Assembly: GCF_019704555.1 (NCBI RefSeq)
Contig: NZ_AP024745.1
Coordinates: 5,216,501 to 5,280,500, forward strand
Length of the DNA stretch: 64,000 bases
Direction of reading: 5' to 3'
From: Actinoplanes sp. L3-i22
GTDB taxonomy: Bacteria; Actinomycetota; Actinomycetes; Mycobacteriales; Micromonosporaceae
Numbering within the stretch: the first letter of the stretch is position 1; every line of letters starts with the position of its first letter. Position numbers and translations under genes: made by a program. A model generated the notes under the pieces. The model was not told the DNA's origin. It ran no database searches and saw nothing but the letters and a program-made list of their open reading frames with translations. Below are positions 1 to 64,000 of the stretch, piece after piece.

Positions 1-275
1 GGCCCGCGCACCCCGGCCGCGGCCAGCGCCGGCGCGAACTGCGCCGCGGTCGCCGGCCCGGCGATGCCCAGGGTCGCGGCGCGGACCAGCGCGGGGGAGT
101 GCCCACCGAGCGCGGCGCGGACCGCCGTGACGACTGCCGCCGCCGCGTTGCCGGCGCCCGCGGTCAGCGGGTTGCCGGGGCCGGCTCGCCCCCGCCCGAG
201 GACCGTGCCGCCGGTCGTCGCGACCACGGCGGTCGACGCGGTGCCACCCGCGTCCACGCCCACCACCAGTTCCAT
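1..275 (-). CDS. BadF/BadG-type sugar kinase (N-acetylglucosamine kinase-like), N-terminal part
   Basis: The reverse strand opens at the ATG at 275 and stays open to the window edge, giving 91 residues that begin MELVVGVDAGGTASTAVV. The DAGGT phosphate-binding loop close to the N-terminus is the hallmark of the BadF/BadG/BcrA/BcrD ATPase family, which includes GlcNAc and glucosamine kinases. Position next to an RpiR regulator, a sugar ABC importer and a GH20 hexosaminidase suggests it phosphorylates imported amino sugar in the cytoplasm; that substrate is inferred. It is divergent from the RpiR gene with 77 bp between the starts. The C-terminal part lies outside the window. Confidence 0.8.
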   Translation of the reverse strand, partial: MELVVGVDAGGTASTAVVATTGGTVLGRGRAGPGNPLTAGAGNAAAAVVTAVRAALGGHSPALVRAATLGIAGPATAAQFAPALAAAGVRG

Positions 276-329
276 GAACGAGATCGAAACATAGGAAAGA
301 CTTATTGACTAGACCGCCCGGCGGTCGTA

Positions 330-359
330 ATTTTCATCAACAACGGCGTGCGATGAAAA
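330..359. promoter_or_regulatory. Inverted repeat at the RpiR start, candidate operator
   Basis: TTTTCATC (331-338) and GATGAAAA (352-359) are perfect 8-bp inverted arms separated by 13 bp. The right arm overlaps the ATG at 353. RpiR/SIS regulators bind inverted repeats and often autoregulate, so this is a plausible operator controlling both the kinase and the transport operon. The sequence is visible; the assignment is inference. Confidence 0.4.
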
Positions 360-1279
360 GGATGACCACAGTGACGGGTGAGAGCGGTGGGCTGCTCGGA
401 CGGCTCCGGATCGAGGGTCCGGCGATGCCGGAGGCCCTGGCGAGAATCGCCGAGACGATCCTGAACGATCCGGAGACGGCGGCCAACGCCAGCATCGTCG
501 ACCTGGCCGAGCGCTCCGGGACGTCGACCGCGACGGTCACCCGGTTCAGCCGCACGCTGGGCTTCAAGGGCTATGCGAACCTGCGCGTCGCGATCGCCAC
601 TGAGACCGGCCGGGCCGAGCAGGCCCGGTGGGAGACCGACATCAGCGGCGACATCGCCCCCGGCGACCCGCTCACCGACGTGCTCGGCGTGGTCACCGCC
701 GCCGACACCCGGGCCATCCAGGACACCGCGGCCGGCCTGGACATGGCGTCCATCGAGCGGGTGTCGGCCGCGATCGCCGGCGCCGGCCGGGTGGAGATCT
801 TCGGGCTGGGCAGCAGCGGCACGTCGGCGCGGGAGATGGCGTTCCGGCTCGAACGGATCCGGGTCCCGGTCTGGCACCGCGTCGACTCGCACACCGCGCT
901 GACCAACGCCGCCCTGCTGCTGCCGGGGGACGTGGCCATCGGGTTGTCGCACTCCGGTCGTACCCGGGAAGTGATTGAAACGCTTGCCGAGGCAGCCGAT
1001 CACGGGGCCCTGACCGTGGCGTTGACCAGCTACAGCCGTTCTCCGCTGGCGGAGGTGGCCGACGTCGTGTTCACCACCGCCGTGCAGGAGACCACGTTCC
1101 GCCTGGCCGCGCTCTCCGCATTGCACTCCCAGCTGCTGGTCCTCGACATGATCTACGTCGCGGTCGCCCAGCGCACCTACGAGCGGACCGCCGAGGCACT
1201 CGAGCTCACCGTGCGCGCGGTCGACGCCCATCGCCTTCCCGAGAAGAACCCGACCCGTAATCGGGGCCGGAACAAATAA
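353..1279 (+). CDS. MurR/RpiR-family transcriptional regulator
   Basis: The product has 308 residues from the ATG at 353; an ATG at 362 and an upstream TTG at 305 are alternatives. Residues about 10-90 form the RpiR helix-turn-helix (SIVDLAERSGTSTATVTRFSRTLGF), and residues about 125-265 form a SIS sugar-phosphate isomerase-like domain with the phosphosugar loop GLGSSGTS and the segment GLSHSGRTREVIE. Family members sense phosphorylated sugars and control amino-sugar uptake and catabolism. It starts the block facing away from the kinase, and its TAA overlaps the ATG-rich leader of the binding-protein gene, so it is probably co-transcribed with the importer. Confidence 0.9.
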   Translation: MKRMTTVTGESGGLLGRLRIEGPAMPEALARIAETILNDPETAANASIVDLAERSGTSTATVTRFSRTLGFKGYANLRVAIATETGRAEQARWETDISGDIAPGDPLTDVLGVVTAADTRAIQDTAAGLDMASIERVSAAIAGAGRVEIFGLGSSGTSAREMAFRLERIRVPVWHRVDSHTALTNAALLLPGDVAIGLSHSGRTREVIETLAEAADHGALTVALTSYSRSPLAEVADVVFTTAVQETTFRLAALSALHSQLLVLDMIYVAVAQRTYERTAEALELTVRAVDAHRLPEKNPTRNRGRNK

Positions 1280-1293
1280 TGAAGGAGCACCAT

Positions 1294-2625
1294 ATGCGCC
1301 AACGCCGTTATATCGCCGCCGCCGCCCTGTGTACCGCGACCCTGTTGACCCTGACCGCCTGCGGGGGTGGCGGAACCTCGGCCGCCGGGGACGACGGCTC
1401 GCCGAAGACCGTGCCGAACACCCGCGGCGAGGGCAAGACGCTCACCGTCTGGGTGATGGACGGCGACTACACCGACGCCACCATCAAGGCGATCAACGAC
1501 CAGTTCACCCAGGCCACCGGTGCGCAGGTGGACGTGCAGATCCAGCAGTGGGAGAGCATCACCACCAAGATCAGCACGGCGTTGTCGACCAGCGGCACGC
1601 CGGACGTGCTGGACCTGGGCAACACGCAGGTGCCCGGCTTCGCGGCCAACGGCGGGCTGCTCGACCTGACGCCGTACGCGGATGATCTGCGGCAGGGCCG
1701 CAAGTGGCTCGCGGGTCTGGAGGAACCGGCGACGGTCGACAAGGCGCTCTACGCGGTGCCCGGTTTCGCCGGCGCCCGCGCGGTCATCTACAACAAGAAG
1801 ACCTGGGCCGCCGCCGGGGTCACCGCCGCGCCGACGACCTACGCCGAGCTCACCGCCGCGCTGGACAAGGTGAAGGCGGCCAACCCGGCCGCCGACTTCT
1901 CGCCGTTCTACCTGCCCGGGCAGTACTGGTACGCCGGCATGCAGTTCGTCTGGGACGCCGGCGGCGACATCGCCGCCAGCGACGGCGGTGCCTGGAAGGG
2001 CGGCTTCGCCAGCCCGGAGGCGCAGAAGGGACTGGCCGACTTCAAGACGTTCCAGAACACCTACTCCACCAAGGCGTCGCAGGCCATCGACACCATCACC
2101 CCGGACCAGAACCAGGTCTTCGCCGACGGCAAGACCGCGGCCATCCTGTCGACGGCCGGCTCCCTCGGTCTGATCCAGAAGGCCAACCCCAAGATCAAAA
2201 AAGACGATTTGGGTACGTTCCCGCTGCCCGGCGTGTCCGGAAAGGCGCAGCCCGTGATGCTCGGCGGCTCCGACTGGGGCATCGCCACCAAGAGCGACAC
2301 CCCGGAGCTGGCCCTGCAGTGGACCAAGATCGCCGCCAGCCCGACCGTGCAGGACAAGAACGTGTTCGGCAACGACGGCTGGATCCCGAACAGCACGCAG
2401 GGCATCGAGGCCGCCCAGCCCAGCCTGAACGAGCAGCAGAAGGGCTTCTTCACCGCGGCGCTGACCTCGAAGGCGACCCCGGCCGCCGCGCAGTGGCCGA
2501 CGCTCGAGGGCGACAAGAGCATCAACCAGGTGTTCTCCAACGTCGCCTCCGGCGCGAAGTCGCCCGCGGACGCCGCCAAGGAGTTCGACTCGCACCTCGA
2601 CAGCACGCTCGCCGGCGGTAAGTGA
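1294..2625 (+). CDS. Sugar ABC transporter substrate-binding lipoprotein
   Basis: The product has 443 residues. I start at ATG 1294 because GAAGGAG lies 7 bases upstream; the in-frame ATG at 1279 overlaps the previous stop and has no such site. The signal peptide ends in a lipobox (LTAC) followed by a Gly-rich linker. The body is a family 1 extracellular solute-binding protein (SBP_bac_1), of the type that captures oligosaccharides for MalF/MalG permeases. With GH20 downstream and GH19 nearby, N,N'-diacetylchitobiose or another GlcNAc oligosaccharide is the likely ligand, by analogy with DasA. Residues encoded near 2192-2217 use atypical AT-rich codons. Confidence 0.88.
   Translation: MRQRRYIAAAALCTATLLTLTACGGGGTSAAGDDGSPKTVPNTRGEGKTLTVWVMDGDYTDATIKAINDQFTQATGAQVDVQIQQWESITTKISTALSTSGTPDVLDLGNTQVPGFAANGGLLDLTPYADDLRQGRKWLAGLEEPATVDKALYAVPGFAGARAVIYNKKTWAAAGVTAAPTTYAELTAALDKVKAANPAADFSPFYLPGQYWYAGMQFVWDAGGDIAASDGGAWKGGFASPEAQKGLADFKTFQNTYSTKASQAIDTITPDQNQVFADGKTAAILSTAGSLGLIQKANPKIKKDDLGTFPLPGVSGKAQPVMLGGSDWGIATKSDTPELALQWTKIAASPTVQDKNVFGNDGWIPNSTQGIEAAQPSLNEQQKGFFTAALTSKATPAAAQWPTLEGDKSINQVFSNVASGAKSPADAAKEFDSHLDSTLAGGK
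2192..2217 (+). repeat. Dispersed AT-rich element, copy a
   Basis: AGATCAAAA at 2192-2200 is followed by GATTT and GGGTACG ending at 2217. It lies inside the binding-protein gene and encodes an AAA-rich Lys-Asp stretch that is unlike the flanking codon use. It resembles the other copies listed in the window. Confidence 0.45.
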
Positions 2626-3602
2626 CCGTCGTGCCCGCGACCACCGTTCTCAAGGATGCGGCCGGCACCACGCCGGCCGCACCACCCCCGCCCGCGCGGC
2701 GGCCCGGCCGGCGCCGGCGTGACCTGGCGCCGTTGTGGCTGCTCAGCCCGGCCGGCCTGGTGCTGGCCGTGGTCACGCTCGCGCCGATCGGCTTCCTGCT
2801 GTTCACCGCGTTCACCGACTACAACCAGCGGACGCTGTTCACCGGCAGGTACTCCTACGTCGGCTTCGACCAGTTCGGCGAACTGCTCGCGGACCCCGCG
2901 TTCTGGGCGTCGCTGCTGCGCACGGTGCTGTTCACCGCGGCGATGGTGGCCGGCAGCGTGCTGATCGGGATGGGCGTCTCGCACCTGCTCACCCGGCTCG
3001 GGCTGTGGATGCGCTACACCGTCACGGTCGTGCTGATCGTGGCCTGGGCGATGCCGAACGTGGCGTCGTCGCTGGTCTGGAACTGGCTGTTCCAGCCCGG
3101 CTACGGGATCGTCAACTGGGCACTGGACCAGCTCGGGATCTTCGGGGACACCACGGATCTGAACTGGGCACAGGACCCGACCCGGGCGTACATCGCGATC
3201 TGGTTCCTGATCGTCTGGCAGGCGGTGCCGTTCATCGCACTGACGCTCAACGCCGCCGAGACGCAGGTGCCCGTCGAGTACAAGGAGGCGGCCCGGCTGG
3301 ACGGCGCGACCGAGCGCGCGGTCTATCGGATCGTCGTGCTCAACCACCTGCGGCCCACCCTGCTGCTGGTCACCATCCTGTCGGTGATCTGGGACTACAA
3401 CGTCTTCAACCAGATCTGGCTGATCTCGCGCGGCGGGCCCGGCGACTCGACGTCGACGCTGGGCGTGTTCACCTACAAGACCGCGTTCGTCGGCTTCCAC
3501 ATCGGCCAGGGCGCGGCCATCTCGGTGGTCACCACGCTGCTGCTGCTCGGGCTGACCGCGTTCTACATCCGGCGCCTGCTGAAATCGGGGGAGGACCTGT
3601 GA
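2622..3602 (+). CDS. ABC sugar permease, MalF/UgpA type
   Basis: The product has 326 residues from a GTG whose first four bases overlap the binding-protein stop (GTGA), indicating translational coupling. A basic Pro-rich cytoplasmic N-terminus of about 40 residues precedes six transmembrane helices. The EAA loop is visible near residue 225 (EYKEAARLDGA). This is the first integral membrane subunit of a CUT1-type carbohydrate importer. No ATPase is encoded in the operon. Confidence 0.9.
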   Translation: MTVVPATTVLKDAAGTTPAAPPPPARRPGRRRRDLAPLWLLSPAGLVLAVVTLAPIGFLLFTAFTDYNQRTLFTGRYSYVGFDQFGELLADPAFWASLLRTVLFTAAMVAGSVLIGMGVSHLLTRLGLWMRYTVTVVLIVAWAMPNVASSLVWNWLFQPGYGIVNWALDQLGIFGDTTDLNWAQDPTRAYIAIWFLIVWQAVPFIALTLNAAETQVPVEYKEAARLDGATERAVYRIVVLNHLRPTLLLVTILSVIWDYNVFNQIWLISRGGPGDSTSTLGVFTYKTAFVGFHIGQGAAISVVTTLLLLGLTAFYIRRLLKSGEDL

Positions 3603-4426
3603 GGCCACGCGGCCGCTGGGCGGTCAACAGCATCGCGGCGATCTTCTGCCTGGTGTGGATCTTCCCGGTCTACTGGATGGTCAACACCGCGTTCAAGCCG
3701 CGGCCGGAGGTGATGACCGCCACCCCGCACTTCGTGCCCTACCACCCGACGGTCAGCAACTTCGTCAACGCGGTCACGCAGGAAAATTTCCTCGTCAACC
3801 TGCGCAACAGCGTGATCGTGGTGGTGTTGACCGTGGCGGCGTCGATCGTGTTGGGAATTTTCGCCGCCGCCGCGCTGTCCCGGTTCCGGTTCCGCGGCCG
3901 GCGCACCATCATGGTCGTCATCCTGGCCGTGCAGATGCTGCCCGGCACCGCCCTGCTGATCCCGATGTTCGTCATGTTCAACAGCCTCGACCTGCTCGGG
4001 ACGTACGCGGCGCTGGTGCTGGCCTACGTCGCCACGGTCCTGCCGTTCTCGATCTGGGTGATGCGCGGCTTCTTCGTCGCCATCCCGGCCGAGGTCGAGG
4101 AGGCCGCCTACATGGACGGCGCCAGCACCTGGGGCGTGCTCACCAAGGTGCTGTTCCCGCTGGTCGCACCGGGAGTCATCTCGACCAGCATCTTCGCGTT
4201 CATCGCGGCGTGGAACGACTACCTGTTCGCCTACACGTTCATGCAGGACCAGAGCCGGTACACGCTGCCGGTGTGGCTGGCCTCGTTCACCAACCCGCAC
4301 ACCGGCACCGACTTCGGCGGGCAGATGGCCGCCTCGGTCCTGTTCTCCGTCCCGGTCGTCGTGTTCTTCCTGATCATTCAGCGCAACCTCGTCGCCGGAA
4401 TGTCCGCCGGCGCTGTGAAGGGCTAG
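3599..4426 (+). CDS. ABC sugar permease, MalG/UgpE type
   Basis: The product has 275 residues. The GTG at 3599 overlaps the preceding TGA by four bases, and the protein then runs straight into the first membrane helix. Six helices and an EAA loop (EVEEAAYMDGA) mark the second CUT1 permease subunit. It pairs with the upstream permease and binding protein. Two AT-rich islands (GGAAAATTTCC at 3781 and GGAATTTTCG at 3854) interrupt otherwise GC-rich codons. Confidence 0.9.
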   Translation: MRPRGRWAVNSIAAIFCLVWIFPVYWMVNTAFKPRPEVMTATPHFVPYHPTVSNFVNAVTQENFLVNLRNSVIVVVLTVAASIVLGIFAAAALSRFRFRGRRTIMVVILAVQMLPGTALLIPMFVMFNSLDLLGTYAALVLAYVATVLPFSIWVMRGFFVAIPAEVEEAAYMDGASTWGVLTKVLFPLVAPGVISTSIFAFIAAWNDYLFAYTFMQDQSRYTLPVWLASFTNPHTGTDFGGQMAASVLFSVPVVVFFLIIQRNLVAGMSAGAVKG

Positions 4427-4434
4427 GTTCCACC

Positions 4435-6150
4435 TTGTTCGACTCCCGCCGGTCCACCCCTGCGGTCGACTCCAGCCGGCCCGCCTCTGTGGTCGAGTCC
4501 AGCCGGTCCACCCCTGCCGTCGACTCCAGCCGGACCACCCCTCGGCTGACCCCGCGCCCGCTCGCCCTCACCACCGATGAGGGCGAGCTCGTCCTGAGCT
4601 CCCGCAGCACCCTGTCGGCGCCCGACGAGCTCAGCGGCGTGCTCGCCTGGCTCCAGCAGGCGCTGCGGCCGGCCACCGGTCTGCCGTTCCGCGAGGCGGA
4701 CGATGCCACGATCACTCTCGGTCTCGCCGACGATCTCGGCCCCGAGGCGTACCGGCTCACGGTCACCGCCGAGCGGGTGACGATCATCGGCGGCGGCGCG
4801 GCCGGAGTCTTCTACGGCTGCCAGGCGCTGCGGCAACTTTTGCCGGCGGAAATTTTCCGCCGGTCGCAGGTGGCGGGGTGGCGCTGGGCGATTCCGGCGG
4901 TGGAAATTTTCGACGAGCCGCGGTTCGTCTGGCGCGGGGCGATGCTCGACGTGGCCCGGCACTTCCTGCCCAAGCACGACGTGCTGCGCTTCATCGACCT
5001 GATGGCGCTGCACAAACTCAACACGCTGCACTGGCACCTGACCGACGACCAGGGCTGGCGGGTCGAGATCAAGAAGTACCCGCGGCTCACCGAGGTCGGC
5101 GCGTGGCGCCGGGAGAGCCAGGTCGGCGCGGTCCGCGAGTCACCGGCGGACGGTCGCCCGCACGGCGGTTTCTACACCCAGGACGACGTCCGGGAGATCG
5201 TCGCCTACGCCGCCGAGCGCTTCGTCACGATCGTCCCGGAGATCGAGTCCCCCGGTCACGTGCAGGCCGCGCTGGCCGCGTATCCGCAGCTCGGCGTCGC
5301 CGGGGTGCCGCTGGAGGTCTACACCCGCTGGGGGATCAACCGGAACATCCTCAACGTGGAGGAAAGCACCGTCGACTTCTTCCGCGACGTGCTCGACGAG
5401 GTCCTCGAGCTGTTCCCGTCCCGCTGGATCGGCGTCGGCGGCGACGAGTGCCCGCGCGACCAGTGGCGCGACGACCCGCGGACCCGGCAGCGGATGATCG
5501 AACTCGGTCTGACCCGGGAGGAGGAGCTGCAGGCCTGGTTCATCCGGCGCCTCGACGACCACCTGACCGCGGCCGGCCGGCGACTGTTCGGCTGGGACGA
5601 GATCCTCGAGGGCGACCTCGCGCCCGGCACCACCATCGCCAGCTGGCGCGGTATGACCGGCGCGGTCGCCGCCGCGCGCCGCGGCTACGACGTGGTGGCC
5701 TGCCCCGACGATCAGGTCTATCTCGACTACCGGCAGTCCGACTCGCCGGACGAGCCGATCCCGGTCTCCATCCCGCTGACCGTCGCCGACGTCTACGCCT
5801 TCGACCCGGTGCCGGCCGAGCTCACCCCGGACGAGGCGCGGCACGTCCTCGGTGGCCAGGCCAACCTCTGGACCGAGCACGCCGACTCCCCGCGCACCGT
5901 CGACTACCTGGCCTTTCCCCGCCTGTGCGCGGTCGCCGAAGCCCTCTGGAGCCCGGCCGGTGGCGACTACGCCGACTTCGCCGGCCGGCTCACCCACCAT
6001 CTTCGCCGCCTCGACGCGCTCGGCGTCGAGTACCGCCGGCCCGACGGCCCGCTGCCCTGGCAGCGCCGCCCCGGCGTGCCCGGCCGCCCGGACACCCGCC
6101 AGCAGCGCGCCGCGCACATCGCGCGCCTGGTCGAGAACATCGCCCGCTGA
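4435..6150 (+). CDS. GH20 beta-N-acetylhexosaminidase, no signal peptide
   Basis: The product has 571 residues from TTG 4435; GTG 4489 is an alternative, so the start is uncertain. After a repetitive leader come a GH20b N-terminal domain (about 45-150) and the GH20 TIM barrel with TLHWHLTDDQGWR and the catalytic Asp-Glu pair in VGGDE near residue 341. GH20 enzymes remove terminal GlcNAc or GalNAc by substrate-assisted catalysis. There is no export signal, so it probably cleaves imported chitobiose in the cytoplasm. It follows the permease by 8 bp and closes the import operon. Confidence 0.9.
   Translation: MFDSRRSTPAVDSSRPASVVESSRSTPAVDSSRTTPRLTPRPLALTTDEGELVLSSRSTLSAPDELSGVLAWLQQALRPATGLPFREADDATITLGLADDLGPEAYRLTVTAERVTIIGGGAAGVFYGCQALRQLLPAEIFRRSQVAGWRWAIPAVEIFDEPRFVWRGAMLDVARHFLPKHDVLRFIDLMALHKLNTLHWHLTDDQGWRVEIKKYPRLTEVGAWRRESQVGAVRESPADGRPHGGFYTQDDVREIVAYAAERFVTIVPEIESPGHVQAALAAYPQLGVAGVPLEVYTRWGINRNILNVEESTVDFFRDVLDEVLELFPSRWIGVGGDECPRDQWRDDPRTRQRMIELGLTREEELQAWFIRRLDDHLTAAGRRLFGWDEILEGDLAPGTTIASWRGMTGAVAAARRGYDVVACPDDQVYLDYRQSDSPDEPIPVSIPLTVADVYAFDPVPAELTPDEARHVLGGQANLWTEHADSPRTVDYLAFPRLCAVAEALWSPAGGDYADFAGRLTHHLRRLDALGVEYRRPDGPLPWQRRPGVPGRPDTRQQRAAHIARLVENIAR
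4441..4548 (+). repeat. Four tandem 27-bp units at the 5' end of the GH20 gene
   Basis: Four units begin at 4441, 4468, 4495 and 4522. Each carries GACTCC(A/C)GCCGG or a close variant and encodes a 9-residue motif such as DSSRSTPAV. The tract lies between the TTG start and the first conserved GH20 residues, so it is either a disordered N-terminal tail or an untranslated spacer if the true start is downstream. Confidence 0.75.
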
Positions 6151-6161
6151 GGGGACCACGC

Positions 6162-7382
6162 ATGACGTTTCTGACCAGCCGCCGGGGCCTGCTGATCGTC
6201 GCTTCCAGCGCCTTCACCGGCCTGCTGACCGGCGCTTATCTTCCGACTCCGGCCAACGCGGCGCCGCGCTGGACCGCCGGGTGCAGCCCGGCCTCGGTAC
6301 GCTCCGGCTTCGACTTCCTGAAGAACAAATTCGACGAGTACGGCAGTGGCGACGCCCTGCGCGTGCCCCGCAGCTACACCGGTGGTTTCTTCGAGACGCC
6401 GACCTGGACGTTCGTCAGTTCGTTCACCTACGACGACGCGCTGGTCATCCTGGCGTGGCTGGCGCGCGGGGACGTCGAGCGGGCCGTCCTGCTCGGTGAC
6501 ACGCTGCTCTACGCGCAGCAGCACGATCCGATCGGGGACGGGCGGACCCGGGCGTCCTATCAGCCGGACTCGTTCACGGTGCTGACCGGGACGCTCGACA
6601 TCGGCTCACCGGCCGCCTACACCGGCAACCAGGCGTGGACCGGCATGGCGTTCGCGCACCTCTACGCGCGGACCGGGCAGCGGCGCTTCCTGGACGGGGC
6701 GCTGCGGCTGGGTGGTTGGATATTTTCCAACACGCTCGACGTGGCCCGGGCTCCCTACGGCTACACCGGCGGGCGCAGTGCCGACGACCAGCCGATCACG
6801 TACAAGGCGACCGAGCACAACATCGACGTCGGCGCGTTCTTCACGATGCTGGGGTCGCTGACCGGGAACCGGGTCTGGCGGGACCGGGCGAAGACGGCAT
6901 TTTCCTTCGTGGCCGCGATGCAGGAATCCTCCACCGGGCACCTGTGGACCGGCACCGACCCGGACGGGGTCACCGTCAACCGTGCGCCGATCCCGGAGGA
7001 CGTGCAGGTGTGGGCGTTCCTGGCGACGCTCGACGAGCGGTACCGGCGGTCGGTCACCTGGGTGCTGGACCACCTGTCCGCGTCCGACGCGGGGGTGCAC
7101 GGGGTCAGCTTCAGCAACGCCGACACCAGCAAGGTGTGGCTGGAGGGGACCGGGCAGACGGCACTCGCGCTGGCGGTCCGCCGGGGCAAGGGCGACGCGT
7201 TGCTGAGCAAGCGGCTGCTGTGGAACATCTCGCAGGCCCAGGGGTCGAACGGTGGCATTCCGGCGGCGTCGAGCGACGGGTTGGACACCGGGTTCGGCGA
7301 CCTCTACTACCGGAGTTTCCACACCGGGGCGACCGCGTGGTACCTGCTGGCGGCGCTGGGCAGCAACCCGTTCCGGCTCTAG
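6162..7382 (+). CDS. Tat-exported (alpha/alpha)6-barrel protein, glycosidase-like
   Basis: The product has 406 residues from ATG 6162, after GGGGACC. The N-terminus carries a twin-arginine signal (SRRGLLIVASS) and an Ala-x-Ala cleavage region near residue 37. The mature part has repeated helical hairpins with aromatic and acidic residues (SYTGGFFETPTWTF, NQAWTGMAFAHLY, TYKATEHNIDVGAFF), typical of six-hairpin glycosidases. I cannot assign a GH family or substrate. It lies 11 bp after GH20 in the same direction and probably belongs to the same operon, although it acts outside the cell. Confidence 0.7.
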   Translation: MTFLTSRRGLLIVASSAFTGLLTGAYLPTPANAAPRWTAGCSPASVRSGFDFLKNKFDEYGSGDALRVPRSYTGGFFETPTWTFVSSFTYDDALVILAWLARGDVERAVLLGDTLLYAQQHDPIGDGRTRASYQPDSFTVLTGTLDIGSPAAYTGNQAWTGMAFAHLYARTGQRRFLDGALRLGGWIFSNTLDVARAPYGYTGGRSADDQPITYKATEHNIDVGAFFTMLGSLTGNRVWRDRAKTAFSFVAAMQESSTGHLWTGTDPDGVTVNRAPIPEDVQVWAFLATLDERYRRSVTWVLDHLSASDAGVHGVSFSNADTSKVWLEGTGQTALALAVRRGKGDALLSKRLLWNISQAQGSNGGIPAASSDGLDTGFGDLYYRSFHTGATAWYLLAALGSNPFRL

Positions 7383-7390
7383 TTCCGCGT

Positions 7391-7420
7391 TGGGGGTACG
7401 GCGCTCACGCCGTACCCCCA
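7391..7420. terminator. Bidirectional hairpin terminator
   Basis: A perfect 13-bp stem (TGGGGGTACGGCG at 7391-7403, its complement at 7408-7420) encloses a 4-base loop and is followed on the plus strand by ATTAG and a T-rich run near 7431. It sits between the convergent six-hairpin and chitinase genes. Confidence 0.85.
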
Positions 7421-7441
7421 ATTAGGTGTTGATTTTTTCTT

Positions 7442-8536
7442 TCAGCAGGAGAGGTTGGCGCCGGGGGTGACGCCGAGGATGCCGGTGAAGCGGTTGTAGG
7501 CGTCGACGCGGCTCTGGACCTGGGCGGGGTTGCCGCCGTTGCACTCCAGCGAGCCGTTGATGCTGCGGATGGTCTCGCCGAAGCCGCGGCTGTTGACCAT
7601 GGCGTCGTGCGGGGTCATCGTGCCCGGGCCGCGCTGCGTCATCCAGTACCAGACGGCGGTCTGGTAGGCGACCGACGCCTCGTTCTTGACCCGGTCCGGG
7701 TTGTTCAGCAGGTCGATGCCGAGCGCGTCGCCGGCCGCCTTGTAGTTGAAGTTCCAGCTCAGCTGGATCGGGCCGCGGCCGTGGTAGGCGTTCTGCCCGG
7801 CCGGGCAACCGTAGGACTGGCTCCGGTCACAGTAGAGCGGCCAGTTCGCCTGGTTGATCTCCTCGACGTAGACCAGGCCGCCGGACTCGTGGTTGACGTT
7901 GGCCAGGAACGCCGCCGCCTCCTGCTTCTTCACCGTGTCACTGCCGGTGGTGGTGAACGCAGGAAACTTTTTCACAGCGTCGATCAGGCCGGCGTAGGAG
8001 TAGAAGCCGATCCGGTTCGGGAACATCTGGTTGAACTGCGCCTCGGTGACCGGGAAGCTCCCGGAGCCGGTGGGCGGCGGGGTGGTGGTGCCGCCGCCGG
8101 AGCAGCTGTAGGGCGACCAGTACCAGGTGCTGATGACCGGGTCGTAGCCCGGGTTCTCGTGCGAGGCCTGGTAGTAGAGGCCGTTGGTGTAGCGGACGAT
8201 CGCGCCGGCCGCGTAGTACTGGCCCGCCACCCAGTTCGGGTAGCTGCAGGTCGCCGGGGGTGTGGTCGTGCCGCCGCCGCCACCGCAGGTGCCGTTGTCG
8301 GCCCAGACGCCGGAGCCGCCGGTGCTCGGGGTCTCGCCCTGGGTCCACCACTTGGCGGTCCAGTTGTGGCTGCTGTACGAGGCGGTCATGCCACCGGTGT
8401 ACACCTGCGAGCTGCTGTACGCGGTGACACAGGCCGCGGCGGCGTTCGAGGCGGTCATCGGCAGCAGGGCAGCGGCGGCGCCGGCGATGGCGACACTCAC
8501 CGCGGCCAGGATCGACACAAGCCGTCTTCTGGGCAT
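7442..8536 (-). CDS. Secreted GH19 chitinase with two chitin-binding modules
   Basis: The product has 364 residues; the start at 8536 has GGAAGG upstream. A signal peptide (about 1-34) is followed by two CBM5/12-like modules (about 35-85 with AKWWTQG, and 98-145 with AGAIVRYTNGLYYQA), joined by Gly/Thr/Pro linkers. The C-terminal GH19 domain starts near residue 160, with the catalytic Glu in NHESGG and the conserved segment GRGPIQLSWNFNY. It hydrolyses chitin outside the cell. Products could feed the adjacent importer, which fits the amino-sugar block, though it is transcribed convergently. Confidence 0.95.
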   Translation of the reverse strand: MPRRRLVSILAAVSVAIAGAAAALLPMTASNAAAACVTAYSSSQVYTGGMTASYSSHNWTAKWWTQGETPSTGGSGVWADNGTCGGGGGTTTPPATCSYPNWVAGQYYAAGAIVRYTNGLYYQASHENPGYDPVISTWYWSPYSCSGGGTTTPPPTGSGSFPVTEAQFNQMFPNRIGFYSYAGLIDAVKKFPAFTTTGSDTVKKQEAAAFLANVNHESGGLVYVEEINQANWPLYCDRSQSYGCPAGQNAYHGRGPIQLSWNFNYKAAGDALGIDLLNNPDRVKNEASVAYQTAVWYWMTQRGPGTMTPHDAMVNSRGFGETIRSINGSLECNGGNPAQVQSRVDAYNRFTGILGVTPGANLSC

Positions 8537-8856
8537 AGTTCACCTTCCGTACGTCGGGGACGTACTGGCTGGAGAGGGGATGAGAGGTACATCGACTCAA
8601 CTAGATGCCGGGGGATGCCGTCAAGCTATCTGTTAAGAAACTTCAAGAATTGTTGCGGGGCGTAGGGATCGGGAGTGCCTGCGAGCCTGACCGAGCACGC
8701 GCGGTGCCGCTGCGGTGACGAATATCGGCCGGGGGTGCCGCGGTGCGGCCGGGGTCCCCCGCGGCGCGCCGAAGAAGTTGGTTTCTTTCCTCCGTCCACC
8801 GGCTTGGGCAGCGCGTCGGTGAATCGAGCGGCGCTGCCGGTCCGGCAGGGTGGCGG
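8537..8856. other. Intergenic region upstream of the chitinase gene
   Basis: This 320-bp stretch holds no convincing gene. The part next to the chitinase (8620-8660) is AT-rich with TTCTTGAAG and TTTCTTAAC on the minus strand, probably the chitinase promoter, although I cannot fix -35 and -10 boxes. A small inverted repeat, CTGCCGG / CCGGCAG (8834-8848), lies just beyond the stop of the WYL gene and may end its transcript. Confidence 0.5.
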
Positions 8857-9831
8857 TCAGCCGGCCTGGTCCGGCTGGTCCGGTGGCGGGGAGGGGAGGG
8901 CGGCGGTGAAGCGGGCGGCGACGGTGGCGACTGCGGCGTGTAGTTCTGGGCCGGCTTCGACGGTGAAGTCGACCGGGATGGTGGCCAGCCACTCCTGTGC
9001 GTACATCGCCGGATTGCGGGTGCTGCCGACCAGGACGCATCGGTCGCCGGCCGGCTCCAGCATGCCCATCGGTGCCCGGATCCAGGGTGCGACCTGCTCG
9101 AACGCCGCGTGGAACACGATTCGCACCGGGTACTGCCAGCCCTTGCCGAGATTTTCCTCCAGGACCGCTACCGGATCGAGCCCGTCCGGTGGCACGAACG
9201 GGTGCGGCGTCTGCCGGACTCCGCGAATCCGGTCGATCCGGTAGGTGCGGATCGCGTCGGCGCGGTGCGAGTGGCACAGCAGGTACCAGCGGCCGAACCG
9301 GACCACTACCGCCCACGGGTCCACCTCGGTCTCGAACTCCCCGCCACTCCCGGCGCGGTAGGCGACGATCACCCGCCGCCGTTCGGCGACGGCGGCCACC
9401 AGCGTGCTCGCGGTGGCCGGATCGGTCCGGGCCGCGGTCGGATCAGGAGCAATCGCGGCGTACGACCGGAGCGCCGCGGCCTGTCGGGCCACGCCCTCCG
9501 GCAGTGCCCGGATCACCTTCCCGAGCGCGGCACCCACCAGCTCGTCCGAGTTGCTCGCGTCCAGCACCGCCATGACCAGTGCCAACGCCTGCTCGGCGGT
9601 GAAAGTTACCGGCGGCAGCCGCATGCCGCGCCCGACCCGGTACCCGCCGTACGGCCCGCGTACCGACTCGACCGGGATCCCGGCCTCCCGAAGGATTTCG
9701 ACATAGCGGCGCGCGGCCCGTTCGGTCATGCCGAGCGCGGTCGCCAGCTGGGCGGCGGTCGTGCCGGGCCGCGCCTGCAGGATCTCCAGGGTCTGCAGCG
9801 CCCGGGCGGTCGGACTCGATCCGTTCGGCAT
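8857..9831 (-). CDS. YafY-type HTH/WYL-domain transcriptional regulator
   Basis: The product has 324 residues from the ATG at 9831. An upstream in-frame extension reaches 10020 but runs through the divergent hydrolase gene and is rejected. The N-terminal HTH_11 domain (ALQTLEILQARPGTTAAQLATALGMTERAARRYVEILREAG) is followed by a WYL domain (about 140-230; WAVVVRFGRWYLLCHSHRADAIRTYRIDRI) and a WCX-like tail. WYL proteins bind nucleic-acid-like or other small ligands. It is divergent from the alpha/beta hydrolase with 55 bp between starts, and that gene is its probable target. Confidence 0.88.
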   Translation of the reverse strand: MPNGSSPTARALQTLEILQARPGTTAAQLATALGMTERAARRYVEILREAGIPVESVRGPYGGYRVGRGMRLPPVTFTAEQALALVMAVLDASNSDELVGAALGKVIRALPEGVARQAAALRSYAAIAPDPTAARTDPATASTLVAAVAERRRVIVAYRAGSGGEFETEVDPWAVVVRFGRWYLLCHSHRADAIRTYRIDRIRGVRQTPHPFVPPDGLDPVAVLEENLGKGWQYPVRIVFHAAFEQVAPWIRAPMGMLEPAGDRCVLVGSTRNPAMYAQEWLATIPVDFTVEAGPELHAAVATVAARFTAALPSPPPDQPDQAG

Positions 9832-9886
9832 CCCGCGAACGGTACCGGAAGCCGATCGTCCGGAATGCGCTCTAGATTCGCTCCCC

Positions 9887-10558
9887 ATGAGCGAAGAAAA
9901 CATCCTTCTCGTCGGTGGCCTGTGGCTTCCGGCCCGTGCGTGGTCGGACGTCGTCACCGAGTTGGCCGGGCGCGGCCGCGTCGCGGTGCCGGTGACCCTG
10001 CCGGTCGGCCGGGACGACACCCTCGACGATCAGGTGAACGCGGTGCTGGCCGCCGTCGACGCCGCACCGGGCCGGACCGTCGTCGTCGGCCACTCGGCCG
10101 CCGGCACGCTTGCCTGGGCCGCGGCCGACGCGCGCCCGGACCGGGTCGCCAAGGTGGCGATGATCGGTGGCTTCCCGAGCGAGGACGGCAAGAAGTACGC
10201 GGACTTCTTCGAGATCACCGACGGTGTCATGGCGTTCCCGGGATGGGTCCCGTTCGAGGGTGCCGACGCCGCCGACCTGGACGCGACCGCCCGCGCGGCG
10301 TTCGCCGCGGCCGCCGAGCCGGTGCCGCAGGGGGTCGCGCAGGGCGTCGTCCGGCTGACCGACGATCGGCGCTACGACGTGCCGGTGACCCTGATCTGCC
10401 CGGAGTTCACCCCGGCCGAGGCCCGCGACTGGCTGGCCGCCGGCGAACTGCCCGAGCTGGCCCGCGCCAAGCATCTTGACCTGGTCGACATCGACTCGGG
10501 CCACTGGCCGATGCTGACCCGCCCCGCCGAGCTGGCCACCCTGATCGCGGCCCTTTAG
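9887..10558 (+). CDS. Alpha/beta hydrolase
   Basis: The product has 223 residues from the ATG at 9887. The nucleophile elbow GHSAAG (near residue 72), an N-terminal strand ILLVGGLWLPARAW and a late His in DSGHWPML fit a serine hydrolase of the alpha/beta fold. The substrate is unknown. It shares a 55-bp divergent promoter region with the WYL regulator, an arrangement that usually reflects direct control. Confidence 0.8.
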   Translation: MSEENILLVGGLWLPARAWSDVVTELAGRGRVAVPVTLPVGRDDTLDDQVNAVLAAVDAAPGRTVVVGHSAAGTLAWAAADARPDRVAKVAMIGGFPSEDGKKYADFFEITDGVMAFPGWVPFEGADAADLDATARAAFAAAAEPVPQGVAQGVVRLTDDRRYDVPVTLICPEFTPAEARDWLAAGELPELARAKHLDLVDIDSGHWPMLTRPAELATLIAAL

Positions 10559-10580
10559 GGGCTGTCCCAGGAGCGGTCCT

Positions 10581-10670
10581 AGGAGCGGGTGGCCTAGGAG
10601 CGGGTGGCCTAGGAGCGGGTGGCCTAGGAGCGGGCGGCCCAGGACCGGGCGGCCCAGGACCGGGCGGCGG
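10581..10670 (+). repeat. Six tandem 15-bp units between two genes
   Basis: Units of AGGAGCGGGTGGCCT begin at 10581 and repeat every 15 bp. The first three are identical, and the last three drift to AGGACCGGGCGGCCC. A partial unit precedes at 10569. The tract lies between the stops of the convergent hydrolase and MarR genes. Confidence 0.85.
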
Positions 10671-10696
10671 GGGCGAGCCTCAGGAGGAGGAGGGGG

Positions 10697-11155
10697 CTAC
10701 GAGCCGGCGCTGGTGTCGCGCAGGGAGTGGATCATGCTCTGCAGGACTTGGAAGGCGGCTGTCTGCTCCGGCCCGGTCAGGCCGGCCAGCATTCTGACCT
10801 CGACGGACCGGACCGCCGCGGACGCCTTCTCCAGGAGCTGCCGCCCCTGCGGAGTGAGCCGCGTGGGAAGAACCTTTCCCACCGGCGCCTCCGCCGGCCT
10901 GGTCACGTAGCCCTCCCGCTCCAGGGCCTGGAGCAGCACGTTCATCGACTGCCGGGTCACGAACGCGCCCCGGGCCAGCTCGGAGTTCGACAGGCCCGGC
11001 CGTTGCGCCAGCAGTTCGAGGCAGGAGTAGCGGGTCACGTTCATCCCGAGCGGCCGCAGCACCTCCTCCATCGCCGCGCGCAGGGCGCTCGACGCCTCTT
11101 TCAGCAGGTAGCCCAGGGAAGTTTCGAGATCTACGCCGGCCCCGTCTTGACTCAT
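10697..11155 (-). CDS. MarR-family transcriptional regulator
   Basis: The product has 152 residues from the ATG at 11155; the longer frame upstream overlaps the divergent VOC gene. It has a winged helix (LSNSELARGAFVTRQSMNVLLQALEREGYVTRPA, about 55-90) flanked by dimerisation helices, the MarR layout. Its own start codon is overlapped by one of two identical-type palindromes in the divergent promoter, so autorepression together with control of the VOC gene is likely. The ligand is unknown. Confidence 0.88.
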   Translation of the reverse strand: MSQDGAGVDLETSLGYLLKEASSALRAAMEEVLRPLGMNVTRYSCLELLAQRPGLSNSELARGAFVTRQSMNVLLQALEREGYVTRPAEAPVGKVLPTRLTPQGRQLLEKASAAVRSVEVRMLAGLTGPEQTAAFQVLQSMIHSLRDTSAGS

Positions 11156-11198
11156 GTCAGGATTCTGACATAGCCTCGTCCATGTCAGCAAACTGACA
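11155..11198. promoter_or_regulatory. Two MarR operators
   Basis: TGTCAGGATTCTGACA (11155-11170) and TGTCAGCAAACTGACA (11183-11198) are perfect 6-bp inverted repeats with 4-bp centres, spaced 28 bp centre to centre. The first overlaps the marR-type start codon, and the second precedes the Shine-Dalgarno of the VOC gene. This is the usual size and symmetry for MarR dimers. Confidence 0.8.
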
Positions 11199-11218
11199 CG
11201 ACAAGAAGGAGCAGCATC

Positions 11219-11587
11219 ATGCCCGTCACCGGCCCCGACTTCATCTCCCTGCAGGCCCGCGACCTGGACGCGTCGCAGGCGTTCTACGAGCGGTACCTCG
11301 GGCTGGTCCGCTCGCCGGCCGGCCCGCCGCACGCCGTCGTCTTCGAGACCAAGCCGATCGCCTTCGCCCTGCGCGGCATCGTTCCCGGCACCGACCTCGA
11401 CTCGGCCGCTCACCCCGGCATCGGCGCCGCGATCTGGCTGCACGCCACCGACGTCCAGGCCATCCACGACGCGCTCACCGCCGACGGCCACACCATCGTC
11501 GCCGCGCCGATCGACGGCCCCTTCGGCCGCACCTTCACCTTCGCCGACCCGGACGGCTACCGGATCACCCTGCACGACCGCGCCTGA
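11219..11587 (+). CDS. VOC-family (glyoxalase/bleomycin-resistance fold) protein
   Basis: The product has 122 residues from ATG 11219 with AAGGAG upstream. It shows the paired beta-alpha-beta-beta-beta modules of the vicinal oxygen chelate fold, beginning DFISLQARDLDASQAFYERYLGL and ending FADPDGYRITLHD. VOC proteins include dioxygenases, glyoxalases and drug-binding resistance proteins; the activity here is open. Control by the divergent MarR through two operators suggests induction by a small toxic or aromatic compound. Confidence 0.85.
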   Translation: MPVTGPDFISLQARDLDASQAFYERYLGLVRSPAGPPHAVVFETKPIAFALRGIVPGTDLDSAAHPGIGAAIWLHATDVQAIHDALTADGHTIVAAPIDGPFGRTFTFADPDGYRITLHDRA

Positions 11588-11714
11588 CCGGCCGGACCGC
11601 CGTCCGCTCGGACCCGGTTGGCAGCGGAAGCGTGGTCGGGTGCGACCGATCCGAGGAAGGTTCGCGGCCCAGCAGTCGATCGACCCGCCCGGGCTGCTGG
11701 GTAGTGGAGGGGTC

Positions 11715-11879
11715 GGGCTGCCGGGTGGTGGGCGAGGCGGCCTGCCGGGTGGTGGGCGAGGCGGCCTGCCGGGTGGTGGGCGAGGCGGGCTGCCGGGTGG
11801 TGGGCGAGGCGGGCTGCCGGGTGGTGGGCGAGGCGGCCTACTGGGTGGTGGACGGGCCGGGCTACTGGGTGGACGGGGC
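11715..11879 (+). repeat. 24-bp tandem repeat tract running into the ROK stop codon
   Basis: Five near-identical units (starting 11715, 11739, 11763, 11787 and 11811) share the core CTGCCGGGTGGTGGGCGAGG. Two further units (11835 and 11859) are degenerate, with CTACTGGGTGG. The TAG of the ROK repressor (11862-11864 on the minus strand) falls inside the last degenerate unit. The plus strand would read as Gly-rich protein, but there is no supported gene there. Confidence 0.85.
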
Positions 11880-13082
11880 GGCGCGGCTCAGGACCAGGTC
11901 GTGGGCGGCGGTGAGGCCGGACGCGATCGCGCCGAGCAGCACCCCGTCGGTGCCCAGCGTGGAGACCTCGATCCGCGGCGGCCGCAGCGCGACCAGGCTG
12001 ACCAGCCGGTCCCGCAGCGGCCCGGTCAGCAGGTCACCGGCGTGCCCGCCGAGGCCGCCGCCGAGGACGACCAGTTCCGGGTCGAGGACCGCGGTCACCC
12101 CGGCCAGCGCCCGGCCCAGGTAGTCGATCTCCCGGTCGACGGTCTCCAGCGCGGCCGGGTCGCCGGCCCGGGCGGCGTCCAGCACCTCCTTGGCGGTGGT
12201 GGCGGAGAGCAGGCCGAGCCGCCGGGCGGTGGCGACGACCGCGCCGGCCGAGGCGACCGACTCGAAACCGCCGCGGCGGCGGGACTCCGGCTGGTCGAGC
12301 AGCGGGTCGCCGTCGCCGACCGGCAGGTAGCCGACCTCGCCGGCGGCGCCGCGGGCACCCCGGTACAGCTTGCCGTCGATCATGACGCCCATGCCGGTGC
12401 CGGTGCCGATCGAGACGAACACGAAGTGCCGGACGTCGCGGCCCAGGCCGTACCGGGCCTCGCCGATCGCCGCGAGGTTGGCGTCGTTCTCCACCACGTA
12501 CGTCGCCTTGGTGATGTCGCCGAGCTGGGTGAGGCTGTCGGGTCGTTCCCAGCCGGGCAGGTTCGGCGCGAGGTGCAGCGAGCCGTCGGACTTGTCGTGG
12601 ATGCCGGGGGTGCCGTAGACCGCCAGGGTGATGTCGGTGCGGGTGATGCCGGCGGCCGCGGCCAGCTCGTCGGCGAGCCTGGTGAGCTGGGCGACCAGGT
12701 CCTGGTCGGAGGAGCCGCGGGAGGGCTCCTCCTTGCGGGCGACGATGGTGCCGACCAGGTCGGCCAGGGCGGTGCGGACGAACGCCCGCCCGATGTCGAC
12801 GGCCAGGACATAGCCGGCCTCGGGGCACACCTCGTACAAAAGTGCTGATCTTCCTGCCGGGCCGGCCCGGCGGCCGACCTGCCGCAGTAGCCCGGCGTCC
12901 TCGAGGTTGTTGAGGGTGATGCCCACGGTCGGTTTGGACAGCCCGGTGATCCCGGCGAGTTCCGGGCGGGACGCCTTGCCCAGGCGGAAGACCTCGGCGA
13001 ACACGGCTCGCTCGTTCATCACCCGGAGGACGGCCGTGGTACTGGCGGTCGCACTGCTCTGCACGGGACCAGGCTGCCACAC
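11862..13082 (-). CDS. ROK-family transcriptional repressor (NagC/XylR type)
   Basis: About 406 residues from GTG 13082; GTG 13064 is equally possible. I reject the longer starts at 13121 and 13190 because they would place the operator palindrome inside the gene. The N-terminal HTH (KASRPELAGITGLSKPTVGITLNNLEDAGLL) precedes a ROK sugar-kinase fold with FVSIGTGTGMGV and GARGAAGEVGYL. The Cys cluster that binds zinc in ROK kinases is absent (PLLDQPESRRRGGFES in its place). It is divergent from the XylF-type operon and probably represses it until sugar binds. Confidence 0.88.
   Translation of the reverse strand: MWQPGPVQSSATASTTAVLRVMNERAVFAEVFRLGKASRPELAGITGLSKPTVGITLNNLEDAGLLRQVGRRAGPAGRSALLYEVCPEAGYVLAVDIGRAFVRTALADLVGTIVARKEEPSRGSSDQDLVAQLTRLADELAAAAGITRTDITLAVYGTPGIHDKSDGSLHLAPNLPGWERPDSLTQLGDITKATYVVENDANLAAIGEARYGLGRDVRHFVFVSIGTGTGMGVMIDGKLYRGARGAAGEVGYLPVGDGDPLLDQPESRRRGGFESVASAGAVVATARRLGLLSATTAKEVLDAARAGDPAALETVDREIDYLGRALAGVTAVLDPELVVLGGGLGGHAGDLLTGPLRDRLVSLVALRPPRIEVSTLGTDGVLLGAIASGLTAAHDLVLSRAAPSTQ
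12833..12851 (-). repeat. Dispersed AT-rich element, weak copy
   Basis: Read on the minus strand, AGATCAGCACTTTTGTACG forms an AT-rich island in the ROK gene. It uses AGA, TCA, CTT and TTG codons that are rare in this genome. The two ends resemble the dispersed element, but the match is partial. Confidence 0.3.
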
Positions 13083-13085
13083 GCC

Positions 13086-13115
13086 TTCGTAAACTTCACT
13101 AACGAATTTCGTAAG
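13086..13115. promoter_or_regulatory. ROK operator region upstream of the XylF-type operon
   Basis: CTAACGAATTTCGTAAG (13099-13115) is a 17-bp palindrome with one mismatched pair. A further half-site TTCGTAA lies at 13086-13092. The half-site TTACGAA is typical in size for ROK repressors and lies between the ROK gene and the divergent importer. Confidence 0.65.
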
Positions 13116-13180
13116 GGTCATTGCCAAACGCACCGAGAGCGCGCCACGATGCTCCTCAATCCCCTTGGAAAGAGGTGCCC

Positions 13181-14248
13181 GTGAGAGCAATCAGCTTCGC
13201 CGTCGCCACGCTGCTCCTCCTCGGCGCGTGTAGCGCCGGGGACAAAAACGACAAATCGGGCAGCGACTCAAAAACTATCGCCATGTTTTTGCCTGAATCC
13301 AAGACCACCCGCTACGAGGCGTTCGACCGGCCGCTGTTCGAGGCCAAGGTCAAGACCCTGTGCGCGGACTGCAAGGTGCTCTACTTCAACGCCGACCAGG
13401 ACGCCGCCAAGCAACAGCAGCAGGTCGAGGCGGCCCTGACCCAGGGCGCGAACGCCCTGGTCCTGGACGCGGTCGACGCCAGCGCGGTGGCCTCCCTGGT
13501 CAACCAGGCCAAGCGCGCCAAGGTCCCGGTGATCGCCTACGACCGGCTGATCTCCGGCATCACCTACGACTACTACGTCAGCTTCAACAACGTCCGGGTC
13601 GGCGAGATGCAGGGCCAGGCGCTGCTCGACGCGCTCGGCAAGAACGGGACCACCGACAAGGGCCAGATCGTCATGATCAACGGCTCGCCGACCGACCCCA
13701 GCTCGGCCGACTACAAGACCGGCGCGCACAACGTGCTCGACGGCAAGGTCAAGATCGGCCGCGAGTTCGACACCCCGGACTGGAGCCCGGACAAGGCCCA
13801 GCAGGAGATGGAACAGGCGATCACCGCGCTGGGCCGGGACACCGTCACCGGCGTGCTGTCGGCCAACGACGGCATGGCCGGCGGCGCGATCGCGGCGATC
13901 AAGCGGGCCGGCTACGCCAAGCTGCCGCCGATCACCGGGCAGGACGCCGAGCTCGCGGCGGTGCAGCGGATCCTCACCGGCGAGCAGTACATGACCATCT
14001 ACCTCGACATCCGCAGCGAGGCCGAGAAGGCCGCCGAACTGGCCGTCGCGGTCGTGCAGAAGCAGACCCCGCAGGCGCCGACGCAGGTCGACAACAAGAC
14101 CGGGCAGATCCCGTCGTTCCTGCTCGACCCGATCGCGGTCACCGCCGACAAGGTCAAGGACACCATCGTCAAGGACGGTTTCTACCAGGCGGCCGACATC
14201 TGCACGGCGCCGGTCAAGGCCGCGTGCGACCGAGAGGGCATCAAGTAG
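13181..14248 (+). CDS. XylF-like sugar-binding lipoprotein
   Basis: The product has 355 residues from GTG 13181 with GGAAAGAGG upstream. A lipobox (LLGAC) follows the signal helix. The periplasmic-binding fold is of the XylF type: TIAMFLPESKTTRYEAFDRPLFEAKV, DAVDASAVASLVNQAKRAKVPVIAYDR, and ITGQDAELAAVQRI. Such proteins deliver D-xylose or related monosaccharides to CUT2 importers. No xylose isomerase gene is present, and the operon ends in a ROK kinase, so another sugar is possible. The linker codons near 13250-13290 are unusually AT-rich. Confidence 0.88.
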   Translation: MRAISFAVATLLLLGACSAGDKNDKSGSDSKTIAMFLPESKTTRYEAFDRPLFEAKVKTLCADCKVLYFNADQDAAKQQQQVEAALTQGANALVLDAVDASAVASLVNQAKRAKVPVIAYDRLISGITYDYYVSFNNVRVGEMQGQALLDALGKNGTTDKGQIVMINGSPTDPSSADYKTGAHNVLDGKVKIGREFDTPDWSPDKAQQEMEQAITALGRDTVTGVLSANDGMAGGAIAAIKRAGYAKLPPITGQDAELAAVQRILTGEQYMTIYLDIRSEAEKAAELAVAVVQKQTPQAPTQVDNKTGQIPSFLLDPIAVTADKVKDTIVKDGFYQAADICTAPVKAACDREGIK

Positions 14249-14979
14249 TGCTCTCCGCCAGCCACGTCTCCAAGCGCTACGGCGCGGTCCAGGCTCTCGA
14301 CGACGTGAGCCTGGACCTGGCCCCCGGCGAGGTCGTCGCCCTGGTCGGCGACAACGGCGCCGGCAAGTCCACCCTGGTCAAAGTGCTCTCCGGGGTGGTC
14401 ATTCCGGATCAAGGTCAACTTCAGAAAGACGATTCGCCGGTACGGATGAGCACACCGCACGACGCGCAACAGCTGGGCATCGCCACCGTCCACCAGGACC
14501 TGGCCCTGTGCGAGAACCTCGACGTGGTCGCCAACCTGTTCCTCGGCGCGGAACGTTCCCGCTGGTCGGTGCTGCGCCCGATCCGGATGGAACGCGCCTC
14601 GCGGGACCTGCTGACCTCGCTCGACGTGCGGATCCGGGACATCCGGGTGCCGGTGGCGATGCTCTCCGGCGGGCAGCGCCAGTCGGTGGCCATCGCCCGG
14701 GCCCTGGTCGCCGACCCGAGCGTGGTCATCCTGGACGAGCCGACGGCCGCGCTCGGCGTCGAGCAGACCGCCCAGGTCCTCGACCTGATCCGGCGCCTGC
14801 GCGACCACGGCCTGGCCGTGCTGGTCATTTCCCACAACCTTGCCGACGTACGGGCGGTCAGCGACCGCATCGTCGTCCTGCGACTGGGCCGCAACGCCGG
14901 GGAGTTCCGGACCGCCGAGTCCACCCCGGAGGCAGTCGTCGCCGCCATCACCGGATCCAGCACGGGAGACATCGCATGA
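14248..14979 (+). CDS. Sugar ABC transporter ATP-binding protein, single domain
   Basis: The product has 243 residues from a GTG overlapping the previous TAG by one base. It has Walker A GDNGAGKST, the signature LSGGQ, Walker B VVILDEPT and the switch His in VISHN. XylG and RbsA normally carry two ATPase domains in about 500 residues; this protein has one, so it should work as a homodimer (FrcA type). It energises import with the adjacent binding protein and permease. An AT-rich island encodes QGQLQKDDSPVRM in the region after Walker A. Confidence 0.92.
   Translation: MLSASHVSKRYGAVQALDDVSLDLAPGEVVALVGDNGAGKSTLVKVLSGVVIPDQGQLQKDDSPVRMSTPHDAQQLGIATVHQDLALCENLDVVANLFLGAERSRWSVLRPIRMERASRDLLTSLDVRIRDIRVPVAMLSGGQRQSVAIARALVADPSVVILDEPTAALGVEQTAQVLDLIRRLRDHGLAVLVISHNLADVRAVSDRIVVLRLGRNAGEFRTAESTPEAVVAAITGSSTGDIA
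14407..14445 (+). repeat. Dispersed AT-rich element, copy b
   Basis: GATCAAGGTCAAC at 14407 leads through an AAAGAC segment to GATTCGCCGGTACGG ending at 14445. It sits in frame in the ATPase gene at a point where homologues vary in sequence. Confidence 0.45.
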
Positions 14980-16124
14980 CGGCGCTGGCGCGCTTACGCC
15001 GTACCGAAATCGGATCTTGGCCCGTGGTCCTGGGTTTGGTCTTGATCGCGATCGTGTTCGGCTCGCTGAACGACCGGTTCCTGTCCGCCGAGAACCTCAC
15101 CAACCTGGCCCTGCAGATGGCCGCGACCGGCACGATCTCGCTCGGCATCATCATGGTCGTGCTGCTCGGCGAGATCGACCTGTCGGCCGGCTCGGTCAGC
15201 GGCCTGGCCGCGGTGATCATGACGATCCTGTCGGTCAACCACGGCTGGAACCCGCTCGCCGCGATCGTGGTGGCGCTGGCCGGCGCGGCGCTGATCGGGC
15301 TGCTGCACGGGTGGATGTTCACCCGGCTCGGCATGCCGTCGTTCGTCGTCACGCTCGCCGGGCTGATCGGCTGGCAGGGGCTGATGCTGTACCTGCTGGG
15401 CAGCGGCGGGACGATCAACCTGCCGTTCGACGGGTTCGTCGCCACCCTCAGCGACACCTGGCTGGCCACGCCGGTCGCCTGGCTGATCGTGGTCCTGATC
15501 GTCGGCGTCCGCACCGCGAGTGCGCTGATCACCCGCCGCCTGCGGATCGCCGCGGACCTGCCGGTCACGTCCACGATCCGGACCGCGCTGGGCCTCGGCG
15601 GGCTCGCGATCGCGCTGGCCGCCGTCGTGCTGATCCTGTCCGCCGACCGCGGCGTCCCGCTCCTGCTGATCATCTTCGCGACCCTGGTGGTCGGGCTGGA
15701 CCTGGTCCTGCAGCACACGCTGTTCGGCCGGCACATGTACGCGGTCGGCGGCAACGCCGAGGCGGCCCGGCGCGCGGGCATCAACGTCACCCGGATCCGG
15801 CTGATCGCGTTCGCCGCCAGCTCCACCCTGGCCGCCGCCGGTGGCATCCTGGCCGCCAGCCGGCTGGCCGCGGTCAACCAGAGCTCCGGCAGCAGCGACA
15901 CCCTGCTGATGGCGATCGCCGCGGCGGTGATCGGCGGCACCTCGCTGTTCGGCGGGCGCGGCCGGGCCTACGCCGCGCTGCTCGGCATCGTCGTCATCCA
16001 GGCGATCACCAACGGCATGCTGCTGCTCAACGTGGACTCGTCGGTGCGTTACATGGTGACCGCCGCGGTGCTGGCCGTCGCCGTCGCGCTGGACTCCCTG
16101 GCCCGCCGGGGCCAGCCCCGATGA
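14976..16124 (+). CDS. XylH/RbsC-type sugar ABC permease
   Basis: The product has 382 residues; its ATG overlaps the ATPase stop by four bases. Around ten transmembrane segments, the motif GEIDLSAGSVSGL and the late GGTSLFGGRGR are typical of the BPD_transp_2 (CUT2) permease family. It forms the channel for the XylF-type lipoprotein. The first 20 codons are interrupted by an AT-rich island (CGTACCGAAATCGG). Confidence 0.92.
   Translation: MTALARLRRTEIGSWPVVLGLVLIAIVFGSLNDRFLSAENLTNLALQMAATGTISLGIIMVVLLGEIDLSAGSVSGLAAVIMTILSVNHGWNPLAAIVVALAGAALIGLLHGWMFTRLGMPSFVVTLAGLIGWQGLMLYLLGSGGTINLPFDGFVATLSDTWLATPVAWLIVVLIVGVRTASALITRRLRIAADLPVTSTIRTALGLGGLAIALAAVVLILSADRGVPLLLIIFATLVVGLDLVLQHTLFGRHMYAVGGNAEAARRAGINVTRIRLIAFAASSTLAAAGGILAASRLAAVNQSSGSSDTLLMAIAAAVIGGTSLFGGRGRAYAALLGIVVIQAITNGMLLLNVDSSVRYMVTAAVLAVAVALDSLARRGQPR
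14999..15018 (-). repeat. Dispersed AT-rich element, copy c
   Basis: On the minus strand this reads AAGATCCGATTTCGGTACGG. It lies near the start of the permease gene in the orientation opposite to the gene, and GATCAAGACC follows further out at 15038-15047 on the same strand. Confidence 0.45.
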
Positions 16125-17017
16125 CCGGCGGAAAGGTCCTGGCGATCGACTTCGGCGGCACCAAGATCGCGATCGCCACCGCGGCCGTGGGCTTCACCGG
16201 CGGCCGCCCGGACACCGTGGTGCGCCTGCCGACGCTCGGCGCGGCCGGCGCCGAGCAGGCCGTCCGCCGCGCGTTCGACGCCGCCCGGACCCTGCTGGCT
16301 GGTCCGGCGGCGGCCGGTGTGTCGACCTTCGGCGTGCTCCGCGACGGGCGGGTCCACCTGGCCCCGAACGTGCCCGGCTGGGACGGGATGGCCCTGCCCG
16401 CCCTGCTCCGGGCCGAGTTCGGCGACGCGCCGGTCGCGATCGACAACGACGTCAACGCGGCCGCCTCGGCCGAGCTGCGCTGGGGCGCGCTGCGCGGGGT
16501 CGACACCGGCCTCTACGTCAACCTGGGCACCGGGCTGGCCGCCGCGCTGGTGGCCGGCGGCCGGGTGCTGCCCGGGGCGCACGGGGCGGCGGGGGAGATC
16601 GCCTACCTGCGGGACCGGGACACCGACGGGTACGCCGCGGACGGCGCCGCCCCGATGGAGGACGTGGTGTCCGGCGCGGCCCTGGCCCGGCGCGGCTCGG
16701 CGCTGCTCGGCCGGCCGGTGACCGCGGCCGAGCTGTTCCCCCTCGGGGCCGACCCACGGGTCGCGGCGCTGCTGGACGAGACGGTGGCGACGCTGTCCCG
16801 GACCATCGCCAACCTGTGCGTGATGCTCGACCCGGAACGGGTGGTGCTGGGCGGCGGGATGATGGGCGCGGCCGGGCACCTCATGCCCCGGGTGGAGGCG
16901 GTGCTGCGCAGGTCGGTGCCGTTCGCGCCGGCGCTGGTCGAGGCCCGGTTCGTCGACGACGCGCCGCTGGTGGGGGCGTTGGCGCTGGCTCTGGAGTGCG
17001 CTTCCGGCGAGTTGTGA
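16121..17017 (+). CDS. ROK-family sugar kinase lacking the Cys zinc motif
   Basis: The product has 298 residues from an ATG overlapping the permease stop by four bases. It has the ATP-binding motif IDFGGTK, the conserved IDNDVNAAA with the catalytic Asp, NLGTGLAAALV and GAHGAAGEIAY. The CxCGxxGCxE zinc site expected about ten residues further on is replaced by an Asp-rich segment (RDRDTDGYAADG). As the last gene of the import operon, it probably phosphorylates the imported sugar. It may instead be a zinc-independent member of the family. Confidence 0.88.
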   Translation: MTGGKVLAIDFGGTKIAIATAAVGFTGGRPDTVVRLPTLGAAGAEQAVRRAFDAARTLLAGPAAAGVSTFGVLRDGRVHLAPNVPGWDGMALPALLRAEFGDAPVAIDNDVNAAASAELRWGALRGVDTGLYVNLGTGLAAALVAGGRVLPGAHGAAGEIAYLRDRDTDGYAADGAAPMEDVVSGAALARRGSALLGRPVTAAELFPLGADPRVAALLDETVATLSRTIANLCVMLDPERVVLGGGMMGAAGHLMPRVEAVLRRSVPFAPALVEARFVDDAPLVGALALALECASGEL

Positions 17018-17076
17018 AGATCTCATGTAGACAGATCGGAACGGGGTTGCCCGGGTTTTCGGGGCCATGCAAGATC

Positions 17077-18102
17077 ATGGATGTGATGACAACGGGGATC
17101 CGAACTCATTCCGGTGTACGGGTGGCCGCGCTGGCCTTCCTCCTGGCCTTGCCGCTGGCCGGCACGCCCGCGCTCGCCGCCACCACGGCGCCGGCCGTCG
17201 ACGCCGACCTCAACGGCGACAATCTGCCCGACCTGGTCGCCGCCGGCGGTGCGCACGGGCTCGCCTCGGGCCTCTGGCTCGCGGCGGGCGCCGGGGACGG
17301 CACGCTGGCGTCCGCGGTCGACGTGGGCTCGCACGGCAACGGGGTGTTCAGCCCCGGTCAGACGGGGAGCCCGGCCGACTTCGACGGGGCCCAGGTCGTG
17401 ACCGGGCGCTTCACCGGGCGGTCCGTGCAGGACGTGCTGGTCTACTACCCGCAGGGGCGGAACGCCGGTGGGGCGGTCATCCTGCACGGCAACGGGGACG
17501 GCTCGCCGTTCCTGACCGAGACCGACGGCAGCTACTCCAACATCAACGCGGGGACGTTCAGCGGCACCGACTACAGCGACTGGCAGCAGATCCACAGTCC
17601 GAGTCAGCTGGTCAACGCCGGTCACCACGCGTCGGCGTACTACCCGGATCTGGTCGGGGTCGCGGGTAAGGACGACGGCAGCAGCTTCCTGACCTACTAC
17701 CCGAACTACAGCGGCGGGTACGCGGACCTGGTGCCGCTGACGGTTCCGACGCCGACCGGGGGCAGCGACTGGAGCAGCTGGACGCTGGCCTCGGCGCAGA
17801 CCGCCGGCGGGACCGCGCTGTTCCTGCGGCAGGCCGGGAGCGGGGCGCTCTACCTGTGGAACGACTTCGTGCCCGCCGGGGACGGGACCGCGACGTTCAC
17901 GTCGTACCTGCTCTCCGGCAGTTTCCACACCGGCGAGGACGTCACCCTGTACGCCGGGGACATCGACAGCGACGGCACCGGCGACCTCTGGACCGTGAGC
18001 GACGGCGCCGAGGCCACCGCGTGGCTGGTCACCGACCTGGACAGTGCCGCGTCCACCGGGGTCGTCACCGCCCGGCCGGCCCAGCAGCTGCCCACCGCCT
18101 GA
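17077..18102 (+). CDS. Secreted FG-GAP/VCBS-like repeat protein
   Basis: The product has 341 residues from ATG 17077, or ATG 17086. A signal peptide ends near ALAATTAPA. The mature part contains Ca-binding-like loops DADLNGDNLPDLV and DIDSDGTGDLW typical of FG-GAP/VCBS propeller repeats, with aromatic-rich blades in between. It has no enzymatic motif and probably binds ligands or surfaces outside the cell. It stands alone, followed by a strong hairpin. Confidence 0.75.
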   Translation: MDVMTTGIRTHSGVRVAALAFLLALPLAGTPALAATTAPAVDADLNGDNLPDLVAAGGAHGLASGLWLAAGAGDGTLASAVDVGSHGNGVFSPGQTGSPADFDGAQVVTGRFTGRSVQDVLVYYPQGRNAGGAVILHGNGDGSPFLTETDGSYSNINAGTFSGTDYSDWQQIHSPSQLVNAGHHASAYYPDLVGVAGKDDGSSFLTYYPNYSGGYADLVPLTVPTPTGGSDWSSWTLASAQTAGGTALFLRQAGSGALYLWNDFVPAGDGTATFTSYLLSGSFHTGEDVTLYAGDIDSDGTGDLWTVSDGAEATAWLVTDLDSAASTGVVTARPAQQLPTA

Positions 18103-18127
18103 CGCCGCGGTCCGCTGGTCGGACGAT

Positions 18128-18180
18128 CGAAGACGGCGGCGCCGCCGGAGCGTTGAGCCCCGGCGGCGCCGCCGTCTTCG
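18128..18180. terminator. Long perfect hairpin after the FG-GAP gene
   Basis: Two 21-base arms (18128-18148 and 18160-18180; core GACGGCGGCGCCGCC) pair perfectly around an 11-base loop, 26 bp after the stop codon. There is no T run, as is common for actinobacterial terminators. Confidence 0.75.
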
Positions 18181-18382
18181 GCGTTGGGGAACGGATCCGC
18201 GGTGCTGTCCCGGGCGCCGGCTTCAGCGTTCTTTCAGGCTGCGCTGCGGATCATGAGGCTCTGCCGCGATGCGCGGCAAACGGCCGTCCGGACTCCACGG
18301 CGCCGGTACGGTGACGGAGATGGGACAGACGTCGTGACCTGGATGTTCAGCCGGCGAACGCGCCGGGACGTGGGCCGGGACC

Positions 18383-19447
18383 ATGGACCGCTCCGTCGAT
18401 AGCCCGGTCGCCGGACCGCGGGTCCCGGTCCGTCGCCTGCTCCTGCTGCTGGCCGGCGTGCTGGTGGCGTACTGGGCGGCCCGGCACGCGTCCGCGGTGG
18501 GGTTGTCCTGGTCCGCGGCGTGGCAGCTGATCAGGGAGCTGCCCTGGCGGTGGTCGGTGGGGCTGGGCGTGGTGTGGCTGGTGGGTCTGTGGGCGCACAC
18601 GCTGGTGCTGACCGCATCGATGCCGGGGCTGTCGCACGGGCGGGCGTTGTCGCTGAACCTGTCGGGAAGCGCGGTGTCGAACGTGCTGCCGCTGGGCGGG
18701 GTCGCGGGGACCGTGCTGAACCTCGGCATGGTGCGCGGCTGGGGACACACCGGTGCGGACTTCGCCAGGTTCGTCGTCGTGTCGAAGGCGTGGGACCTGG
18801 TGGCGAAGTTGACGATGCCGCTGGTCGCGGTCCTCGCGTTGCTGTCGTGCGGCGCCGTCGAAACCGGCCGGCACCGGGCATTGCTGCTGGTGGGCGCCGC
18901 GGCCGGGGCGGCCGCCGGGATCCTGGTGGTGGCCGCGCTCGCGGGCCGCGCCGGGGTGCTGCTGAAGGCCGTGACGCTGTCCGAGCGACTGTCGATCTGG
19001 TGCGGGCGCCGACTCGGGCGGGTCCGGGCGCCGGCGTGGACCGCGCAGGTGACCGGGCTGCTGGACGGGGCTGATCAGCTGGTGCGCCGCCGGTGGGGCC
19101 GGCTCAGCGTGGGAATGGCCGGCTACTGGCTGCTGCAAGGTGCGCTGCTGTGGCTGTGCATGGTGGCGGTGGGGGTGCACGCGGCGGTCGCCGTGGTCTT
19201 CGCCGGGCTGGTCGTCGAACGGTTGCTGACCCTGCTCGCGATCACTCCGGGCGGCGCCGGGCCGGTCGAGGCCGGGACGGTCGCGGCGCTGATCGCCCTG
19301 GGTGTCGACCCGACCGGTGCGCTGGCCGGAGTGCTGCTCTACCGGGGTTTCATCTTTCTGGCCGAGATTCCGGTCGGGGGGCTCGCCACGCTGGTGTGGC
19401 TGATCACCCGCCGCCTCGACGCACGTCGGACCGCGCGAGTCGCCTGA
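18383..19447 (+). CDS. YbhN/LPG-synthase-type integral membrane protein
   Basis: The product has 354 residues from ATG 18383. About eight hydrophobic helices and the motif GSAVSNVLPLGGVAGTVLNL match the lysylphosphatidylglycerol synthetase transmembrane domain family (UPF0104, YbhN). Members lacking the aminoacyltransferase domain are often found in glycolipid loci and are suspected of lipid transport. It leads a same-strand group with two glycosyltransferases and a deacetylase, which suggests handling of a lipid-linked glycan. That role is inferred. Confidence 0.82.
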   Translation: MDRSVDSPVAGPRVPVRRLLLLLAGVLVAYWAARHASAVGLSWSAAWQLIRELPWRWSVGLGVVWLVGLWAHTLVLTASMPGLSHGRALSLNLSGSAVSNVLPLGGVAGTVLNLGMVRGWGHTGADFARFVVVSKAWDLVAKLTMPLVAVLALLSCGAVETGRHRALLLVGAAAGAAAGILVVAALAGRAGVLLKAVTLSERLSIWCGRRLGRVRAPAWTAQVTGLLDGADQLVRRRWGRLSVGMAGYWLLQGALLWLCMVAVGVHAAVAVVFAGLVVERLLTLLAITPGGAGPVEAGTVAALIALGVDPTGALAGVLLYRGFIFLAEIPVGGLATLVWLITRRLDARRTARVA

Positions 19448-19464
19448 ACCGAAAGACACCGTCC

Positions 19465-20631
19465 ATGCGTATCGCTCACGTCACCGACGTCTACCTGCCG
19501 CGACTCGGCGGCATCGAATTGCAGGTACGGGACCTGGCGCTACGCCAGCGGGCCCGGGGCCACGAGACAACGGTGATCACCACCACGGCCGCCGGCCCGG
19601 GCTCGCCGGTCGGCACGGCACACCCCGGCGGTCTGCCGGTGGTGCGGCTGGGCGCGGACCGGTTCGATCTCGGTCCGGGCCTGGGTCCGTATCGCACCAG
19701 ACCCGGCCGGGCCGTCCGCGAGGTGCTGGCCGCACTGCGGGTCGACCTGCTGCACGTGCACGTCTCGGCGTTCTCACCGCTCGGGTGGGCGGCGGCCCGG
19801 GCGGCGGCGGCCGCCGGGCTGCCCACGGTGGTGTCGGTGCATTCGATGTGGCACGACGTCGCCCCGCTCATGCGCCGCTACGCCCGGTGGCACGCGGCCG
19901 CCTCGTGGCCCGTCGTGTGGGCGGCGGTCAGCAGCGCGGCGGCCTCGGCGGTGCGGGAGGTCCTCGACGGCGTACCCGTGGCGGTGCTGCCCAACGGTAT
20001 CGACCCGGCCGAGTGGCTGATCCCGGCCCACCGGCCCGTCGCCGCCGTTCCCACGCTGGTCAGCGTCATGCGGATGGTGCGCCGGAAACGGCCGAGGGAG
20101 CTGCTGCGCGCGCTGCTGGCGCTGCACGCCGCCGGCCCCGGGCGATTCCGGGCGGTGCTGGTCGGTGACGGCCCGCTGCTGCTGAGCCTGCGCCGGGAAC
20201 TCGCCGCGGCCGGAGCCGGCACCGGGATCGAGTTGACCGGCGCGCTGGACCGCGGCGCCATCCGGACGCTGCTCGCCGCCTCCGACGTCTACCTGGCGCC
20301 CGCGCCCCGCGAGTCGTTCGGGATCGCGGCGCTGGAGGCGCGAAGCGCCGGCCTGCCGGTCGTGGCCCGGGCGGGCGGTGGGGTCGCCGACTTCGTCCAG
20401 CACGGGGTCGAGGGCTGGCTGGTGCGTTCCGACGGCGAGCTGCGGGCAACTGTCGCATCGCTGCTCGACGATCCGGGGCGGATCGCGAGCGTCGCCCGCC
20501 ACAACCGGGCCGTCGCGCCCCGGGTGCACTGGAACGGCGTTCTCGATCGGGCCGGAGCCCTGTACGAGACCGCCGCGCAACGACAGGGCGCCTGGTCAGG
20601 TGGGGCCCGCCTGCTCGGCAGCGCCACGTGA
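19465..20631 (+). CDS. GT4-family glycosyltransferase
   Basis: The product has 388 residues from ATG 19465, 17 bp after the YbhN-type gene. The N-terminal Rossmann domain has the acceptor-site Gly-rich loop YLPRLGGIE. The C-terminal nucleotide-sugar domain carries the EX7E motif in ESFGIAALEARSAGLPVVA. This is the GT-B, retaining GT4 family that includes MshA. It is translationally coupled to a PIG-L deacetylase, the pair of activities that act in sequence in mycothiol synthesis, but the flanking membrane protein suggests a lipid acceptor instead. Confidence 0.9.
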   Translation: MRIAHVTDVYLPRLGGIELQVRDLALRQRARGHETTVITTTAAGPGSPVGTAHPGGLPVVRLGADRFDLGPGLGPYRTRPGRAVREVLAALRVDLLHVHVSAFSPLGWAAARAAAAAGLPTVVSVHSMWHDVAPLMRRYARWHAAASWPVVWAAVSSAAASAVREVLDGVPVAVLPNGIDPAEWLIPAHRPVAAVPTLVSVMRMVRRKRPRELLRALLALHAAGPGRFRAVLVGDGPLLLSLRRELAAAGAGTGIELTGALDRGAIRTLLAASDVYLAPAPRESFGIAALEARSAGLPVVARAGGGVADFVQHGVEGWLVRSDGELRATVASLLDDPGRIASVARHNRAVAPRVHWNGVLDRAGALYETAAQRQGAWSGGARLLGSAT

Positions 20632-21479
20632 GCGGGGACCGGACCGCCGGTGGCCGGCGCTTCACGGTGGTCGCCTTCCACGCCCACCCGGACGATGAGA
20701 CCCTCCTCACCGGAGGCACGCTCGCCCGGATCGCCGCCGAGGGGCATCGCGTCGTGCTCGTGGTGGCGACCCTGGGTCAGGCCGGCCTGGCCGACCAGCC
20801 GCACGGTGACGCGCTGGCCGATCGGCGCCGGGCGGAGCTCGTGGCGGCCGCGTCCGTGCTGGGCTGCGCCCGGGTGGCGACCCTGGGTCATCTCGACTCC
20901 GGGTTGCACGGCGACTACCGGCCGGCCCCGGACAGCGGGCCCGGCGGGGCACAACGGTTCGCCGACGTGCCGGTGGAGGTGGCCGCGGCCGGGCTGGCCG
21001 AGATCCTGCGGCAGGAACGCGCCGACGTGCTGACCGGCTACGACCGGCACGGCGGTTACGGCCATCCGGATCATGTTCAGGTACATCACGTCGCCGCGCT
21101 GGCCGCGCGCCTGGCCGGGACGCCGCTGTTGCTGGAGGCGACCATCGACCGCAGGTCGCTACGGCCGGTCCTGGCACTGCTGCGGGTGGCCGGCCGGCTG
21201 TTGCCGGGACTGCCGCTGGGCGCCGCCGGCAGCGTGTTCACCGCGCACGCGGAGCTGACCCACGTGGTGGACGTACGACCGTATCTGGGGCAGAAGCGGG
21301 CCGCGATGCGCGCCCACGCGAGCCAGGCGGAGGGTGGCCGGGGCCCGCGCACCCTCGCCGTCCTCAGCCGGCTCCCCGGGCCGCTGTTCGCGGCGCTCGC
21401 CGGCCGTGAGTGGTACCGGGAACCCGGCCGGACCCCGGGGCACCCGCTCGCCACCGACATTTTCGCGACGTTGCGCTAA
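20628..21479 (+). CDS. PIG-L/LmbE-family N-acetylglucosamine deacetylase
   Basis: The product has 283 residues; its GTG overlaps the GT4 stop by four bases. The zinc-binding and catalytic motif HPDDE is at about residues 20-24, and the third ligand lies in HGGYGHPDHVQVH near 143-156. Family members (MshB, LmbE, PIG-L) hydrolyse the N-acetyl group of GlcNAc conjugates. Coupling to the GT4 gene suggests that the sugar added by GT4 is de-N-acetylated next. It is more likely a paralogue than the housekeeping MshB. Confidence 0.9.
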   Translation: MSGDRTAGGRRFTVVAFHAHPDDETLLTGGTLARIAAEGHRVVLVVATLGQAGLADQPHGDALADRRRAELVAAASVLGCARVATLGHLDSGLHGDYRPAPDSGPGGAQRFADVPVEVAAAGLAEILRQERADVLTGYDRHGGYGHPDHVQVHHVAALAARLAGTPLLLEATIDRRSLRPVLALLRVAGRLLPGLPLGAAGSVFTAHAELTHVVDVRPYLGQKRAAMRAHASQAEGGRGPRTLAVLSRLPGPLFAALAGREWYREPGRTPGHPLATDIFATLR

Positions 21480-21686
21480 CCGGCCGGCTCGCTGTTCAGC
21501 TCTCCTTCAGCCGCCGGGCCATAGCGTCGGCGCGCTTGCCGGTGACTGCCTGTCACCCGAGCTGTCCACTGTGCCGACCCACTCGCTCTGCCGCGGCCAC
21601 CACGTGCGCGTCGGGCGACCGACACCTCGGAGCGCCGTGATGCTCGTTCTGCGCGCCTTTGCGCCGACCTCTGCCCAGGTCCGCCC

Positions 21687-22736
21687 ATGACCCTGCTCAC
21701 CGTCATCGTTCCGGTCCATCGAGTCGAGGACTTCCTGCGGCCCTGCCTGGACTCGATCCTGGACCAGGCCTGCGCCGACGTCGAGGTGATCGCGGTCGAC
21801 GACTGCTCGCCCGACGGCAGTGGCGCGATCCTCGCCGGGTACGCCGCTCGCGACCCGCGGCTGCGGGTGGTGTCCCTGCCGGTGAACGTCGGTCTCGGCC
21901 CGGCCCGCAACGCCGGCCTCGAGCTCGCCTCCGGCGAGTACGTGTGGTTCGTCGACAGCGACGACTGGCTGGCGCCCGGCGCGCTGGCCGAGGTCGCCCA
22001 GCGGCTGCGCGAGACGGACGCCGACGTGCTGGTGACGGGGTACGACCGGGTGCACTGGACCGGCCGGGTCGACCCCGGCACGGCCGGCGCCCTGCTCGCC
22101 GCGGCCCCGGTGACGTTCACGGTCGAGCAGTGGCCCCGGATCCTCGACGTGCTGCACGTGGCGTGGAACAAGGTGGTCCGCCGTGAACTGCTGGTCGAGC
22201 TGGGCCTCACCTTCGGCCCCGGATGGTACGAGGACGTCTCCTTCACCTACCCGATCCTGCTGGCCGCGCGGCGGATCACCGCCCTGCCCCGGGCCTGTGT
22301 GCACTATCGGCAGCGCGAGACCGGTGGGATCACCCGGACGGTGAGCGACCGGCACTTCGAGATCTTCGACCACTGGGAACGTACCTGGCGGCTGGTCGAC
22401 GAGGTGGCGCCGCCCGGCGACGCGATCCGCGGGCTGCTCTTCCGCCGGATGATCTGGCACTACCTGCGGGTGCTGATGAACGCGTCGCGGGTGCCGGCCG
22501 GCTCGCGTGCCCGTTTCTTCGACCGGATGGCCGGGCACTATCGGTCGTATCTGCCGCCCGGCGGCTATCCACCGCCGGCCGGCGGGGACCGCCTGCGTCA
22601 TCGCCTGGTGGCCGCCGGGTCCTACCGGTCGTTGCGGGTGCTGAACGTGGCGCTGCGCTGGGTCCGGGCGGCGCGCCGGCGGTTCCGGCGGCCGGCGCCG
22701 GCACCTCGACTTGCGGCTAGTAGACCAGTCGTCTAA
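21687..22736 (+). CDS. GT2-family glycosyltransferase
   Basis: The product has 349 residues from ATG 21687. The GT-A fold opens with TVIVPVHRVEDFLRPCLDSIL, followed by VIAVDDCSPDGS and the metal-binding DxD segment FVDSDDW near residue 93. Family 2 enzymes transfer sugar from nucleotide or lipid donors to wall or lipid glycans, or to teichoic acid-like polymers. It follows the deacetylase gene after 207 bp and may complete the same pathway. Its last codons overlap an operator for the downstream gene. Confidence 0.9.
   Translation: MTLLTVIVPVHRVEDFLRPCLDSILDQACADVEVIAVDDCSPDGSGAILAGYAARDPRLRVVSLPVNVGLGPARNAGLELASGEYVWFVDSDDWLAPGALAEVAQRLRETDADVLVTGYDRVHWTGRVDPGTAGALLAAAPVTFTVEQWPRILDVLHVAWNKVVRRELLVELGLTFGPGWYEDVSFTYPILLAARRITALPRACVHYRQRETGGITRTVSDRHFEIFDHWERTWRLVDEVAPPGDAIRGLLFRRMIWHYLRVLMNASRVPAGSRARFFDRMAGHYRSYLPPGGYPPPAGGDRLRHRLVAAGSYRSLRVLNVALRWVRAARRRFRRPAPAPRLAASRPVV
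22721..22735. promoter_or_regulatory. NemR-like operator, site 1
   Basis: TAGACCAGTCGTCTA is an inverted repeat with TAGAC arms. It overlaps the GT2 stop codon and lies 69 bp before the DJ-1/PfpI start. Its reverse complement is identical, base for base, to 26283-26297 upstream of the NemR-like gene. Confidence 0.8.
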
Positions 22737-22803
22737 CGTTCGGGGCGTGGCCAAGGCGGCCACCCGGGCACCGCAAGGCGCGCGGCGAACGAAGGGTTCT
22801 GTG

Positions 22804-23496
22804 ATGAACGTTCTGATCGTTCTGACCTCCCACGACGAGCTGGGCAGCACCGGCCGCAAGACCGGCTTCTGGCTGGAGGAGCTCGCGGCGCCGTACTACC
22901 GGCTCGAACAGGCCGGCGCCACGATCACCCTCGCGTCGCCGAAGGGCGGCCGCCCGCCGCTGGACCCGAAGAGCAACGAGCCCGACTCGCAGACCGACGA
23001 CACCCGCCGCTTCGAGGCCGACCCGAAGGCGTCCGCCGCGCTGGACTCGACGCTGGTGCTGGGCACGGTCGACCCGGCCGACTACGACGCGGTCTTCTAC
23101 CCCGGCGGCCACGGCCCGCTGTGGGACCTGGCCGAGGACCCCGACTCGATCAAGCTGATCGAGGACACCCTGCGGGCCGGCAAGCCGGTCGCGCTGGTCT
23201 GTCACGCCCCCGGCGTGCTGCGGCACGTCACCGACCCGGACGGCACGCCGCTGGTGCAGGGCCGCCCGGTCACCGGCTTCACCAACAGCGAGGAGGCCGC
23301 GGTCGGCCTGACCGACGTGGTGCCGTTCCTGGTCGAGGACGAGCTGACGGCCAAGGGTGGCGTCTACTCCAAGGGCGCCGACTGGGGCTCCTACGTGGTG
23401 CGCGACGGCCTGCTGATCACCGGCCAGAACCCGGCTTCCTCGGCCGGGGCCGCCGACGTCCTGGTCACCGTGCTCGGCGAGCTCGCCAAGGCCTGA
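22804..23496 (+). CDS. DJ-1/PfpI-family protein (putative glyoxalase III or deglycase type)
   Basis: The product has 230 residues from ATG 22804 (GTG 22801 possible). The class I amidotransferase-like fold shows YPGGHGPLWDL and the nucleophile elbow VCHAPG with Cys near residue 138. The long form with an N-terminal SHDELGSTGRKTGFWLEE segment is close to type 1 amidotransferase-like proteins that detoxify methylglyoxal or repair glycated molecules. A NemR-like regulator site precedes the gene, which supports a role in reactive electrophile defence. Confidence 0.85.
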   Translation: MNVLIVLTSHDELGSTGRKTGFWLEELAAPYYRLEQAGATITLASPKGGRPPLDPKSNEPDSQTDDTRRFEADPKASAALDSTLVLGTVDPADYDAVFYPGGHGPLWDLAEDPDSIKLIEDTLRAGKPVALVCHAPGVLRHVTDPDGTPLVQGRPVTGFTNSEEAAVGLTDVVPFLVEDELTAKGGVYSKGADWGSYVVRDGLLITGQNPASSAGAADVLVTVLGELAKA

Positions 23497-23502
23497 CCCC
23501 GG

Positions 23503-24576
23503 TCATTCCGGGTTCGAGCGGTTCAGGACATGGACGCCGGCGGCGTACCGGAGCAGGTCGGCGTCGCTGATGGTGAGGCCGCCGCCGACGGTGATCTGCA
23601 GCGTCGCGTCCCAGTCGGGGACGTCGACCGCCAGCGTCACCTCACCGGTCCGGCGGGTCAGCACGGCGTCGCGCCCGCCGACCTTCCGGTTGACGCCGCT
23701 GAGCTGCTGCCGTTTGCGCAGCACGGTGGCGAACCCGCCGGCGCCGGGCGCCGCCGCCGGCGACCGGAAGACCATCCGGGACGCGCTGACCTCGTCGGTC
23801 ACCGTCGCGGCCGGGCTCAGATCAAGATCAAAAGGCGGCGGTACGGCGACCGCCCCGCCCGTCATCGCGTCGGCCAGCGCGACCACCTGGTCCGGCGTGT
23901 AGGTGTCGTCGGTGGCCAGCTGGATCCACCGGCTCGACGACTCCTTCCAGTAGAGGGTGAGCTGCTTGGCGGGCGTCGCGTCCACCGTCCGCAGCGTGCC
24001 GGCGTGCCCGCGCACCTGCCGCGCCGTCTCACCGGCGGCGGTGCCGAACGTCGGTTTGCGCGCCGAGACGGTGATCGTGACGTCCGCGTGGTGCTGCAGC
24101 TCGGTCGCCTCGAAGAACGCGACCGGGTTGCCGCCGCTCATCGAGCCGACCGGCGCGCTCATCCCGTCGGTGGCCGGCAGGGTGTAGGGGAACGTCGGCG
24201 CCTTCCAGCCCGCGGTCAGCGTCACCGTGCCGGTCCCGGCCGCGGACTTCGCCGATGACGACGTGACCTGGCTCGACGGCCGGCTGCGCGCCGAGGCGGC
24301 GGGCGACGGGGCCGCGCTGGTCGGGGTCAGCGGCACGACCGGGGCCGACGCGGCCGGCGGCGTGGTGTGCTGCGGCCGGCCGGTGAGCACGGTCAGGATC
24401 GGGACGGCGGCGGCCACCACGGCCACGGCGGCGGCCACCGCGGTCAGCGTGGCGACCCGCCGCCGGCGGTAGCGACGGGAGCGCCCGTGCACGTCGGCGA
24501 GCAGTCCCACACCTGCGGGGGCCTGGCCGGCGGCGTCGTGCATGGTCTCCGCGAGTATCCGGTTCAGGTCATCCAT
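23503..24576 (-). CDS. Membrane-anchored partner of the ECF sigma factor (putative anti-sigma or CU044-like protein)
   Basis: The product has 357 residues. A short cytoplasmic N-terminus (MDDLNRILAETMHDAAGQAP) leads to RRYRRRRVATLTAVAAAVAVVAAAVPILTVLTG, one membrane helix at about 40-65. A Ser/Thr/Pro-rich linker and an extracytoplasmic domain follow. It overlaps the sigma-factor gene by 8 bp, the arrangement of many actinobacterial SigE-family sigma and sensor pairs. No zinc-binding anti-sigma motif (HxxxCxxC) is visible, so regulation of the sigma factor is inferred from position. Confidence 0.7.
   Translation of the reverse strand: MDDLNRILAETMHDAAGQAPAGVGLLADVHGRSRRYRRRRVATLTAVAAAVAVVAAAVPILTVLTGRPQHTTPPAASAPVVPLTPTSAAPSPAASARSRPSSQVTSSSAKSAAGTGTVTLTAGWKAPTFPYTLPATDGMSAPVGSMSGGNPVAFFEATELQHHADVTITVSARKPTFGTAAGETARQVRGHAGTLRTVDATPAKQLTLYWKESSSRWIQLATDDTYTPDQVVALADAMTGGAVAVPPPFDLDLSPAATVTDEVSASRMVFRSPAAAPGAGGFATVLRKRQQLSGVNRKVGGRDAVLTRRTGEVTLAVDVPDWDATLQITVGGGLTISDADLLRYAAGVHVLNRSNPE
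23819..23846 (+). repeat. Dispersed AT-rich element, copy d
   Basis: AGATCAAGATCAAAA (23819-23833) is followed by GGCGGC and GGTACGG ending at 23846. It lies in the membrane-partner gene opposite to its coding direction and encodes PPPFDLDL with unusual TTT, GAT and CTT codons. Confidence 0.5.
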
Positions 24577-25066
24577 CGCCGTGGGCTCCTCTCTCGCTCA
24601 TGATCGTGCGCATCCGGTCCAGCGCGCGGGTCGCCTGCGAGCGCACCGTGGACCGGCCGACGCCCAGCAGCGCGGCGATCTCCTCGTCCGGCAGGTCGCA
24701 GTAGAAGCGCAGGACCAGCACGGCCCGCTGCGCGCGGGGCAGCCCGCGCAGCAACTGCCACATCTGATCGCGGGCCAGCAGCCGCTGCTCGGGCGCGTCG
24801 GAGCCGGCCGGTTCGGGCACCTCGGCCAGGACCGCCTCGCGGTACGCGCGGCGCCGCCGCCAGGACAGGAACTGCCGCACGATCGCGGTCCGCACGTACG
24901 CCTCGGCGTTGTCCATCGCGGTGATCCGGTCCCAGCGCCGGTGCAGCCGGGCCAGCACCTCCTGGACCAGGTCCTCGGCCAGGTGCGCGTCGCCGGAGAG
25001 CACGTACGCGAATTTCAGCAGTGCCCGGCCACGGCCGTGCACGAAGTCGTCGAAGTCAGTGGTCAT
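24569..25066 (-). CDS. SigE-family ECF RNA polymerase sigma factor
   Basis: The product has 165 residues. Region 2 (FDDFVHGRGRALLKFAYVLSGDAHLAEDLVQEVLARLHRRW) and region 4 (LPRAQRAVLVLRFYCDLPDEEIAALLGVGRSTVRSQATRALDRMR) are clear. It belongs to the short actinobacterial SigE subfamily (TIGR02983 type) and is followed by a membrane protein that overlaps it. It is transcribed in the same direction as the GH114 gene, 88 bp downstream. It redirects RNA polymerase to an unknown regulon. Confidence 0.9.
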   Translation of the reverse strand: MTTDFDDFVHGRGRALLKFAYVLSGDAHLAEDLVQEVLARLHRRWDRITAMDNAEAYVRTAIVRQFLSWRRRRAYREAVLAEVPEPAGSDAPEQRLLARDQMWQLLRGLPRAQRAVLVLRFYCDLPDEEIAALLGVGRSTVRSQATRALDRMRTIMSERGAHGDG

Positions 25067-25154
25067 CGTGATCTGTTCGCCTGGACGCCGGAAACCCCCG
25101 GACGCCTGGTGGGCGCCGGAGGTCTCGGTGGCGTTGCGGAATCGGGACAGCGGC

Positions 25155-26159
25155 TCAGCACGCCTGGTAGACGTACGACTTCGATCCCGGGGTGGTGACG
25201 TCGACGTCGCGCAGCACGACCGACAAGCGGCTGCCGTAGCCGCTGCACGCCTTGGTGAAGCCGCTCTTCGAGTACTCGATCACGATCACATTGTTTCCGT
25301 ACGAGGCGGTGTAGGCGCCGCACTCGTCGAAGTCGGCGCACTCCTCGGCGACCGCGAAGTCGAACCCGATCTTCTTGGCGTTCGCGCTGCTCAGCTCGGC
25401 GGTGTTCTTCTGCCCGATGGCCAGCCCCTTGGCGTGCGCCCGAGTGGCAAGCGAGGTGGCGTACGCGATCGCCTGCGCCTGGGTCAGCAGGCCCTTCGAC
25501 CGGGTGTAGGAGTCCAGGTTGTCCGGCTCGACGGCCTGGAACCCCTTGGTGGCGCACTGGTCGATCCAGCCGCCCACGATCGTGGTCAGCGCGGTGCGCT
25601 TGGCCTCGGTGGAGAAGTCCAGCATGATCTCGTTCCAGTCCTCGTCGATGACGAGGTTGCCCTTCGCGTCGTGCAGCAGCAGGTCGTTGTGGTTGGTCTT
25701 CCACCACGACTCGTCGCCGGGCTGGGCCTGGAACGCGTTGACGTAGCAGACGTTGTAGAGCCCGGCGGCCGGCGCCGCCCCGCTGTCGCGGCTGACCACG
25801 GTGACACCGGACGGCGGGGTGTAGGCGCCGCCGATCTGGTAGTCGAACGTCGCGTTCGCCGGCGGCGGGGTCCACGCGGCCGGCTTGACGCCGGTGGTGG
25901 CCGAGGCGGACGTGGACGCGACGGTCGTCGCGGAGGCGGACGTTGCCGGCTTCGGCGTGGTCGCGCTCGGCGCGGGGGAGGTGACGGCCGGCGAGGCCTT
26001 CGTGGGGGAGGTCGTGGCGGGCGCGCTCTTGTGCGGCTTGTCGCTGTGCCAGGGGCCGCGGGTGCCGGCGTTCGCGGTGCCGATGCCGACGCCCAGCGCG
26101 ACGATCGCGACGGCCGACATGGCGATCCCCAGCTTGAGCTTCCTGCGGTTGACTGCCAT
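25155..26159 (-). CDS. Secreted GH114 endo-alpha-1,4-polygalactosaminidase-like enzyme
   Basis: The product has 334 residues, with GAGGAG upstream of the ATG at 26159. A signal-anchor helix (about 10-30) and a Thr/Ser/Pro/Ala-rich linker (35-95) precede a TIM barrel with the GH114 signatures FDYQIGGAYTPPSGV, YNVCYVNAFQ, GFQAVEPDNLDSYTR and CADFDECGAY. Characterised relatives cleave galactosaminogalactan-type polymers. The linker suggests it is tethered outside the membrane. Its own promoter region holds an AT-rich element copy. Confidence 0.85.
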   Translation of the reverse strand: MAVNRRKLKLGIAMSAVAIVALGVGIGTANAGTRGPWHSDKPHKSAPATTSPTKASPAVTSPAPSATTPKPATSASATTVASTSASATTGVKPAAWTPPPANATFDYQIGGAYTPPSGVTVVSRDSGAAPAAGLYNVCYVNAFQAQPGDESWWKTNHNDLLLHDAKGNLVIDEDWNEIMLDFSTEAKRTALTTIVGGWIDQCATKGFQAVEPDNLDSYTRSKGLLTQAQAIAYATSLATRAHAKGLAIGQKNTAELSSANAKKIGFDFAVAEECADFDECGAYTASYGNNVIVIEYSKSGFTKACSGYGSRLSVVLRDVDVTTPGSKSYVYQAC

Positions 26160-26231
26160 CGGGGGTGACTCCTCGGTTGCCGGGGGAAGGTTCCTCCCTC
26201 TGAACGCGATGGGCGGGCGCGTCTGCTGCTG

Positions 26232-26274
26232 CCGTACCGAATAATTTTTGTGTTTCTTTGCCTGTCTTGATCTT
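26232..26274 (-). repeat. Dispersed AT-rich element, copy e, intergenic
   Basis: On the minus strand it runs from AAGATCAAGACAGG to ATTCGGTACGG with a very AT-rich middle (ACACAAAAATTA). It lies between the GH114 start and the NemR-like operator, so here it may form part of the GH114 promoter. Confidence 0.5.
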
Positions 26275-26282
26275 GCGGGTCT

Positions 26283-26297
26283 TAGACGACTGGTCTA
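26283..26297. promoter_or_regulatory. NemR-like operator, site 2
   Basis: TAGACGACTGGTCTA is the exact reverse complement of the site at 22721-22735. It lies 22 bp before the ATG at 26319, close to a possible -10 box TAGTGT at 26300-26305. Confidence 0.8.
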
Positions 26298-26318
26298 CTT
26301 AGTGTTAGGGTGGCGGCC

Positions 26319-26909
26319 ATGCCGGCCGCCAGGGAAGACACCCGTCGTCGCATCCTCGACACCGCGCGGCGCATCGTCGCGAGCAAGGGCTACGCCGCGG
26401 TCGGCCTCAACGAGGTGCTCGGCGAGGCCAGGGTGCCGAAGGGCTCGTTCTACCACTTCTTCGCGTCGAAGGACGCCTTCGGCCAGGCCCTGCTCGACGA
26501 GTACTTCGTCGAGTACCTGGCGGAGATGGACGACTTCCTGCGCGAGCCCGGCCTGACCACCGCCCAGCGGCTGATGAACTACTGGGCGAGCTGGTCCGAC
26601 AACCAGAGCTACAACGACTGCCAGGGCAAATGCCTCGCGGTCAAGCTGGGCGCCGAGGTCGCCGACCTGTCCGAGCCGATGCGCCTCTCGCTCGCGGCCG
26701 GGACCGGCGGGATCATCGATCGGCTGGAGACCGCGATCGCGACCGGTGTCGAGGACGGCTCGGTCACGGTGGTCAACACGCCCCGGGAGACCGCCCGGAT
26801 CCTCTACGACCTGTGGATGGGCGCCAGCGTGATGGCGAAGATCCGGCGCGACGGTGTCCACTTCGGCACGGCGCTGACCGCCACCCGGCAGATGCTGCAC
26901 CTGGCCTGA
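26319..26909 (+). CDS. TetR-family regulator, NemR-like
   Basis: The product has 196 residues from ATG 26319; GTG 26310 is possible and would fit a leaderless message. The N-terminal TetR HTH (GYAAVGLNEVLGEARVPKGSFYHFFASKDAF) is followed by a ligand domain with NDCQGKCLAVKLGAEVADLSEPMR. This segment closely resembles the redox-sensing Cys region of E. coli NemR, which responds to quinones, methylglyoxal and hypochlorite. Identical operators in front of this gene and of the DJ-1/PfpI gene indicate that it represses both. The similarity is from memory of the family. Confidence 0.85.
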   Translation: MPAAREDTRRRILDTARRIVASKGYAAVGLNEVLGEARVPKGSFYHFFASKDAFGQALLDEYFVEYLAEMDDFLREPGLTTAQRLMNYWASWSDNQSYNDCQGKCLAVKLGAEVADLSEPMRLSLAAGTGGIIDRLETAIATGVEDGSVTVVNTPRETARILYDLWMGASVMAKIRRDGVHFGTALTATRQMLHLA

Positions 26910-27040
26910 GGAATCGTTCCCGCCGTTGTCCGGGAACACATTTGTGCGCGATGGACGTCACCGCTTCGCGCATTGTCCGGCGCTCTTCACCGCACTACGT
27001 TTCGGCACAGCACAATTGTCGGCGCGGTCCCCAAAGGTGA

Positions 27041-27772
27041 ATGATGACTACTTCGCAGTATTCCGCAAAGCGCACGTTCGTTCTGGTGCCCGGCGCCTGG
27101 ATGGGCGCCTGGTCCTGGCATCCGGTGGCCGGGCTGCTGCGGGCGGCCGGGCACGACGTGGTGGCGCTGACCATGCCCGGGCTGTCCTACGGAAGCTCCC
27201 CGGTGGGGCTGGGGCTGGCCGACGCCGTGGACTTCGTGGTCCGCGAGATCGAGGCGCGCGACCTGCGTGACGTCGTTCTGGTCGCGCACAGCTGGGGTGG
27301 TTACCCGGCCACCGGCGCCGCGCATCGCCTGACCGGCCGCATCGCCAAGGTGGTGTACTACAACGCGGTCGTCCCCGCGCGGGGCGCGAGCATGGGCGAC
27401 GAGAACGAGGTGTACGGCAAGGCGATCCTCGACTCGATCGCCGCGACGCCCGACCGGACCGTGTCGATCCCGCTCGACGCGGTCCGCGCCGGGCTGATGC
27501 AGGACGAGTCCGCCGAGCTGCAGGAACTGGTCTTCGGGCTGACCCTGCCGCAGCCGGGCGGCTACATGGTCGACGCCCTGGACGTGCCGACCGTGGTCGA
27601 GGCCGGGCTGCCGGCGGCCTACCTGCTGGGCGTGGCCGACCAGTCCCTGGCCCGGCCGGGCGACGAGTTCGCGGCCCGGCTCGGGGTGCGGCCGGTGCCG
27701 GTGCCGGGCAGCCACATGGCGATGCTGTCGAAGCCGGCCGAGATCGCCGAAGCCCTGCTGGCGACCGTCTAG
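27041..27772 (+). CDS. Alpha/beta hydrolase (esterase/salicylate-esterase-like)
   Basis: The product has 243 residues from ATG 27041, with ATG 27044 also possible. The opening FVLVPGAWMGAWSW with its oxyanion region, the nucleophile elbow AHSWGG near residue 86 and the His in PGSHMAML define the catalytic triad fold. Similar one-domain hydrolases act on small esters or lactones; the substrate is unknown. It is preceded by 131 bp without a gene and ends tail to tail with an HxlR gene, with stops overlapping by four bases. Confidence 0.82.
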   Translation: MMTTSQYSAKRTFVLVPGAWMGAWSWHPVAGLLRAAGHDVVALTMPGLSYGSSPVGLGLADAVDFVVREIEARDLRDVVLVAHSWGGYPATGAAHRLTGRIAKVVYYNAVVPARGASMGDENEVYGKAILDSIAATPDRTVSIPLDAVRAGLMQDESAELQELVFGLTLPQPGGYMVDALDVPTVVEAGLPAAYLLGVADQSLARPGDEFAARLGVRPVPVPGSHMAMLSKPAEIAEALLATV

Positions 27773-28152
27773 ACCGCGGCGGCGAACCGGTCGCGACTGT
27801 CGACGATGTGCTCGTGGTGCTGGTCCGACCAGGAGATCAGGGACCCGATGATCGAGCACAGCGACCGGCCCGCGTCGGTCAGCGCGTAGGCCACCCGGGC
27901 CCGCGCGCCGGCCGCCGGAACGCGCGTGATCAGGCCGTCGCGCTCCAGCTCGCGGAGGTTGAGCGTGAGCATCCGCGGGGTGATGGCGCACGACTTGAGA
28001 ATGACCGAGTACGGCCGGGGGGCGTCGGCCAGCAGGGTGAGGACCAGGGAGCTCCAGCGGTTGCCGACGTGGGCCAGCACGTCGCGCCGGACGGCGCAGA
28101 GCTGCGCGGTCGTCGCCATCCGGTGCTGAACCTCGTTGCTCGTAGTCGTCAT
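27769..28152 (-). CDS. HxlR-family transcriptional regulator
   Basis: The product has 127 residues from the ATG at 28152. It has the HxlR winged helix: Cys near the N-terminus (QLCAVRRDVLAHVGNRWSSLVLTLLADAPRPYSVILKSCAITPRMLTLNLRELERDGLI). HxlR proteins often sense aldehydes or redox state through that Cys. It is convergent with the hydrolase, and its own upstream gap (28153-28266) contains no other gene, so its target is unclear. Confidence 0.85.
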   Translation of the reverse strand: MTTTSNEVQHRMATTAQLCAVRRDVLAHVGNRWSSLVLTLLADAPRPYSVILKSCAITPRMLTLNLRELERDGLITRVPAAGARARVAYALTDAGRSLCSIIGSLISWSDQHHEHIVDSRDRFAAAV

Positions 28153-28266
28153 CGCTCTCCCGCCGGTTCTCATTCGATCGCTGCCCAGAATGGCCGGGGC
28201 CGGCCGGATCGTCAAGGTCATGTGATCGGCGTCCAAGGCTCTCGCCGGTATTTTCGGTGCCCTCTT

Positions 28267-28959
28267 TTAATGGTCCGGAAGCGACGGTGACGAGTTGTTG
28301 CCGGAATCGATTCCGTGACCGAGGACGGCCGGCTCGCGGGTGGCCGCGGCGTGATCGTGGATATGGTCGATCACGGTGTCCAGGGCGGCTTCGAGCGCGT
28401 CGGTGCTCCGCTGCGCCTGGGCGAGCAGCAACCCTCCTTGCAGGGCGGTCAGCAGTGCCAGGGCCAGCCTGCCGGGGTCGGTCCGAGCGCGCAGGACGCC
28501 GTTGTCCCGCATGGTGGCGAGGCCGCCGCGGATCGCCTCGTGCCAGGCGTTGAAGCCAGCGGCCAGGGCCTCGCGGGCCCACGGGTGGTCGTCGGCCAGC
28601 TCGCTGGACAGGCTGCCCAGCGGGCAGCCGCCGGCGCCGTTCGCCCGCCGGGCCGCGTCCACCACCACGTCGCGCCAGGATCGGAGCGCGTCGAAGCTGT
28701 CGAGCCGCGCCAGCAGGGGTGCCTGGTGGGACAGGACCGCCTCGGACTGATGGGCGATCACCGCCCGGGTGAGCGCGTCCTTGTCGGCGAAGTAGTGGTA
28801 GATCTGGGAGGAGCTGACACCGGCCGCGTCGCGGACCGCCGGAGTGCTCGTCCCGGCCACGCCGTGCCGGTACATCAGGTCGGCCGCGGCCGCGATGATC
28901 CGGTCCCGGGTCGCCCGGCCCTTCTGGGTCGCCGCCTCGTGCCGCGCCGTGGGTGGCAT
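28267..28959 (-). CDS. TetR/AcrR-family regulator
   Basis: The product has 230 residues from the ATG at 28959. The HTH (RHGVAGTSTPAVRDAAGVSSSQIYHYFADKDALTRAVI) and a C-terminal TetR_C-like domain are present. It is divergent from an NAD(P)-binding oxidoreductase gene. Two matching palindromes lie between the two starts, so it probably represses both. The Cys in GAGGCPLGSL is near the position often involved in ligand pockets of this subgroup. Confidence 0.88.
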   Translation of the reverse strand: MPPTARHEAATQKGRATRDRIIAAAADLMYRHGVAGTSTPAVRDAAGVSSSQIYHYFADKDALTRAVIAHQSEAVLSHQAPLLARLDSFDALRSWRDVVVDAARRANGAGGCPLGSLSSELADDHPWAREALAAGFNAWHEAIRGGLATMRDNGVLRARTDPGRLALALLTALQGGLLLAQAQRSTDALEAALDTVIDHIHDHAAATREPAVLGHGIDSGNNSSPSLPDH

Positions 28960-28975
28960 CACTTCACGCTCCCAA

Positions 28976-29031
28976 GATTGGACTTGACTATCCAATCCTA
29001 TGGTGTCAAGACTGGATAGGTCAATCCAATC
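28976..29031. promoter_or_regulatory. Pair of TetR operators
   Basis: GATTGGA...TATCCAATC (28976-28997) and GACTGGATAG...ATCCAATC (29010-29031) are 22-bp imperfect palindromes with the half-site GATTGGA. Their centres are 34 bp apart, between the divergent TetR and NmrA-like genes. Confidence 0.75.
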
Positions 29032-29044
29032 TGAAGGGGGACCG

Positions 29045-29896
29045 ATGACTGTTCAGCAGCCAAACGTGCTGGTCACCGGCGCGACAGGCCGGGTCGGCTC
29101 GGAAGCCGTCCGGCTGCTCACCGCCGCGCGGAATCCGGCCCGTGCTCTGGTCCGCGACGCCTCGCGTGCACCGCACGGCGCCGAGATCGCCGTCGGGGAT
29201 TTCGACCGCCCGGACACGCTCGACGCCGCCATGCGCGGCATCGACACGGTGCTGCTGGTCAGCCCGGCCGTGCCCGCACAGGAGATCGCGGTCATCGACA
29301 GCGCGGTGCGTCACGGCGTCACCCACATCGTCAAGGTCACCAGCAAGGCATCGGCCGACTCCCCGGTCGACCGGCGCCGCGGCCAGGCCCGGATCGAGGC
29401 GCACCTGCTGGCCAGCGGGGTGGCGTACACGCTGCTGCGCTCGAACGCCTACCCGCAGAACCTGTTCGCCCTCGCCCCCATGGTCAAGCAGACCCGGGGC
29501 TTCCTGATGTCCGCCGGTGACGGCCGGGTCGGCCTGACCGACGCGCGCGACGTGGCGGCCGCGGCGGCGGCGATCCTGACCGCGCCCGCGCCGCACGCCG
29601 CGAAGACCTACCTGCTGACCGGGCCCGAGCTGGTCACCTACGCCGACGTGGCCAGGGAACTCACCGACGCGCTCGGGTACCCGGTCGAGTACCGCCGGAC
29701 CTCACCCGAGGACCATCGGAGCGTGATGATCCTCGCCGGCCTGCCCGAGCCCGTCGCGACCTCGAACGCCCAGGCCTTCGGCCTGATCGCGCAGGGTGAC
29801 GCCGCCTGGTTGTCGGACGACGTCGAGTCGCTCACCGGCGATCGTCCGCGCGGCCTGCACGCCTTCATCGCCGAGAACCTCGGGGACTTCGCCTGA
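29045..29896 (+). CDS. NmrA-like NAD(P)-binding oxidoreductase
   Basis: The product has 283 residues from ATG 29045, with GAAGGGGG upstream. The Rossmann motif VLVTGATGRVGSEAVRLL and the atypical-SDR layout (VTHIVKVTSKASADSP, then YTLLRSNAYPQNL) match the NmrA/QorB group. These either reduce quinones using NADPH or sense the NADP ratio. Control by the divergent TetR through two operators suggests induction by a small electrophile or quinone. The active-site YxxxK is not in the canonical place. Confidence 0.85.
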   Translation: MTVQQPNVLVTGATGRVGSEAVRLLTAARNPARALVRDASRAPHGAEIAVGDFDRPDTLDAAMRGIDTVLLVSPAVPAQEIAVIDSAVRHGVTHIVKVTSKASADSPVDRRRGQARIEAHLLASGVAYTLLRSNAYPQNLFALAPMVKQTRGFLMSAGDGRVGLTDARDVAAAAAAILTAPAPHAAKTYLLTGPELVTYADVARELTDALGYPVEYRRTSPEDHRSVMILAGLPEPVATSNAQAFGLIAQGDAAWLSDDVESLTGDRPRGLHAFIAENLGDFA

Positions 29897-30045
29897 GGTG
29901 TGGCGGGACCGGGGCGCGGCCCGAGACGGAGCGGGTGCCCGTCGGCCCAGGCGTCGCCATGGCGGGAAGTATCGCCCGGCTCGGGCGGTGGCGGTGATGA
30001 ACATGGCGCCGATCCTCGGCAACCGAGGTCAGCAACCGGTCGGGG

Positions 30046-30504
30046 CTACCGGGGGTAGGTCGCGGTGCGGACCGCCTCGACCTCGTCCAGTGGCACCTCG
30101 CTGCCGCTGTCGTCGACGAAGGCGACCCGGACCGGCGCGTCGCTCTCGTGCCGCCGGCGCACCACGGTGGGGCTCTCCGGCCGGGGCAGGTGGTCGTCGC
30201 CCCACTGCTGGAGCCCGGCGATGATCACGTGCAGCTCCCGGCCGACCGGGGTCAGGTGGTACTCGTACCGGGTGCGGCTGCCCGCGTCCTGGTACGGGTC
30301 CCGGGTCAGGATGCCGTTCTCGATCAGCGTGTTCAGCCGGTCGGCGAGCACGTCGGCGGCGACCCCGAGGTTGCCGCGGAACGACTCGAACCGGGTCTCG
30401 CCCTCGAAGGCGAGCCGCAGGATGAGCAGGGTCCAGCGCTCGCCGAGCACGGACAGGCTGCGCGACACGGAACAGCTGCTGTCCCGCAGTTTTGCGATGG
30501 GCAT
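30046..30504 (-). CDS. HxlR-family transcriptional regulator
   Basis: The product has 152 residues from the ATG at 30504. The N-terminal Cys motif (DSSCSVSRSLSVLGERWTLLILRLAF) and winged helix (FRGNLGVAADVLADRLNTLIENGILTRDPYQ) are of the HxlR type. A C-terminal extension of about 40 residues ends VEAVRTATYPR. It is divergent from an MFS exporter gene, and two direct repeats in the shared promoter region are candidate binding sites. Confidence 0.88.
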   Translation of the reverse strand: MPIAKLRDSSCSVSRSLSVLGERWTLLILRLAFEGETRFESFRGNLGVAADVLADRLNTLIENGILTRDPYQDAGSRTRYEYHLTPVGRELHVIIAGLQQWGDDHLPRPESPTVVRRRHESDAPVRVAFVDDSGSEVPLDEVEAVRTATYPR

Positions 30505-30550
30505 GGATCTCGCCTCCGGTGGAGCTGCTGAAGCTCGCCCACTTTAGCAA

Positions 30551-30615
30551 TTTTTCCAACTCAGCCGTCACGGACGTCACATCTGACTTGTTTTTCCCAA
30601 CTCAGACGGTCACGG
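30551..30615. promoter_or_regulatory. Duplicated 23-25 bp motif in the HxlR-MFS promoter region
   Basis: TTTTTCCAACTCAGCCGTCACGG-type sequence at 30551-30573 recurs with two small changes at 30591-30615 (offset 40 bp). The shared core is TTTTTCC(C)AACTCAG followed by GTCACGG. Direct repeats on one face of the helix suit cooperative binding of a dimeric regulator such as the adjacent HxlR. Confidence 0.65.
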
Positions 30616-30646
30616 TGGATCCATGCTTCACCCCGGAAAGCAGCCC

Positions 30647-31855
30647 ATGAGCACCCAGGTGCCCCCGATCCCACCGGCCGCCGCCGATCGCGCGAAGCGC
30701 GGGTTCTGGCCCTTCGCCGCGCTGCTCGGGTTGTGCTACGTCGCGGCGAGCGCCCCGAGCCCGCTCTACGCCGACTACGCGCTGCGCTGGCACTTCACCG
30801 ACAGCACGCTGACCGTGGTCTTCGCCGTCTACGCCGTACCGTTGCTGGTTTCCCTGCTGGTCTTCGGGGGCATTTCCGACGAGATCGGCCGCAAGCCGGT
30901 GGCGCTGACCGCGAGCGCCCTGCTCGCGGTCAGCCTGGTGCTGTTCGCCGCCGCCGATGGACTGGCGTTCCTGATCGCCGCCCGTGCCCTGCAGGGGTTC
31001 GCCACCGGTCTGCTCACGGCCGTCGCCTCGGCCGCTCTGCTCGACCTGCAGCCGCGCCGGCGTCCGGGCCTGGCCGCGCTGCTGGGTGCCGGGCTGTCCA
31101 CCGGCGGTCTCGCGGCCGGGGCGCTGCTGAGTGGACTGCTCGTGCAGTACGCGTGGAGCCCGTCCCGGCTCGTCTATCTGGTGATCCTCGCCCTGCTGGG
31201 GTCGCTCGCGGCGGCCGTGGCCGCCCGGGCCGACGAATCGGTGACCGACCGGGTCCGGCCGGTGTTGCGGGTGCGGGTCGTGGTCCCCGCCGAAGCCCGG
31301 CCGGCCTTTGCCGCCGCCGTACCGGCGTTGTTGTCGACCTGGGCTTTGAACAGCTTCTATCTCTCCCTCGGCCCGAGCCTGGCCAGGGCGCTCAGCCACA
31401 CCGTCAGCCATCTGCCCGGCGCGATCTCGGTGGCGCTGCTGACCGGCTGCGCCTGCCTCGCGACCCTGGCCACGAAGGACTGGGCCGCCGGCACCTGCGT
31501 GGCCGTCGGCTGCGCGGTGCTCGCCGCCGGATCCGGCCTGACCGTCGTCGCGACGGCGTTGGCCAGTGTGAGCGTCTTCTACCTCAGCACCGTCGTCGCC
31601 GGAGCCGGCTTCGGCCTCGCCTTCTCCGGGACCTTCCGCGGCCTCGTCGCCCTGGCCCGGCCCGCCGAACGGGGCGCGCTGATCGCCGCCACCTACGTCC
31701 TCGGGTACGCGGCGTTCGCCGTGCCGGCCGTCATCGCCGGCATCGTCAGCACCCGGTACGGCCTGATCCACACCGCGCTCGGCTACAGCGCGGCGGTCGG
31801 CGGGCTCGCGCTCATCGCCCTGATCGCCACGGTCTCCAGGGCCGGGCGGAGGTGA
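30647..31855 (+). CDS. MFS transporter
   Basis: The product has 402 residues from ATG 30647, 7 bases after GGAAAG; ATG 30623 is less likely. Twelve hydrophobic segments are visible, with the MFS motif A region FGGISDEIGRKPVALT between helices 2 and 3 and RALQGFATGLLTA in helix 4. It probably exports a drug or metabolite by proton antiport. It is divergent from the HxlR gene, which likely controls it. Confidence 0.88.
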   Translation: MSTQVPPIPPAAADRAKRGFWPFAALLGLCYVAASAPSPLYADYALRWHFTDSTLTVVFAVYAVPLLVSLLVFGGISDEIGRKPVALTASALLAVSLVLFAAADGLAFLIAARALQGFATGLLTAVASAALLDLQPRRRPGLAALLGAGLSTGGLAAGALLSGLLVQYAWSPSRLVYLVILALLGSLAAAVAARADESVTDRVRPVLRVRVVVPAEARPAFAAAVPALLSTWALNSFYLSLGPSLARALSHTVSHLPGAISVALLTGCACLATLATKDWAAGTCVAVGCAVLAAGSGLTVVATALASVSVFYLSTVVAGAGFGLAFSGTFRGLVALARPAERGALIAATYVLGYAAFAVPAVIAGIVSTRYGLIHTALGYSAAVGGLALIALIATVSRAGRR

Positions 31856-31862
31856 TCGTCGC

Positions 31863-32168
31863 TCAGTGCGGCCCGGCGTCCAGGGCCACCCCGAGCATGG
31901 CCCGCAGCGCCCGCGCGTGGGCCGCGAGCGCCGCCCGCCCCGGCTCGGTGAGGCGGACCGTGGCGCGCCGGCCGGTGCGCTTGAGCTCCACGTAGCCCGC
32001 GTCCTGCAGCGCGCCGATCTGCTTGCTCAGCGCCGAGTCGGTCATCCCGGTCGCCTCGCGCAGGAACCCGAACTCGACGTGCACCGCGGGCGCCAGCAGC
32101 GACACGATGCTGAGCCGGACCGGCGCGTGCAGCAGCTCGTTGAAACCGGCCGGCTGCCCGGCGCTCAT
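31863..32168 (-). CDS. Small winged-helix regulator (HTH_34/MarR-like)
   Basis: The product has 101 residues. The ATG at 32168 overlaps the TGA of the preceding membrane-protein gene by four bases. It has the segment HAPVRLSIVSLLAPAVHVEFGFLREATGMTDSALSKQIGALQDAGYVELKR, a compact winged helix of the PF13601 type. Such regulators are usually autoregulated together with a neighbouring membrane protein. The 49-bp inverted-repeat operator upstream of the pair is a likely binding site. Confidence 0.85.
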   Translation of the reverse strand: MSAGQPAGFNELLHAPVRLSIVSLLAPAVHVEFGFLREATGMTDSALSKQIGALQDAGYVELKRTGRRATVRLTEPGRAALAAHARALRAMLGVALDAGPH

Positions 32169-32611
32169 CGCCGCCCCGGCCGGACCGCGGCGGCCTGCAC
32201 CCGGCCCGCGGCGGCGACCCAGACGATGCCCGCGGCCACGCCGGCGACGGTGCCGGCGACCGGCACGTCGTAGAACCGCAGGACCGAGCCGACCAGGATC
32301 CCGACGGCGACGACCGCCAGGCCGTACGCGATCGGCGGCCCGAGGCGCAGGCTGCGCATCCGCATCCGCAACCGCACCCCGGTGACCCGCTCCAGGGTGA
32401 CGGTCAGGGCGACCACGGCCAGGCCGGAGGCGAGGATCAGCGCGGTCGACGGCCACCCGTTGAGGTCGGCGGAGGCCCAGGGCAGGACCAGGGCGGCGGC
32501 GGTGCCGTAGACGAACCAGGGCGGCAGCCGGCGCGGCCCGCCCCGGTCGACGGTCTGCTGAGCGCGGCGTTCCATCTCGGCGAGGGCGTTGGCGGCATCG
32601 GAGCTGTCCAT
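32165..32611 (-). CDS. Four-helix membrane protein cotranscribed with the HTH regulator
   Basis: The product has 148 residues with about four hydrophobic helices (WFVYGTAAALVLPWASA, STALILASGLAVVALTV, PPIAYGLAVVAVGILVGSV, VAGTVAGVAAGIVWVAAAG) and an acidic N-terminal tail. I do not recognise a named family. It is translationally coupled to the downstream winged-helix gene. The pair may act as a membrane sensor with its regulator, or as a regulated membrane function; this is inference. Confidence 0.75.
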   Translation of the reverse strand: MDSSDAANALAEMERRAQQTVDRGGPRRLPPWFVYGTAAALVLPWASADLNGWPSTALILASGLAVVALTVTLERVTGVRLRMRMRSLRLGPPIAYGLAVVAVGILVGSVLRFYDVPVAGTVAGVAAGIVWVAAAGRVQAAAVRPGRR

Positions 32612-32634
32612 CGAGGTGCCTTCCGGAGCGGACG

Positions 32635-32683
32635 AATGTTTCCTTCGAGGAAAGTATCAGACTCTTTCCTCGAAGGAAACATT
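32635..32683. promoter_or_regulatory. 49-bp perfect inverted repeat, operator of the membrane-protein/HTH pair
   Basis: Two 20-base arms (32635-32654 and 32664-32683) are exact reverse complements around a 9-base centre. Each arm contains a near-palindromic TTTCCTTCGAGGAAA, so the site offers two dimer targets. It starts 23 bp upstream of the membrane-protein ATG and touches the stop of the LLM gene. A T run is missing, so operator is favoured over terminator. Confidence 0.7.
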
Positions 32684-33555
32684 TACCGGCGTCCGATCAG
32701 GACCGTGGCGAGCGCGCGGAACGCGTCCGCCGGGAACGACCTGGCGTCGCCGCCGTTGAGGACCTGGATCGCGACCTCGTCCGCGCCGGCCCGGTAGTGC
32801 TTCTCCAGCCCGGCGGCGACCTGCTCGGCCGTACCCCAGGGAATGATCGCGTCGACCAGGCGGTCGCTGCCGCCGGCGGCGAAGTCCTCGTCGGCCCAGC
32901 CGAACCGTCGCAGGTTGTTGGTGTAGTTCGGCAGCGTCAGGTAGCCGGCGGTGTACTTGCGGGCGGTGGCCCGCGCGGTCACCGGATCCGGGTCGAGGAC
33001 CACCGCGACCTCCGGGGCGAGCAGCCGGTCGGCGCCGAGCGCGGCCCGGGCCTCGGCGGTGTGCTCGGCCGGGATGAAGTACGGATGCGCGCCGGCCGAC
33101 CGGTCCCGGGACAGCTCCAGCATCCGCGGGCCGAGCGCGGCCAGGATCCGCCGCTCGCGCGGGAAGCCGGCCTGGTCGAGACCGTCCAGGTAGGAAACCA
33201 TCTTCGAGTACGGCCGGCGGTAGTCGGTGCCGTCCTTCTCCACCAGTACGGCGTGGCTGGCGCCGAGCCCGAGCAGGAACCGGCCGGGATGGGCCCGCTC
33301 CGCGTCTCGGGCGAACGCGGCCACCTCGGGCGGCGACGAGTGCCAGATGCTCACGATGCCCGGGGCGACCCCGATCCGCCCGGTCCCGTCCAGGATCTCC
33401 CGGAAGCGGGCCGGGACGTCGTCGCCGAAGCCGGCCGAGAACCAGATCCGGGAGTAGCCCAGCTCCTCGAGCTCGCGCGCGGCCTCGACCGCGGCGTCCC
33501 GGCTCGCGCTGCCGAGGAAGAACGGTTGCCAGACGCTGACCAGTCGTTGTGCCAT
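32683..33555 (-). CDS. LLM-class F420-dependent oxidoreductase
   Basis: The product has 290 residues from the ATG at 33555. The luciferase-like barrel shows LEELGYSRIWFSAGFGDD near the N-terminus, IGVAPGIVSIW, HPGRFLLGLGASH and a C-terminal VAIQVLNGG. Actinobacterial members use coenzyme F420 (TIGR03620-like family) to reduce or oxidise small molecules. No partner gene indicates a substrate. It is divergent from the aldo/keto reductase gene. Confidence 0.85.
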   Translation of the reverse strand: MAQRLVSVWQPFFLGSASRDAAVEAARELEELGYSRIWFSAGFGDDVPARFREILDGTGRIGVAPGIVSIWHSSPPEVAAFARDAERAHPGRFLLGLGASHAVLVEKDGTDYRRPYSKMVSYLDGLDQAGFPRERRILAALGPRMLELSRDRSAGAHPYFIPAEHTAEARAALGADRLLAPEVAVVLDPDPVTARATARKYTAGYLTLPNYTNNLRRFGWADEDFAAGGSDRLVDAIIPWGTAEQVAAGLEKHYRAGADEVAIQVLNGGDARSFPADAFRALATVLIGRR

Positions 33556-33647
33556 GCCCGAACCCTACGACCGGCCCGGCTGGGGTGCCCTGCTGGTACC
33601 TGTTTCGCCAGGCACTCCCGGCCGCCGGCCCGGTCCGCTTTGATAGG

Positions 33648-33672
33648 AGATCAAAACCTTTTCCGCCGTACG
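33648..33672 (+). repeat. Dispersed AT-rich element, weaker copy f, intergenic
   Basis: AGATCAAAA (33648-33656) is followed by CCTTTTCCGCCGTACG. It lies in the LLM-AKR divergent spacer just before the AKR ribosome-binding site (AAGGA). The right end reads GTACGACG instead of GTACGG. Confidence 0.35.
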
Positions 33673-33688
33673 ACGTAAGGACGGAACC

Positions 33689-34672
<984 letters not shown>

Positions 34673-34702
34673 TCCGGACCGGCCCCGGTAGCCTGATCGC
34701 TC

Positions 34703-35044
34703 GTGACCGATCGGATCCGCGCTCTCGCGCATCGCATGTACACGGCCTTCAACGACCACGATCACGCCGCGGCGCTGGACATCTTCACGCCGGACTTCTA
34801 CAGCCACGCGATCCGGAAAGCCGGTCCGCAGAGCATCGTCGACGCCTGGAGCGGCCTGCACCAGGCCTTTCCGGACGCCCGGGTCACCGTGGAGGACGTG
34901 ATCGTCGAGGGGGAGACCGTGGCCGCCCGGCTGACCATGCACGGCATCGCCGGCGAGCCCGCGACGATGCTGGAGATGTATCGCGTCCGCGACGGCCGGA
35001 TCGCCGAGCTGTGGGCGCTCACCTCGCTGCGCCGCGACACCTGA
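34703..35044 (+). CDS. SnoaL-like NTF2-fold protein
   Basis: The product has 113 residues from GTG 34703, 30 bp after the aldo/keto reductase. It begins RIRALAHRMYTAFNDHDHAAALDIFTPDFYSHA and contains GLHQAFPDARVTVEDVIVEGETVAARL, the cone-shaped alpha+beta barrel of ester cyclases and SnoaL-like proteins. Members cyclise polyketides or act as small-molecule binding or isomerising enzymes. It may be cotranscribed with the reductase. Confidence 0.8.
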   Translation: MTDRIRALAHRMYTAFNDHDHAAALDIFTPDFYSHAIRKAGPQSIVDAWSGLHQAFPDARVTVEDVIVEGETVAARLTMHGIAGEPATMLEMYRVRDGRIAELWALTSLRRDT

Positions 35045-35074
35045 CGCCGCCGGCCCGGAACGGCCGCGGACGGC

Positions 35075-36244
35075 TCAGCGGGGGAGGGCGCCGCCGGCGA
35101 ACACGATCAGGATGCCGGCCGCGGCGGCGGTGAGCAGGGTCAGGACCGGGCCGCGGCGCAGGCCGAGGGTGAGGACGGCCGCGCCCGCGAGCACGGCGTA
35201 CTGCCAGGGCTCGGTCAGGGCGCGGACCAGCGGGACCGCGGAGCCGAGGATCGCGCCGATCGCGGCCGGGCCGGCGCCGTCGAGGAACGCGCGGACCCGC
35301 CGGTTGTCGCGGAGCCGGTCGAAGCGGTCCGCGCCGAGCAGGACGAACGTGAACGAGGGCGCGAACGCGACGACGGCGGCGAGCAGGCCGCCGCCGAGCC
35401 CGGCGGCGGCGTAGCCGACCACGGCGACGGTGTGCACGACCGGGCCGGGGGTGATCTGCCCGAGCGCGACGGCGTCGAGGAACTGGGTGGGGGTCATCCA
35501 GTGGTGCCGGCCGACCGCGTCGGCCTGCATGAGCGGGATGATCACGAAGCCGCCGCCGTAGGAGAGCGCGCCGACCTTCAGCGCGGTCCAGGCCAGCGGG
35601 AGCAGCACCCCCCCGCCGAGCCCGGCCGCGGCCAGCAGTGGAACGGCGGTGACCGGCCGGCGTCCGTCGCCCGGCGGCCGCTGGACGACGACCTCGGCGA
35701 CACCGGCGGCGATCAGCAGCAGCACCAGCCACGGCCCGACGGTCGCCGCGGCGACCGCGCCGAGCAGCAGGTATCCCGCCCACCGCGCCCGGGTGCCCGG
35801 CCGGGCGGCCCGCTGCCAGCCGGCCGGGATCAGGCCGGCGCCGGCCTGCAGGGCGATCGCGGCGACCGCCGCGCCGGCGCCGGCTCCGGCGGCCTCGACC
35901 CAGGTGGGCGGGTCGCCGAGGAACAGCGCGGCCAGCGCGAGGATCGCGACCAGCCCGGGCAGTACGAACGCGGCGCCGCCGAGCAGCGCGCCGGCCCGGC
36001 CCCGGACCCGCCAGGCGCAGAAGATCGCCAGCTGGGTCGAGGCCGGGCCGGGCAGCAGGTTGCAGGCGGCGATGGCGTCCTCGAACTCCCGCGCGTCGAG
36101 CCACTTACGGTCCTCGACGCAGAGCTTGCGCAGCAGCGCGATGTGCGCGGGCGGCCCGCCGAAGCCGACACAGCCGATCCGGCCCCACTCCCGCAGCACG
36201 GTCGCCAGCTCGGCGCGGTGCCGCGTGCCGGGCAGCTCAGGCAC
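35075..36244 (-). CDS. chrA: Chromate-ion transporter family protein (ChrA type)
   Basis: The product has 389 residues from GTG 36244, which overlaps the VOC gene by 8 bp. Both halves of the long CHR family are present: CVGFGGPPAHIALLRKLCV with NLLPGPASTQLAIFCAWR, and KVGALSYGGGFVIIPLMQ with LGQITPGPVVHTVAVVGY. About ten membrane helices are predicted by hydrophobicity. ChrA exports chromate. Here it is the last gene of an operon headed by an ArsR-arsenate reductase fusion, so another oxyanion is possible. Confidence 0.9.
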   Translation of the reverse strand: MPELPGTRHRAELATVLREWGRIGCVGFGGPPAHIALLRKLCVEDRKWLDAREFEDAIAACNLLPGPASTQLAIFCAWRVRGRAGALLGGAAFVLPGLVAILALAALFLGDPPTWVEAAGAGAGAAVAAIALQAGAGLIPAGWQRAARPGTRARWAGYLLLGAVAAATVGPWLVLLLIAAGVAEVVVQRPPGDGRRPVTAVPLLAAAGLGGGVLLPLAWTALKVGALSYGGGFVIIPLMQADAVGRHHWMTPTQFLDAVALGQITPGPVVHTVAVVGYAAAGLGGGLLAAVVAFAPSFTFVLLGADRFDRLRDNRRVRAFLDGAGPAAIGAILGSAVPLVRALTEPWQYAVLAGAAVLTLGLRRGPVLTLLTAAAAGILIVFAGGALPR

Positions 36245-36632
36245 GGGCCGGCTGGAAGAGCTCGACGGGGTTGCCGGCCGGGTCGTCCAGGACGATCTGC
36301 CGGCCGCCGGGGCCGGTGACGACGTCGCTGCGGAACACCACGCCCGCGGCCCGCAGCCGGGCCACCTCGGAGTCGAGGTCGGCGACGATCAGATGGATGC
36401 GGTTCCAGCCCCCGGGGTGCGGACGGCGCCCGTCGGGCATGGCCCGGCCGGCGGAACTGTCCGGGCCGGACAGCAACAGCCGCAGCTTGCCGCGCCGGAC
36501 GTCGGCGAACGCGGGCGGGAACGTGCTGATCGGGGTGAACCCGAGAGGGCCGGTGTAGAAGTCGAGTGCGGCGGCGACATCGTCGACGAGGTAACGCACG
36601 CTGACGGTGCCGTCATCGGCAGGGCTGGTCAT
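36237..36632 (-). CDS. VOC-family protein in the arsenic-type operon
   Basis: The product has 131 residues from the ATG at 36632, overlapping the upstream gene by four bases. Paired VOC modules are visible (SVRYLVDDVAAALDFYTGPLGF ... NRIHLIVADLDSEVARLRAAGVVF ... VLDDPAGNPVELFQP). It contains no cysteine, which argues against it being the C-As lyase ArsI that needs a Cys-rich arsenic site. Its place between an ArsR-ArsC fusion and a ChrA-type transporter suggests a role in oxyanion resistance, but the reaction is unknown. Confidence 0.82.
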   Translation of the reverse strand: MTSPADDGTVSVRYLVDDVAAALDFYTGPLGFTPISTFPPAFADVRRGKLRLLLSGPDSSAGRAMPDGRRPHPGGWNRIHLIVADLDSEVARLRAAGVVFRSDVVTGPGGRQIVLDDPAGNPVELFQPARA

Positions 36633-37366
36633 AGTGCCTTCTCCGAGTGGTGGACGAGGGTGTGCAGCAGGAAGCCGATGCGCCGGTCGAGCTCGTCGGC
36701 GACGCGCTCGAACGCCGATGGCTCGCCGGGGGCGGCGGCCGGGTCCGCGATGCTCCAGTGCGCCGGTCGCCGGTGGCCGGGGAACTCGGGACAGACCTCC
36801 TTGACCCGGTCGCACAGGGTGATCACGTGCTCGAATCGCTGCCCGGCGAACGTGTCGAGGTGTTTGGGACGGGCGGCGGACAGGTCGATGCCGCGGGCGG
36901 CCAGGGTGCTCACCGCGTACGGATGAATCGGTTTGGGTTTGCTCCCGGCGCTGACCGCCCGCACGGACCCGGCGGTGCGGGCGGTCAGCAGCGCCTCGGC
37001 CATCTGCGAGCGCGAACTGTTGCCCGTGCAGAGGAACAGCACCCGCCCAGTGACCGGCCCGGCGGGTGCCGGCCGGGTGAGTCGCAGCCCGGGGTGCAGC
37101 GTGGCGCCGGCGCCGGACAGCAGGTCGCCGCACCGGGTCAGGTCGAGGGAGTAGTAGCTGTCCCGGCCGTCCGCGCTGCTGCGCCGGGCGGTCACCAGCT
37201 CGGCCTTGCGCAGCTTGCCCAGGTGATAGGAGACGAGGTTCTGCGGCTGGCCGAGCAGCGCGGTCAGCTCGTGCACGGCGAGGTCGCCGCGGGCCAGCTC
37301 GGTGAGCAGCCGCCACCGGACCGGATGCCCGGCGGCGGTCACGAACCCGGGCGCCGCTGCCGTCAT
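36629..37366 (-). CDS. ArsR-ArsC fusion: HTH repressor joined to a low-molecular-weight phosphatase/arsenate reductase
   Basis: The product has 245 residues. Residues about 8-85 are an ArsR winged helix (VHELTALLGQPQNLVSYHLGKLRKAELVTARR). Residues about 108-240 are an LMW-PTPase/arsenate reductase domain with the P-loop VLFLCTGNSSRSQMAEALL and a downstream Cys pair region (VITLCDRVKEVCPEF). The fusion couples sensing to reduction of arsenate. An 18-bp palindrome sits just upstream of its start. It heads the operon with the VOC and ChrA-type genes. Confidence 0.9.
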   Translation of the reverse strand: MTAAAPGFVTAAGHPVRWRLLTELARGDLAVHELTALLGQPQNLVSYHLGKLRKAELVTARRSSADGRDSYYSLDLTRCGDLLSGAGATLHPGLRLTRPAPAGPVTGRVLFLCTGNSSRSQMAEALLTARTAGSVRAVSAGSKPKPIHPYAVSTLAARGIDLSAARPKHLDTFAGQRFEHVITLCDRVKEVCPEFPGHRRPAHWSIADPAAAPGEPSAFERVADELDRRIGFLLHTLVHHSEKAL

Positions 37367-37379
37367 GCCCCGCAGATTA

Positions 37380-37397
37380 CATCAAACTGATTTGATG
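37380..37397. promoter_or_regulatory. ArsR operator
   Basis: CATCAAACTGATTTGATG is a perfect 7-bp inverted repeat with a CTGA centre. It lies 13 bp upstream of the ArsR-ArsC start codon at 37366. ArsR proteins bind ATCAA-type half-sites, so autoregulation is likely. Confidence 0.85.
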
Positions 37398-37416
37398 CAA
37401 TAGCGGGTGCGCCGGA

Positions 37417-39594
37417 TTATCCGTGGGTCCAGCGCTGGGTGGCGTTGCCCAGGGCGGTCCAGAGCTGCACGGGTGAGCCGTTGGCCGTCGCCCAGCCGGT
37501 GACGTCGATCGCCAGGCCGCTGGACCGGTTGACCACCGAGCCGTCGAGCCGGGTCGACCACTGCTGGCCGGTCCGGCCGTTGCAGGTCCAGAGGATGAGC
37601 GCGGTGCCGGGCGTGACCCCGTCGCCCGAGGCGGCCAGGCACTTGCCGGCGACGCGCAGGTCACCGGCGGCGGTGGCGGTGATCAGCTGGTTGGCGTTGC
37701 CGGTGCAGTCGTAGATCTGCAGCGGCACCCCGGTGGCGCCGCCGGGCACGTCGAGGCAACGGCCGGAGTTGGCGCCCCGCAGCGTGAACGAGGTGGCCAC
37801 GGTCTCCGGCACGAGCTGCCACTGCTGGGCCTGGTCGGCCGGGGCGGTGAGTGCCGTGCCCAGGGTGACCGCGCCGCCGGCGGTGGCCCCGGTCAGGTAC
37901 AGGGCCGGGTTGCGCACCGAGCGGAGCTGGTAATAGCCGTTCGGGCCGGCGATCAGGGTCCACTGTTTGTCGGTGGCGCCGTCGTCGGCCCACTGGGCCA
38001 GGCGCTGCCCGGCCGTCGCCGAGCCGGTCCAGATCGCGGCGGCCCGGCCGCCGGCCTTGTCGAGCAGCGTGGTGGTGCCGCCGGTGCCGGTCAGGTGCCA
38101 GCGCTGGCCGTCGTTCGCGGCGTCGACGGGTTGCAGGAGCAGGTCCGGGGTGTCGCCGGTGAGGTTGGCGTCCTGGGTCTTGCCGGCCTCCGGGCTGAGC
38201 GCCTGCCCGGTGAGCCGGTTGACCAGGGTGTAGTAGGTGCCGTCGGAGCGGCCGAGGTCGGCGTCGGCGTAGCGGACCGGTCCGACGCTGCCGCCGGCCC
38301 ACGCGGCCTGCAGGATCAGGACGCGGCCGGTGCCGGTGACGTACCGCAGGTCGCGGCTGTACCCGGCCGGGATCGAGGTCTGGTACTCCTTCCAGGCGCC
38401 GGTGCTCAGGCCGGACTCGTTGACCCAGACGCTGCCACTGCCACTGGCGTTGTAGACGATCCGGCCGTCCGGCATGGCCAGCAGCACCGGGCTGCCGCCG
38501 GTGGCGAGCGGGTGACCGCCGGCCGGCACGGGCAGCGCGGTGACCGCGGCGTCGGTGCCGCTGTAGAACGTGAGCGGGTCGCCGGCGAGCCGGTAGCGGG
38601 TGTCCGTCCCGCCACCCCAGTACTCGTAGGTGAGCAGCCATTTTCCGTCGGTGGTGGGCGCGATCGTGGTCATGCCGGGCCGGCCGCCGCCGATCTGGGT
38701 CTTGCCGTTGCCGCGGTCCACGGTGGCGCCGGGCACGTCGACGACCGGCCGGGCGCTCCAGGTGGCGGTGCCGCGGCCGGTCCAGGTCTTGTGGACCAGA
38801 AGCTGGCCGCGGGAGTCCGCCGCGGTGGCGTTGGCCGGGTCGATGACCGGCACGCCGGTGCCGCTGTCGTAGCCGAGGTAGTCGTTCTCGTCGGAGTAGT
38901 AGACGACCAACTGGCCGTTGCGCGCGGTCAGGTACGGCTCCCAGACCGGATCCTGCTGGGCGTAGGTGTTGGCGGTCGAGACGCTGATCCCCTGCCACCC
39001 GCCGGTGGCGATGAGGTTGACCACGGTCCAGGTGGCGCCCTGGTCGGTGCTGGCGTAGAGGGCCAGGGCGATGTCCCTGCGGTCGCCGTCCCGGGTCGGG
39101 GTCCAGGCCGGGTTCGCCGCCTTCTGCTCGCGGTAGTAGGCGTCGTCGCCGGAGACGACGCTGGCCAGCAGCAGGGTGCCGGCGGCCAGGTCGCCGACGG
39201 TCTGCGGCAGCACGTACAGGTTCGGGTTGGTCCAGTTGCTGGTGTACTTCGCGTAGGCGGGATCGGCGGACAGGTAGGCGGGCGCCTTGACGTCGGCGAG
39301 TTTGCGCCAGGTGGTGCCGTTGTCGTCGCTGGCGTGGATCGGGATGGTCTGCCCGACCGGGTCGGCCTGGCTGTTCTCGTACGCGGCCACCAGCCGGCCG
39401 CCGGGCAGCTGGGCGGACTTCGGGTAGAGCACGCACGGGCGCTTGTTGCAGGCGGCGGCATTGTCCGCCACGTACAGGTTCGCCGGGCTCGGCTGGTAGG
39501 CGGTCGCGCTCGTCGCGGGTGCGACGGCGGCGAGGGCGCCCAGGCCGATCGCCGCGAGCGTGGCGAGCACCCTGGTTGTCGCCGACGTGGACAT
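37417..39594 (-). CDS. Secreted sialidase-fold (GH93-like) enzyme with two ricin-type lectin domains
   Basis: The product has 725 residues from the ATG at 39594; the longer frame to 39765 has no signal. After a signal peptide, residues about 35-400 form a propeller with Asp boxes (SDDNGTTW, STDQGATW). VWEPYL, VVYYSDENDY, RPGMTTI and WLLTYEY resemble GH93 exo-arabinanases more than GH33 sialidases. Residues about 460-590 and 600-725 are beta-trefoil lectins with QxW motifs (QWQLVP, QQWST, RWTHG). It is divergent from an ABC sugar importer and shares palindromic operators with it. Confidence 0.8.
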   Translation of the reverse strand: MSTSATTRVLATLAAIGLGALAAVAPATSATAYQPSPANLYVADNAAACNKRPCVLYPKSAQLPGGRLVAAYENSQADPVGQTIPIHASDDNGTTWRKLADVKAPAYLSADPAYAKYTSNWTNPNLYVLPQTVGDLAAGTLLLASVVSGDDAYYREQKAANPAWTPTRDGDRRDIALALYASTDQGATWTVVNLIATGGWQGISVSTANTYAQQDPVWEPYLTARNGQLVVYYSDENDYLGYDSGTGVPVIDPANATAADSRGQLLVHKTWTGRGTATWSARPVVDVPGATVDRGNGKTQIGGGRPGMTTIAPTTDGKWLLTYEYWGGGTDTRYRLAGDPLTFYSGTDAAVTALPVPAGGHPLATGGSPVLLAMPDGRIVYNASGSGSVWVNESGLSTGAWKEYQTSIPAGYSRDLRYVTGTGRVLILQAAWAGGSVGPVRYADADLGRSDGTYYTLVNRLTGQALSPEAGKTQDANLTGDTPDLLLQPVDAANDGQRWHLTGTGGTTTLLDKAGGRAAAIWTGSATAGQRLAQWADDGATDKQWTLIAGPNGYYQLRSVRNPALYLTGATAGGAVTLGTALTAPADQAQQWQLVPETVATSFTLRGANSGRCLDVPGGATGVPLQIYDCTGNANQLITATAAGDLRVAGKCLAASGDGVTPGTALILWTCNGRTGQQWSTRLDGSVVNRSSGLAIDVTGWATANGSPVQLWTALGNATQRWTHG

Positions 39595-39702
39595 GGCTGT
39601 CTCCTCGTTCGTCTCATCACGGGAGGCGTCCGCCGCGCGAGATCCGGACACGGATCGCCTGTGCCGGAAGTCTCGGCCATGGATGAACAGCCCCTCAAGA
39701 CT

Positions 39703-39721
39703 TACGAAATGTTTTCGTAAC
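39703..39721. promoter_or_regulatory. Palindromic operator, site 1 of the GH93-ABC locus
   Basis: TTACGAAATGTTTTCGTAA has perfect 8-bp arms around TGT. It lies 109 bp upstream of the lectin-enzyme start on its side of the divergent region. The symmetry fits the LacI-family regulator encoded at 42915-43937. Confidence 0.75.
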
Positions 39722-39806
39722 CCGTTCGTTTCGAGTTCTTGTCCGGCAGCCTTCGTGCGTGCCAATCTCCCATGCCAAGGGAGTTGTCCCGGAGCATCTC
39801 AGGCCT

Positions 39807-39819
39807 CGAAAACTTTTCG
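39807..39819. promoter_or_regulatory. Palindromic operator, site 2 of the GH93-ABC locus
   Basis: CGAAAACTTTTCG is a perfect 13-bp palindrome extended on the right by TAAAT. It ends 16 bp before the ATG of the binding-protein gene. It shares the half-site (T)CGAAAA/TTTTCGTAA with site 1, 104 bp away. Confidence 0.75.
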
Positions 39820-39835
39820 TAAATAGGAGTTCACC

Positions 39836-41134
39836 ATGACCAGGAGATTCACCGTGAGCCGGCGCGGGTTCACCGCGCTCGTCGCCCTCTCCGCGATCGC
39901 CACGACCGCGGCCTGCGGCTCGGCCGGCCCGCAGCCGACCGGCACCGCCGGTGGCGGCCTGACCATGTGGGCGCTGTCCGACCAGACCACCCTCAAGGAC
40001 TCGGTCGACGCCTACAACGCCGACCACCCGACCGCGAAGATCACCCTGCAGCTGTTCGCCAACGACGACTACAAGCAGAAGCTGCGGGTCGCGTTCGGCG
40101 CCGGCCAGGGCCCGGACATCTTCTTCAGCTGGGGCGGCGGCGCCCTCAACGACTACGTCAAGACCGGCAAGGTCGCCGAGATCACCGGCGCCGACCTGGA
40201 CACCGGGCGGTTCACCCCGAGCGTGCTCAAGACCGCCACCTTCGGCGGCAAGGTCTACGGCATCCCGGCCAACGGCCTGGCCCCGGTCGTCCTCTACTAC
40301 AACAAGAAGGTCCTCGACGCGGCCGGCCTGCGGCCGCCGACGACGCTCGACGAGCTCACGAGCGCGGTCACCACGCTCAAGGGCAAGGGCGTCACCCCGA
40401 TCTCGCTGGCCGCGAACTCCAAGTGGCCGACCCTGATGTGGCACGAGTACCTGCTCGACCGCGCCGGCGGCTCGCAGGTCTTCGACCGCATCGGCGCCGG
40501 CGACGGCAGCGGCTGGCTCGACCCGTCGGTCACCCGGGCCAACCAGCAGCTGCAGGACCTGGTCGGGCTCGGCGCGTTCGGCGCCAACGCGTCCTCGCTC
40601 TCCTACGACCAGGGCGCGGCCACCGCGCTGCTCTACACCGGCAAGGCCGCGTTCGAGCTGATGGGCACCTGGGAGTACGCGAACATCGTCAAGGCCGCCC
40701 CGGAGTTCGTCACCTCCGGCGACCTGGGCTACACCGCCTTCCCGGCCACCGGCGGCGCGGGCGACCCGGCCGCGATCGTCGGCAACCCGTCGAACTACCT
40801 GTCGGTCAACGCCGCCACCAAGCAGAAGGCCGCCGCGCTCACCTACCTCAAGGACTACGTCCTCGACGACTCGCAGGTCGACAAGTACCTCGCCGCCGGC
40901 AGCGTCGCCCCGGTCAACGGCCTCGACGCCAAGCTCGCCGCGGTCCCCGGCGCCGACCAGGCCTGGCTGCGGTTCGTCTACGACCTGGTGCGCAAGGCCC
41001 CGAACTTCCAGCTGTCCTGGGACCAGGCGCTGCCGTCCGAGCAGGCCGACCCGCTGCTGACCAACGTGGACCAGTCGTTCCTGAAGAAGATCACGCCCGA
41101 GCAGTTCGGGCAGAACCTGAGCAAGGTGTCCTGA
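39836..41134 (+). CDS. Sugar ABC transporter substrate-binding lipoprotein
   Basis: The product has 432 residues, with TAGGAG upstream of ATG 39836. The N-terminus carries RRGF and a lipobox TAAC, so it may use Tat and is then lipidated. The body is SBP_bac_1: KVYGIPANGLAPVVLYYNKKVLDAAGL and AFELMGTWEYANIV are typical of CUT1 oligosaccharide-binding proteins of the BxlE/CebE kind. With GH3 and GH93-like enzymes around, a plant-derived pentose or glucose oligosaccharide is likely. Confidence 0.9.
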   Translation: MTRRFTVSRRGFTALVALSAIATTAACGSAGPQPTGTAGGGLTMWALSDQTTLKDSVDAYNADHPTAKITLQLFANDDYKQKLRVAFGAGQGPDIFFSWGGGALNDYVKTGKVAEITGADLDTGRFTPSVLKTATFGGKVYGIPANGLAPVVLYYNKKVLDAAGLRPPTTLDELTSAVTTLKGKGVTPISLAANSKWPTLMWHEYLLDRAGGSQVFDRIGAGDGSGWLDPSVTRANQQLQDLVGLGAFGANASSLSYDQGAATALLYTGKAAFELMGTWEYANIVKAAPEFVTSGDLGYTAFPATGGAGDPAAIVGNPSNYLSVNAATKQKAAALTYLKDYVLDDSQVDKYLAAGSVAPVNGLDAKLAAVPGADQAWLRFVYDLVRKAPNFQLSWDQALPSEQADPLLTNVDQSFLKKITPEQFGQNLSKVS

Positions 41135-41135
41135 C

Positions 41136-42026
41136 GTGACAGTCGTGCGGACCCGTACTCCCGGCGCGGTCGCCATGGCCGCGCCGGCCCTGCTCCTGTT
41201 CGGCCTGTTCGGCATCGTCCCGCTGCTCGGCGTGCTGGTGCTGAGCCTGGCCGACTGGGACGGTCTCGGCACGCCGGGCTGGGCCGGCCTGGCCAACTGG
41301 AGCACCGTGCTGAGCGACGCCGGCACCTGGGACGCCCTCTGGCTGACGCTGCGGGTGATGGTCGTCAGCTGGCTGGTGCAGACCCCGATCGCGCTGGCCC
41401 TCGGGCTGTTCCAGGCCGCCCCGGGCCGGATCCGGTCGCTGCTGGCGGTGCTCTGGTTCCTGCCGCTGCTGCTGTCCGCGGTCGCGATCGGCCTGGCCTG
41501 GCAGGCGCTGCTCGACCCGACGTTCGGCATCGGCGCCACGCCCGGCCTGCACTGGCTGGCCCGCCCGCTGCTCGGCGACCCGGACCTGGCGCTGTACACC
41601 GTCATCTTCGTCATCGCCTGGCAGTTCATCCCGTTCCACGCACTGCTCTACCAGGCCGGCCTGCGGCAGATCCCGGTCACGCTGTACGAGGCGGCGGCGA
41701 TCGACGGCGCCGGCCCACGCGACCGGTTCTGGCGGATCACCCTGCCGCAACTGCGCTACACGATCGTCACCTCGACCACGCTGATGCTGGTCGGCTCGCT
41801 CACCTACTTCGACCTGATCTTCGTGCTCTCCGGCGGCACCGGCGGGCCCGGCACCGCCACCCGCGTCCTGCCGCTGGCCATGTACATCACCGGCTTCCAG
41901 GCCCACGACATGGGCCGGGCGAGCGCGATCGCGACCATCCTCGTGCTCGCCGGGCTCGCCCTGTCGCTGGCCACCACGAAATGGTCCGGCTTCACCCGGA
42001 TGTCCAGTCAGCAAGAGGGAGCATGA
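41136..42026 (+). CDS. ABC sugar permease, MalF type
   Basis: The product has 296 residues from GTG 41136, one base after the binding-protein stop. Six transmembrane helices and the EAA loop (LYEAAAIDGAGPRDRFWRITLPQL) define a CUT1 permease. It works with the next permease and the upstream lipoprotein. Confidence 0.92.
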   Translation: MTVVRTRTPGAVAMAAPALLLFGLFGIVPLLGVLVLSLADWDGLGTPGWAGLANWSTVLSDAGTWDALWLTLRVMVVSWLVQTPIALALGLFQAAPGRIRSLLAVLWFLPLLLSAVAIGLAWQALLDPTFGIGATPGLHWLARPLLGDPDLALYTVIFVIAWQFIPFHALLYQAGLRQIPVTLYEAAAIDGAGPRDRFWRITLPQLRYTIVTSTTLMLVGSLTYFDLIFVLSGGTGGPGTATRVLPLAMYITGFQAHDMGRASAIATILVLAGLALSLATTKWSGFTRMSSQQEGA

Positions 42027-42913
42027 CGATCAACACCGCAACCGCATTGAGGGTACGGACGAGCACCGGCACGCCCCGGGCCCTCGCCCCGGTCGGCACC
42101 GTCCTGCGCCGGGCCGGCACCGCCGGTGCGACGCTGCTGTGGAGCGCGCTTGTCGCCGTACCCCTGTATTGGGTGGTGATCACCAGCCTGAAGGAGCGCG
42201 CCGGATTCCTGACCACCAGCCCGCTCGCGCCGCCGGCGTCCGCCACGGTCGCCAACTACCGCACGGTGCTGGCCGGCGGGTTCGGCACCTACCTGCTCAA
42301 CAGCGCGATCGTGACCGTCGCCGCGGTCGCCGGGACCGTCGCCGTGTCGCTGATGGCGGCGTTCGTGATCGCCCGCGGCACCAGCCGGTGGTCGCGCTGG
42401 TACTTCCGGCTGTTCCTGCTCGGCCTGGCCATCCCGCTGCAGGCGGTGATCATCCCGGTCTACCTGCTGATCATCCGGCTGCACCTGTACGACAGCCTGC
42501 TCGCGATCGTCCTGCCGGCCGCGGCGTTCGCCGTCCCGATCACCGTGATGATCCTGGTCAGCTTCCTGCGCGACGTGCCGGACGCGCTGTTCGAGGCGAT
42601 GCGGATGGACGGCGCCGGCGACTGGCGGCAACTGTGGTCGCTCGCGCTGCCGCTGGTCCGCCCGGCTCTGGTCACCGTGGTGGTCTACAACGGGCTGCAG
42701 GTGTGGAACGGCTTCCTGTTCCCGCTGATCCTCACCCAGAGCAACGAGCGGGCCGTGCTGCCGCTGGCGCTGACCCTCTACCGCGGGCAGTTCGGCATCG
42801 ACGTGCCGGCCACGATGGCCGCGGTCGTGCTCTCCACCGCGCCGATCCTGGTGCTGTTCATCGTCGCCCGCCGGCAGCTGATCGCCGGCCTGACCGCGGG
42901 CTTCTCGAAGTGA
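42023..42913 (+). CDS. ABC sugar permease, MalG type
   Basis: The product has 296 residues; ATG 42023 overlaps the previous TGA by four bases and follows AAGAGGGAG. A polar N-terminal tail of about 40 residues precedes six helices, with the EAA loop DALFEAMRMDGAGDWRQLWSLALPLV. As in the first locus, no ATPase gene follows, so a shared MsiK-type ATPase encoded elsewhere is expected. Confidence 0.92.
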   Translation: MTINTATALRVRTSTGTPRALAPVGTVLRRAGTAGATLLWSALVAVPLYWVVITSLKERAGFLTTSPLAPPASATVANYRTVLAGGFGTYLLNSAIVTVAAVAGTVAVSLMAAFVIARGTSRWSRWYFRLFLLGLAIPLQAVIIPVYLLIIRLHLYDSLLAIVLPAAAFAVPITVMILVSFLRDVPDALFEAMRMDGAGDWRQLWSLALPLVRPALVTVVVYNGLQVWNGFLFPLILTQSNERAVLPLALTLYRGQFGIDVPATMAAVVLSTAPILVLFIVARRQLIAGLTAGFSK

Positions 42914-42914
42914 G

Positions 42915-43937
42915 TCAGCGCGGCGCGGCGGTCGACTCGCGGATCACCAGCCGGGTGGTCAGCTCGACCCGGGGCGCGGGCACCGCCCGGCCCTCGGCCA
43001 GCTGGATCAGGGTCTGCACCGCCACCCGGCCCATGTCCTCGAACGGCTGGCAGACCGCGGTCAGCGGCGGCGAGGCCATCGCCGCCACCGCGGTGTCGTC
43101 GAAGGACACCACGCTCAACTCGTCCGGGACCCGGCACCCGGCGCGGCGGGCCGCCTCCAACGCGCCCAGCGCCTGGGCGTCGCTGGCCGCGAAGATCGCC
43201 GTCGGGGGCCGCGGCAGCGCCAGCAGCTGCGTGGTCGCGGCCACCGCCTCCTCGAAGTCGAAGTCGCTCGCCTTCACCAGGGCCGGGTCGACGTCGATCC
43301 CGGCCTCGGCGAGCGCGGCCCGGTACCCGTGCAACCGGGCGGCGCCGGCCACCGAGTGCGGCCGCCCGGCCAGCATGCCGATCCGCCGATGGCCCAGGCC
43401 CAGCAGGTGCTCGACCGCGGTCCGGCCACCCTTCCAGTTGGTCACCCCGATGCTCGGGATCTCGATCACCGGCTCGCTGAGCGGGTCGACCAGGACCACC
43501 GGGATGTGCTGCTCGACGATGCGCTGCTGATCCTGCTCGGCCAGCATGCTGATCACCAGGATCATGCCGGCCGCGCCCATCGCCTCGCACTCGTCGAGCC
43601 AGCGCGAGATCGGCTGCCGGTTCGTCATGCCGATCACCGCGTGCGCGCCGGCCTCGGCGGCGCCGGTCACGATCCCGCGCACCACCTCCAGGGTGTACGG
43701 ACCGGCCAGGTCCCGGAACACGGTCAGGATCTGCCGCGGCCGGCCGTCCCCGGCACCGTCCCGCGGGTAGCCGTGCTCGGCCAGCAACGCCTCGACCCGC
43801 GCTCGGGTCGCCGCACCGACGTCCCGGCGGCCGTGCACCACCTTCGACACCGTCGAGACCGACACCTGCGCGGCCCGGGCCACCTCGCTGATCAGCCCGT
43901 GCCGCCCGGCCGGCCCCCGCGCACCCCGCTCGACCAC
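42915..43937 (-). CDS. LacI-family transcriptional regulator
   Basis: The product has 340 residues from GTG 43937. The LacI HTH with hinge (ISEVARAAQVSVSTVSKVVHGRRDVGAATRARVEALLAEHGYPR) is followed by a periplasmic-binding-like sensor domain (DLAGPYTLEVVRGIVTGAAEAG ... IFAASDAQALGALEAARRAG ... LSVVSFDDTAVAAMASPPLTAV). It lies tail to tail with the permease gene and is divergent from GH3. The TTTTCG-type palindromes at 39.7-39.8 kb are its probable operators. Confidence 0.92.
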   Translation of the reverse strand: MVERGARGPAGRHGLISEVARAAQVSVSTVSKVVHGRRDVGAATRARVEALLAEHGYPRDGAGDGRPRQILTVFRDLAGPYTLEVVRGIVTGAAEAGAHAVIGMTNRQPISRWLDECEAMGAAGMILVISMLAEQDQQRIVEQHIPVVLVDPLSEPVIEIPSIGVTNWKGGRTAVEHLLGLGHRRIGMLAGRPHSVAGAARLHGYRAALAEAGIDVDPALVKASDFDFEEAVAATTQLLALPRPPTAIFAASDAQALGALEAARRAGCRVPDELSVVSFDDTAVAAMASPPLTAVCQPFEDMGRVAVQTLIQLAEGRAVPAPRVELTTRLVIRESTAAPR

Positions 43938-43994
43938 AGCCCACCCTCTCGTACCGCCTTCGCCGCGTCACCGTACATCCCGAGGAGCCACCCG

Positions 43995-46331
43995 ATGACC
44001 ACCACGATCGCCAACCCCACCGACCGGCCGTGGCACGACCCGGCCCGGCCGGTGCGCGAGCGGGCCGAGCTGCTGCTCGCCCGGCTCACCGTGGCCGAGA
44101 AGGTCGCGCAGCTCGGCAGCGCCTGGGAGGACGTCGAGCCGGCCGGCCCCGAGGTCGCGCCCGGCACCAGCCTGCTCGGCCGGGTCGGTGACCTCGAGCA
44201 GACCGCCCGGCACGGGCTCGGCCAGCTCACCCGCCCCTACGGCACGGTGGTGCGCATGCCGATCGAGCACGCCCGGGCGCTCGCCGACCGGCAGCGCCAG
44301 GTGATCGCCCAGAGCCGGCTGGGCATCCCGGCGATGACCCACGACGAATGCCTCACCGGGTTCACCGCGTTCGGCGCCACCATCTATCCCACCTCGCTGG
44401 CGATGGCCGCCACGTTCGACCCGGAGCTGATCGGCCGGGTCGGGCGGGCGATCGGGGCGGACCTGGCCGAGGCCGGCGTGCACCAGGGGCTCGCGCCGGT
44501 GGTCGACGTGATCCGCGACTACCGGTGGGGGCGCTGCGAGGAGACGTACGGGGAGGATCCGTACCTGGTCGGGGAGATCGCCGAGGCGTACGTCCGCGGT
44601 CTGCAGGCCGAAGGCGTGCTGGCCACCCTCAAACACTTCGCCGGGTACGCCGCCTCGACGGGCGGCCGCAACCACGCCCCGGTCAGCATCGGCCCGCGCG
44701 AACTGCACGACGTCGTGCTGCCCCCGTTCGAACGGCTGGTCGCCGCCGGCGTCGCCTCGATCATGAACTCGTACGCCGACCTGGACGGCGACGCCCCGGC
44801 GGCCAGCCACCGGCTGCTGACCACGCTGCTGCGCGACACCTGGGGCTTCGACGGCACCGTCGTCTCCGACTACTGGTCCATCCCGTTCCTGGTCACCGCC
44901 CACCGCGTCGCCGCGGACCTGCCCGCCGCCGGTCGCGCCGCCCTGCGCGCCGGAATGGACGTGGAGCTGCCCGACCAGCGCGGCTTCGGGCCGGCCCTGG
45001 TCGACGCCGTGCTCCAGGGCCGGGTCGCCGAGGAGGACCTCGACCGGGCGGTACGCCGCGTCCTGCACCAGAAGCTGCGCCTCGGACTCCTCGACGCGGA
45101 CTGGGACCCGCGGCCGGCCGCCCTCCGCGCCGGCGACCTCGACCTGGACAAACCGGCCAACCGGCGGCTCGCCCACACCGCGGCGCGGGACAGCGCCGTG
45201 CTGCTCAGCAACGACGGCGCCCTGCCGCTGCCGCGGACCGGGCGGATCGCGGTCATCGGCCCGTGCGCGGACGACGTGCGGACCATGCTCGGCTGCTACA
45301 GCTTCCCCAACCACGTGCTCGCCGACCGGCCGGAGCTGGGCACCGGGGTGCCGATCGTCTCCCTGTACGCGGCGTTGACCGCCGAGCTGCCCGAGGTCGC
45401 CTGGTCGCACACCCAGGGTTGCCCGGTCCGGGAACCGGACCGCTCGGCGATCCCGGCCGCGGTGCTCGCCGCCCGCGACAGCGACCTGGCCGTGGTGGTC
45501 GTCGGGGATCGGCCGGGCATGTTCGGCATCGGCACCTCCGGCGAGGGCTGCGACGTCGAGGACCTGCGGCTGCCCGGGGTGCAGGACGAACTGGTCGAGG
45601 CGGTGCTCGGGACCGGGGTGCCGACCGTGCTGATCGTCAACTCCGGCCGGCCGTACGCGGTGGGGCGCTTCCGGGACCGGGCCGCCGCCATGGTGCAGGT
45701 GTTCCTGCCGGGGGAGGAGGGCGGGCGGGCCGTGGCCGAGCTGCTCAGCGGCCGGGCCGATTTCAGCGGGCGGCTTCCGGTGCAGATCCCGTTCGGGCCG
45801 GGCGGGCAGCCCTACACCTATCTGCACGCGCCGCTGGGGGATCGGCAGAGCGCGCTGTCCAACCTCGACCCGACGCCGGCGTTCCCGTTCGGGCACGGGC
45901 TGTCGTACACCACCTTCGCCGTCGGCGAGCTGGCGGTGGACCGGGTCGAGGTGCCGGTCGACGGGCGGGTCACCGTGTCGGTCGGCGTTCGCAACGTCGG
46001 GGCGCGAGGCGGGGCGCAGGTCGTGCAGCTCTATGCGACCGACCCGGTCGCGCAGGTCACCCGGCCGGTGCGGGCGCTGGTGGCGTTCGCCAAGGTCCGG
46101 CTCGAACCGGGCGAGGGGGCGCGGGTGTCGTTCGAGGTGGACACCGACCGGTTCGCCTTCACCGGCGCCGACGGGACCCGGCTGGTCGAACCCGGCGAGA
46201 TCCGGCTGGCGGCCGGCTTCTCCAGCACCGACACGCCCGCCCGCGCAACCGTCACCCTGACCGGCCCGCCGCGCCCAGCTTTGCGGCTGCGCCAGTACCA
46301 CGTGCCGGCCACCATCCGCCGCGACAGCTGA
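43995..46331 (+). CDS. GH3 beta-glucosidase/beta-xylosidase, intracellular
   Basis: The product has 778 residues; AGGAG precedes ATG 43995. The N-terminal GH3 barrel carries DVIRDYRWGRCEETYGEDPYLV and the nucleophile Asp in GTVVSDYWS near residue 294. The C-terminal sandwich domain (about 400-640; SGEGCDVEDL) and a fibronectin-III-like domain (to about 760; VSVGVRNVGARGGAQVVQLY) follow. No signal peptide is present, so it should cleave imported oligosaccharides in the cytoplasm. It is divergent from LacI. Confidence 0.93.
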   Translation: MTTTIANPTDRPWHDPARPVRERAELLLARLTVAEKVAQLGSAWEDVEPAGPEVAPGTSLLGRVGDLEQTARHGLGQLTRPYGTVVRMPIEHARALADRQRQVIAQSRLGIPAMTHDECLTGFTAFGATIYPTSLAMAATFDPELIGRVGRAIGADLAEAGVHQGLAPVVDVIRDYRWGRCEETYGEDPYLVGEIAEAYVRGLQAEGVLATLKHFAGYAASTGGRNHAPVSIGPRELHDVVLPPFERLVAAGVASIMNSYADLDGDAPAASHRLLTTLLRDTWGFDGTVVSDYWSIPFLVTAHRVAADLPAAGRAALRAGMDVELPDQRGFGPALVDAVLQGRVAEEDLDRAVRRVLHQKLRLGLLDADWDPRPAALRAGDLDLDKPANRRLAHTAARDSAVLLSNDGALPLPRTGRIAVIGPCADDVRTMLGCYSFPNHVLADRPELGTGVPIVSLYAALTAELPEVAWSHTQGCPVREPDRSAIPAAVLAARDSDLAVVVVGDRPGMFGIGTSGEGCDVEDLRLPGVQDELVEAVLGTGVPTVLIVNSGRPYAVGRFRDRAAAMVQVFLPGEEGGRAVAELLSGRADFSGRLPVQIPFGPGGQPYTYLHAPLGDRQSALSNLDPTPAFPFGHGLSYTTFAVGELAVDRVEVPVDGRVTVSVGVRNVGARGGAQVVQLYATDPVAQVTRPVRALVAFAKVRLEPGEGARVSFEVDTDRFAFTGADGTRLVEPGEIRLAAGFSSTDTPARATVTLTGPPRPALRLRQYHVPATIRRDS

Positions 46332-46416
46332 CCAGCGGTTTCCGCGCCCGCGCCAGAGCCGACCCGGCTCTGGCGCAGGCCGAAGTCCCACGCACCGGAT
46401 GCCCGGCGCCGTGGCC

Positions 46417-47154
46417 TCAACCGGCGTCGAAGGTGAACTCGAACTCGCCGCTCTCGATGCGGTGGATGAGTTGGCTGACGTCGTCGGCCTGGGGTATCGC
46501 GCCGGCCCATCCGGGGCTGTCGGTGTCGACCAGGAGCACCGGCGCGGGATCCTTTCGCAGGTCCAGCACCAAATGCTCACGGGCACCGTCACCGCCGATG
46601 ATCGCGATGCCCGGGTGGGTGTCGGTGGCCTCGGCCCAGGCCCCGTGCAGGCCGAGCATCTCGTGTGGCGTGTTGAGCCAGACGTAGGTCCCGCTCGTCG
46701 GCCATCCCCGCCGGAACCAGGACGGGCCCCGCAGGTAGCTTCGCCACGCCTGCGGCAACGGCCGGCCCAGAGCCGCTTCCGCCGCGGCGAACTCGGCGTC
46801 GTCGACCGGGCCGCGGTAGTCGGCCTCCTCGACGATCGCGCCGACGAGGTGGGCGTTGAGCTCGGCGACCCGGTCCGCCGGGATCCGGTACTCGAACTCG
46901 CCGGGACGGGTGCCCGGGTGCGGCTCGAACCGGTCCAGGAACCGCCGGGCGACCTCGAACCGCACCACGTAGCCGACCCCACCCGCCGGCACGTCCCGCT
47001 CCCGGCAGGTCCGCACGGCGGACCGGCGATCAGGGACGGCACAGAAGGCCGGCTGATCCGGCAGCGGCCAGGCCCGCCAGCCTGCCGACTCGACCACGTC
47101 CAGTTCGCCCTGCCCGACGGACCGCCACAGGGTGAGGTGATCCCGCGGAGTCAC
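46417..47154 (-). CDS. SMI1/KNR4 (SUKH-like) domain protein
   Basis: The product has 245 residues from GTG 47154, which overlaps the previous gene's TGA by four bases. The C-terminal two thirds contain AEAALGRPLPQAWRSYLRGPSWF, GTYVWLNTPHEMLGLHG and PGIAIIGGDGAREHLVLDLRKDPAPVLLVD, the recurring pattern of SUKH proteins. SUKH proteins include immunity proteins against nuclease toxins, but no toxin gene is adjacent. It is the last of three overlapping minus-strand genes. Confidence 0.75.
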   Translation of the reverse strand: MTPRDHLTLWRSVGQGELDVVESAGWRAWPLPDQPAFCAVPDRRSAVRTCRERDVPAGGVGYVVRFEVARRFLDRFEPHPGTRPGEFEYRIPADRVAELNAHLVGAIVEEADYRGPVDDAEFAAAEAALGRPLPQAWRSYLRGPSWFRRGWPTSGTYVWLNTPHEMLGLHGAWAEATDTHPGIAIIGGDGAREHLVLDLRKDPAPVLLVDTDSPGWAGAIPQADDVSQLIHRIESGEFEFTFDAG

Positions 47155-47591
47155 AGTTGCTTCGTGTGTCCGGGCAGCTCCGCGGCGGCGAGGCCGGTGA
47201 GGATGTCGCGCAGGGCGAGGGGCTGGTCGACCAGGCAGGTGCCGTTGGACAGCAGCAGGGCCGGCACGTTGGTGTCGAGTTCGGGTTCGCTCAGCACCGC
47301 GGCCAGGGCGCACAGCGCGTCCCCCTGCGCCCGGACCCGCTCCCGCAGCCCCTGCGCGCCGCCCGCGAGGGCGATGACCCGGTCCAGCGTCCACGAGTCC
47401 TGGGCCGGGCGGTTGTCGTACGTCGAGATCGCCCCCGAGGCGACCGCGACGACGGTGCCGATGGTGGCCGCGCCGACCAGCGAGACGTGCGCCAGGATCT
47501 GCTCGGTGCTCCATTCGCCGGGCGGCGGCACGGCTCGCGGCTCGGCGGCCAGCAGCGCGTCGTAGGCCTGCCGGAGCGGGTCGGCGTTCAT
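47151..47591 (-). CDS. DinB-like four-helix protein
   Basis: The product has 146 residues from the ATG at 47591, overlapping the upstream gene by four bases. The pattern EWSTEQILAHVSLVGAATIGTVVAVASG and DSWTLDRVIALAGG resembles the DinB / mycothiol-dependent maleylpyruvate isomerase helical bundle, with one of the usual metal His residues (LAHV) recognisable. Function is not known. It is coupled to the ArsR-SRPBCC fusion gene. Confidence 0.65.
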   Translation of the reverse strand: MNADPLRQAYDALLAAEPRAVPPPGEWSTEQILAHVSLVGAATIGTVVAVASGAISTYDNRPAQDSWTLDRVIALAGGAQGLRERVRAQGDALCALAAVLSEPELDTNVPALLLSNGTCLVDQPLALRDILTGLAAAELPGHTKQL

Positions 47592-48373
47592 CGGGCGGCG
47601 TGCGCGGCGGTCATTTCCCACGGCGCCTGCGGGAGCACGTCGCCGGTCTCCAGCAGGGACTTCAGGTTCGACAGGACGGCCGGCCAGCCGCTCGAGATGC
47701 CGTTGAGCATGTCGACGTCGGGCAGGTTCTCGTGCGTCACGGTGAGGCGCACGATGTCCTGGTGCGGTTCGACCAGGAACGTGACGACCGACGGTTCGCG
47801 CTCCCGGTCCGGGCTGTCCTCGAAGGTGATGGCCAGGCGGCTCGGCGGCTCGGCGGTGAGCACCTTGCCCACCACGTCGACGACGCCGGAGCCGTCGGCG
47901 CGCCGGTGCTCCCAGGGGGAGCCGGGCAGCCAGTCGGAGACGTTGGCGTGGCCCCAGAAGCGCGCGGTCAGGTCGGCGTCGGTGAGGGCCTGCCACACCT
48001 GCTCAGGGGTGGCGTGGATGTAGGTGACGTAGACGTACGTCGGCACGGAGGTCATGGCGTACTCCTCTGCTCGGTGCTTGATGGCGCTGAGGGCGCGCAG
48101 GCGGGGCTCGTCGAACTCGGAGATCCAGCGGTCCTGGATCTCGTGGATCGGGGCCGGGTTGAGGTAGTGCAGGCGCTCCCGGCCCCGTCGCACGACGGTG
48201 ACCAGGCCGGCCCGCACGAGCAGGTCGAGGTGCTGGGTGACGGACTGGCGGGCCATGGTCAGGTGATCGCAGAGCTCGCGCAGGGTCTGGCCGTTCTGTT
48301 CGCGGAGCCGGTCGAGCAGCAGCCGCCTGGTCGGGTCGGCCAGCGCCTTGAAGATCAGCTCGGTATCCCGCAC
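47588..48373 (-). CDS. ArsR-type HTH fused to an AHSA1/SRPBCC domain
   Basis: The product has 261 residues from GTG 48373. Residues about 1-95 are an ArsR winged helix (IFKALADPTRRLLLDRLREQNGQTLRELCDHLTMARQSVTQHLDLLVRAGLV). Residues about 112-250 are an AHSA1-like SRPBCC ligand-binding fold (VYVTYIHATPEQVWQALTDADLTARFWG). The fusion suggests that a hydrophobic ligand modulates DNA binding. No ribosome-binding site is visible and an operator lies right upstream, so the message may be leaderless. Confidence 0.88.
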   Translation of the reverse strand: MRDTELIFKALADPTRRLLLDRLREQNGQTLRELCDHLTMARQSVTQHLDLLVRAGLVTVVRRGRERLHYLNPAPIHEIQDRWISEFDEPRLRALSAIKHRAEEYAMTSVPTYVYVTYIHATPEQVWQALTDADLTARFWGHANVSDWLPGSPWEHRRADGSGVVDVVGKVLTAEPPSRLAITFEDSPDREREPSVVTFLVEPHQDIVRLTVTHENLPDVDMLNGISSGWPAVLSNLKSLLETGDVLPQAPWEMTAAHAAR

Positions 48374-48383
48374 ACCGCATTAT

Positions 48384-48399
48384 GCAGGTATTCGCCTGC
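48384..48399. promoter_or_regulatory. Candidate operator of the ArsR-SRPBCC operon
   Basis: GCAGGTATTCGCCTGC is a palindrome with 5-bp GCAGG arms, 10 bp upstream of the GTG start at 48373. It also lies close to the 3' end of the sensor-kinase gene. Confidence 0.6.
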
Positions 48400-48405
48400 C
48401 TATTG

Positions 48406-50556
48406 TCAAGAAGGGCTCACCGGGAGGCGGACCAGCACGAGCGTGCCGCCCGCCGGGGACGCGCCGATGTGCGCCGTGCCGCCCAGCTCGGTGGCCCGCT
48501 CGCGGATGCCGGTCAGGCCGACCCCGGCCCGGTAGCGGGCCGGCAGCCCGCACCCGTCGTCGCCGATCTCCAGCGAGAGCGCGTCCGGCCCGCGTCCGAG
48601 CCGCACGACGCACTCGCTCGCCCGGGCGTGCCGGACCACGTTGGTGATCGACTCCGAGACGATGTGGTACGCCGCGACCTCGACCGCCGCCGGCAGCGGC
48701 TCGATCTCGCCGTCGGCGTGCACGGTCACCTCCACGGCGCCGGCGCTCAGATGCTGGGCGCGTTCACGCAGCGCGGCCACCAGCCCGAGCTGGTCGAGCG
48801 CCGGCGGACGCAGGCCGTGCACCAGCCGCCGTACGTCGGAAAGCGCCTGCCGATGGGTGCCGGCCAGCCCCGCGAAGATCTCCGACGCCCGGTCCGGATC
48901 GGCCGGCAGCAGCGCGAGAGCCAGTTCGAGGCTCATCCCGGCGGAGGCCAGCGTCGGCCCGAGCCCGTCGTGGATGTCGCGCCGCAGCCGCCGGCGCTCC
49001 TCCTCCAGGGCGGTCACCGTCCGCTCCAGCGAGCGCTGCAACCGGGTGGTCAGCAGCAGGTTGTGGGCGGTCGCGCCGACCTGCCGGGCGAGCACGTCGA
49101 GCAGCCGCGAGTCGCGCGCCCCGAACGGCTCCTGGCGCGGCCCGGGGTCGAGCACCAGCCGGCCGATCTCCTCGCCCTGATGCACCAGCGGCAGTTCGAG
49201 CGGCCGGCCGGACGGGCGCCCGTGCGAGAACGAGGGCAGATCCAGGCCGTCGACCTCGATCGCCACGTACGACAGCCGCAGCGTCCGGGCCAGCGTCTCG
49301 ACCAGCCGGGCCAGCACCGACTCGACCGAGCCGGCCGACTCCAGGCGCTGACCCAGCACGGTCAGCACCTCGTACGGATCGTCCCGCGACCCGTAGACCA
49401 GCCGCCCCACCACCCGCCGCAGATACCGCTGGGTGGGCGAGAACGCGAGCGCGACCACCGCCGCGACCAGCACGCTCTTGCCGGCCCCGAGCGCCGTGGC
49501 CACCACCAGATACGCGGTCATCAGCCCGGCCGTCACCAGCCCCTGGACCAGCGGGCGGCGCAGCACGACCTGGATGTCGAAGAGCCGGTAGCGCAGCACG
49601 GCCAGCGCGAGCGCGACCGGGAACGGCGCGAACCCGACGGTGGTCAGCACGTTCCAGGGCAGCAGCGGGCGGCCGATCACCCACTCGGGGATCCGGCCCA
49701 GGAGCATGTACAGCACGGCGCCGGCGCCGAACGCGTACACCGACAACCGCATCCGCCCACGCGCCTCGGGCCCGCTCAGGCGGTAGCCGGCCAGGAACGC
49801 GGCGGCGATCAGGAACGGAAAGACGTTGGCGGCCGGTGTGGACAGCGAGACGAGCACCCGCCGGTCGAGCGGGTCCGCGGTGAGCACCGCGCCGGCGTAG
49901 AGCAGCGGCGGCAGCAAGTACCCGGCGAGGACCACCGCCCGCCGCGGCGCCCGGCGCGGCCACGGCGCCGGGAAGACCGTCGCGAAGTGCAGCAGCACCG
50001 ACCAGAGCAGGCAGGACGCCACCTCGCCGAGCATGTCCGGCCACAATCGCCCGGTGGCCACGTCGACGATCTGGTTCGAGTACGGGAAGGCCAGGCTGGA
50101 CAGGAACAGCAGCAACCCCATCGCGTACAGGGTGCGGGCCGCCGGATCCCGCGGACGCCGCACGATGACGAACGCGCAGACCGCCCACATCCCCACCCAG
50201 AACGGCACCGTCCACAGGTTGTCCCGCAGGAACTCCAGGAACGGGTACCGGTGCAGCGTCACCGGCACGTTCAGGATCTGCTCGTGGCGGGTCACCGTGT
50301 AGGTCAGCGTGTCCCCGAAGCCGAACGACGGCTGCACCCGCGTCACCGGGACCCCGTTCACCGCCGTCACCAGGTCCCCGGCGTGCAGCGGCCCGGCGGA
50401 CTCGGTCACCACCAGCCCCGCGGCGGACCAGCTCGCCGCGCTCGGGCGGGTCAGCGCGCCGTCGGCGGGCGCGAGCATGCGCACGGCGAGCACCAGACCC
50501 GCCGGGACCACCCACGCCGCGTACGCTGCCGCCCGTACCAAAGCCCGATTTTTCAC
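48406..50556 (-). CDS. ComP-like sensor histidine kinase with an extracytoplasmic PDZ-like loop
   Basis: The product has 716 residues from GTG 50556. A first membrane helix is followed by a PDZ-like segment (AAGLVVTESAGPLHAGDLVTAVNGVPVTRV, about 45-75), then some seven helices to about residue 350. A GAF-like domain (about 380-500) and a HisKA_3 dimerisation domain with His in RRDIHDGLGPTLA near 527 follow, ending in HATPase_c (ITNVVRHARASECVV, GDDGCGLP). The layout matches Bacillus ComP. It is divergent from its probable response regulator by 33 bp. Confidence 0.9.
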   Translation of the reverse strand: MKNRALVRAAAYAAWVVPAGLVLAVRMLAPADGALTRPSAASWSAAGLVVTESAGPLHAGDLVTAVNGVPVTRVQPSFGFGDTLTYTVTRHEQILNVPVTLHRYPFLEFLRDNLWTVPFWVGMWAVCAFVIVRRPRDPAARTLYAMGLLLFLSSLAFPYSNQIVDVATGRLWPDMLGEVASCLLWSVLLHFATVFPAPWPRRAPRRAVVLAGYLLPPLLYAGAVLTADPLDRRVLVSLSTPAANVFPFLIAAAFLAGYRLSGPEARGRMRLSVYAFGAGAVLYMLLGRIPEWVIGRPLLPWNVLTTVGFAPFPVALALAVLRYRLFDIQVVLRRPLVQGLVTAGLMTAYLVVATALGAGKSVLVAAVVALAFSPTQRYLRRVVGRLVYGSRDDPYEVLTVLGQRLESAGSVESVLARLVETLARTLRLSYVAIEVDGLDLPSFSHGRPSGRPLELPLVHQGEEIGRLVLDPGPRQEPFGARDSRLLDVLARQVGATAHNLLLTTRLQRSLERTVTALEEERRRLRRDIHDGLGPTLASAGMSLELALALLPADPDRASEIFAGLAGTHRQALSDVRRLVHGLRPPALDQLGLVAALRERAQHLSAGAVEVTVHADGEIEPLPAAVEVAAYHIVSESITNVVRHARASECVVRLGRGPDALSLEIGDDGCGLPARYRAGVGLTGIRERATELGGTAHIGASPAGGTLVLVRLPVSPS
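50533..50553 (-). repeat. Dispersed AT-rich element, partial copy g
   Basis: On the minus strand, AAAAATCGGGCTTTGGTACGG covers the right half of the element at the very start of the kinase gene. It is close to the right half of copy h in the P450 gene. The left AGATCA block is missing. Confidence 0.35.
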
Positions 50557-50589
50557 CGACGCACCCACCGCGACCCCGGGAGCCGAGAG

Positions 50590-51234
50590 ATGTCCGACCT
50601 GCGCGTGCTGCTGGCCGACGACCACCCGGTCTTCCTGGCCGGCATGCGCCAGCTCGTCGACGCGACGCCGGGCCTGACGGTGGCCGCGGAGGCGACCTCC
50701 GGCACCGGGGCGGTCGCCGCCGCCGAGGCGCACAGCCCCGACGTGGCCGTTCTCGACCTGCACATGCCCGGCCTCTCCGGCGTCGAAGCCACCCGCGCCA
50801 TCACCACCCGCAACCCGGAAATCGGCGTGGTCATCCTGACCATGCTGGACGACGACGACTCGCTGTTCGCCGCGATGCGCGCCGGCGCGAAAGGGTACCT
50901 GCTCAAGGGCGCGGGCCCGGTGGAGGTGGCGCAGGCGATCGTGGCGGTCGGCGCCGGCGCGGCGGTCTTCGGCCCGGGGATCGCGCACCGGCTGATCGAC
51001 TACTTCGCCACGCCCGCGCGCGCCTCGGCCGAGGAGATCAGCGGGCTCACCGCGCGCGAACGCGAGATCCTGGAGCTGGTCGCCGACGGGCACAGCAACG
51101 CGACCATCGCCGAACGGCTGTTCCTGAGCCCGAAGACGGTCCGCAACCACGTCTCCAACATCTTCGCCAAACTCCACGTCGCCGACCGGGCCCAGGCCAT
51201 GCTCCGGGCCCGCCGCGCCGGGCTGGGCAGCTGA
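50590..51234 (+). CDS. NarL/LuxR-family response regulator
   Basis: The product has 214 residues from ATG 50590. The receiver domain has DDHPVF and the phospho-acceptor Asp in VAVLDLHMPG near residue 53, with Lys in YLLKGAG. The LuxR HTH is GLTAREREILELVADGHSNATIAERLFLSPKTVRNHVSNIFAKL. It is divergent from the ComP-like kinase and should be its cognate partner. Confidence 0.93.
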   Translation: MSDLRVLLADDHPVFLAGMRQLVDATPGLTVAAEATSGTGAVAAAEAHSPDVAVLDLHMPGLSGVEATRAITTRNPEIGVVILTMLDDDDSLFAAMRAGAKGYLLKGAGPVEVAQAIVAVGAGAAVFGPGIAHRLIDYFATPARASAEEISGLTAREREILELVADGHSNATIAERLFLSPKTVRNHVSNIFAKLHVADRAQAMLRARRAGLGS

Positions 51235-51302
51235 GAACCGGGACACCGACCGGGACTCCAGCACCATCCGCCCGCGGCATCCGGCCGGTTAGCGTGCGGA
51301 TC

Positions 51303-52058
51303 ATGACACTGTTCACGCTGCTCGGACCGATTCGCGCCTGGCGCGACGGGCGGGAACTGCCGATCGGCTCCCCGCAGCAGCGCACCGTGCTGGCCGTGCT
51401 GCTGCTGCGCGAGGGCCGGCTGGTGACCGTCGACGAGCTGGTCGCGGCGCTGTGGGACGGGGAACCGCCGGTCAACGCGCTGGCCGTGGTGCGCACGTAC
51501 ATCTCCCGGTTGCGGCGGGTGCTCGGCGGCGACGCCGACATCCGCACCTACGGGCGCGCCTACCTGCTGGACACCCCGGCCGAATCGGTCGACGTGCGGC
51601 AGTTCCGGCACCTCACCGAGCGGGCCGGGCAGGCCGGCGCCCGGGGCGAGCACGAGGCCGCGTTCCGCGACCTGCGGGCCGCCGCCGCGCTCTACCACGG
51701 CTCGCCGCTGGCCGGCGCCGTCGGGCACTTCGCCGAGGGCCAGCGGCACCGGCTCGCCGAGCTGGTCCTGGCCGCCCAGCTCGACCTGCAGACCGCCGGG
51801 CTCGGCCTGGGCCGGCACCGGCAGGCGCTGCCCGACCTGATCGGGCTGGCCGCCGAGTATCCCCTCACCGAACGCGTCCAGGAGCTGCTCCTGCGCGCGC
51901 TGTGCCAGGCCGGCCGGCAACCGGAGGCCCTGATCCGCTACCACGAGCTCCGCCGCCGGCTCGCCGGCGCGCTCGGCATCGACCCGGGCCCCGGCCTGCA
52001 GAGTCTCTACCTGGAGATGCTCGTCAACGACCGCCCGGTCGCCCTGGCCCGCTCGTGA
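51303..52058 (+). CDS. SARP-family regulator (OmpR-type HTH plus BTAD)
   Basis: The product has 251 residues from ATG 51303. An OmpR-like winged helix (about 1-90; LREGRLVTVDELVAALWDGEPPVNALAVVRTYISRLRRVLG) and a bacterial transcriptional activation domain (about 95-245; AELVLAAQLDLQTAGLGLGRHRQALPDLIGLAAEYPLTERVQELLLRALCQAGRQPEALIRYHELRRRLAGALGIDPGPGLQ) form a short SARP. SARPs activate secondary-metabolite genes. It overlaps a P450 gene by four bases, the only likely local target. Confidence 0.9.
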   Translation: MTLFTLLGPIRAWRDGRELPIGSPQQRTVLAVLLLREGRLVTVDELVAALWDGEPPVNALAVVRTYISRLRRVLGGDADIRTYGRAYLLDTPAESVDVRQFRHLTERAGQAGARGEHEAAFRDLRAAAALYHGSPLAGAVGHFAEGQRHRLAELVLAAQLDLQTAGLGLGRHRQALPDLIGLAAEYPLTERVQELLLRALCQAGRQPEALIRYHELRRRLAGALGIDPGPGLQSLYLEMLVNDRPVALARS

Positions 52059-53254
52059 TCACCGAGCTGGCGTCGCCCCCGGCCTGGCCGGTCCTGGGAC
52101 ACCTGCCCGCGCTGGCCCGCGGCGGGCGCCCGCACCGCGTCCTCGAGGACTGGTGCGACCGCTACGGCACGACGTACCGGCTGCGCCTGCCGTCCGGCCC
52201 CGCCGTGGTCACCGCCGACCCGAAGATCGTGCACACCGTCCTGCGTGGCCGGCCCCGCCTGTTCCGCCGCGATCCGCATATCACCCGCACCATCGAGGCG
52301 ACCGGCGTGCACGGCGTCTTCACCGCCGAGGGCACCCGCTGGCACGCCGACCGCCGGGCCGCCAACGACCTGCTCGACCGGGACCCGCTTGCCGCGGTCC
52401 TGCGTTCGGTCACCCGCCTGCGCCGGCGCTGGCTGGCCGCAGATCAAAATCCGCTTTCGGTACGGGTGATGCCCGACCTGACCCGGCTGAGCCTCGACGT
52501 CACCCTGGCCGTGACCACCGGCCGGGACCTCAACGCGCTCGACCACCCGGACGGCCCGTTGCCGACGCTCGTCCCACGCCTGTTCCCAGCGATCCACCGG
52601 CGGATCAACGCGCCGTTCCCGCTGCCCCGCGACCGCCGGCTGGAGAGCCTGCTCCGCTCGGCCCGCGAACTGCTGCCGGACGTGCACTTCGGAACCGTGC
52701 TCACGCTGCTGCTGGCCGGCGAGGACACCACGGCCGCGGCCGCCGGGTGGGCGCTGTACTACCTGGCCACGCACCCGGAGGAGCATGCCCGGGTGCGCGC
52801 CGAGGCGGACGGGGGCGAGCTGTCGGAGGTGGGCCGGCTGCGGTACGCGCAGGCCGTCGTCCGGGAAGCGCTGCGGCTGCGCCCGCCGGCCTCGCTGACC
52901 GTGGTCGAGGCGATCGAGGAGACCGAGCTGCTCGGTGACGGCGTGCTGCTGCGCGCGGCTCCCGGCCTGCCGATCTGGGTGCTGCTGGCCTACGGCGCCC
53001 GTCGCTTCCCGGACGCGGCGTCGTTCCGCCCGTCCCGCTGGCTCACCGAGCGGATCCCGGAGAACACGCTCTACCTGCCGTTCGGCGGCGGCCCGCGGGT
53101 CTGCCCGGGCCGCAACCTGGCCATGCTGACCGCCACCCTGGTCGTCGCCATGGCCGCCCGCGACTTCGACCTGCGCGCCGACGGCACCCCGCGCGAGCGG
53201 GTCGCCTTCACCGTCCACCCCGACCGGCTGGCGCTGACCCTCACCCCTCGGTAG
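52055..53254 (+). CDS. Cytochrome P450
   Basis: The product has 399 residues from GTG 52055, overlapping the SARP stop by four bases. The I-helix oxygen-binding motif is LLAGEDTTAAAAGW (about 226-240), the K-helix motif is EALRL, and the haem loop FGGGPRVCPGRNLA carries the Cys ligand near residue 349. No ferredoxin or reductase gene is adjacent. Coupling to a SARP gene suggests a tailoring hydroxylase or fatty-acid-type monooxygenase. Residues encoded near 52441 use atypical codons. Confidence 0.93.
   Translation: MITELASPPAWPVLGHLPALARGGRPHRVLEDWCDRYGTTYRLRLPSGPAVVTADPKIVHTVLRGRPRLFRRDPHITRTIEATGVHGVFTAEGTRWHADRRAANDLLDRDPLAAVLRSVTRLRRRWLAADQNPLSVRVMPDLTRLSLDVTLAVTTGRDLNALDHPDGPLPTLVPRLFPAIHRRINAPFPLPRDRRLESLLRSARELLPDVHFGTVLTLLLAGEDTTAAAAGWALYYLATHPEEHARVRAEADGGELSEVGRLRYAQAVVREALRLRPPASLTVVEAIEETELLGDGVLLRAAPGLPIWVLLAYGARRFPDAASFRPSRWLTERIPENTLYLPFGGGPRVCPGRNLAMLTATLVVAMAARDFDLRADGTPRERVAFTVHPDRLALTLTPR
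52441..52465 (+). repeat. Dispersed AT-rich element, copy h
   Basis: AGATCAAAATCCGC is followed directly by TTTCGGTACGG, the most compact copy with both blocks. It lies in frame in the P450 gene, where it encodes ADQNPLSVRV with GCA, CAA, AAT and CTT codons that are rare in this gene. Confidence 0.5.
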
Positions 53255-53264
53255 CCCGCGCCGG

Positions 53265-53885
53265 CTATCCGCCGTAGAAGAACAACCTGGCGAGGGCGAC
53301 CCACGTGGTCCAGAACGGGGGGATCGGTTCCTCGCGGCTGCCCGACAACGTGTAGGCCAGGGCCAGAACCGTGGCCGGAAGCAGGATCAAGCCCGGTATG
53401 GCGAGCACCGTCGTCAATATCCGTGGACGCCGGCTCAGCGGACGAAGTGCGACTGCGCCGACCGCCGCCGCCAGGACCGCACCCAGCACGGCGCCGAGGG
53501 TGGACCAGCCGGTGGGGCGGTAGAAGGTGATGACCGCGCCGAGGCTGTCGTGGGTGTAGGCGAGGACGACGTCGTCCCGCTGGGCACGCCAGTTCGAGCA
53601 GGGGAGTCCGGTGATGGTGGTGAAGTCTTCCCAGCCGTGTGCCTCGGCGTTGGCGCGGGCGGTTTCGTCCGGGCCGCAGTCGGAGTCGCCGATGATCGCA
53701 CTGCCGTCGTGGGGTGTGTAGGGGATCTCGACAAAACCGGCACCGGACTCCTCGTCACCCAGGCGGGAACCGTAGACGTAGTCGCGGTGCTCCACCTCGC
53801 CTTCGGGGGTGACGCCGGGCCGGACCTCCCGACTCATCCGCAGGGCCGTGGCGTTGTCGGGCAGGGGGCCGTGCGACCCGGGCAC
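53265..53885 (-). CDS. Hypothetical membrane protein with an N-terminal soluble domain
   Basis: About 206 residues from GTG 53885; an internal ATG near 53837 is an alternative, and the true N-terminus is uncertain. Two hydrophobic helices occur in the C-terminal half (LGAVLGAVLAAAVGAVAL and ILTTVLAIPGLILLPATVLALAYTL). The N-terminal region is polar with two cysteines (SDCGPDE, LPCSNW). No family is recognised. It is convergent with the P450 gene. Confidence 0.6.
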   Translation of the reverse strand: MPGSHGPLPDNATALRMSREVRPGVTPEGEVEHRDYVYGSRLGDEESGAGFVEIPYTPHDGSAIIGDSDCGPDETARANAEAHGWEDFTTITGLPCSNWRAQRDDVVLAYTHDSLGAVITFYRPTGWSTLGAVLGAVLAAAVGAVALRPLSRRPRILTTVLAIPGLILLPATVLALAYTLSGSREEPIPPFWTTWVALARLFFYGG

Positions 53886-53933
53886 CAGCGCTGCTGGACG
53901 CCCCGACCGCCTGGCGCTGACCCGCGCCCCTCG

Positions 53934-54110
53934 TCAGTCCTCGTCCTCGTCCGGCTGCGGTGGATTGACCGGCAGGCCGGCGGCCGCCAGGAACGCCTCC
54001 AGCGTCGCCGCGAGCGCGTCGACCCGGTCGTCCTCGACGAACGCGAACCCGTGATCGGCCATCAGGCAGGCGACAGCGGTCGCGATGCCCTTGGGCGTGG
54101 TGGTCGTCAT
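53934..54110 (-). CDS. Small acidic hypothetical protein (58 residues)
   Basis: The reverse strand encodes MTTTTPKGIATAVACLMADH... ending in PDEDED. AGGAGG lies 5 bases before the ATG at 54110, an unusually strong site, and the ATG overlaps the TGA of the upstream gene by four bases. These two signals support a real gene despite its size. No family is recognised; the C-terminus is strongly acidic. Confidence 0.7.
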   Translation of the reverse strand: MTTTTPKGIATAVACLMADHGFAFVEDDRVDALAATLEAFLAAAGLPVNPPQPDEDED

Positions 54111-54376
54111 CGGTTCCTCCTGGGGGGTTGGTGTGCCATGCGCAGGCCGTCGACCTGCACGAACAGCGATCTTCGCGCCACCGCGTCACCCGCGGCGTCG
54201 AGCTGGTACCCGTCGAGCCAGACCCAGCCGGCGTAGGTCTGCCAGTCGTGCACCCGGATCACCCGGAACAGGATCGGCGAGAGGAACTGCACGCTCGCGG
54301 CCCTCCCGACGACCAGCACCTCGCCGGACCGAGGGAGCGCGTTCACGTCCCGGCCCGCCGACCGTCGAGGCACCAT
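54107..54376 (-). CDS. Small hypothetical protein, coupled to the 58-residue gene
   Basis: About 89 residues from the ATG at 54376; GTG 54346 (VNALPRSGEVLVVGRAASVQFL) is equally plausible. The sequence predicts a beta-rich fold (SVQFLSPILFRVIRVHDWQTYAGWVWLDGYQLDAAG). I cannot name it. It forms a two-gene unit with the 58-residue protein and faces away from the TPR regulator gene, 400 bp off. Confidence 0.65.
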   Translation of the reverse strand: MVPRRSAGRDVNALPRSGEVLVVGRAASVQFLSPILFRVIRVHDWQTYAGWVWLDGYQLDAAGDAVARRSLFVQVDGLRMAHQPPRRNR

Positions 54377-54776
54377 TCCGCCTCCGGCGGCCAAGACCCG
54401 AACTGCTTCCCGCGTACGTCCATTGCCGGCGTCTCATCCCGTGTCGAAGTATTCGGATCGCCGCCGCCTGACGTCGTTGCCCACGATCGCGGCGGTGTGT
54501 ATCGACAGTGCCGATACGCCCGCGGGATCGGTAGGACCACGCTGGGGACGCAGCCCGTACCTCACCGGGTACCTACCGCGCCGGCAACGGCTTGACCTGC
54601 GGGGCAGACCCCTTCGGCCGGGTCACCCGGATCAGCGAGTCCACGGTGGGGTCCCATCCTGAGCGGTCCGTGCCGAATGCGTTGAGATCGCTGGATTCGG
54701 GTGCCACCCTTGGCCGATACCTGCGGCGCGAGGTATTGCGGCTTTCTCGTTCTGCCGCTGCGAAGGGAGGTCCAGC
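54377..54776. other. Intergenic region between the small gene pair and the TPR regulator
   Basis: This 400-bp divergent spacer has slightly lower GC than its surroundings and no supported gene. TATCG...CGATA (about 54498-54514) is a small inverted repeat and could be a regulator site. GAAGGGAGG near 54762 is the ribosome-binding site of the following gene. Confidence 0.4.
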
Positions 54777-56081
54777 GTGCGCATGGAGATCGATTCGAAC
54801 TGGTGGGCGGCAGGCTCCTGGGAGGGCCGCCCGATCCGCGAGTTCCTGGAGCGCCGCGATGTGACGGCGATCTTCCGATTCCTGCATGCCCGCGGGATCT
54901 CGTACGGCGCTATCGGCGGCCTGGTCGGTATCTCCCCGAATCGGGCTGCCGAGATCGCGAAGAACATCCGGCAGGTGACCGCGTACGAGGTCCTGGAACG
55001 GGTTGCGATCGGACTGCGCATTCCGCGTGCCGCGATGGGCCTCGGTTGTGAGTCCACCCCGGCGGCGGACGAGTACTCCGACGATGCAGCACCCCCGCTC
55101 ACGCAGCTCCGCACGCAACTTGACGAAGTGCTGGCGGCTTCAACCGTGTCGACCCGTCAGCTGGAACTCATCGAAGAGTCGGCTCATGATCATCTGCGTG
55201 CCTATCCGGCGGTCCCGCCGGCGGTGACCCTGGAGCGGATCGCTGTCGACTGCGCCGAGGTCCTCACCCTGTCGCGGCGTCGGCAGCCGGCCGTGATCCA
55301 GGCCAGGCTGTCCGGGACCGTGGCCGTGCTCGCCACCATGTGCGCGGATGCGTTCATGCGGATGGGTGGGACCACCGACGCCCGGTTGTGGTTCCGCACG
55401 GCATTGGTCGCGGCTGAGGACAGTGCACAGCCCACGCTGGCCGTCCTCGTCCGAGCCCAGGCCGCCATGTTGCCCTACTACTACGGTGACCCGCAGCGGA
55501 CGGTCGCGCTTGCCGACCGGGCGCTGGCGATGTCCCGCAGCCCGTGTGCCTCGAGCGTTCTGGCCGCGGCGGGTCGTGCTCGTGCGCTGGCCCGCGCTGG
55601 TGCGACGACCTCGGCCCGCGCCGCGGCAGAGCACGCCCGCGCCCTGTTCGATCAGGCCGGCCTGCCGGACAGTGACGCGGCGTTCGAGTTTCCCGCCAAA
55701 CGCCTGCTGTTCTATCTCTCCGGTACTGCCGCATGGATGGGCGAGACGGTCCAGGCGTATCGGCTCCAGGAGGAAGCGCTGGTTCTCTACCGGGACGGTC
55801 CGGCCGGTTCGATCGACCCGGCGCTGATCAAGATGGACCGTGCGATGTGCCTGGCTCGGGAGAGGCGGATCGGTGAGGCCGTCGTCGTCGCCCGCGGTGC
55901 CATCGCCGCGCTGCCGCAGCCGCAGCGCACCGAGATAGTGCTGACCCGGGCCCAGGACGTCATCGCCGCGGTGCCTGCCGATCAGCGTGATGGTCCGGTC
56001 GACGAGCTGGGAGATTACCTCCACGAGTGCCGGCTGCGGGTCCGTACCCTTGCGGGAGGTGACGCCGGCCTCGACCCGTAG
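54777..56081 (+). CDS. HTH regulator with TPR-like C-terminal domain (NsdA-like)
   Basis: The product has 434 residues from GTG 54777, with ATG 54783 as alternative. The N-terminal HTH is VTAIFRFLHARGISYGAIGGLVGISPNRAAEIAKNIRQVTAYEVLERVAIGLRIPRAAMGLG. From about residue 150 the chain is made of helical TPR-like repeats (DAFMRMGGTTDARLWFRTALVAAED and similar). Actinobacterial relatives such as NsdA affect differentiation and antibiotic production. It precedes the APH-like gene by only 7 bp, so they are probably cotranscribed. Confidence 0.8.
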   Translation: MRMEIDSNWWAAGSWEGRPIREFLERRDVTAIFRFLHARGISYGAIGGLVGISPNRAAEIAKNIRQVTAYEVLERVAIGLRIPRAAMGLGCESTPAADEYSDDAAPPLTQLRTQLDEVLAASTVSTRQLELIEESAHDHLRAYPAVPPAVTLERIAVDCAEVLTLSRRRQPAVIQARLSGTVAVLATMCADAFMRMGGTTDARLWFRTALVAAEDSAQPTLAVLVRAQAAMLPYYYGDPQRTVALADRALAMSRSPCASSVLAAAGRARALARAGATTSARAAAEHARALFDQAGLPDSDAAFEFPAKRLLFYLSGTAAWMGETVQAYRLQEEALVLYRDGPAGSIDPALIKMDRAMCLARERRIGEAVVVARGAIAALPQPQRTEIVLTRAQDVIAAVPADQRDGPVDELGDYLHECRLRVRTLAGGDAGLDP

Positions 56082-56088
56082 GAGCGTT

Positions 56089-56964
56089 ATGTTCACCGAG
56101 GAGCAGAGCCGGCCCGTTCTCGCCAAGGTCTGCGGTCTTCTCGGCCGGCCCGTCGCCGAGGCGGTGCTGCTGCGCCATCACACCAACGCCGTCTATGCGG
56201 TCGCCGGGGTCGTCGTCAAGATCGCGCCGCCGGCCATCACCTTCGACTGCCTGCGGACGGTCGTTGATCTTGTTCAGTGGTTGGTCGAACGCGGGTTCCC
56301 GACCGTGGCGCTCGTCGCGGATCTGCCGCAGCCGATAGAGGTCGACGGCTATCCGGTCACGGTCTGGGAGCGACTCGACGCGGGTGTCGACCGACCCGTC
56401 ACGACGGGCGAGCTCGGACGCCTCCTGAACGATCTGCACGCCCTCGCCCGCCCGCCGATCAAGCTGGCCACTCTCGACCCCCGGGCCGGGATCCGCCGCT
56501 CGATCGCCGCGTCGCGCATTCTGCCGCCGAGCGACCAGAACGTGCTGGTTCGCCGGCTGGGTGTGCTGTCCGAGGTGTGGACGACCGGGATGCCGTTGGG
56601 AGTCGGTCTCGTCCAGTCCGATCCGCAGGTGCGAAACGCGCTGCGCCGCGCGGACGGCACCCCGGTCCTGGCCGACTGGGACGGTGCCTGCATCGGTCCG
56701 CGGATCTGGGACGTGGCAACGGTCGCGGTGCACTGCCGTCGATTCGGCGCCGGCCACGCCTTCACCGACTTTCTTGCCGCCTACGGGCGGGATCCGCGCG
56801 AATGGGAACACTTCGAGGATCTCTGCCGGCTCCGGGAGCTGCAGATGATCGCCACCAACGCGCGTAAGGCGGAACCCGGCAGCGCCGCTGCGGCCGAGGT
56901 CCACCGTCGAGTCGCCGGTCTGCGGCGGGGGCGCCGGGAGCTGACCGCCTGGAGCATCCTGTAG
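56089..56964 (+). CDS. Aminoglycoside-phosphotransferase-fold protein with altered catalytic loop
   Basis: The product has 291 residues from ATG 56089 with GGAG upstream. The N-lobe Lys lies in GVVVKIAPP near residue 43. The catalytic loop, normally HGDxxxxN, reads VQSDPQVRN: Asp and Asn remain but the His-Gly pair is lost. The metal-binding Asp is in LADWDGACIGPRIWDVA. Such proteins may phosphorylate small molecules or act in regulation. Cotranscription with the TPR regulator suggests a regulatory rather than resistance role. Confidence 0.78.
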   Translation: MFTEEQSRPVLAKVCGLLGRPVAEAVLLRHHTNAVYAVAGVVVKIAPPAITFDCLRTVVDLVQWLVERGFPTVALVADLPQPIEVDGYPVTVWERLDAGVDRPVTTGELGRLLNDLHALARPPIKLATLDPRAGIRRSIAASRILPPSDQNVLVRRLGVLSEVWTTGMPLGVGLVQSDPQVRNALRRADGTPVLADWDGACIGPRIWDVATVAVHCRRFGAGHAFTDFLAAYGRDPREWEHFEDLCRLRELQMIATNARKAEPGSAAAAEVHRRVAGLRRGRRELTAWSIL

Positions 56965-57002
56965 CGACGGCGGCCGGCCCGGTGAGCTGCGGCAATGGCT
57001 GG

Positions 57003-57746
57003 TCAGATGGTGAAGCCGCCGTCGACGTTGAGGGTGGCGCCGGTGATGTAGCCGGCGTCCGGGCCGGCCAGGAACGCTACCGCGGCGGCGATGTCGGCCG
57101 GTGCCGCGTAGTGGCCCAGGGCGGTGAAGCCGTTGACGGTGGCGGCGTCCGGGCCGTCGGCCGGGTTCAACTCGGTGTCGGTGGGGCCCGGGTTGACCAG
57201 GTTGACGGTGATTCGCCGGCCGCCGAGTTCGCGGCCGAGGGCCTTGGTCAGGCCGGTCAGCGCGGTCTTGCTCATCGCGTAGAGGGCGAAGCCGGGGAAG
57301 ACCGCCCGTTCGGCCACGTTGCTGCCGATGTTGATGATCCGGCCGCCGGCCGGCATGTGGCGCACCGCGGACTGCGAGGCGACGAACGGCGCCCGGACGT
57401 TGACCGCCACGGTCTGCTCGAACTCGTCCAGGCCGAGTTGCCCGATCGGCCCGAGCAGGAACGAGCCGGCGTTGTTGACCAGGATGTCCAACCGGCCGAG
57501 CTGGTCGAACGCACGGTCGACGGCGGCGACGACCGCGGCCGGGTCGGCGCTGTCCGCCCGTACCGAAATCGCTTGTCGCCCCAAGGTTTTGATCTGGTCC
57601 ACCACGTCGTCGGCGCGTTGCTGATTCCGCTGGAAGGTGAGGGCCACGTCGGCGCCCTCCTCGGCCAGGCGCAGTGCCACGGCGGCGCCGATGCCGCGCC
57701 CGCCGCCGGTGACGAGAGCTACCTTGCCGTCAAGTGCGTTGGTCAT
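57003..57746 (-). CDS. Short-chain dehydrogenase/reductase
   Basis: The product has 247 residues from the ATG at 57746, which overlaps the CPBP gene by four bases. Classical SDR motifs are all present: TGGGRGIG for NAD(P), NNAG, Ser in NIGSNVAERA, YAMSK with the catalytic Tyr and Lys, and NPGPTDTE. The C-terminal GATLNVDGGFTI is typical of FabG-like enzymes. The Arg after the Gly-rich region (FQRNQQRA) suggests NADPH. Physiological substrate unknown. Confidence 0.93.
   Translation of the reverse strand: MTNALDGKVALVTGGGRGIGAAVALRLAEEGADVALTFQRNQQRADDVVDQIKTLGRQAISVRADSADPAAVVAAVDRAFDQLGRLDILVNNAGSFLLGPIGQLGLDEFEQTVAVNVRAPFVASQSAVRHMPAGGRIINIGSNVAERAVFPGFALYAMSKTALTGLTKALGRELGGRRITVNLVNPGPTDTELNPADGPDAATVNGFTALGHYAAPADIAAAVAFLAGPDAGYITGATLNVDGGFTI
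57558..57595 (-). repeat. Dispersed AT-rich element, copy i
   Basis: On the minus strand, AGATCAAAACC leads through a GC-rich middle to GCGATTTCGGTACGG. It is in frame in the SDR gene and encodes IKTLGRQAISVR with ATT, TCG, GTA and CAA codons unlike the flanks. Confidence 0.5.
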
Positions 57747-58558
57747 GCCGGAATCCTCGGCGACGCCGGATCGGCTGTCTGGCGGTGATCGGACGCCGCG
57801 TTGCCGCGCCGGGCGCGGTGGGCGACGACCAGCAGGGTCAGGATGATCATGGCGGGGATGTACTGCCAGCCGCCGCTGACCGCGGCCATCGACCCGGCGG
57901 CGTTGAACGAGGCGTGCAGCAGCGCGACCGCCAGGATGCTGCCGCCGGTGTCGACCAGCAGCGTGCCGATCAGGTAGCGCAAGAACGGCGCGGCCAGCGT
58001 GAGCAGCGCCAGGTCGAGGCCGGCCGCGCGCCAGGTCGTGTGCGCCCAGCCGTCCGCGGCGAAGATCAGCGGCAGGTGGATGAGCAGGAACGGCACGGCG
58101 GTGCGCAGCGATCCGGCGAGCAGCCCGTGCCGGGCCATCAGCCGGCTCTGCACGAACCCCGACCACGCGGTCTCCTCCCAGAGGTTCCCCAGCAGAACAC
58201 CGAAGATCAAAGTCATGAAGAGGTACGTCGTGACCAGCTTGAGCCACCCGCCGTCGGGCTGCCGCAGCGTCCCGGTGAGCGCGGCGACCAGCAGCGTCAG
58301 GGCCGGCATGGCCGCGAGCAGGACGGCATACCGGCCGGCCCCGAGCCGCCATCGGGTGATGCCGGCGTAGAGGCGGCGCACCCCGGCCCGGCCCTGGGTG
58401 TACGCCGTGATCGCGGTCGCGCCGCCCAGCAGGAACACCAGTTCGGCCAGCAGGGCCGGGGTCAGGTCGGCCCCGTTGAGCAGGAACGTCAGCTGGGTGG
58501 CCCAGGTCAGGCCGATTACGGTGACGAGGAAGACGCCGAGCGGGCGGGGATGGTTCAC
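57743..58558 (-). CDS. CPBP-family intramembrane metalloprotease
   Basis: The product has 271 residues from GTG 58558. About eight helices carry the Abi/CPBP motifs EETAWSGFVQSRL (motif 1, EE), HLPLIF (motif 2 His) and LLHASFNAAG (motif 3 His). Members are related to Rce1 and often process or sequester membrane peptides, with roles in self-immunity. It is cotranscribed with the SDR gene and divergent from a two-component kinase gene. Confidence 0.88.
   Translation of the reverse strand: MNHPRPLGVFLVTVIGLTWATQLTFLLNGADLTPALLAELVFLLGGATAITAYTQGRAGVRRLYAGITRWRLGAGRYAVLLAAMPALTLLVAALTGTLRQPDGGWLKLVTTYLFMTLIFGVLLGNLWEETAWSGFVQSRLMARHGLLAGSLRTAVPFLLIHLPLIFAADGWAHTTWRAAGLDLALLTLAAPFLRYLIGTLLVDTGGSILAVALLHASFNAAGSMAAVSGGWQYIPAMIILTLLVVAHRARRGNAASDHRQTADPASPRIPA
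58204..58227 (+). repeat. Dispersed AT-rich element, weak copy k
   Basis: AGATCAAAGTCATG is followed by AAGAGGTACG. It lies in the CPBP gene, opposite to its coding direction, with TTG and ACT codons that stand out. The right end is GGTACGTCG rather than GGTACGG. Confidence 0.3.
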
Positions 58559-58705
58559 GATGACTCCTTGGTCGATGGCTTCGACACCACGGTGGCCGGT
58601 GGCCGGGCCCGTCGTCGTCGCCCGGCGCGACGAGAGCGGGTGCTCCTCGCGGCGTACGCCCGCAGGCTGACTCGCCCGGATCCTGCCGCGGGCTACGGTG
58701 GCGAA

Positions 58706-59884
58706 ATGAGCCCCCCGCGGAGTCCCCTGGAACTGTGGCGATCGATTGATCGCCGGGTCCTCGACGCGGCCGTGGCGGCTCTGTTGTTCCTGGTCATGGC
58801 GGCTGAGCTGGCCGGCGATCGGGCCAGCACGCCGGTGGCGTACCTGCTGGCGGCGGCGGTCACGGCGCCGCTGGCCGGGCACCGCCGGTATCCGGTGGCG
58901 GCGGTGGCGTGCGGCACCACGGCGGTGCTGGCGTACTCGCTCGGGCACTTCAGCGCGTTCCCCGGCTACGCGCTGTTCGCGCTGACGTTCGCGGTCAGCC
59001 TGCACGCCGACCGGCGCCGGGCCGGGTTCGCGTTCGCCGCCGCGCTGGTCGCGCTGGCGGTGGCGCTGAGCCTGCAGCCCGCCGGGGTGGTGACCGCCTC
59101 GACCTGGATCAGCACCGTGCTGGCGCTGGTGGTGGCGTGGCTGGCCGGGGAGAACGTCCGGGTCCGCCGGGTCCAGCTGGCCGAGCTGCGGGAACGGGCG
59201 CGCGCCCTCGAGCAGGACCGGGAGCTGCGCGAGCGCCAGGCGGTGGGCCAGGAGCGGCTGCGGATCGCCCGGGAGCTGCACGACGTGGTGGCGCACTCGA
59301 TGAGCGTCATCGCGGTGCAGGCCGGGGTCGCCCACCACGTCATCGACAGCCGGCCCGAGCTGGCCCGGCAGGCGCTGGCCACGGTGGAGACCAACACCCG
59401 GGCGGCGCTGGTCGAGATGCGCCGGCTGCTCGGCGTGCTCCGCCAGGGCGACGAGCCGTCGGCCAGCCTGGCGCCGGCGCCCCGGCTGACCGACGTGCCG
59501 GCCCTGGTGCGGCAGTTCGCCGAGGCGGGCCTGGCGGTGGAGCTGCGGGTGGACGGGGTGCCGGACGGGGTGCCCGACGGCGTCGACCTGTCGGCGTACC
59601 GGATCGTCCAGGAGGGTCTGACCAACGTCCTGCGGCACGGCGGGCCCGCGGCCGAGGTGTCGATCGGCTATCCCGGTACGGCCGTGGTGATCGAGATCTG
59701 TGATCCGGGGCCGCCCGCGCGGCGGGCGCCCGGGGAGAACGGCCCGGGCCACGGCCTGATCGGGATGCGCGAACGGGTCGCCGTGTTCGGCGGCCGGATC
59801 ACCGCCGGGCCGCGGGCCGGCGGCGGATTCCGGGTGGCGGCCACGCTGCCGTTCACCGCCGCGGCCCGGGCGGGCGCGGCGTGA
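58706..59884 (+). CDS. Sensor histidine kinase, DesK/NarX type
   Basis: The product has 392 residues from ATG 58706. Four to six N-terminal helices (about 20-150) are followed by a coiled-coil linker (RERARALEQDRELRERQAVGQERL). A HisKA_3 domain has His in RIARELHDVVAHSMSVIAVQAG near residue 195, and HATPase_c follows (YRIVQEGLTNVLRHGG, GHGLIGMRERVAVFGG). It lacks an obvious extracytoplasmic sensor domain, so it may sense membrane state. Its stop overlaps the response regulator start. Confidence 0.92.
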   Translation: MSPPRSPLELWRSIDRRVLDAAVAALLFLVMAAELAGDRASTPVAYLLAAAVTAPLAGHRRYPVAAVACGTTAVLAYSLGHFSAFPGYALFALTFAVSLHADRRRAGFAFAAALVALAVALSLQPAGVVTASTWISTVLALVVAWLAGENVRVRRVQLAELRERARALEQDRELRERQAVGQERLRIARELHDVVAHSMSVIAVQAGVAHHVIDSRPELARQALATVETNTRAALVEMRRLLGVLRQGDEPSASLAPAPRLTDVPALVRQFAEAGLAVELRVDGVPDGVPDGVDLSAYRIVQEGLTNVLRHGGPAAEVSIGYPGTAVVIEICDPGPPARRAPGENGPGHGLIGMRERVAVFGGRITAGPRAGGGFRVAATLPFTAAARAGAA

Positions 59885-60555
59885 TCCGGGTGCTGGTCGC
59901 CGACGACCAGGCGCTGGTCCGCGCCGGGTTCGGGGTGCTCATCGAGTCGGCCGACGACCTCGACGTGGTGGGCCTGGCGGCGGACGGCGCCGAGGCGGTG
60001 GAGCTCACCCGGCGGACCCGGCCGGACGTGGTGCTGATGGACATCCGGATGCCGGTGATGGACGGCCTGCGGGCGACCGCGCGGATCCTCGAGGAGGCCG
60101 ATCCGGGCACCGTGCGCGTCCTGATGCTCACCACGTTCGACCTCGACGAGTACGTGTTCGGCGCGCTCAAGGCCGGTGCCAGCGGCTTCCTGCTCAAGGA
60201 CACGCCGCCGGCCGACCTGCTGGCCGGGATCCGGATCGTGGCCGCCGGGGACGCCCTGCTGTCGCCGAGCGTGACCCGGCACCTGATCGAGGAGTTCGTC
60301 CGGCGCCCGGCGAGCACCCGGCCGGTCCCGCCGTCGCTGGACGGGCTGACCGAGCGCGAGGTGCAGGTGCTGACCCTGGTGGCGCGGGGGCTGTCCAACA
60401 GTGAGATCGGGCAGCGGCTGTTCGTCAGCCCGGCGACGGCGAAGACCCACGTCGGCCGGCTGCTGATGAAGCTGGGTGTCCGCGACCGCGCGCAGCTGAT
60501 CATCGTGGCCTACGAGTCCGGGCTGATCTCGGCGCACCCGCCCGAGCCGGGATGA
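59881..60555 (+). CDS. NarL/LuxR-family response regulator
   Basis: The product has 224 residues from GTG 59881, overlapping the kinase gene by four bases. The receiver has DDQALV and the phospho-acceptor Asp in VVLMDIRMPVMDG near residue 53, with TTFDLDEYVFGALKAGASGFLLKD. The LuxR HTH is GLTEREVQVLTLVARGLSNSEIGQRLFVSPATAKTHVGRLLMKL. It is the cognate partner of the kinase. Confidence 0.94.
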   Translation: MIRVLVADDQALVRAGFGVLIESADDLDVVGLAADGAEAVELTRRTRPDVVLMDIRMPVMDGLRATARILEEADPGTVRVLMLTTFDLDEYVFGALKAGASGFLLKDTPPADLLAGIRIVAAGDALLSPSVTRHLIEEFVRRPASTRPVPPSLDGLTEREVQVLTLVARGLSNSEIGQRLFVSPATAKTHVGRLLMKLGVRDRAQLIIVAYESGLISAHPPEPG

Positions 60556-60582
60556 GGGGCGGCGACCGGAGGCCGCCGCCCC
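60556..60582. terminator. Bidirectional hairpin
   Basis: GGGGCGGCG (60556-60564) pairs with CGCCGCCCC (60574-60582) around a 9-base loop. It lies in the 37-bp space between the convergent response regulator and metalloprotease genes. Confidence 0.7.
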
Positions 60583-60592
60583 TGCCGGGCCG

Positions 60593-62821
60593 TTACAGCG
60601 AGAGCGTCCAGCTGGTGAGGGTGCCGGTGTCGACGGTGGCGGCGTCCTGCACGCGCAGGGTCCAGATGCCGTTGGCGGTCTCGCCGGACAGGTTCACGGT
60701 GTAGGTCTGGTTGATGTTGTCGGTGCTGCCGCCGGCCCGGTTGTGCAGGACGTAGGCGGTGCCGTCCGGCGCGATCAGGCTGACCACCAGGTCACCGATG
60801 TAGGTGTGGGTGATGTGCACCTCGACCGAGCTGGTCGCCGAGGCGGCGGTGGCGCAGCCGGTCAGCTCGACGGTGCTGGTCACGGTGGTGTTGTCCGGGA
60901 TGGGCACGGCGGTGGCGTTGGTGGCGACGCAGCCGGGGGAGCTGTTGACGGTGACGGTGAGCGCCGCCGACCGGGTGATCGACGCGGCGGTGGCGGTGAT
61001 GGTGACCGGGGCGCTGCTGCGGCCGGCGCCCTCGGCCGCGGTGACCGTGACGGTGGTCGACTCACCGGCGGTGACGGTGGCCGGCTCGAAGGAGACGGTC
61101 ACGCCGGCCGGGGTGGCGCCGGCGGTGAACGTCACGGTCTCGGCCTCGCCGTTGACCAGCGCGGTGCCGGCGGTCAGGGTGGCCGAGGTGCCCGGGTCGA
61201 GCGCGGTGGCCGGGGCCGACAGGGTGAGGGCGAAGTCGTTGCCGGTCGAGCAGAAGTCGTCGCCGGCCACGTTGACCGCGGTCCAGGCGGCCTGGACGGC
61301 CTTGTAGTCGGTGCCGCAGAAGCCGTAGAGGTCGGCGGCCGCCGCCAGGGTGTAGCCGCGCGCCGCGGTGTAGCTGGTGTTGGACACGAAGTAGCTGTCC
61401 AGCGCCCGGAACCAGATCGCCGCGGCCTTGTCGCGGCCGATGCCGGTGACCGGGGACGCCGAGCCGCACAGCGGCGAGGTGCCGTAGGAGGTGGCGCCGC
61501 TGCCCTCGGCCAGGTCGAAGAAGAAGTGGTTGGCCACGCCGGACGAGTAGTGCACGTCGACGTTCTTGGTGGTGCTCGACCAGCAGCCGTGCGACGAGCC
61601 GTCGAGGGTCGGGTTGTACATGTACCGCAGCGGTGCCCCGGTGCCCCGGATGTCGATCTTCTCGCCGATGTCGTAGTCGCCGGGGTCGGTGGCGCTGTTG
61701 GCGTAGAACTCCACCATGCTGCCGAAGATGTCGCTGGTGGCCTCGTTCAGGCCGCCCGGCTCGCCGGAGTAGGTGAGCCCGCCGGGCACCACGTTCTCGG
61801 TGACGCCGTGCGACATCTCGTGCCCGGCGACGTCCAGCGCGACAAGCGGTTTCGCGTTGCCGGAGCCGTCGCCGTAGGTCATCTGCGCGCCGTCCCAGAA
61901 CGCGTTGACGTAGGCGCTGCCGTAGTGCACCCGCGACGGCACGCCCGCGCCGGTGCCGAAGATGCCGTTGCGGCCGTGCACGTTCTTGAAGTAGTCGAAC
62001 GTGGTGGCCGCGCCGAAGTGCGCGTCGACCGCGGCGGAGGCCCGGTCGCTGTTGGCGCCGGTGCCCCAGACGTTGTCGGCGTCGGTGAAGACGGCGCAGG
62101 TGCCCGAGGTGCGGTTGCCCATGTCGCAGGTGGAGCCGTTGCCGCGGACCGGGTCGGTGAGGCTGAACGCGGTGTCGCCGGCCGTCGTGTCGACCGCGAC
62201 CGGGCCGGCGTAGATGCTGTTGCCGGTGCCCGCGACGCTCTCGATCTCGTCGTAGGAGCCGGTGACCTTGCCGGTGCGGGCGTCGGTGACGACGTGCAGG
62301 CGCGACGGGGTCTGCCCGTCCGGCAGCCGGCCGCTGACCACGGTCTCCCAGGACAGCACGCCGGTGCCGTGGCCGGCGTCGACGAACAGCTCCGGGGTGC
62401 CGGTGCTGGTCACCCTGCCGGTGAACGCGGCGGTGGCGGCCCGGCGGGCCGAGGCCGCGGTGACCTTCGGGGTGGTGGTCAGGCTCAGCGGCGCGGCCAG
62501 GCCGACCGAGCTGCCGGCGAAGACACCCTTCGCATCGGTACGGATGATCAGGTCACCGCCGTGCACCCGCAGCCCGTCGTAGGTACGGGTGTAGCGCACG
62601 GTGCCGCGGCCGGCGGCGTCGGTCTTGCTGCTGTAGACCTGGTAGGCGTCCTCGGGCGAGGCCTTGACGGCGGCGGGGTGCTGGGCGAGCGCCTGGTCGG
62701 CCGCCGCGGTCAGCGACGGTGCCGGGGAGGCGGGCGGGGCGGCCGACACGGTGGTGGCGGTCGCCGCCAGCCCTCCGCCGGCCAGCGTGATGATGCCGGC
62801 CAGCGCGGTTGCGATTCTCAC
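60593..62821 (-). CDS. Secreted M4 (thermolysin-type) metalloprotease with P-domain
   Basis: The product has 742 residues from GTG 62821, with AGGAGG upstream. A signal peptide (about 1-27) and an FTP/PepSY propeptide (about 40-190) are cleaved off. The M4 domain carries the zinc motif HEMSH and the third ligand Glu in GGLNEATSD, and the C-terminal M4 helical domain ends near FCSTGND (about 525). An Ig-like linker and a proprotein convertase P-domain (about 630-742; DLVVSLIAPDGT, GIWTLRVQD) follow. It degrades proteins outside the cell. Confidence 0.95.
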   Translation of the reverse strand: MRIATALAGIITLAGGGLAATATTVSAAPPASPAPSLTAAADQALAQHPAAVKASPEDAYQVYSSKTDAAGRGTVRYTRTYDGLRVHGGDLIIRTDAKGVFAGSSVGLAAPLSLTTTPKVTAASARRAATAAFTGRVTSTGTPELFVDAGHGTGVLSWETVVSGRLPDGQTPSRLHVVTDARTGKVTGSYDEIESVAGTGNSIYAGPVAVDTTAGDTAFSLTDPVRGNGSTCDMGNRTSGTCAVFTDADNVWGTGANSDRASAAVDAHFGAATTFDYFKNVHGRNGIFGTGAGVPSRVHYGSAYVNAFWDGAQMTYGDGSGNAKPLVALDVAGHEMSHGVTENVVPGGLTYSGEPGGLNEATSDIFGSMVEFYANSATDPGDYDIGEKIDIRGTGAPLRYMYNPTLDGSSHGCWSSTTKNVDVHYSSGVANHFFFDLAEGSGATSYGTSPLCGSASPVTGIGRDKAAAIWFRALDSYFVSNTSYTAARGYTLAAAADLYGFCGTDYKAVQAAWTAVNVAGDDFCSTGNDFALTLSAPATALDPGTSATLTAGTALVNGEAETVTFTAGATPAGVTVSFEPATVTAGESTTVTVTAAEGAGRSSAPVTITATAASITRSAALTVTVNSSPGCVATNATAVPIPDNTTVTSTVELTGCATAASATSSVEVHITHTYIGDLVVSLIAPDGTAYVLHNRAGGSTDNINQTYTVNLSGETANGIWTLRVQDAATVDTGTLTSWTLSL

Positions 62822-63116
62822 TAACGTCCTCCTGCGAATGGGGAAGAAGACATCTATTGATGTCTATCTTTCTATGCGTGGAGGCTTATGTGTGCCGTTA
62901 CGTATGTAAATTTCATGTTCCGGATCGGACAGGCTCCCGCGGGCGCGGGCTGACGCCGTACGCGAGGAAGGGGTTTGGGAATTTGTCTGACTGCAAATGA
63001 CTTGTCTGGATAAACGTGACTATCTGTCATTTTTTCGGTGGATCGCGCATAGCCTGGGACGTGGCGGGCCGGGACGTGCCCGCATGTCGATCTGATCGAA
63101 CAGGGGCACCCGATCC
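62822..63116. other. Divergent AT-rich spacer between protease and DUF11 genes
   Basis: This 295-bp region is much richer in A+T than its flanks and must hold both promoters. AGACATC-TATT-GATGTCT (62848-62865) is a perfect 7-bp inverted repeat 27 bp upstream of the protease start and a good operator candidate. TTACGTATGTAA lies at about 62894. No gene is supported. Confidence 0.55.
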
Positions 63117-64000
63117 GTGCGTGGTTCACTCAGCCGGTTCGCCGCGGCCCTGATGGCCCTCGTGGCCGCCGCGGCCGTGGTCGCCGTCCTGCTGCCCACC
63201 GGGACCGCGGCGCTCGCCGCGCAGACCGTCTGCCCGGCCGCGGTCGCGCTGACCAACGGCGACTTCGAGCAGCCGGTGATCTCCAACGGCGCGGTCTCGA
63301 TCATGTCGCAGTCGCTGGTGCCGGGCTGGCTGACCACCGCGACCGACCAGAAGATCGAGCTCTGGCGGGGCTACGGCGGGGTGGTGCCGGCCTCCGGCAG
63401 CCAGCACGCCGAGCTGAACGCCAACATGGTCTCGACGCTCTACCAGGACCTGCCGACCACTCCCGGACAGACGCTGCGCTGGCAGCTGAGCCACCGCGGC
63501 CGCACCGGCACCGACACCATGGCGGTGATGATCGGGGCGCCGGCCGGGGTGCTCGCCCAGCAGGGGCCGAACATCTCCGACCCGAACACCGCCTGGGGTA
63601 CGTACTCGGGCGTCTACACCGTCCCGGCCGGGCAGACCAGCACCCGGTTCGCGTTCAAGTCGGTCTCGTCGGCCAGCACCACCCCGAGCATCGGCAACTT
63701 CCTCGACGCCATCTCGTTCGGCTCGGCCGCCTGCCTGGGCACCACCACCACGGTCAGCAACGCCACCGGGGCGAGCACCGCGAACGTCGGTGACACGCTC
63801 ACCTACACCGTGACGACCCGCAACAACGGCGGCAACCCGGCGCGGCTGGCGTCGATCAGCGACGCGCTGCCGGCCGGGACCACGTACGTGCCGGGCTCGC
63901 TCAAGTCGATCAGCGGGTCGACGACCGTCAAGCCGACCGACGCCTCCGGTGACGACGCCGGCGAGTACGTCAGCGGCTCGCGGACGGTGAACGTGCGGGT
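63117..64000 (+). CDS. Secreted DUF11-repeat protein, truncated by the window
   Basis: Open from GTG 63117 to the window end (294 residues), starting VRGSLSRFAAALMALVAAAAVVAVLL with a signal peptide ending near AALA. Residues about 40-205 resemble a galactose-binding or CBM-like jelly roll (ALTNGDFEQPVI, LYQDLPTTPGQTLRWQLSHRG). A DUF11/conserved-repeat domain follows (TTTVSNATGASTANVGDTLTYTVTTRNNGGNPARLASISDALPAGTTYVPGS). Such proteins are cell-surface or sheath components. The C-terminus is not in view. Confidence 0.8.
   Translation, partial: MRGSLSRFAAALMALVAAAAVVAVLLPTGTAALAAQTVCPAAVALTNGDFEQPVISNGAVSIMSQSLVPGWLTTATDQKIELWRGYGGVVPASGSQHAELNANMVSTLYQDLPTTPGQTLRWQLSHRGRTGTDTMAVMIGAPAGVLAQQGPNISDPNTAWGTYSGVYTVPAGQTSTRFAFKSVSSASTTPSIGNFLDAISFGSAACLGTTTTVSNATGASTANVGDTLTYTVTTRNNGGNPARLASISDALPAGTTYVPGSLKSISGSTTVKPTDASGDDAGEYVSGSRTVNVR

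Follow-up and report, generated by a model that had tools for sequence, protein, structure and literature searches.

Among described systems, the DNA uptake signals of Haemophilus (USS) and Neisseria (DUS) come closest to the motif described here; they are tags by which those bacteria tell kindred DNA from foreign. According to excerpts of PMC12616744, the USS consists of a 9-nt core and two AT-rich regions on one side of it, extends up to 32 nt and, in 150 genomes, ranges in density from 31 to 913 per Mb, with dialects between clades. The DUS numbers about 2,000; among its recent single copies many are too divergent for point mutation, and one-mismatch forms are common in Neisseria; the copies are conserved themselves yet located in permissive places (excerpts of PMC2397512). 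A third system is Gbn, a GATC-binding nucleoid protein of Streptomyces, which reads GATCWT and has thousands of sites (excerpts of PMC9239103).

The window analysed here is a 64-kb stretch of an Actinoplanes chromosome, in which an initial annotation had noticed dispersed islands that start with AGATCAA and end in a GGTACGG-like block. The islands themselves are real: AGATCAA occurs in 11 copies (shuffle mean 1.23, largest value 5 in 100 shuffles), AGATCAAA in six, and AGATCAAN{3,33}GGTACGG gives five matches, two of which overlap at one island, against a shuffle mean of 0.01. In the scan below, eight of the 11 islands named in the annotation exceed 12 bits. Their description by start and end held only in part. 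The exact AGATCAA is absent from the islands at 14407 and, on the minus strand, at 14999, 50533 and 12833, and the ends read GGTACGT at 2192 and 58204, CGTACGA at 33648 and TGTACGA at 12833. A better description is a single asymmetric motif of ~35 bp in fixed register, AAGATCAAAACCCnnTTTnSGTACGGCGTnAGCC, with the core SGTACG(G), of which the islands are copies. The A-tract, the T-tract and the GATCAA hexamers lie to the left of the core only. Across 308 sites, GATCAA peaks at positions -17 (24 matches), -23 (8) and -29 (3) relative to the core, and between -60 and -8 it was found 70 times in the orientation of the motif and three times reversed. The right arm is also informative, and by eye the motif forms an imperfect inverted repeat. 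The PWM used was trained on spacer sites only; an earlier PWM, iterated over genic matches, collapsed into codon periodicity and was dropped.

The PWM scan recovered strong instances in spacers at 26223..26257 (minus strand, 34.2 bits) and 33648..33682 (plus, 28.6 bits; upstream of an ORF beginning at 33689). Further instances lie at 14420..14454 (plus, 15.2 bits) in an ABC ATPase gene (14248-14979), at 50524..50558 (minus, 19.2 bits) at the start of a histidine kinase gene (48406-50511), at 52440..52474 (plus, 30.6 bits) in a cytochrome P450 gene (52055-53254), at 57549..57583 (minus, 13.2 bits) in a short-chain dehydrogenase (SDR) gene (57003-57746) and at 58203..58237 (plus, 25.0 bits) antisense in an Rce1-like protease gene (57743-58558). 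The instance at 14990..15024 (minus, 28.2 bits) is antisense at the 5' end of a permease gene (15024-16124); by our own gene call it falls just upstream of this gene, and indels adjoin the site in relatives. Three named islands were weak in the scan, namely 2193..2227 (plus, 9.6 bits) in a solute-binding protein gene (1279-2625), 12823..12857 (minus, 12.0 bits) in a ROK-family gene (11862-13064) and 23821..23855 (plus, 9.3 bits), antisense in gene 23503-24576. Conversely, six sites above 14 bits had not been listed before: 949..983 (minus, 15.7 bits; antisense within gene 371-1279), 7401..7435 (minus, 25.6 bits; spacer, with GGTACGGCGTGAGCGCCGTACC on its right side forming an inverted repeat), 36906..36940 (minus, 26.6 bits; sense in gene 36629-37342), 54394..54428 (plus, 16.6 bits; spacer), 62947..62981 (minus, 23.1 bits; spacer) and 63578..63612 (plus, 14.4 bits; spacer by our own gene call). 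An extra AGATCAA is found at 26267-26273, to the left of the instance at 26223..26257, and an additional AGATCAAAACC at 57585-57595 is out of register with the SDR instance.

Beyond the window, matrix counts covered 1.264 Mb (~10.5%) of the 12.0-Mb chromosome and exceeded those of the shuffled controls, whereas equal counts had been named beforehand as speaking against the repeat: 126 genic sites exceeded 14 bits, compared with 24.9 after codon shuffling (maximum 31 in 20 shuffles), and 97 spacer sites compared with 3.4 (maximum 8). The excess of ~155 per Mb extrapolates to ~1,850 copies per genome. An artefact of chance or codon usage would fit a few weak members below 10 bits (2192, 23819), at scores that shuffles also reach often (449 genic sites above 8 bits vs 250.5); given the codon- and spacer-shuffle controls at higher scores and only 0-10 strict matches in sampled genomes of other families in the class, its probability is negligible, and chance as an explanation for the whole motif set is already refuted. 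Because CTAG forms part of the reversed pattern, this control of the genome searches was weak, and the codon shuffles and other families were relied on instead. Cores with one mismatch were not in excess, either with a good left flank (54 vs ~54 expected) or with both flanks (11 vs ~9).

The distribution along the chromosome speaks against several known classes of short motif. KOPS, Chi, matS and Noc-type sites are short motifs tolerated in genes, as is the motif described here, and they are polar or regional, features that it does not show. The strict pattern GATCAAN{0,30}CGGTACGG is matched 131 times across the 12.0-Mb genome, 68 and 63 by strand, and the relaxed pattern AAAACCN{6,7}SGTACGG has 79, of which 39 are forward and 40 reverse, with at least two in each Mb; genic sites of the matrix set comprise 71 in sense and 55 in antisense orientation. 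Neither genome-wide pattern showed a clear strand or replichore bias, and a KOPS- or Chi-type polar motif was rejected for lack of the latter; matches of the relaxed pattern in every Mb gave no sign of restriction to ori or ter, and a matS- or Noc-type regional motif was likewise discarded. The strict form is sparser at the beginning, with 6 and 7 matches in the first and second Mb and 19 apiece in Mb 3-4 and Mb 4-5, the origin being placed at the contig start as inferred from GC skew and gene strands. Orientation relative to genes showed no preference in the first set, and a terminator, promoter or other RNA role was rejected on this ground; in tandem spacers of the matrix set there was a mild skew (30 opposite, 16 same orientation). 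Spacing between sites gave CVs of 1.13, 0.85 and 0.87 (null ~1.0). Among 14 adjacent pairs less than 300 bp apart, nine face each other, four stand back to back and one is in tandem; one facing pair, 5 bp apart, is probably a single site read on both strands. A separate 156-bp repeat was also seen, one copy of which gave no match in an Rfam scan.

The genic copies were compared with orthologues. They are clusters of substitutions, mostly with no change in length, and the site was free of gaps in seven of the eight genes compared (42 pairs), the exception being b1 154326 with 3-6 gapped positions. The suggestion that a miniature element is tolerated in coding sequence is therefore not supported for these copies. 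Rickettsia palindromic elements (RPEs), REP and MITE sequences are short repeats in spacers, RPEs also occurring inside genes. Unlike most genic copies compared here, they add length, and an inserted miniature repeat of this kind was rejected. In the P450 gene, 27 of 43 positions at the site differ from the single orthologue (G202), compared with 236 of 1153 elsewhere (p 5e-9). At the ABC ATPase site the difference is 19-20 of 43 positions, with no gap, against 12-14.5% elsewhere (three of three orthologues p<2e-6), and at the SDR site 13-18 of 43 against 12-16% (eight of eight orthologues used p<0.01). The motif is missing from all orthologues compared of these three window genes (21 for the SDR, 3 for the ABC ATPase and 1 for the P450), with none of the 21 SDR orthologues above 8 bits. 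The SDR, ABC and P450 copies look too diverged from their orthologues for point mutation. Some orthologues without the flank, L129 and L133 among them, already carry the GTACG core.

Such patches, specific to one lineage and with 13 to 27 bases altered at constant length, the pre-existing core in L129 and L133 and the sharp requirement for a core are also what a selfish or mobile short element would leave, if a cDNA or ssDNA template were copied onto GTACG-core sites and converted 20 to 40 bp. This explanation is unlikely, however, since residues are retained within the patches, interiors vary greatly between copies, and some orthologues keep the motif while its interior changes. Less probable still is a local mutational footprint, in which the DNA would be nicked or broken at GTACG(G) and then repaired on the left side in an error-prone, AT-biased way; it would account for an AT-rich stretch restricted to one flank of the core and for G to A changes on one strand, but random damage is not expected to produce a fixed register, GATCAA at -17 or an informative right arm, nor is the core GTA expected to be retained in orthologues.

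Retention across species was compared with a codon-substitution null. In five genes outside the window, 13 of 46 orthologue pairs retain the motif above the null (p<0.05; ~2 expected), the pairs not being independent because related species were compared, and four of 46 fall under it (p>0.95). Over all 70 scored pairs, 16 were worse than the null (p>0.95), 12 of them in the two window genes and four in the five outside it. At b3 90334, 25 orthologues averaged 4.2 bits, lower than the null of 5.5. Where the residue is the same, the core's rare GTA codon is retained in 34 of 61 cases, compared with 5 of 43 for GTA elsewhere in the same genes; for CGG the order is the opposite, with 24 of 62 retained in the core and 301 of 462 elsewhere. 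Only 10 of 73 orthologues have the complete GGTACGG, and the conserved part of the core looks to be GTACG alone, excluding the last G. In most genes the site region is frequently faster-evolving even where the motif is retained, so that part of the pattern may reflect a permissive stretch of the protein. The initial annotation had also asked whether orthologues lacking the DNA pattern conserve the same residues; the answer is mixed, as the SDR orthologue L129, which lacks the pattern, has 7 of 11 residues across the island (by eye), while other genes keep the DNA pattern in several species. In some genes the motif seems to be retained for its DNA letters, by some orthologues but not by others.

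We tentatively favour, at somewhat less than even confidence, a protein-recognised site that is kept by selection or drive at the DNA level and works like the uptake signals of Haemophilus and Neisseria. A protein would recognise the motif, and DNA bearing it would preferentially be taken up and recombined into the chromosome, so that copies accumulate and persist; the working principle would be that of USS and DUS, with a sequence of its own and perhaps clade variants. New copies would enter genes as short recombined patches, which would be why they look too diverged for point mutation, and natural selection would retain only those patches that leave the protein functional. In line with both signals, the motif is over-represented on both strands and in genes as well as spacers. 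Like the Pasteurellaceae USS, it is an asymmetric motif of ~30 bp with a short core and AT-rich tracts on one side, at ~155 per Mb; it differs in sequence and phylum, in the lack of a one-mismatch excess, in the series of GATCAA hexamers and in the informative right arm. With the Neisseriaceae DUS it shares the copy number (~2,000 there, ~1,850 extrapolated here) and recent copies that look too diverged for point mutation. The DUS, in contrast, is continuous, has the receptor ComP and has many one-mismatch relatives (excerpts of PMC12616744 and PMC2397512), and frequent relatives of this kind were not found for the motif.

The strongest competing reading is a nucleoid-associated or global DNA-binding protein specific to the family, whose sites would be selected for chromosome organisation; as a dimer or oligomer, it would recognise the imperfect palindrome GATCAAAATC-C-GATTTCGGTAC together with the GATCAA hexamers. 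This is possible, at a confidence not far below that of the uptake reading. A chromosome-structuring protein site predicts most of the same facts, among them the fixed register, the imperfect inverted symmetry and retention in some species, and strong selection would also give the observed absence of a one-mismatch excess. It does not readily explain, however, why a site midway through the SDR, ABC or P450 gene of a single species would be under strong selection, and sites occur in each Mb with no clear strand pattern. Gbn provides an actinobacterial precedent with thousands of GATC-containing sites, but itself reads GATCWT (excerpts of PMC9239103); here GATCAA is one optional part beside a fixed GTACG core, and a Gbn site was accordingly rejected. 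The initial proposal of binding by a nucleoid or replication factor fits DNA-level, fixed-register sites on both strands that some orthologues retain beyond codon expectation in several genes, whereas roles in replication polarity are unsupported, with no clear strand or replichore signal.

An estimated 1,850-copy motif that is partly maintained at the DNA level in genes is a considerable, still unexplained pressure on these genomes. As a protein-binding site, it would point to a novel chromosome-organising system in the family. If it is an uptake signal, regular, kin-biased natural transformation is predicted in large-genome, antibiotic-making actinomycetes of a natural-product-rich family, and the 35-mer offers a handle for testing this. 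ComEC was found in 20 of 20 genomes searched and a ComEA-like protein in the genome studied here only below the curated cut-off; the same searches also match in E. coli and therefore prove nothing about competence. Among the matches listed, the literature searched contained no uptake signal in Actinobacteria and, for the motif letters, Actinoplanes repeats, ChIP-seq or nucleoid studies and over-represented motifs, no description of the motif, nor do the excerpts of PMC5217627, PMC3364876 and PMC4322843 describe it. Searches for an Actinoplanes 'uptake sequence' or 'natural competence' in Micromonosporaceae found nothing, and the literature searched contained no account of natural transformation for the family.

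A more specific proposal, conceivable but with somewhat more reserve, is that Actinoplanes and its relatives possess their own recognition signal for DNA uptake or recombination, which would have clade dialects and a dedicated reader and, by the literature searched, may be the first of its kind in Actinobacteria. Among 250 Micromonosporaceae genomes covered, the strict form is elevated in several genera, with 131 matches in the genome studied here (G000), 118 in G202, 90 in G226 and 65-87 in genus g7, compared with 0-10 in 293 sampled genomes from other families or orders of the class. Measured with the G000 matrix, the excess is 165 per Mb in G000, 36 in G202 (400 kb), 61 in G210 and 63 in G238; the 400-kb stretch of G202 has little in common with G000. 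The most frequent distance from GATCAA to the core is 17 in G000 (25 of 94) and 16 in G210/G238 (16 of 56 typed), and g7 strings differ ahead of the core, the g7 and G210/G238 strings having been chosen by eye. The region 10.13-10.33 Mb of G210 aligns with contig 34 of G238 over two short blocks only. In 156 kb of aligned sequence between G238 and G210, at 94% identity, six of seven strict islands have both ends exact.

The AT-rich islands listed in the initial annotation are present in the window and occur above chance, but instead of the free ends described there, anchored alignment reveals a site of about 35 bp with a fixed register, in which A occupies positions -13 to -10 and T positions -6 to -2, ahead of the core SGTACG(G) and then CG(T/G)nAGCC. 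In a sample of 1.264 Mb (three 400-kb blocks plus the window, which spans 5,216,501-5,280,500 on the one 12.0-Mb contig; together about 10.5% of the Actinoplanes sp. L3-i22 genome, G000), TTCGGTACGG is the top 10-mer by z-score, with 39 occurrences versus 2.5 expected under an order-3 Markov model. The DNA 5' of GGTACGG is AT-rich (GC 0.64 versus 0.72) and the 3' side ordinary; five related 7-mers lack the AT-rich upstream region (GC 0.72-0.73). GATCAA is located at -17, with more copies at -23 and -29, and between -60 and -8 it is found 70 times in motif orientation and three times reversed. Given the fixed register and these positions, the variable spacer noted earlier can be traced both to repeats of the hexamer and to GATCAA lying out of register. 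Among sequences whose left flank is good, 141 have a perfect GTACG and 54, the background number, have one mismatch; with both flanks, the numbers are 99 (background about 0.7) and 11 (background about 9). Perfect cores are thus far above background and one-mismatch cores are at background, which means that sites with a broken core do not linger.

Abundance was determined using a matrix built from spacer sites alone, a threshold of 14 bits and gene calls from a simple in-house caller. The sample contains 126 genic sites versus a mean of 24.9 in 20 codon shuffles (maximum 31), and 97 spacer sites versus a mean of 3.4 after local shuffling (maximum 8). This leaves some 155 sites per Mb above expectation, which extrapolates from the sample to roughly 1,850 in the whole genome. 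The three blocks carry 54, 66 and 90 sites, and both strands are used (71 genic sites sense, 55 antisense). A sub-pattern with 79 matches (39 forward, 40 reverse) is present in every Mb of the genome. Spacer types roughly track length (convergent 22 versus 17.3 expected, divergent 29 versus 32.7, tandem 43 versus 44.0), with a mild skew in tandem spacers, where 30 sites oppose gene direction and 16 follow it. A polar or regional chromosome motif and an inserted repeat were ruled out by the tests made.

Copies in window genes appear as substitution blocks, with 27/43 positions changed in the P450, 19-20/43 in the ABC ATPase and 13-18/43 in the SDR gene; changes are significantly denser there than in the remainder of each gene, and the sites are ungapped. 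The copy at the permease start has adjoining indels. None of the orthologues compared exceeds 8 bits at the three substitution-block copies (SDR 0/21, ABC ATPase 0/3, P450 0/1), and against a null with codon replacements drawn from the same genes, 0/24 pairs from two window genes were better and 12/24 worse. In five non-window genes, 5/7, 3/4, 5/26, 6/8 and 2/4 orthologues exceed 8 bits, and 13/46 pairs were better (p<0.05) and 4/46 worse (p>0.95) than the codon null. Divergence of the site region nevertheless often exceeded that of the remaining gene (p<0.01), in 5/7, 1/4, 0/7, 5/8 and 3/4 pairs, respectively; sites therefore occupy, or create, fast-changing stretches. Each site seems to be either retained or missing. 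The rare GTA codon of the core is retained in 34/61 cases (same residue) versus 5/43 for GTA elsewhere. A simple retention reading is opposed by the intact GGTACGG in just 10/73 orthologues, by the following CGG codon, which is kept less often than CGG elsewhere (24/62 versus 301/462), and by interior A/T-ending codons, which are not retained above background (27/183 versus 19-20%). Between two genomes of 94% identity (156 kb aligned), 6/7 strict islands have both ends exact. Taken together, enrichment, gain and retention point to a force at the DNA level that puts copies where they are unlikely and retains many.

The strict pattern (GATCAA, a gap of 0-30 bases and a GTACGG-type core end), searched for within one class, has at least one match in 249/250 family genomes, with counts from 0 to 131. 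The highest counts are found in G000 (131) and its relatives G202 (118) and G226 (90), and all five genomes of one genus of the family, g7, have 65 to 87. In a class-wide draw of 296 genomes, all 293 non-family members have 0 to 10 matches. A stringent exact form matched one named record, Actinoplanes liguriensis, in a genome collection that may lack the genome of the window itself. Scored with the G000 matrix and the same shuffle, the excess is 165 per Mb in G000, above that in three relatives, G202 (36 per Mb, 400 kb), G210 (61, 440 kb) and G238 (63, 355 kb), a difference that may stem from sparser sites or from another dialect.

Among known systems, an uptake signal comes nearest in the way it works: judged from sequence, the motif resembles the Pasteurellaceae USS and the Neisseria DUS in architecture, abundance and mode of gain. 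According to PMC12616744, the USS extends over about 32 nt, has a short core with AT-rich regions on one side, occurs at 31-913 copies per Mb and comes in dialects, and PMC2397512 describes recent DUS copies diverged beyond point mutation and DUS that are conserved, yet placed in permissive positions. Nevertheless, the motif is not classed as USS or DUS, because one-mismatch forms are not found in excess, in contrast to the Neisseria DUS, and an uptake bias would here be putative. An uptake-signal-like function is proposed tentatively. The missing one-mismatch excess speaks for strong selection, which makes a nucleoid-protein site, itself doubtful, nearly as likely; a site for Gbn, the GATC-binding nucleoid protein of Streptomyces, was ruled out by the tests made. 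Actinobacterial transformation via Flp pili is described for Micrococcus luteus in PMC4322843; a literature search on Micromonosporaceae and natural competence found no report of natural transformation in the family. Profile searches identified ComEC genes and, in G000 only under the curated threshold, a ComEA-like match, which carry no weight as proof of uptake.

Facing pairs and inverted repeats occur among the motif copies, e.g., GGTACGGCGTGAGCGCCGTACC; examples are window 7401-7435, 159427/159456 in the second block (b2) and G238:C20:2663/2791, a pair kept in G210. Another dispersed repeat of about 156 bp has 14 copies in the 1.264 Mb, e.g., L050:12431-12586 (392431-392586 in the first block, b1), and several copies start with AAGATCAA(C/A)TTCAAGATC. 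It shares the GATCAA hexamer with the motif, the GTACGG core is absent in the copies inspected, and one copy had no match in Rfam. The window also contains tandem arrays of 24-bp (11666-11905) and 15-bp (10563-10682) units, and a stretch of about 200 bp (54140-54342) with 75-79% identity to many genomes of the genus, where a small ORF (54107-54346, minus strand) had no match in Pfam. A strong motif copy of 31.7 bits lies in the stretch G000:C1:1404121-1410260, inside a gene that we take to be DegV-like; the ComEC match lies about 5 kb away and the ComEA-like match about 4 kb away, which may be a coincidence.
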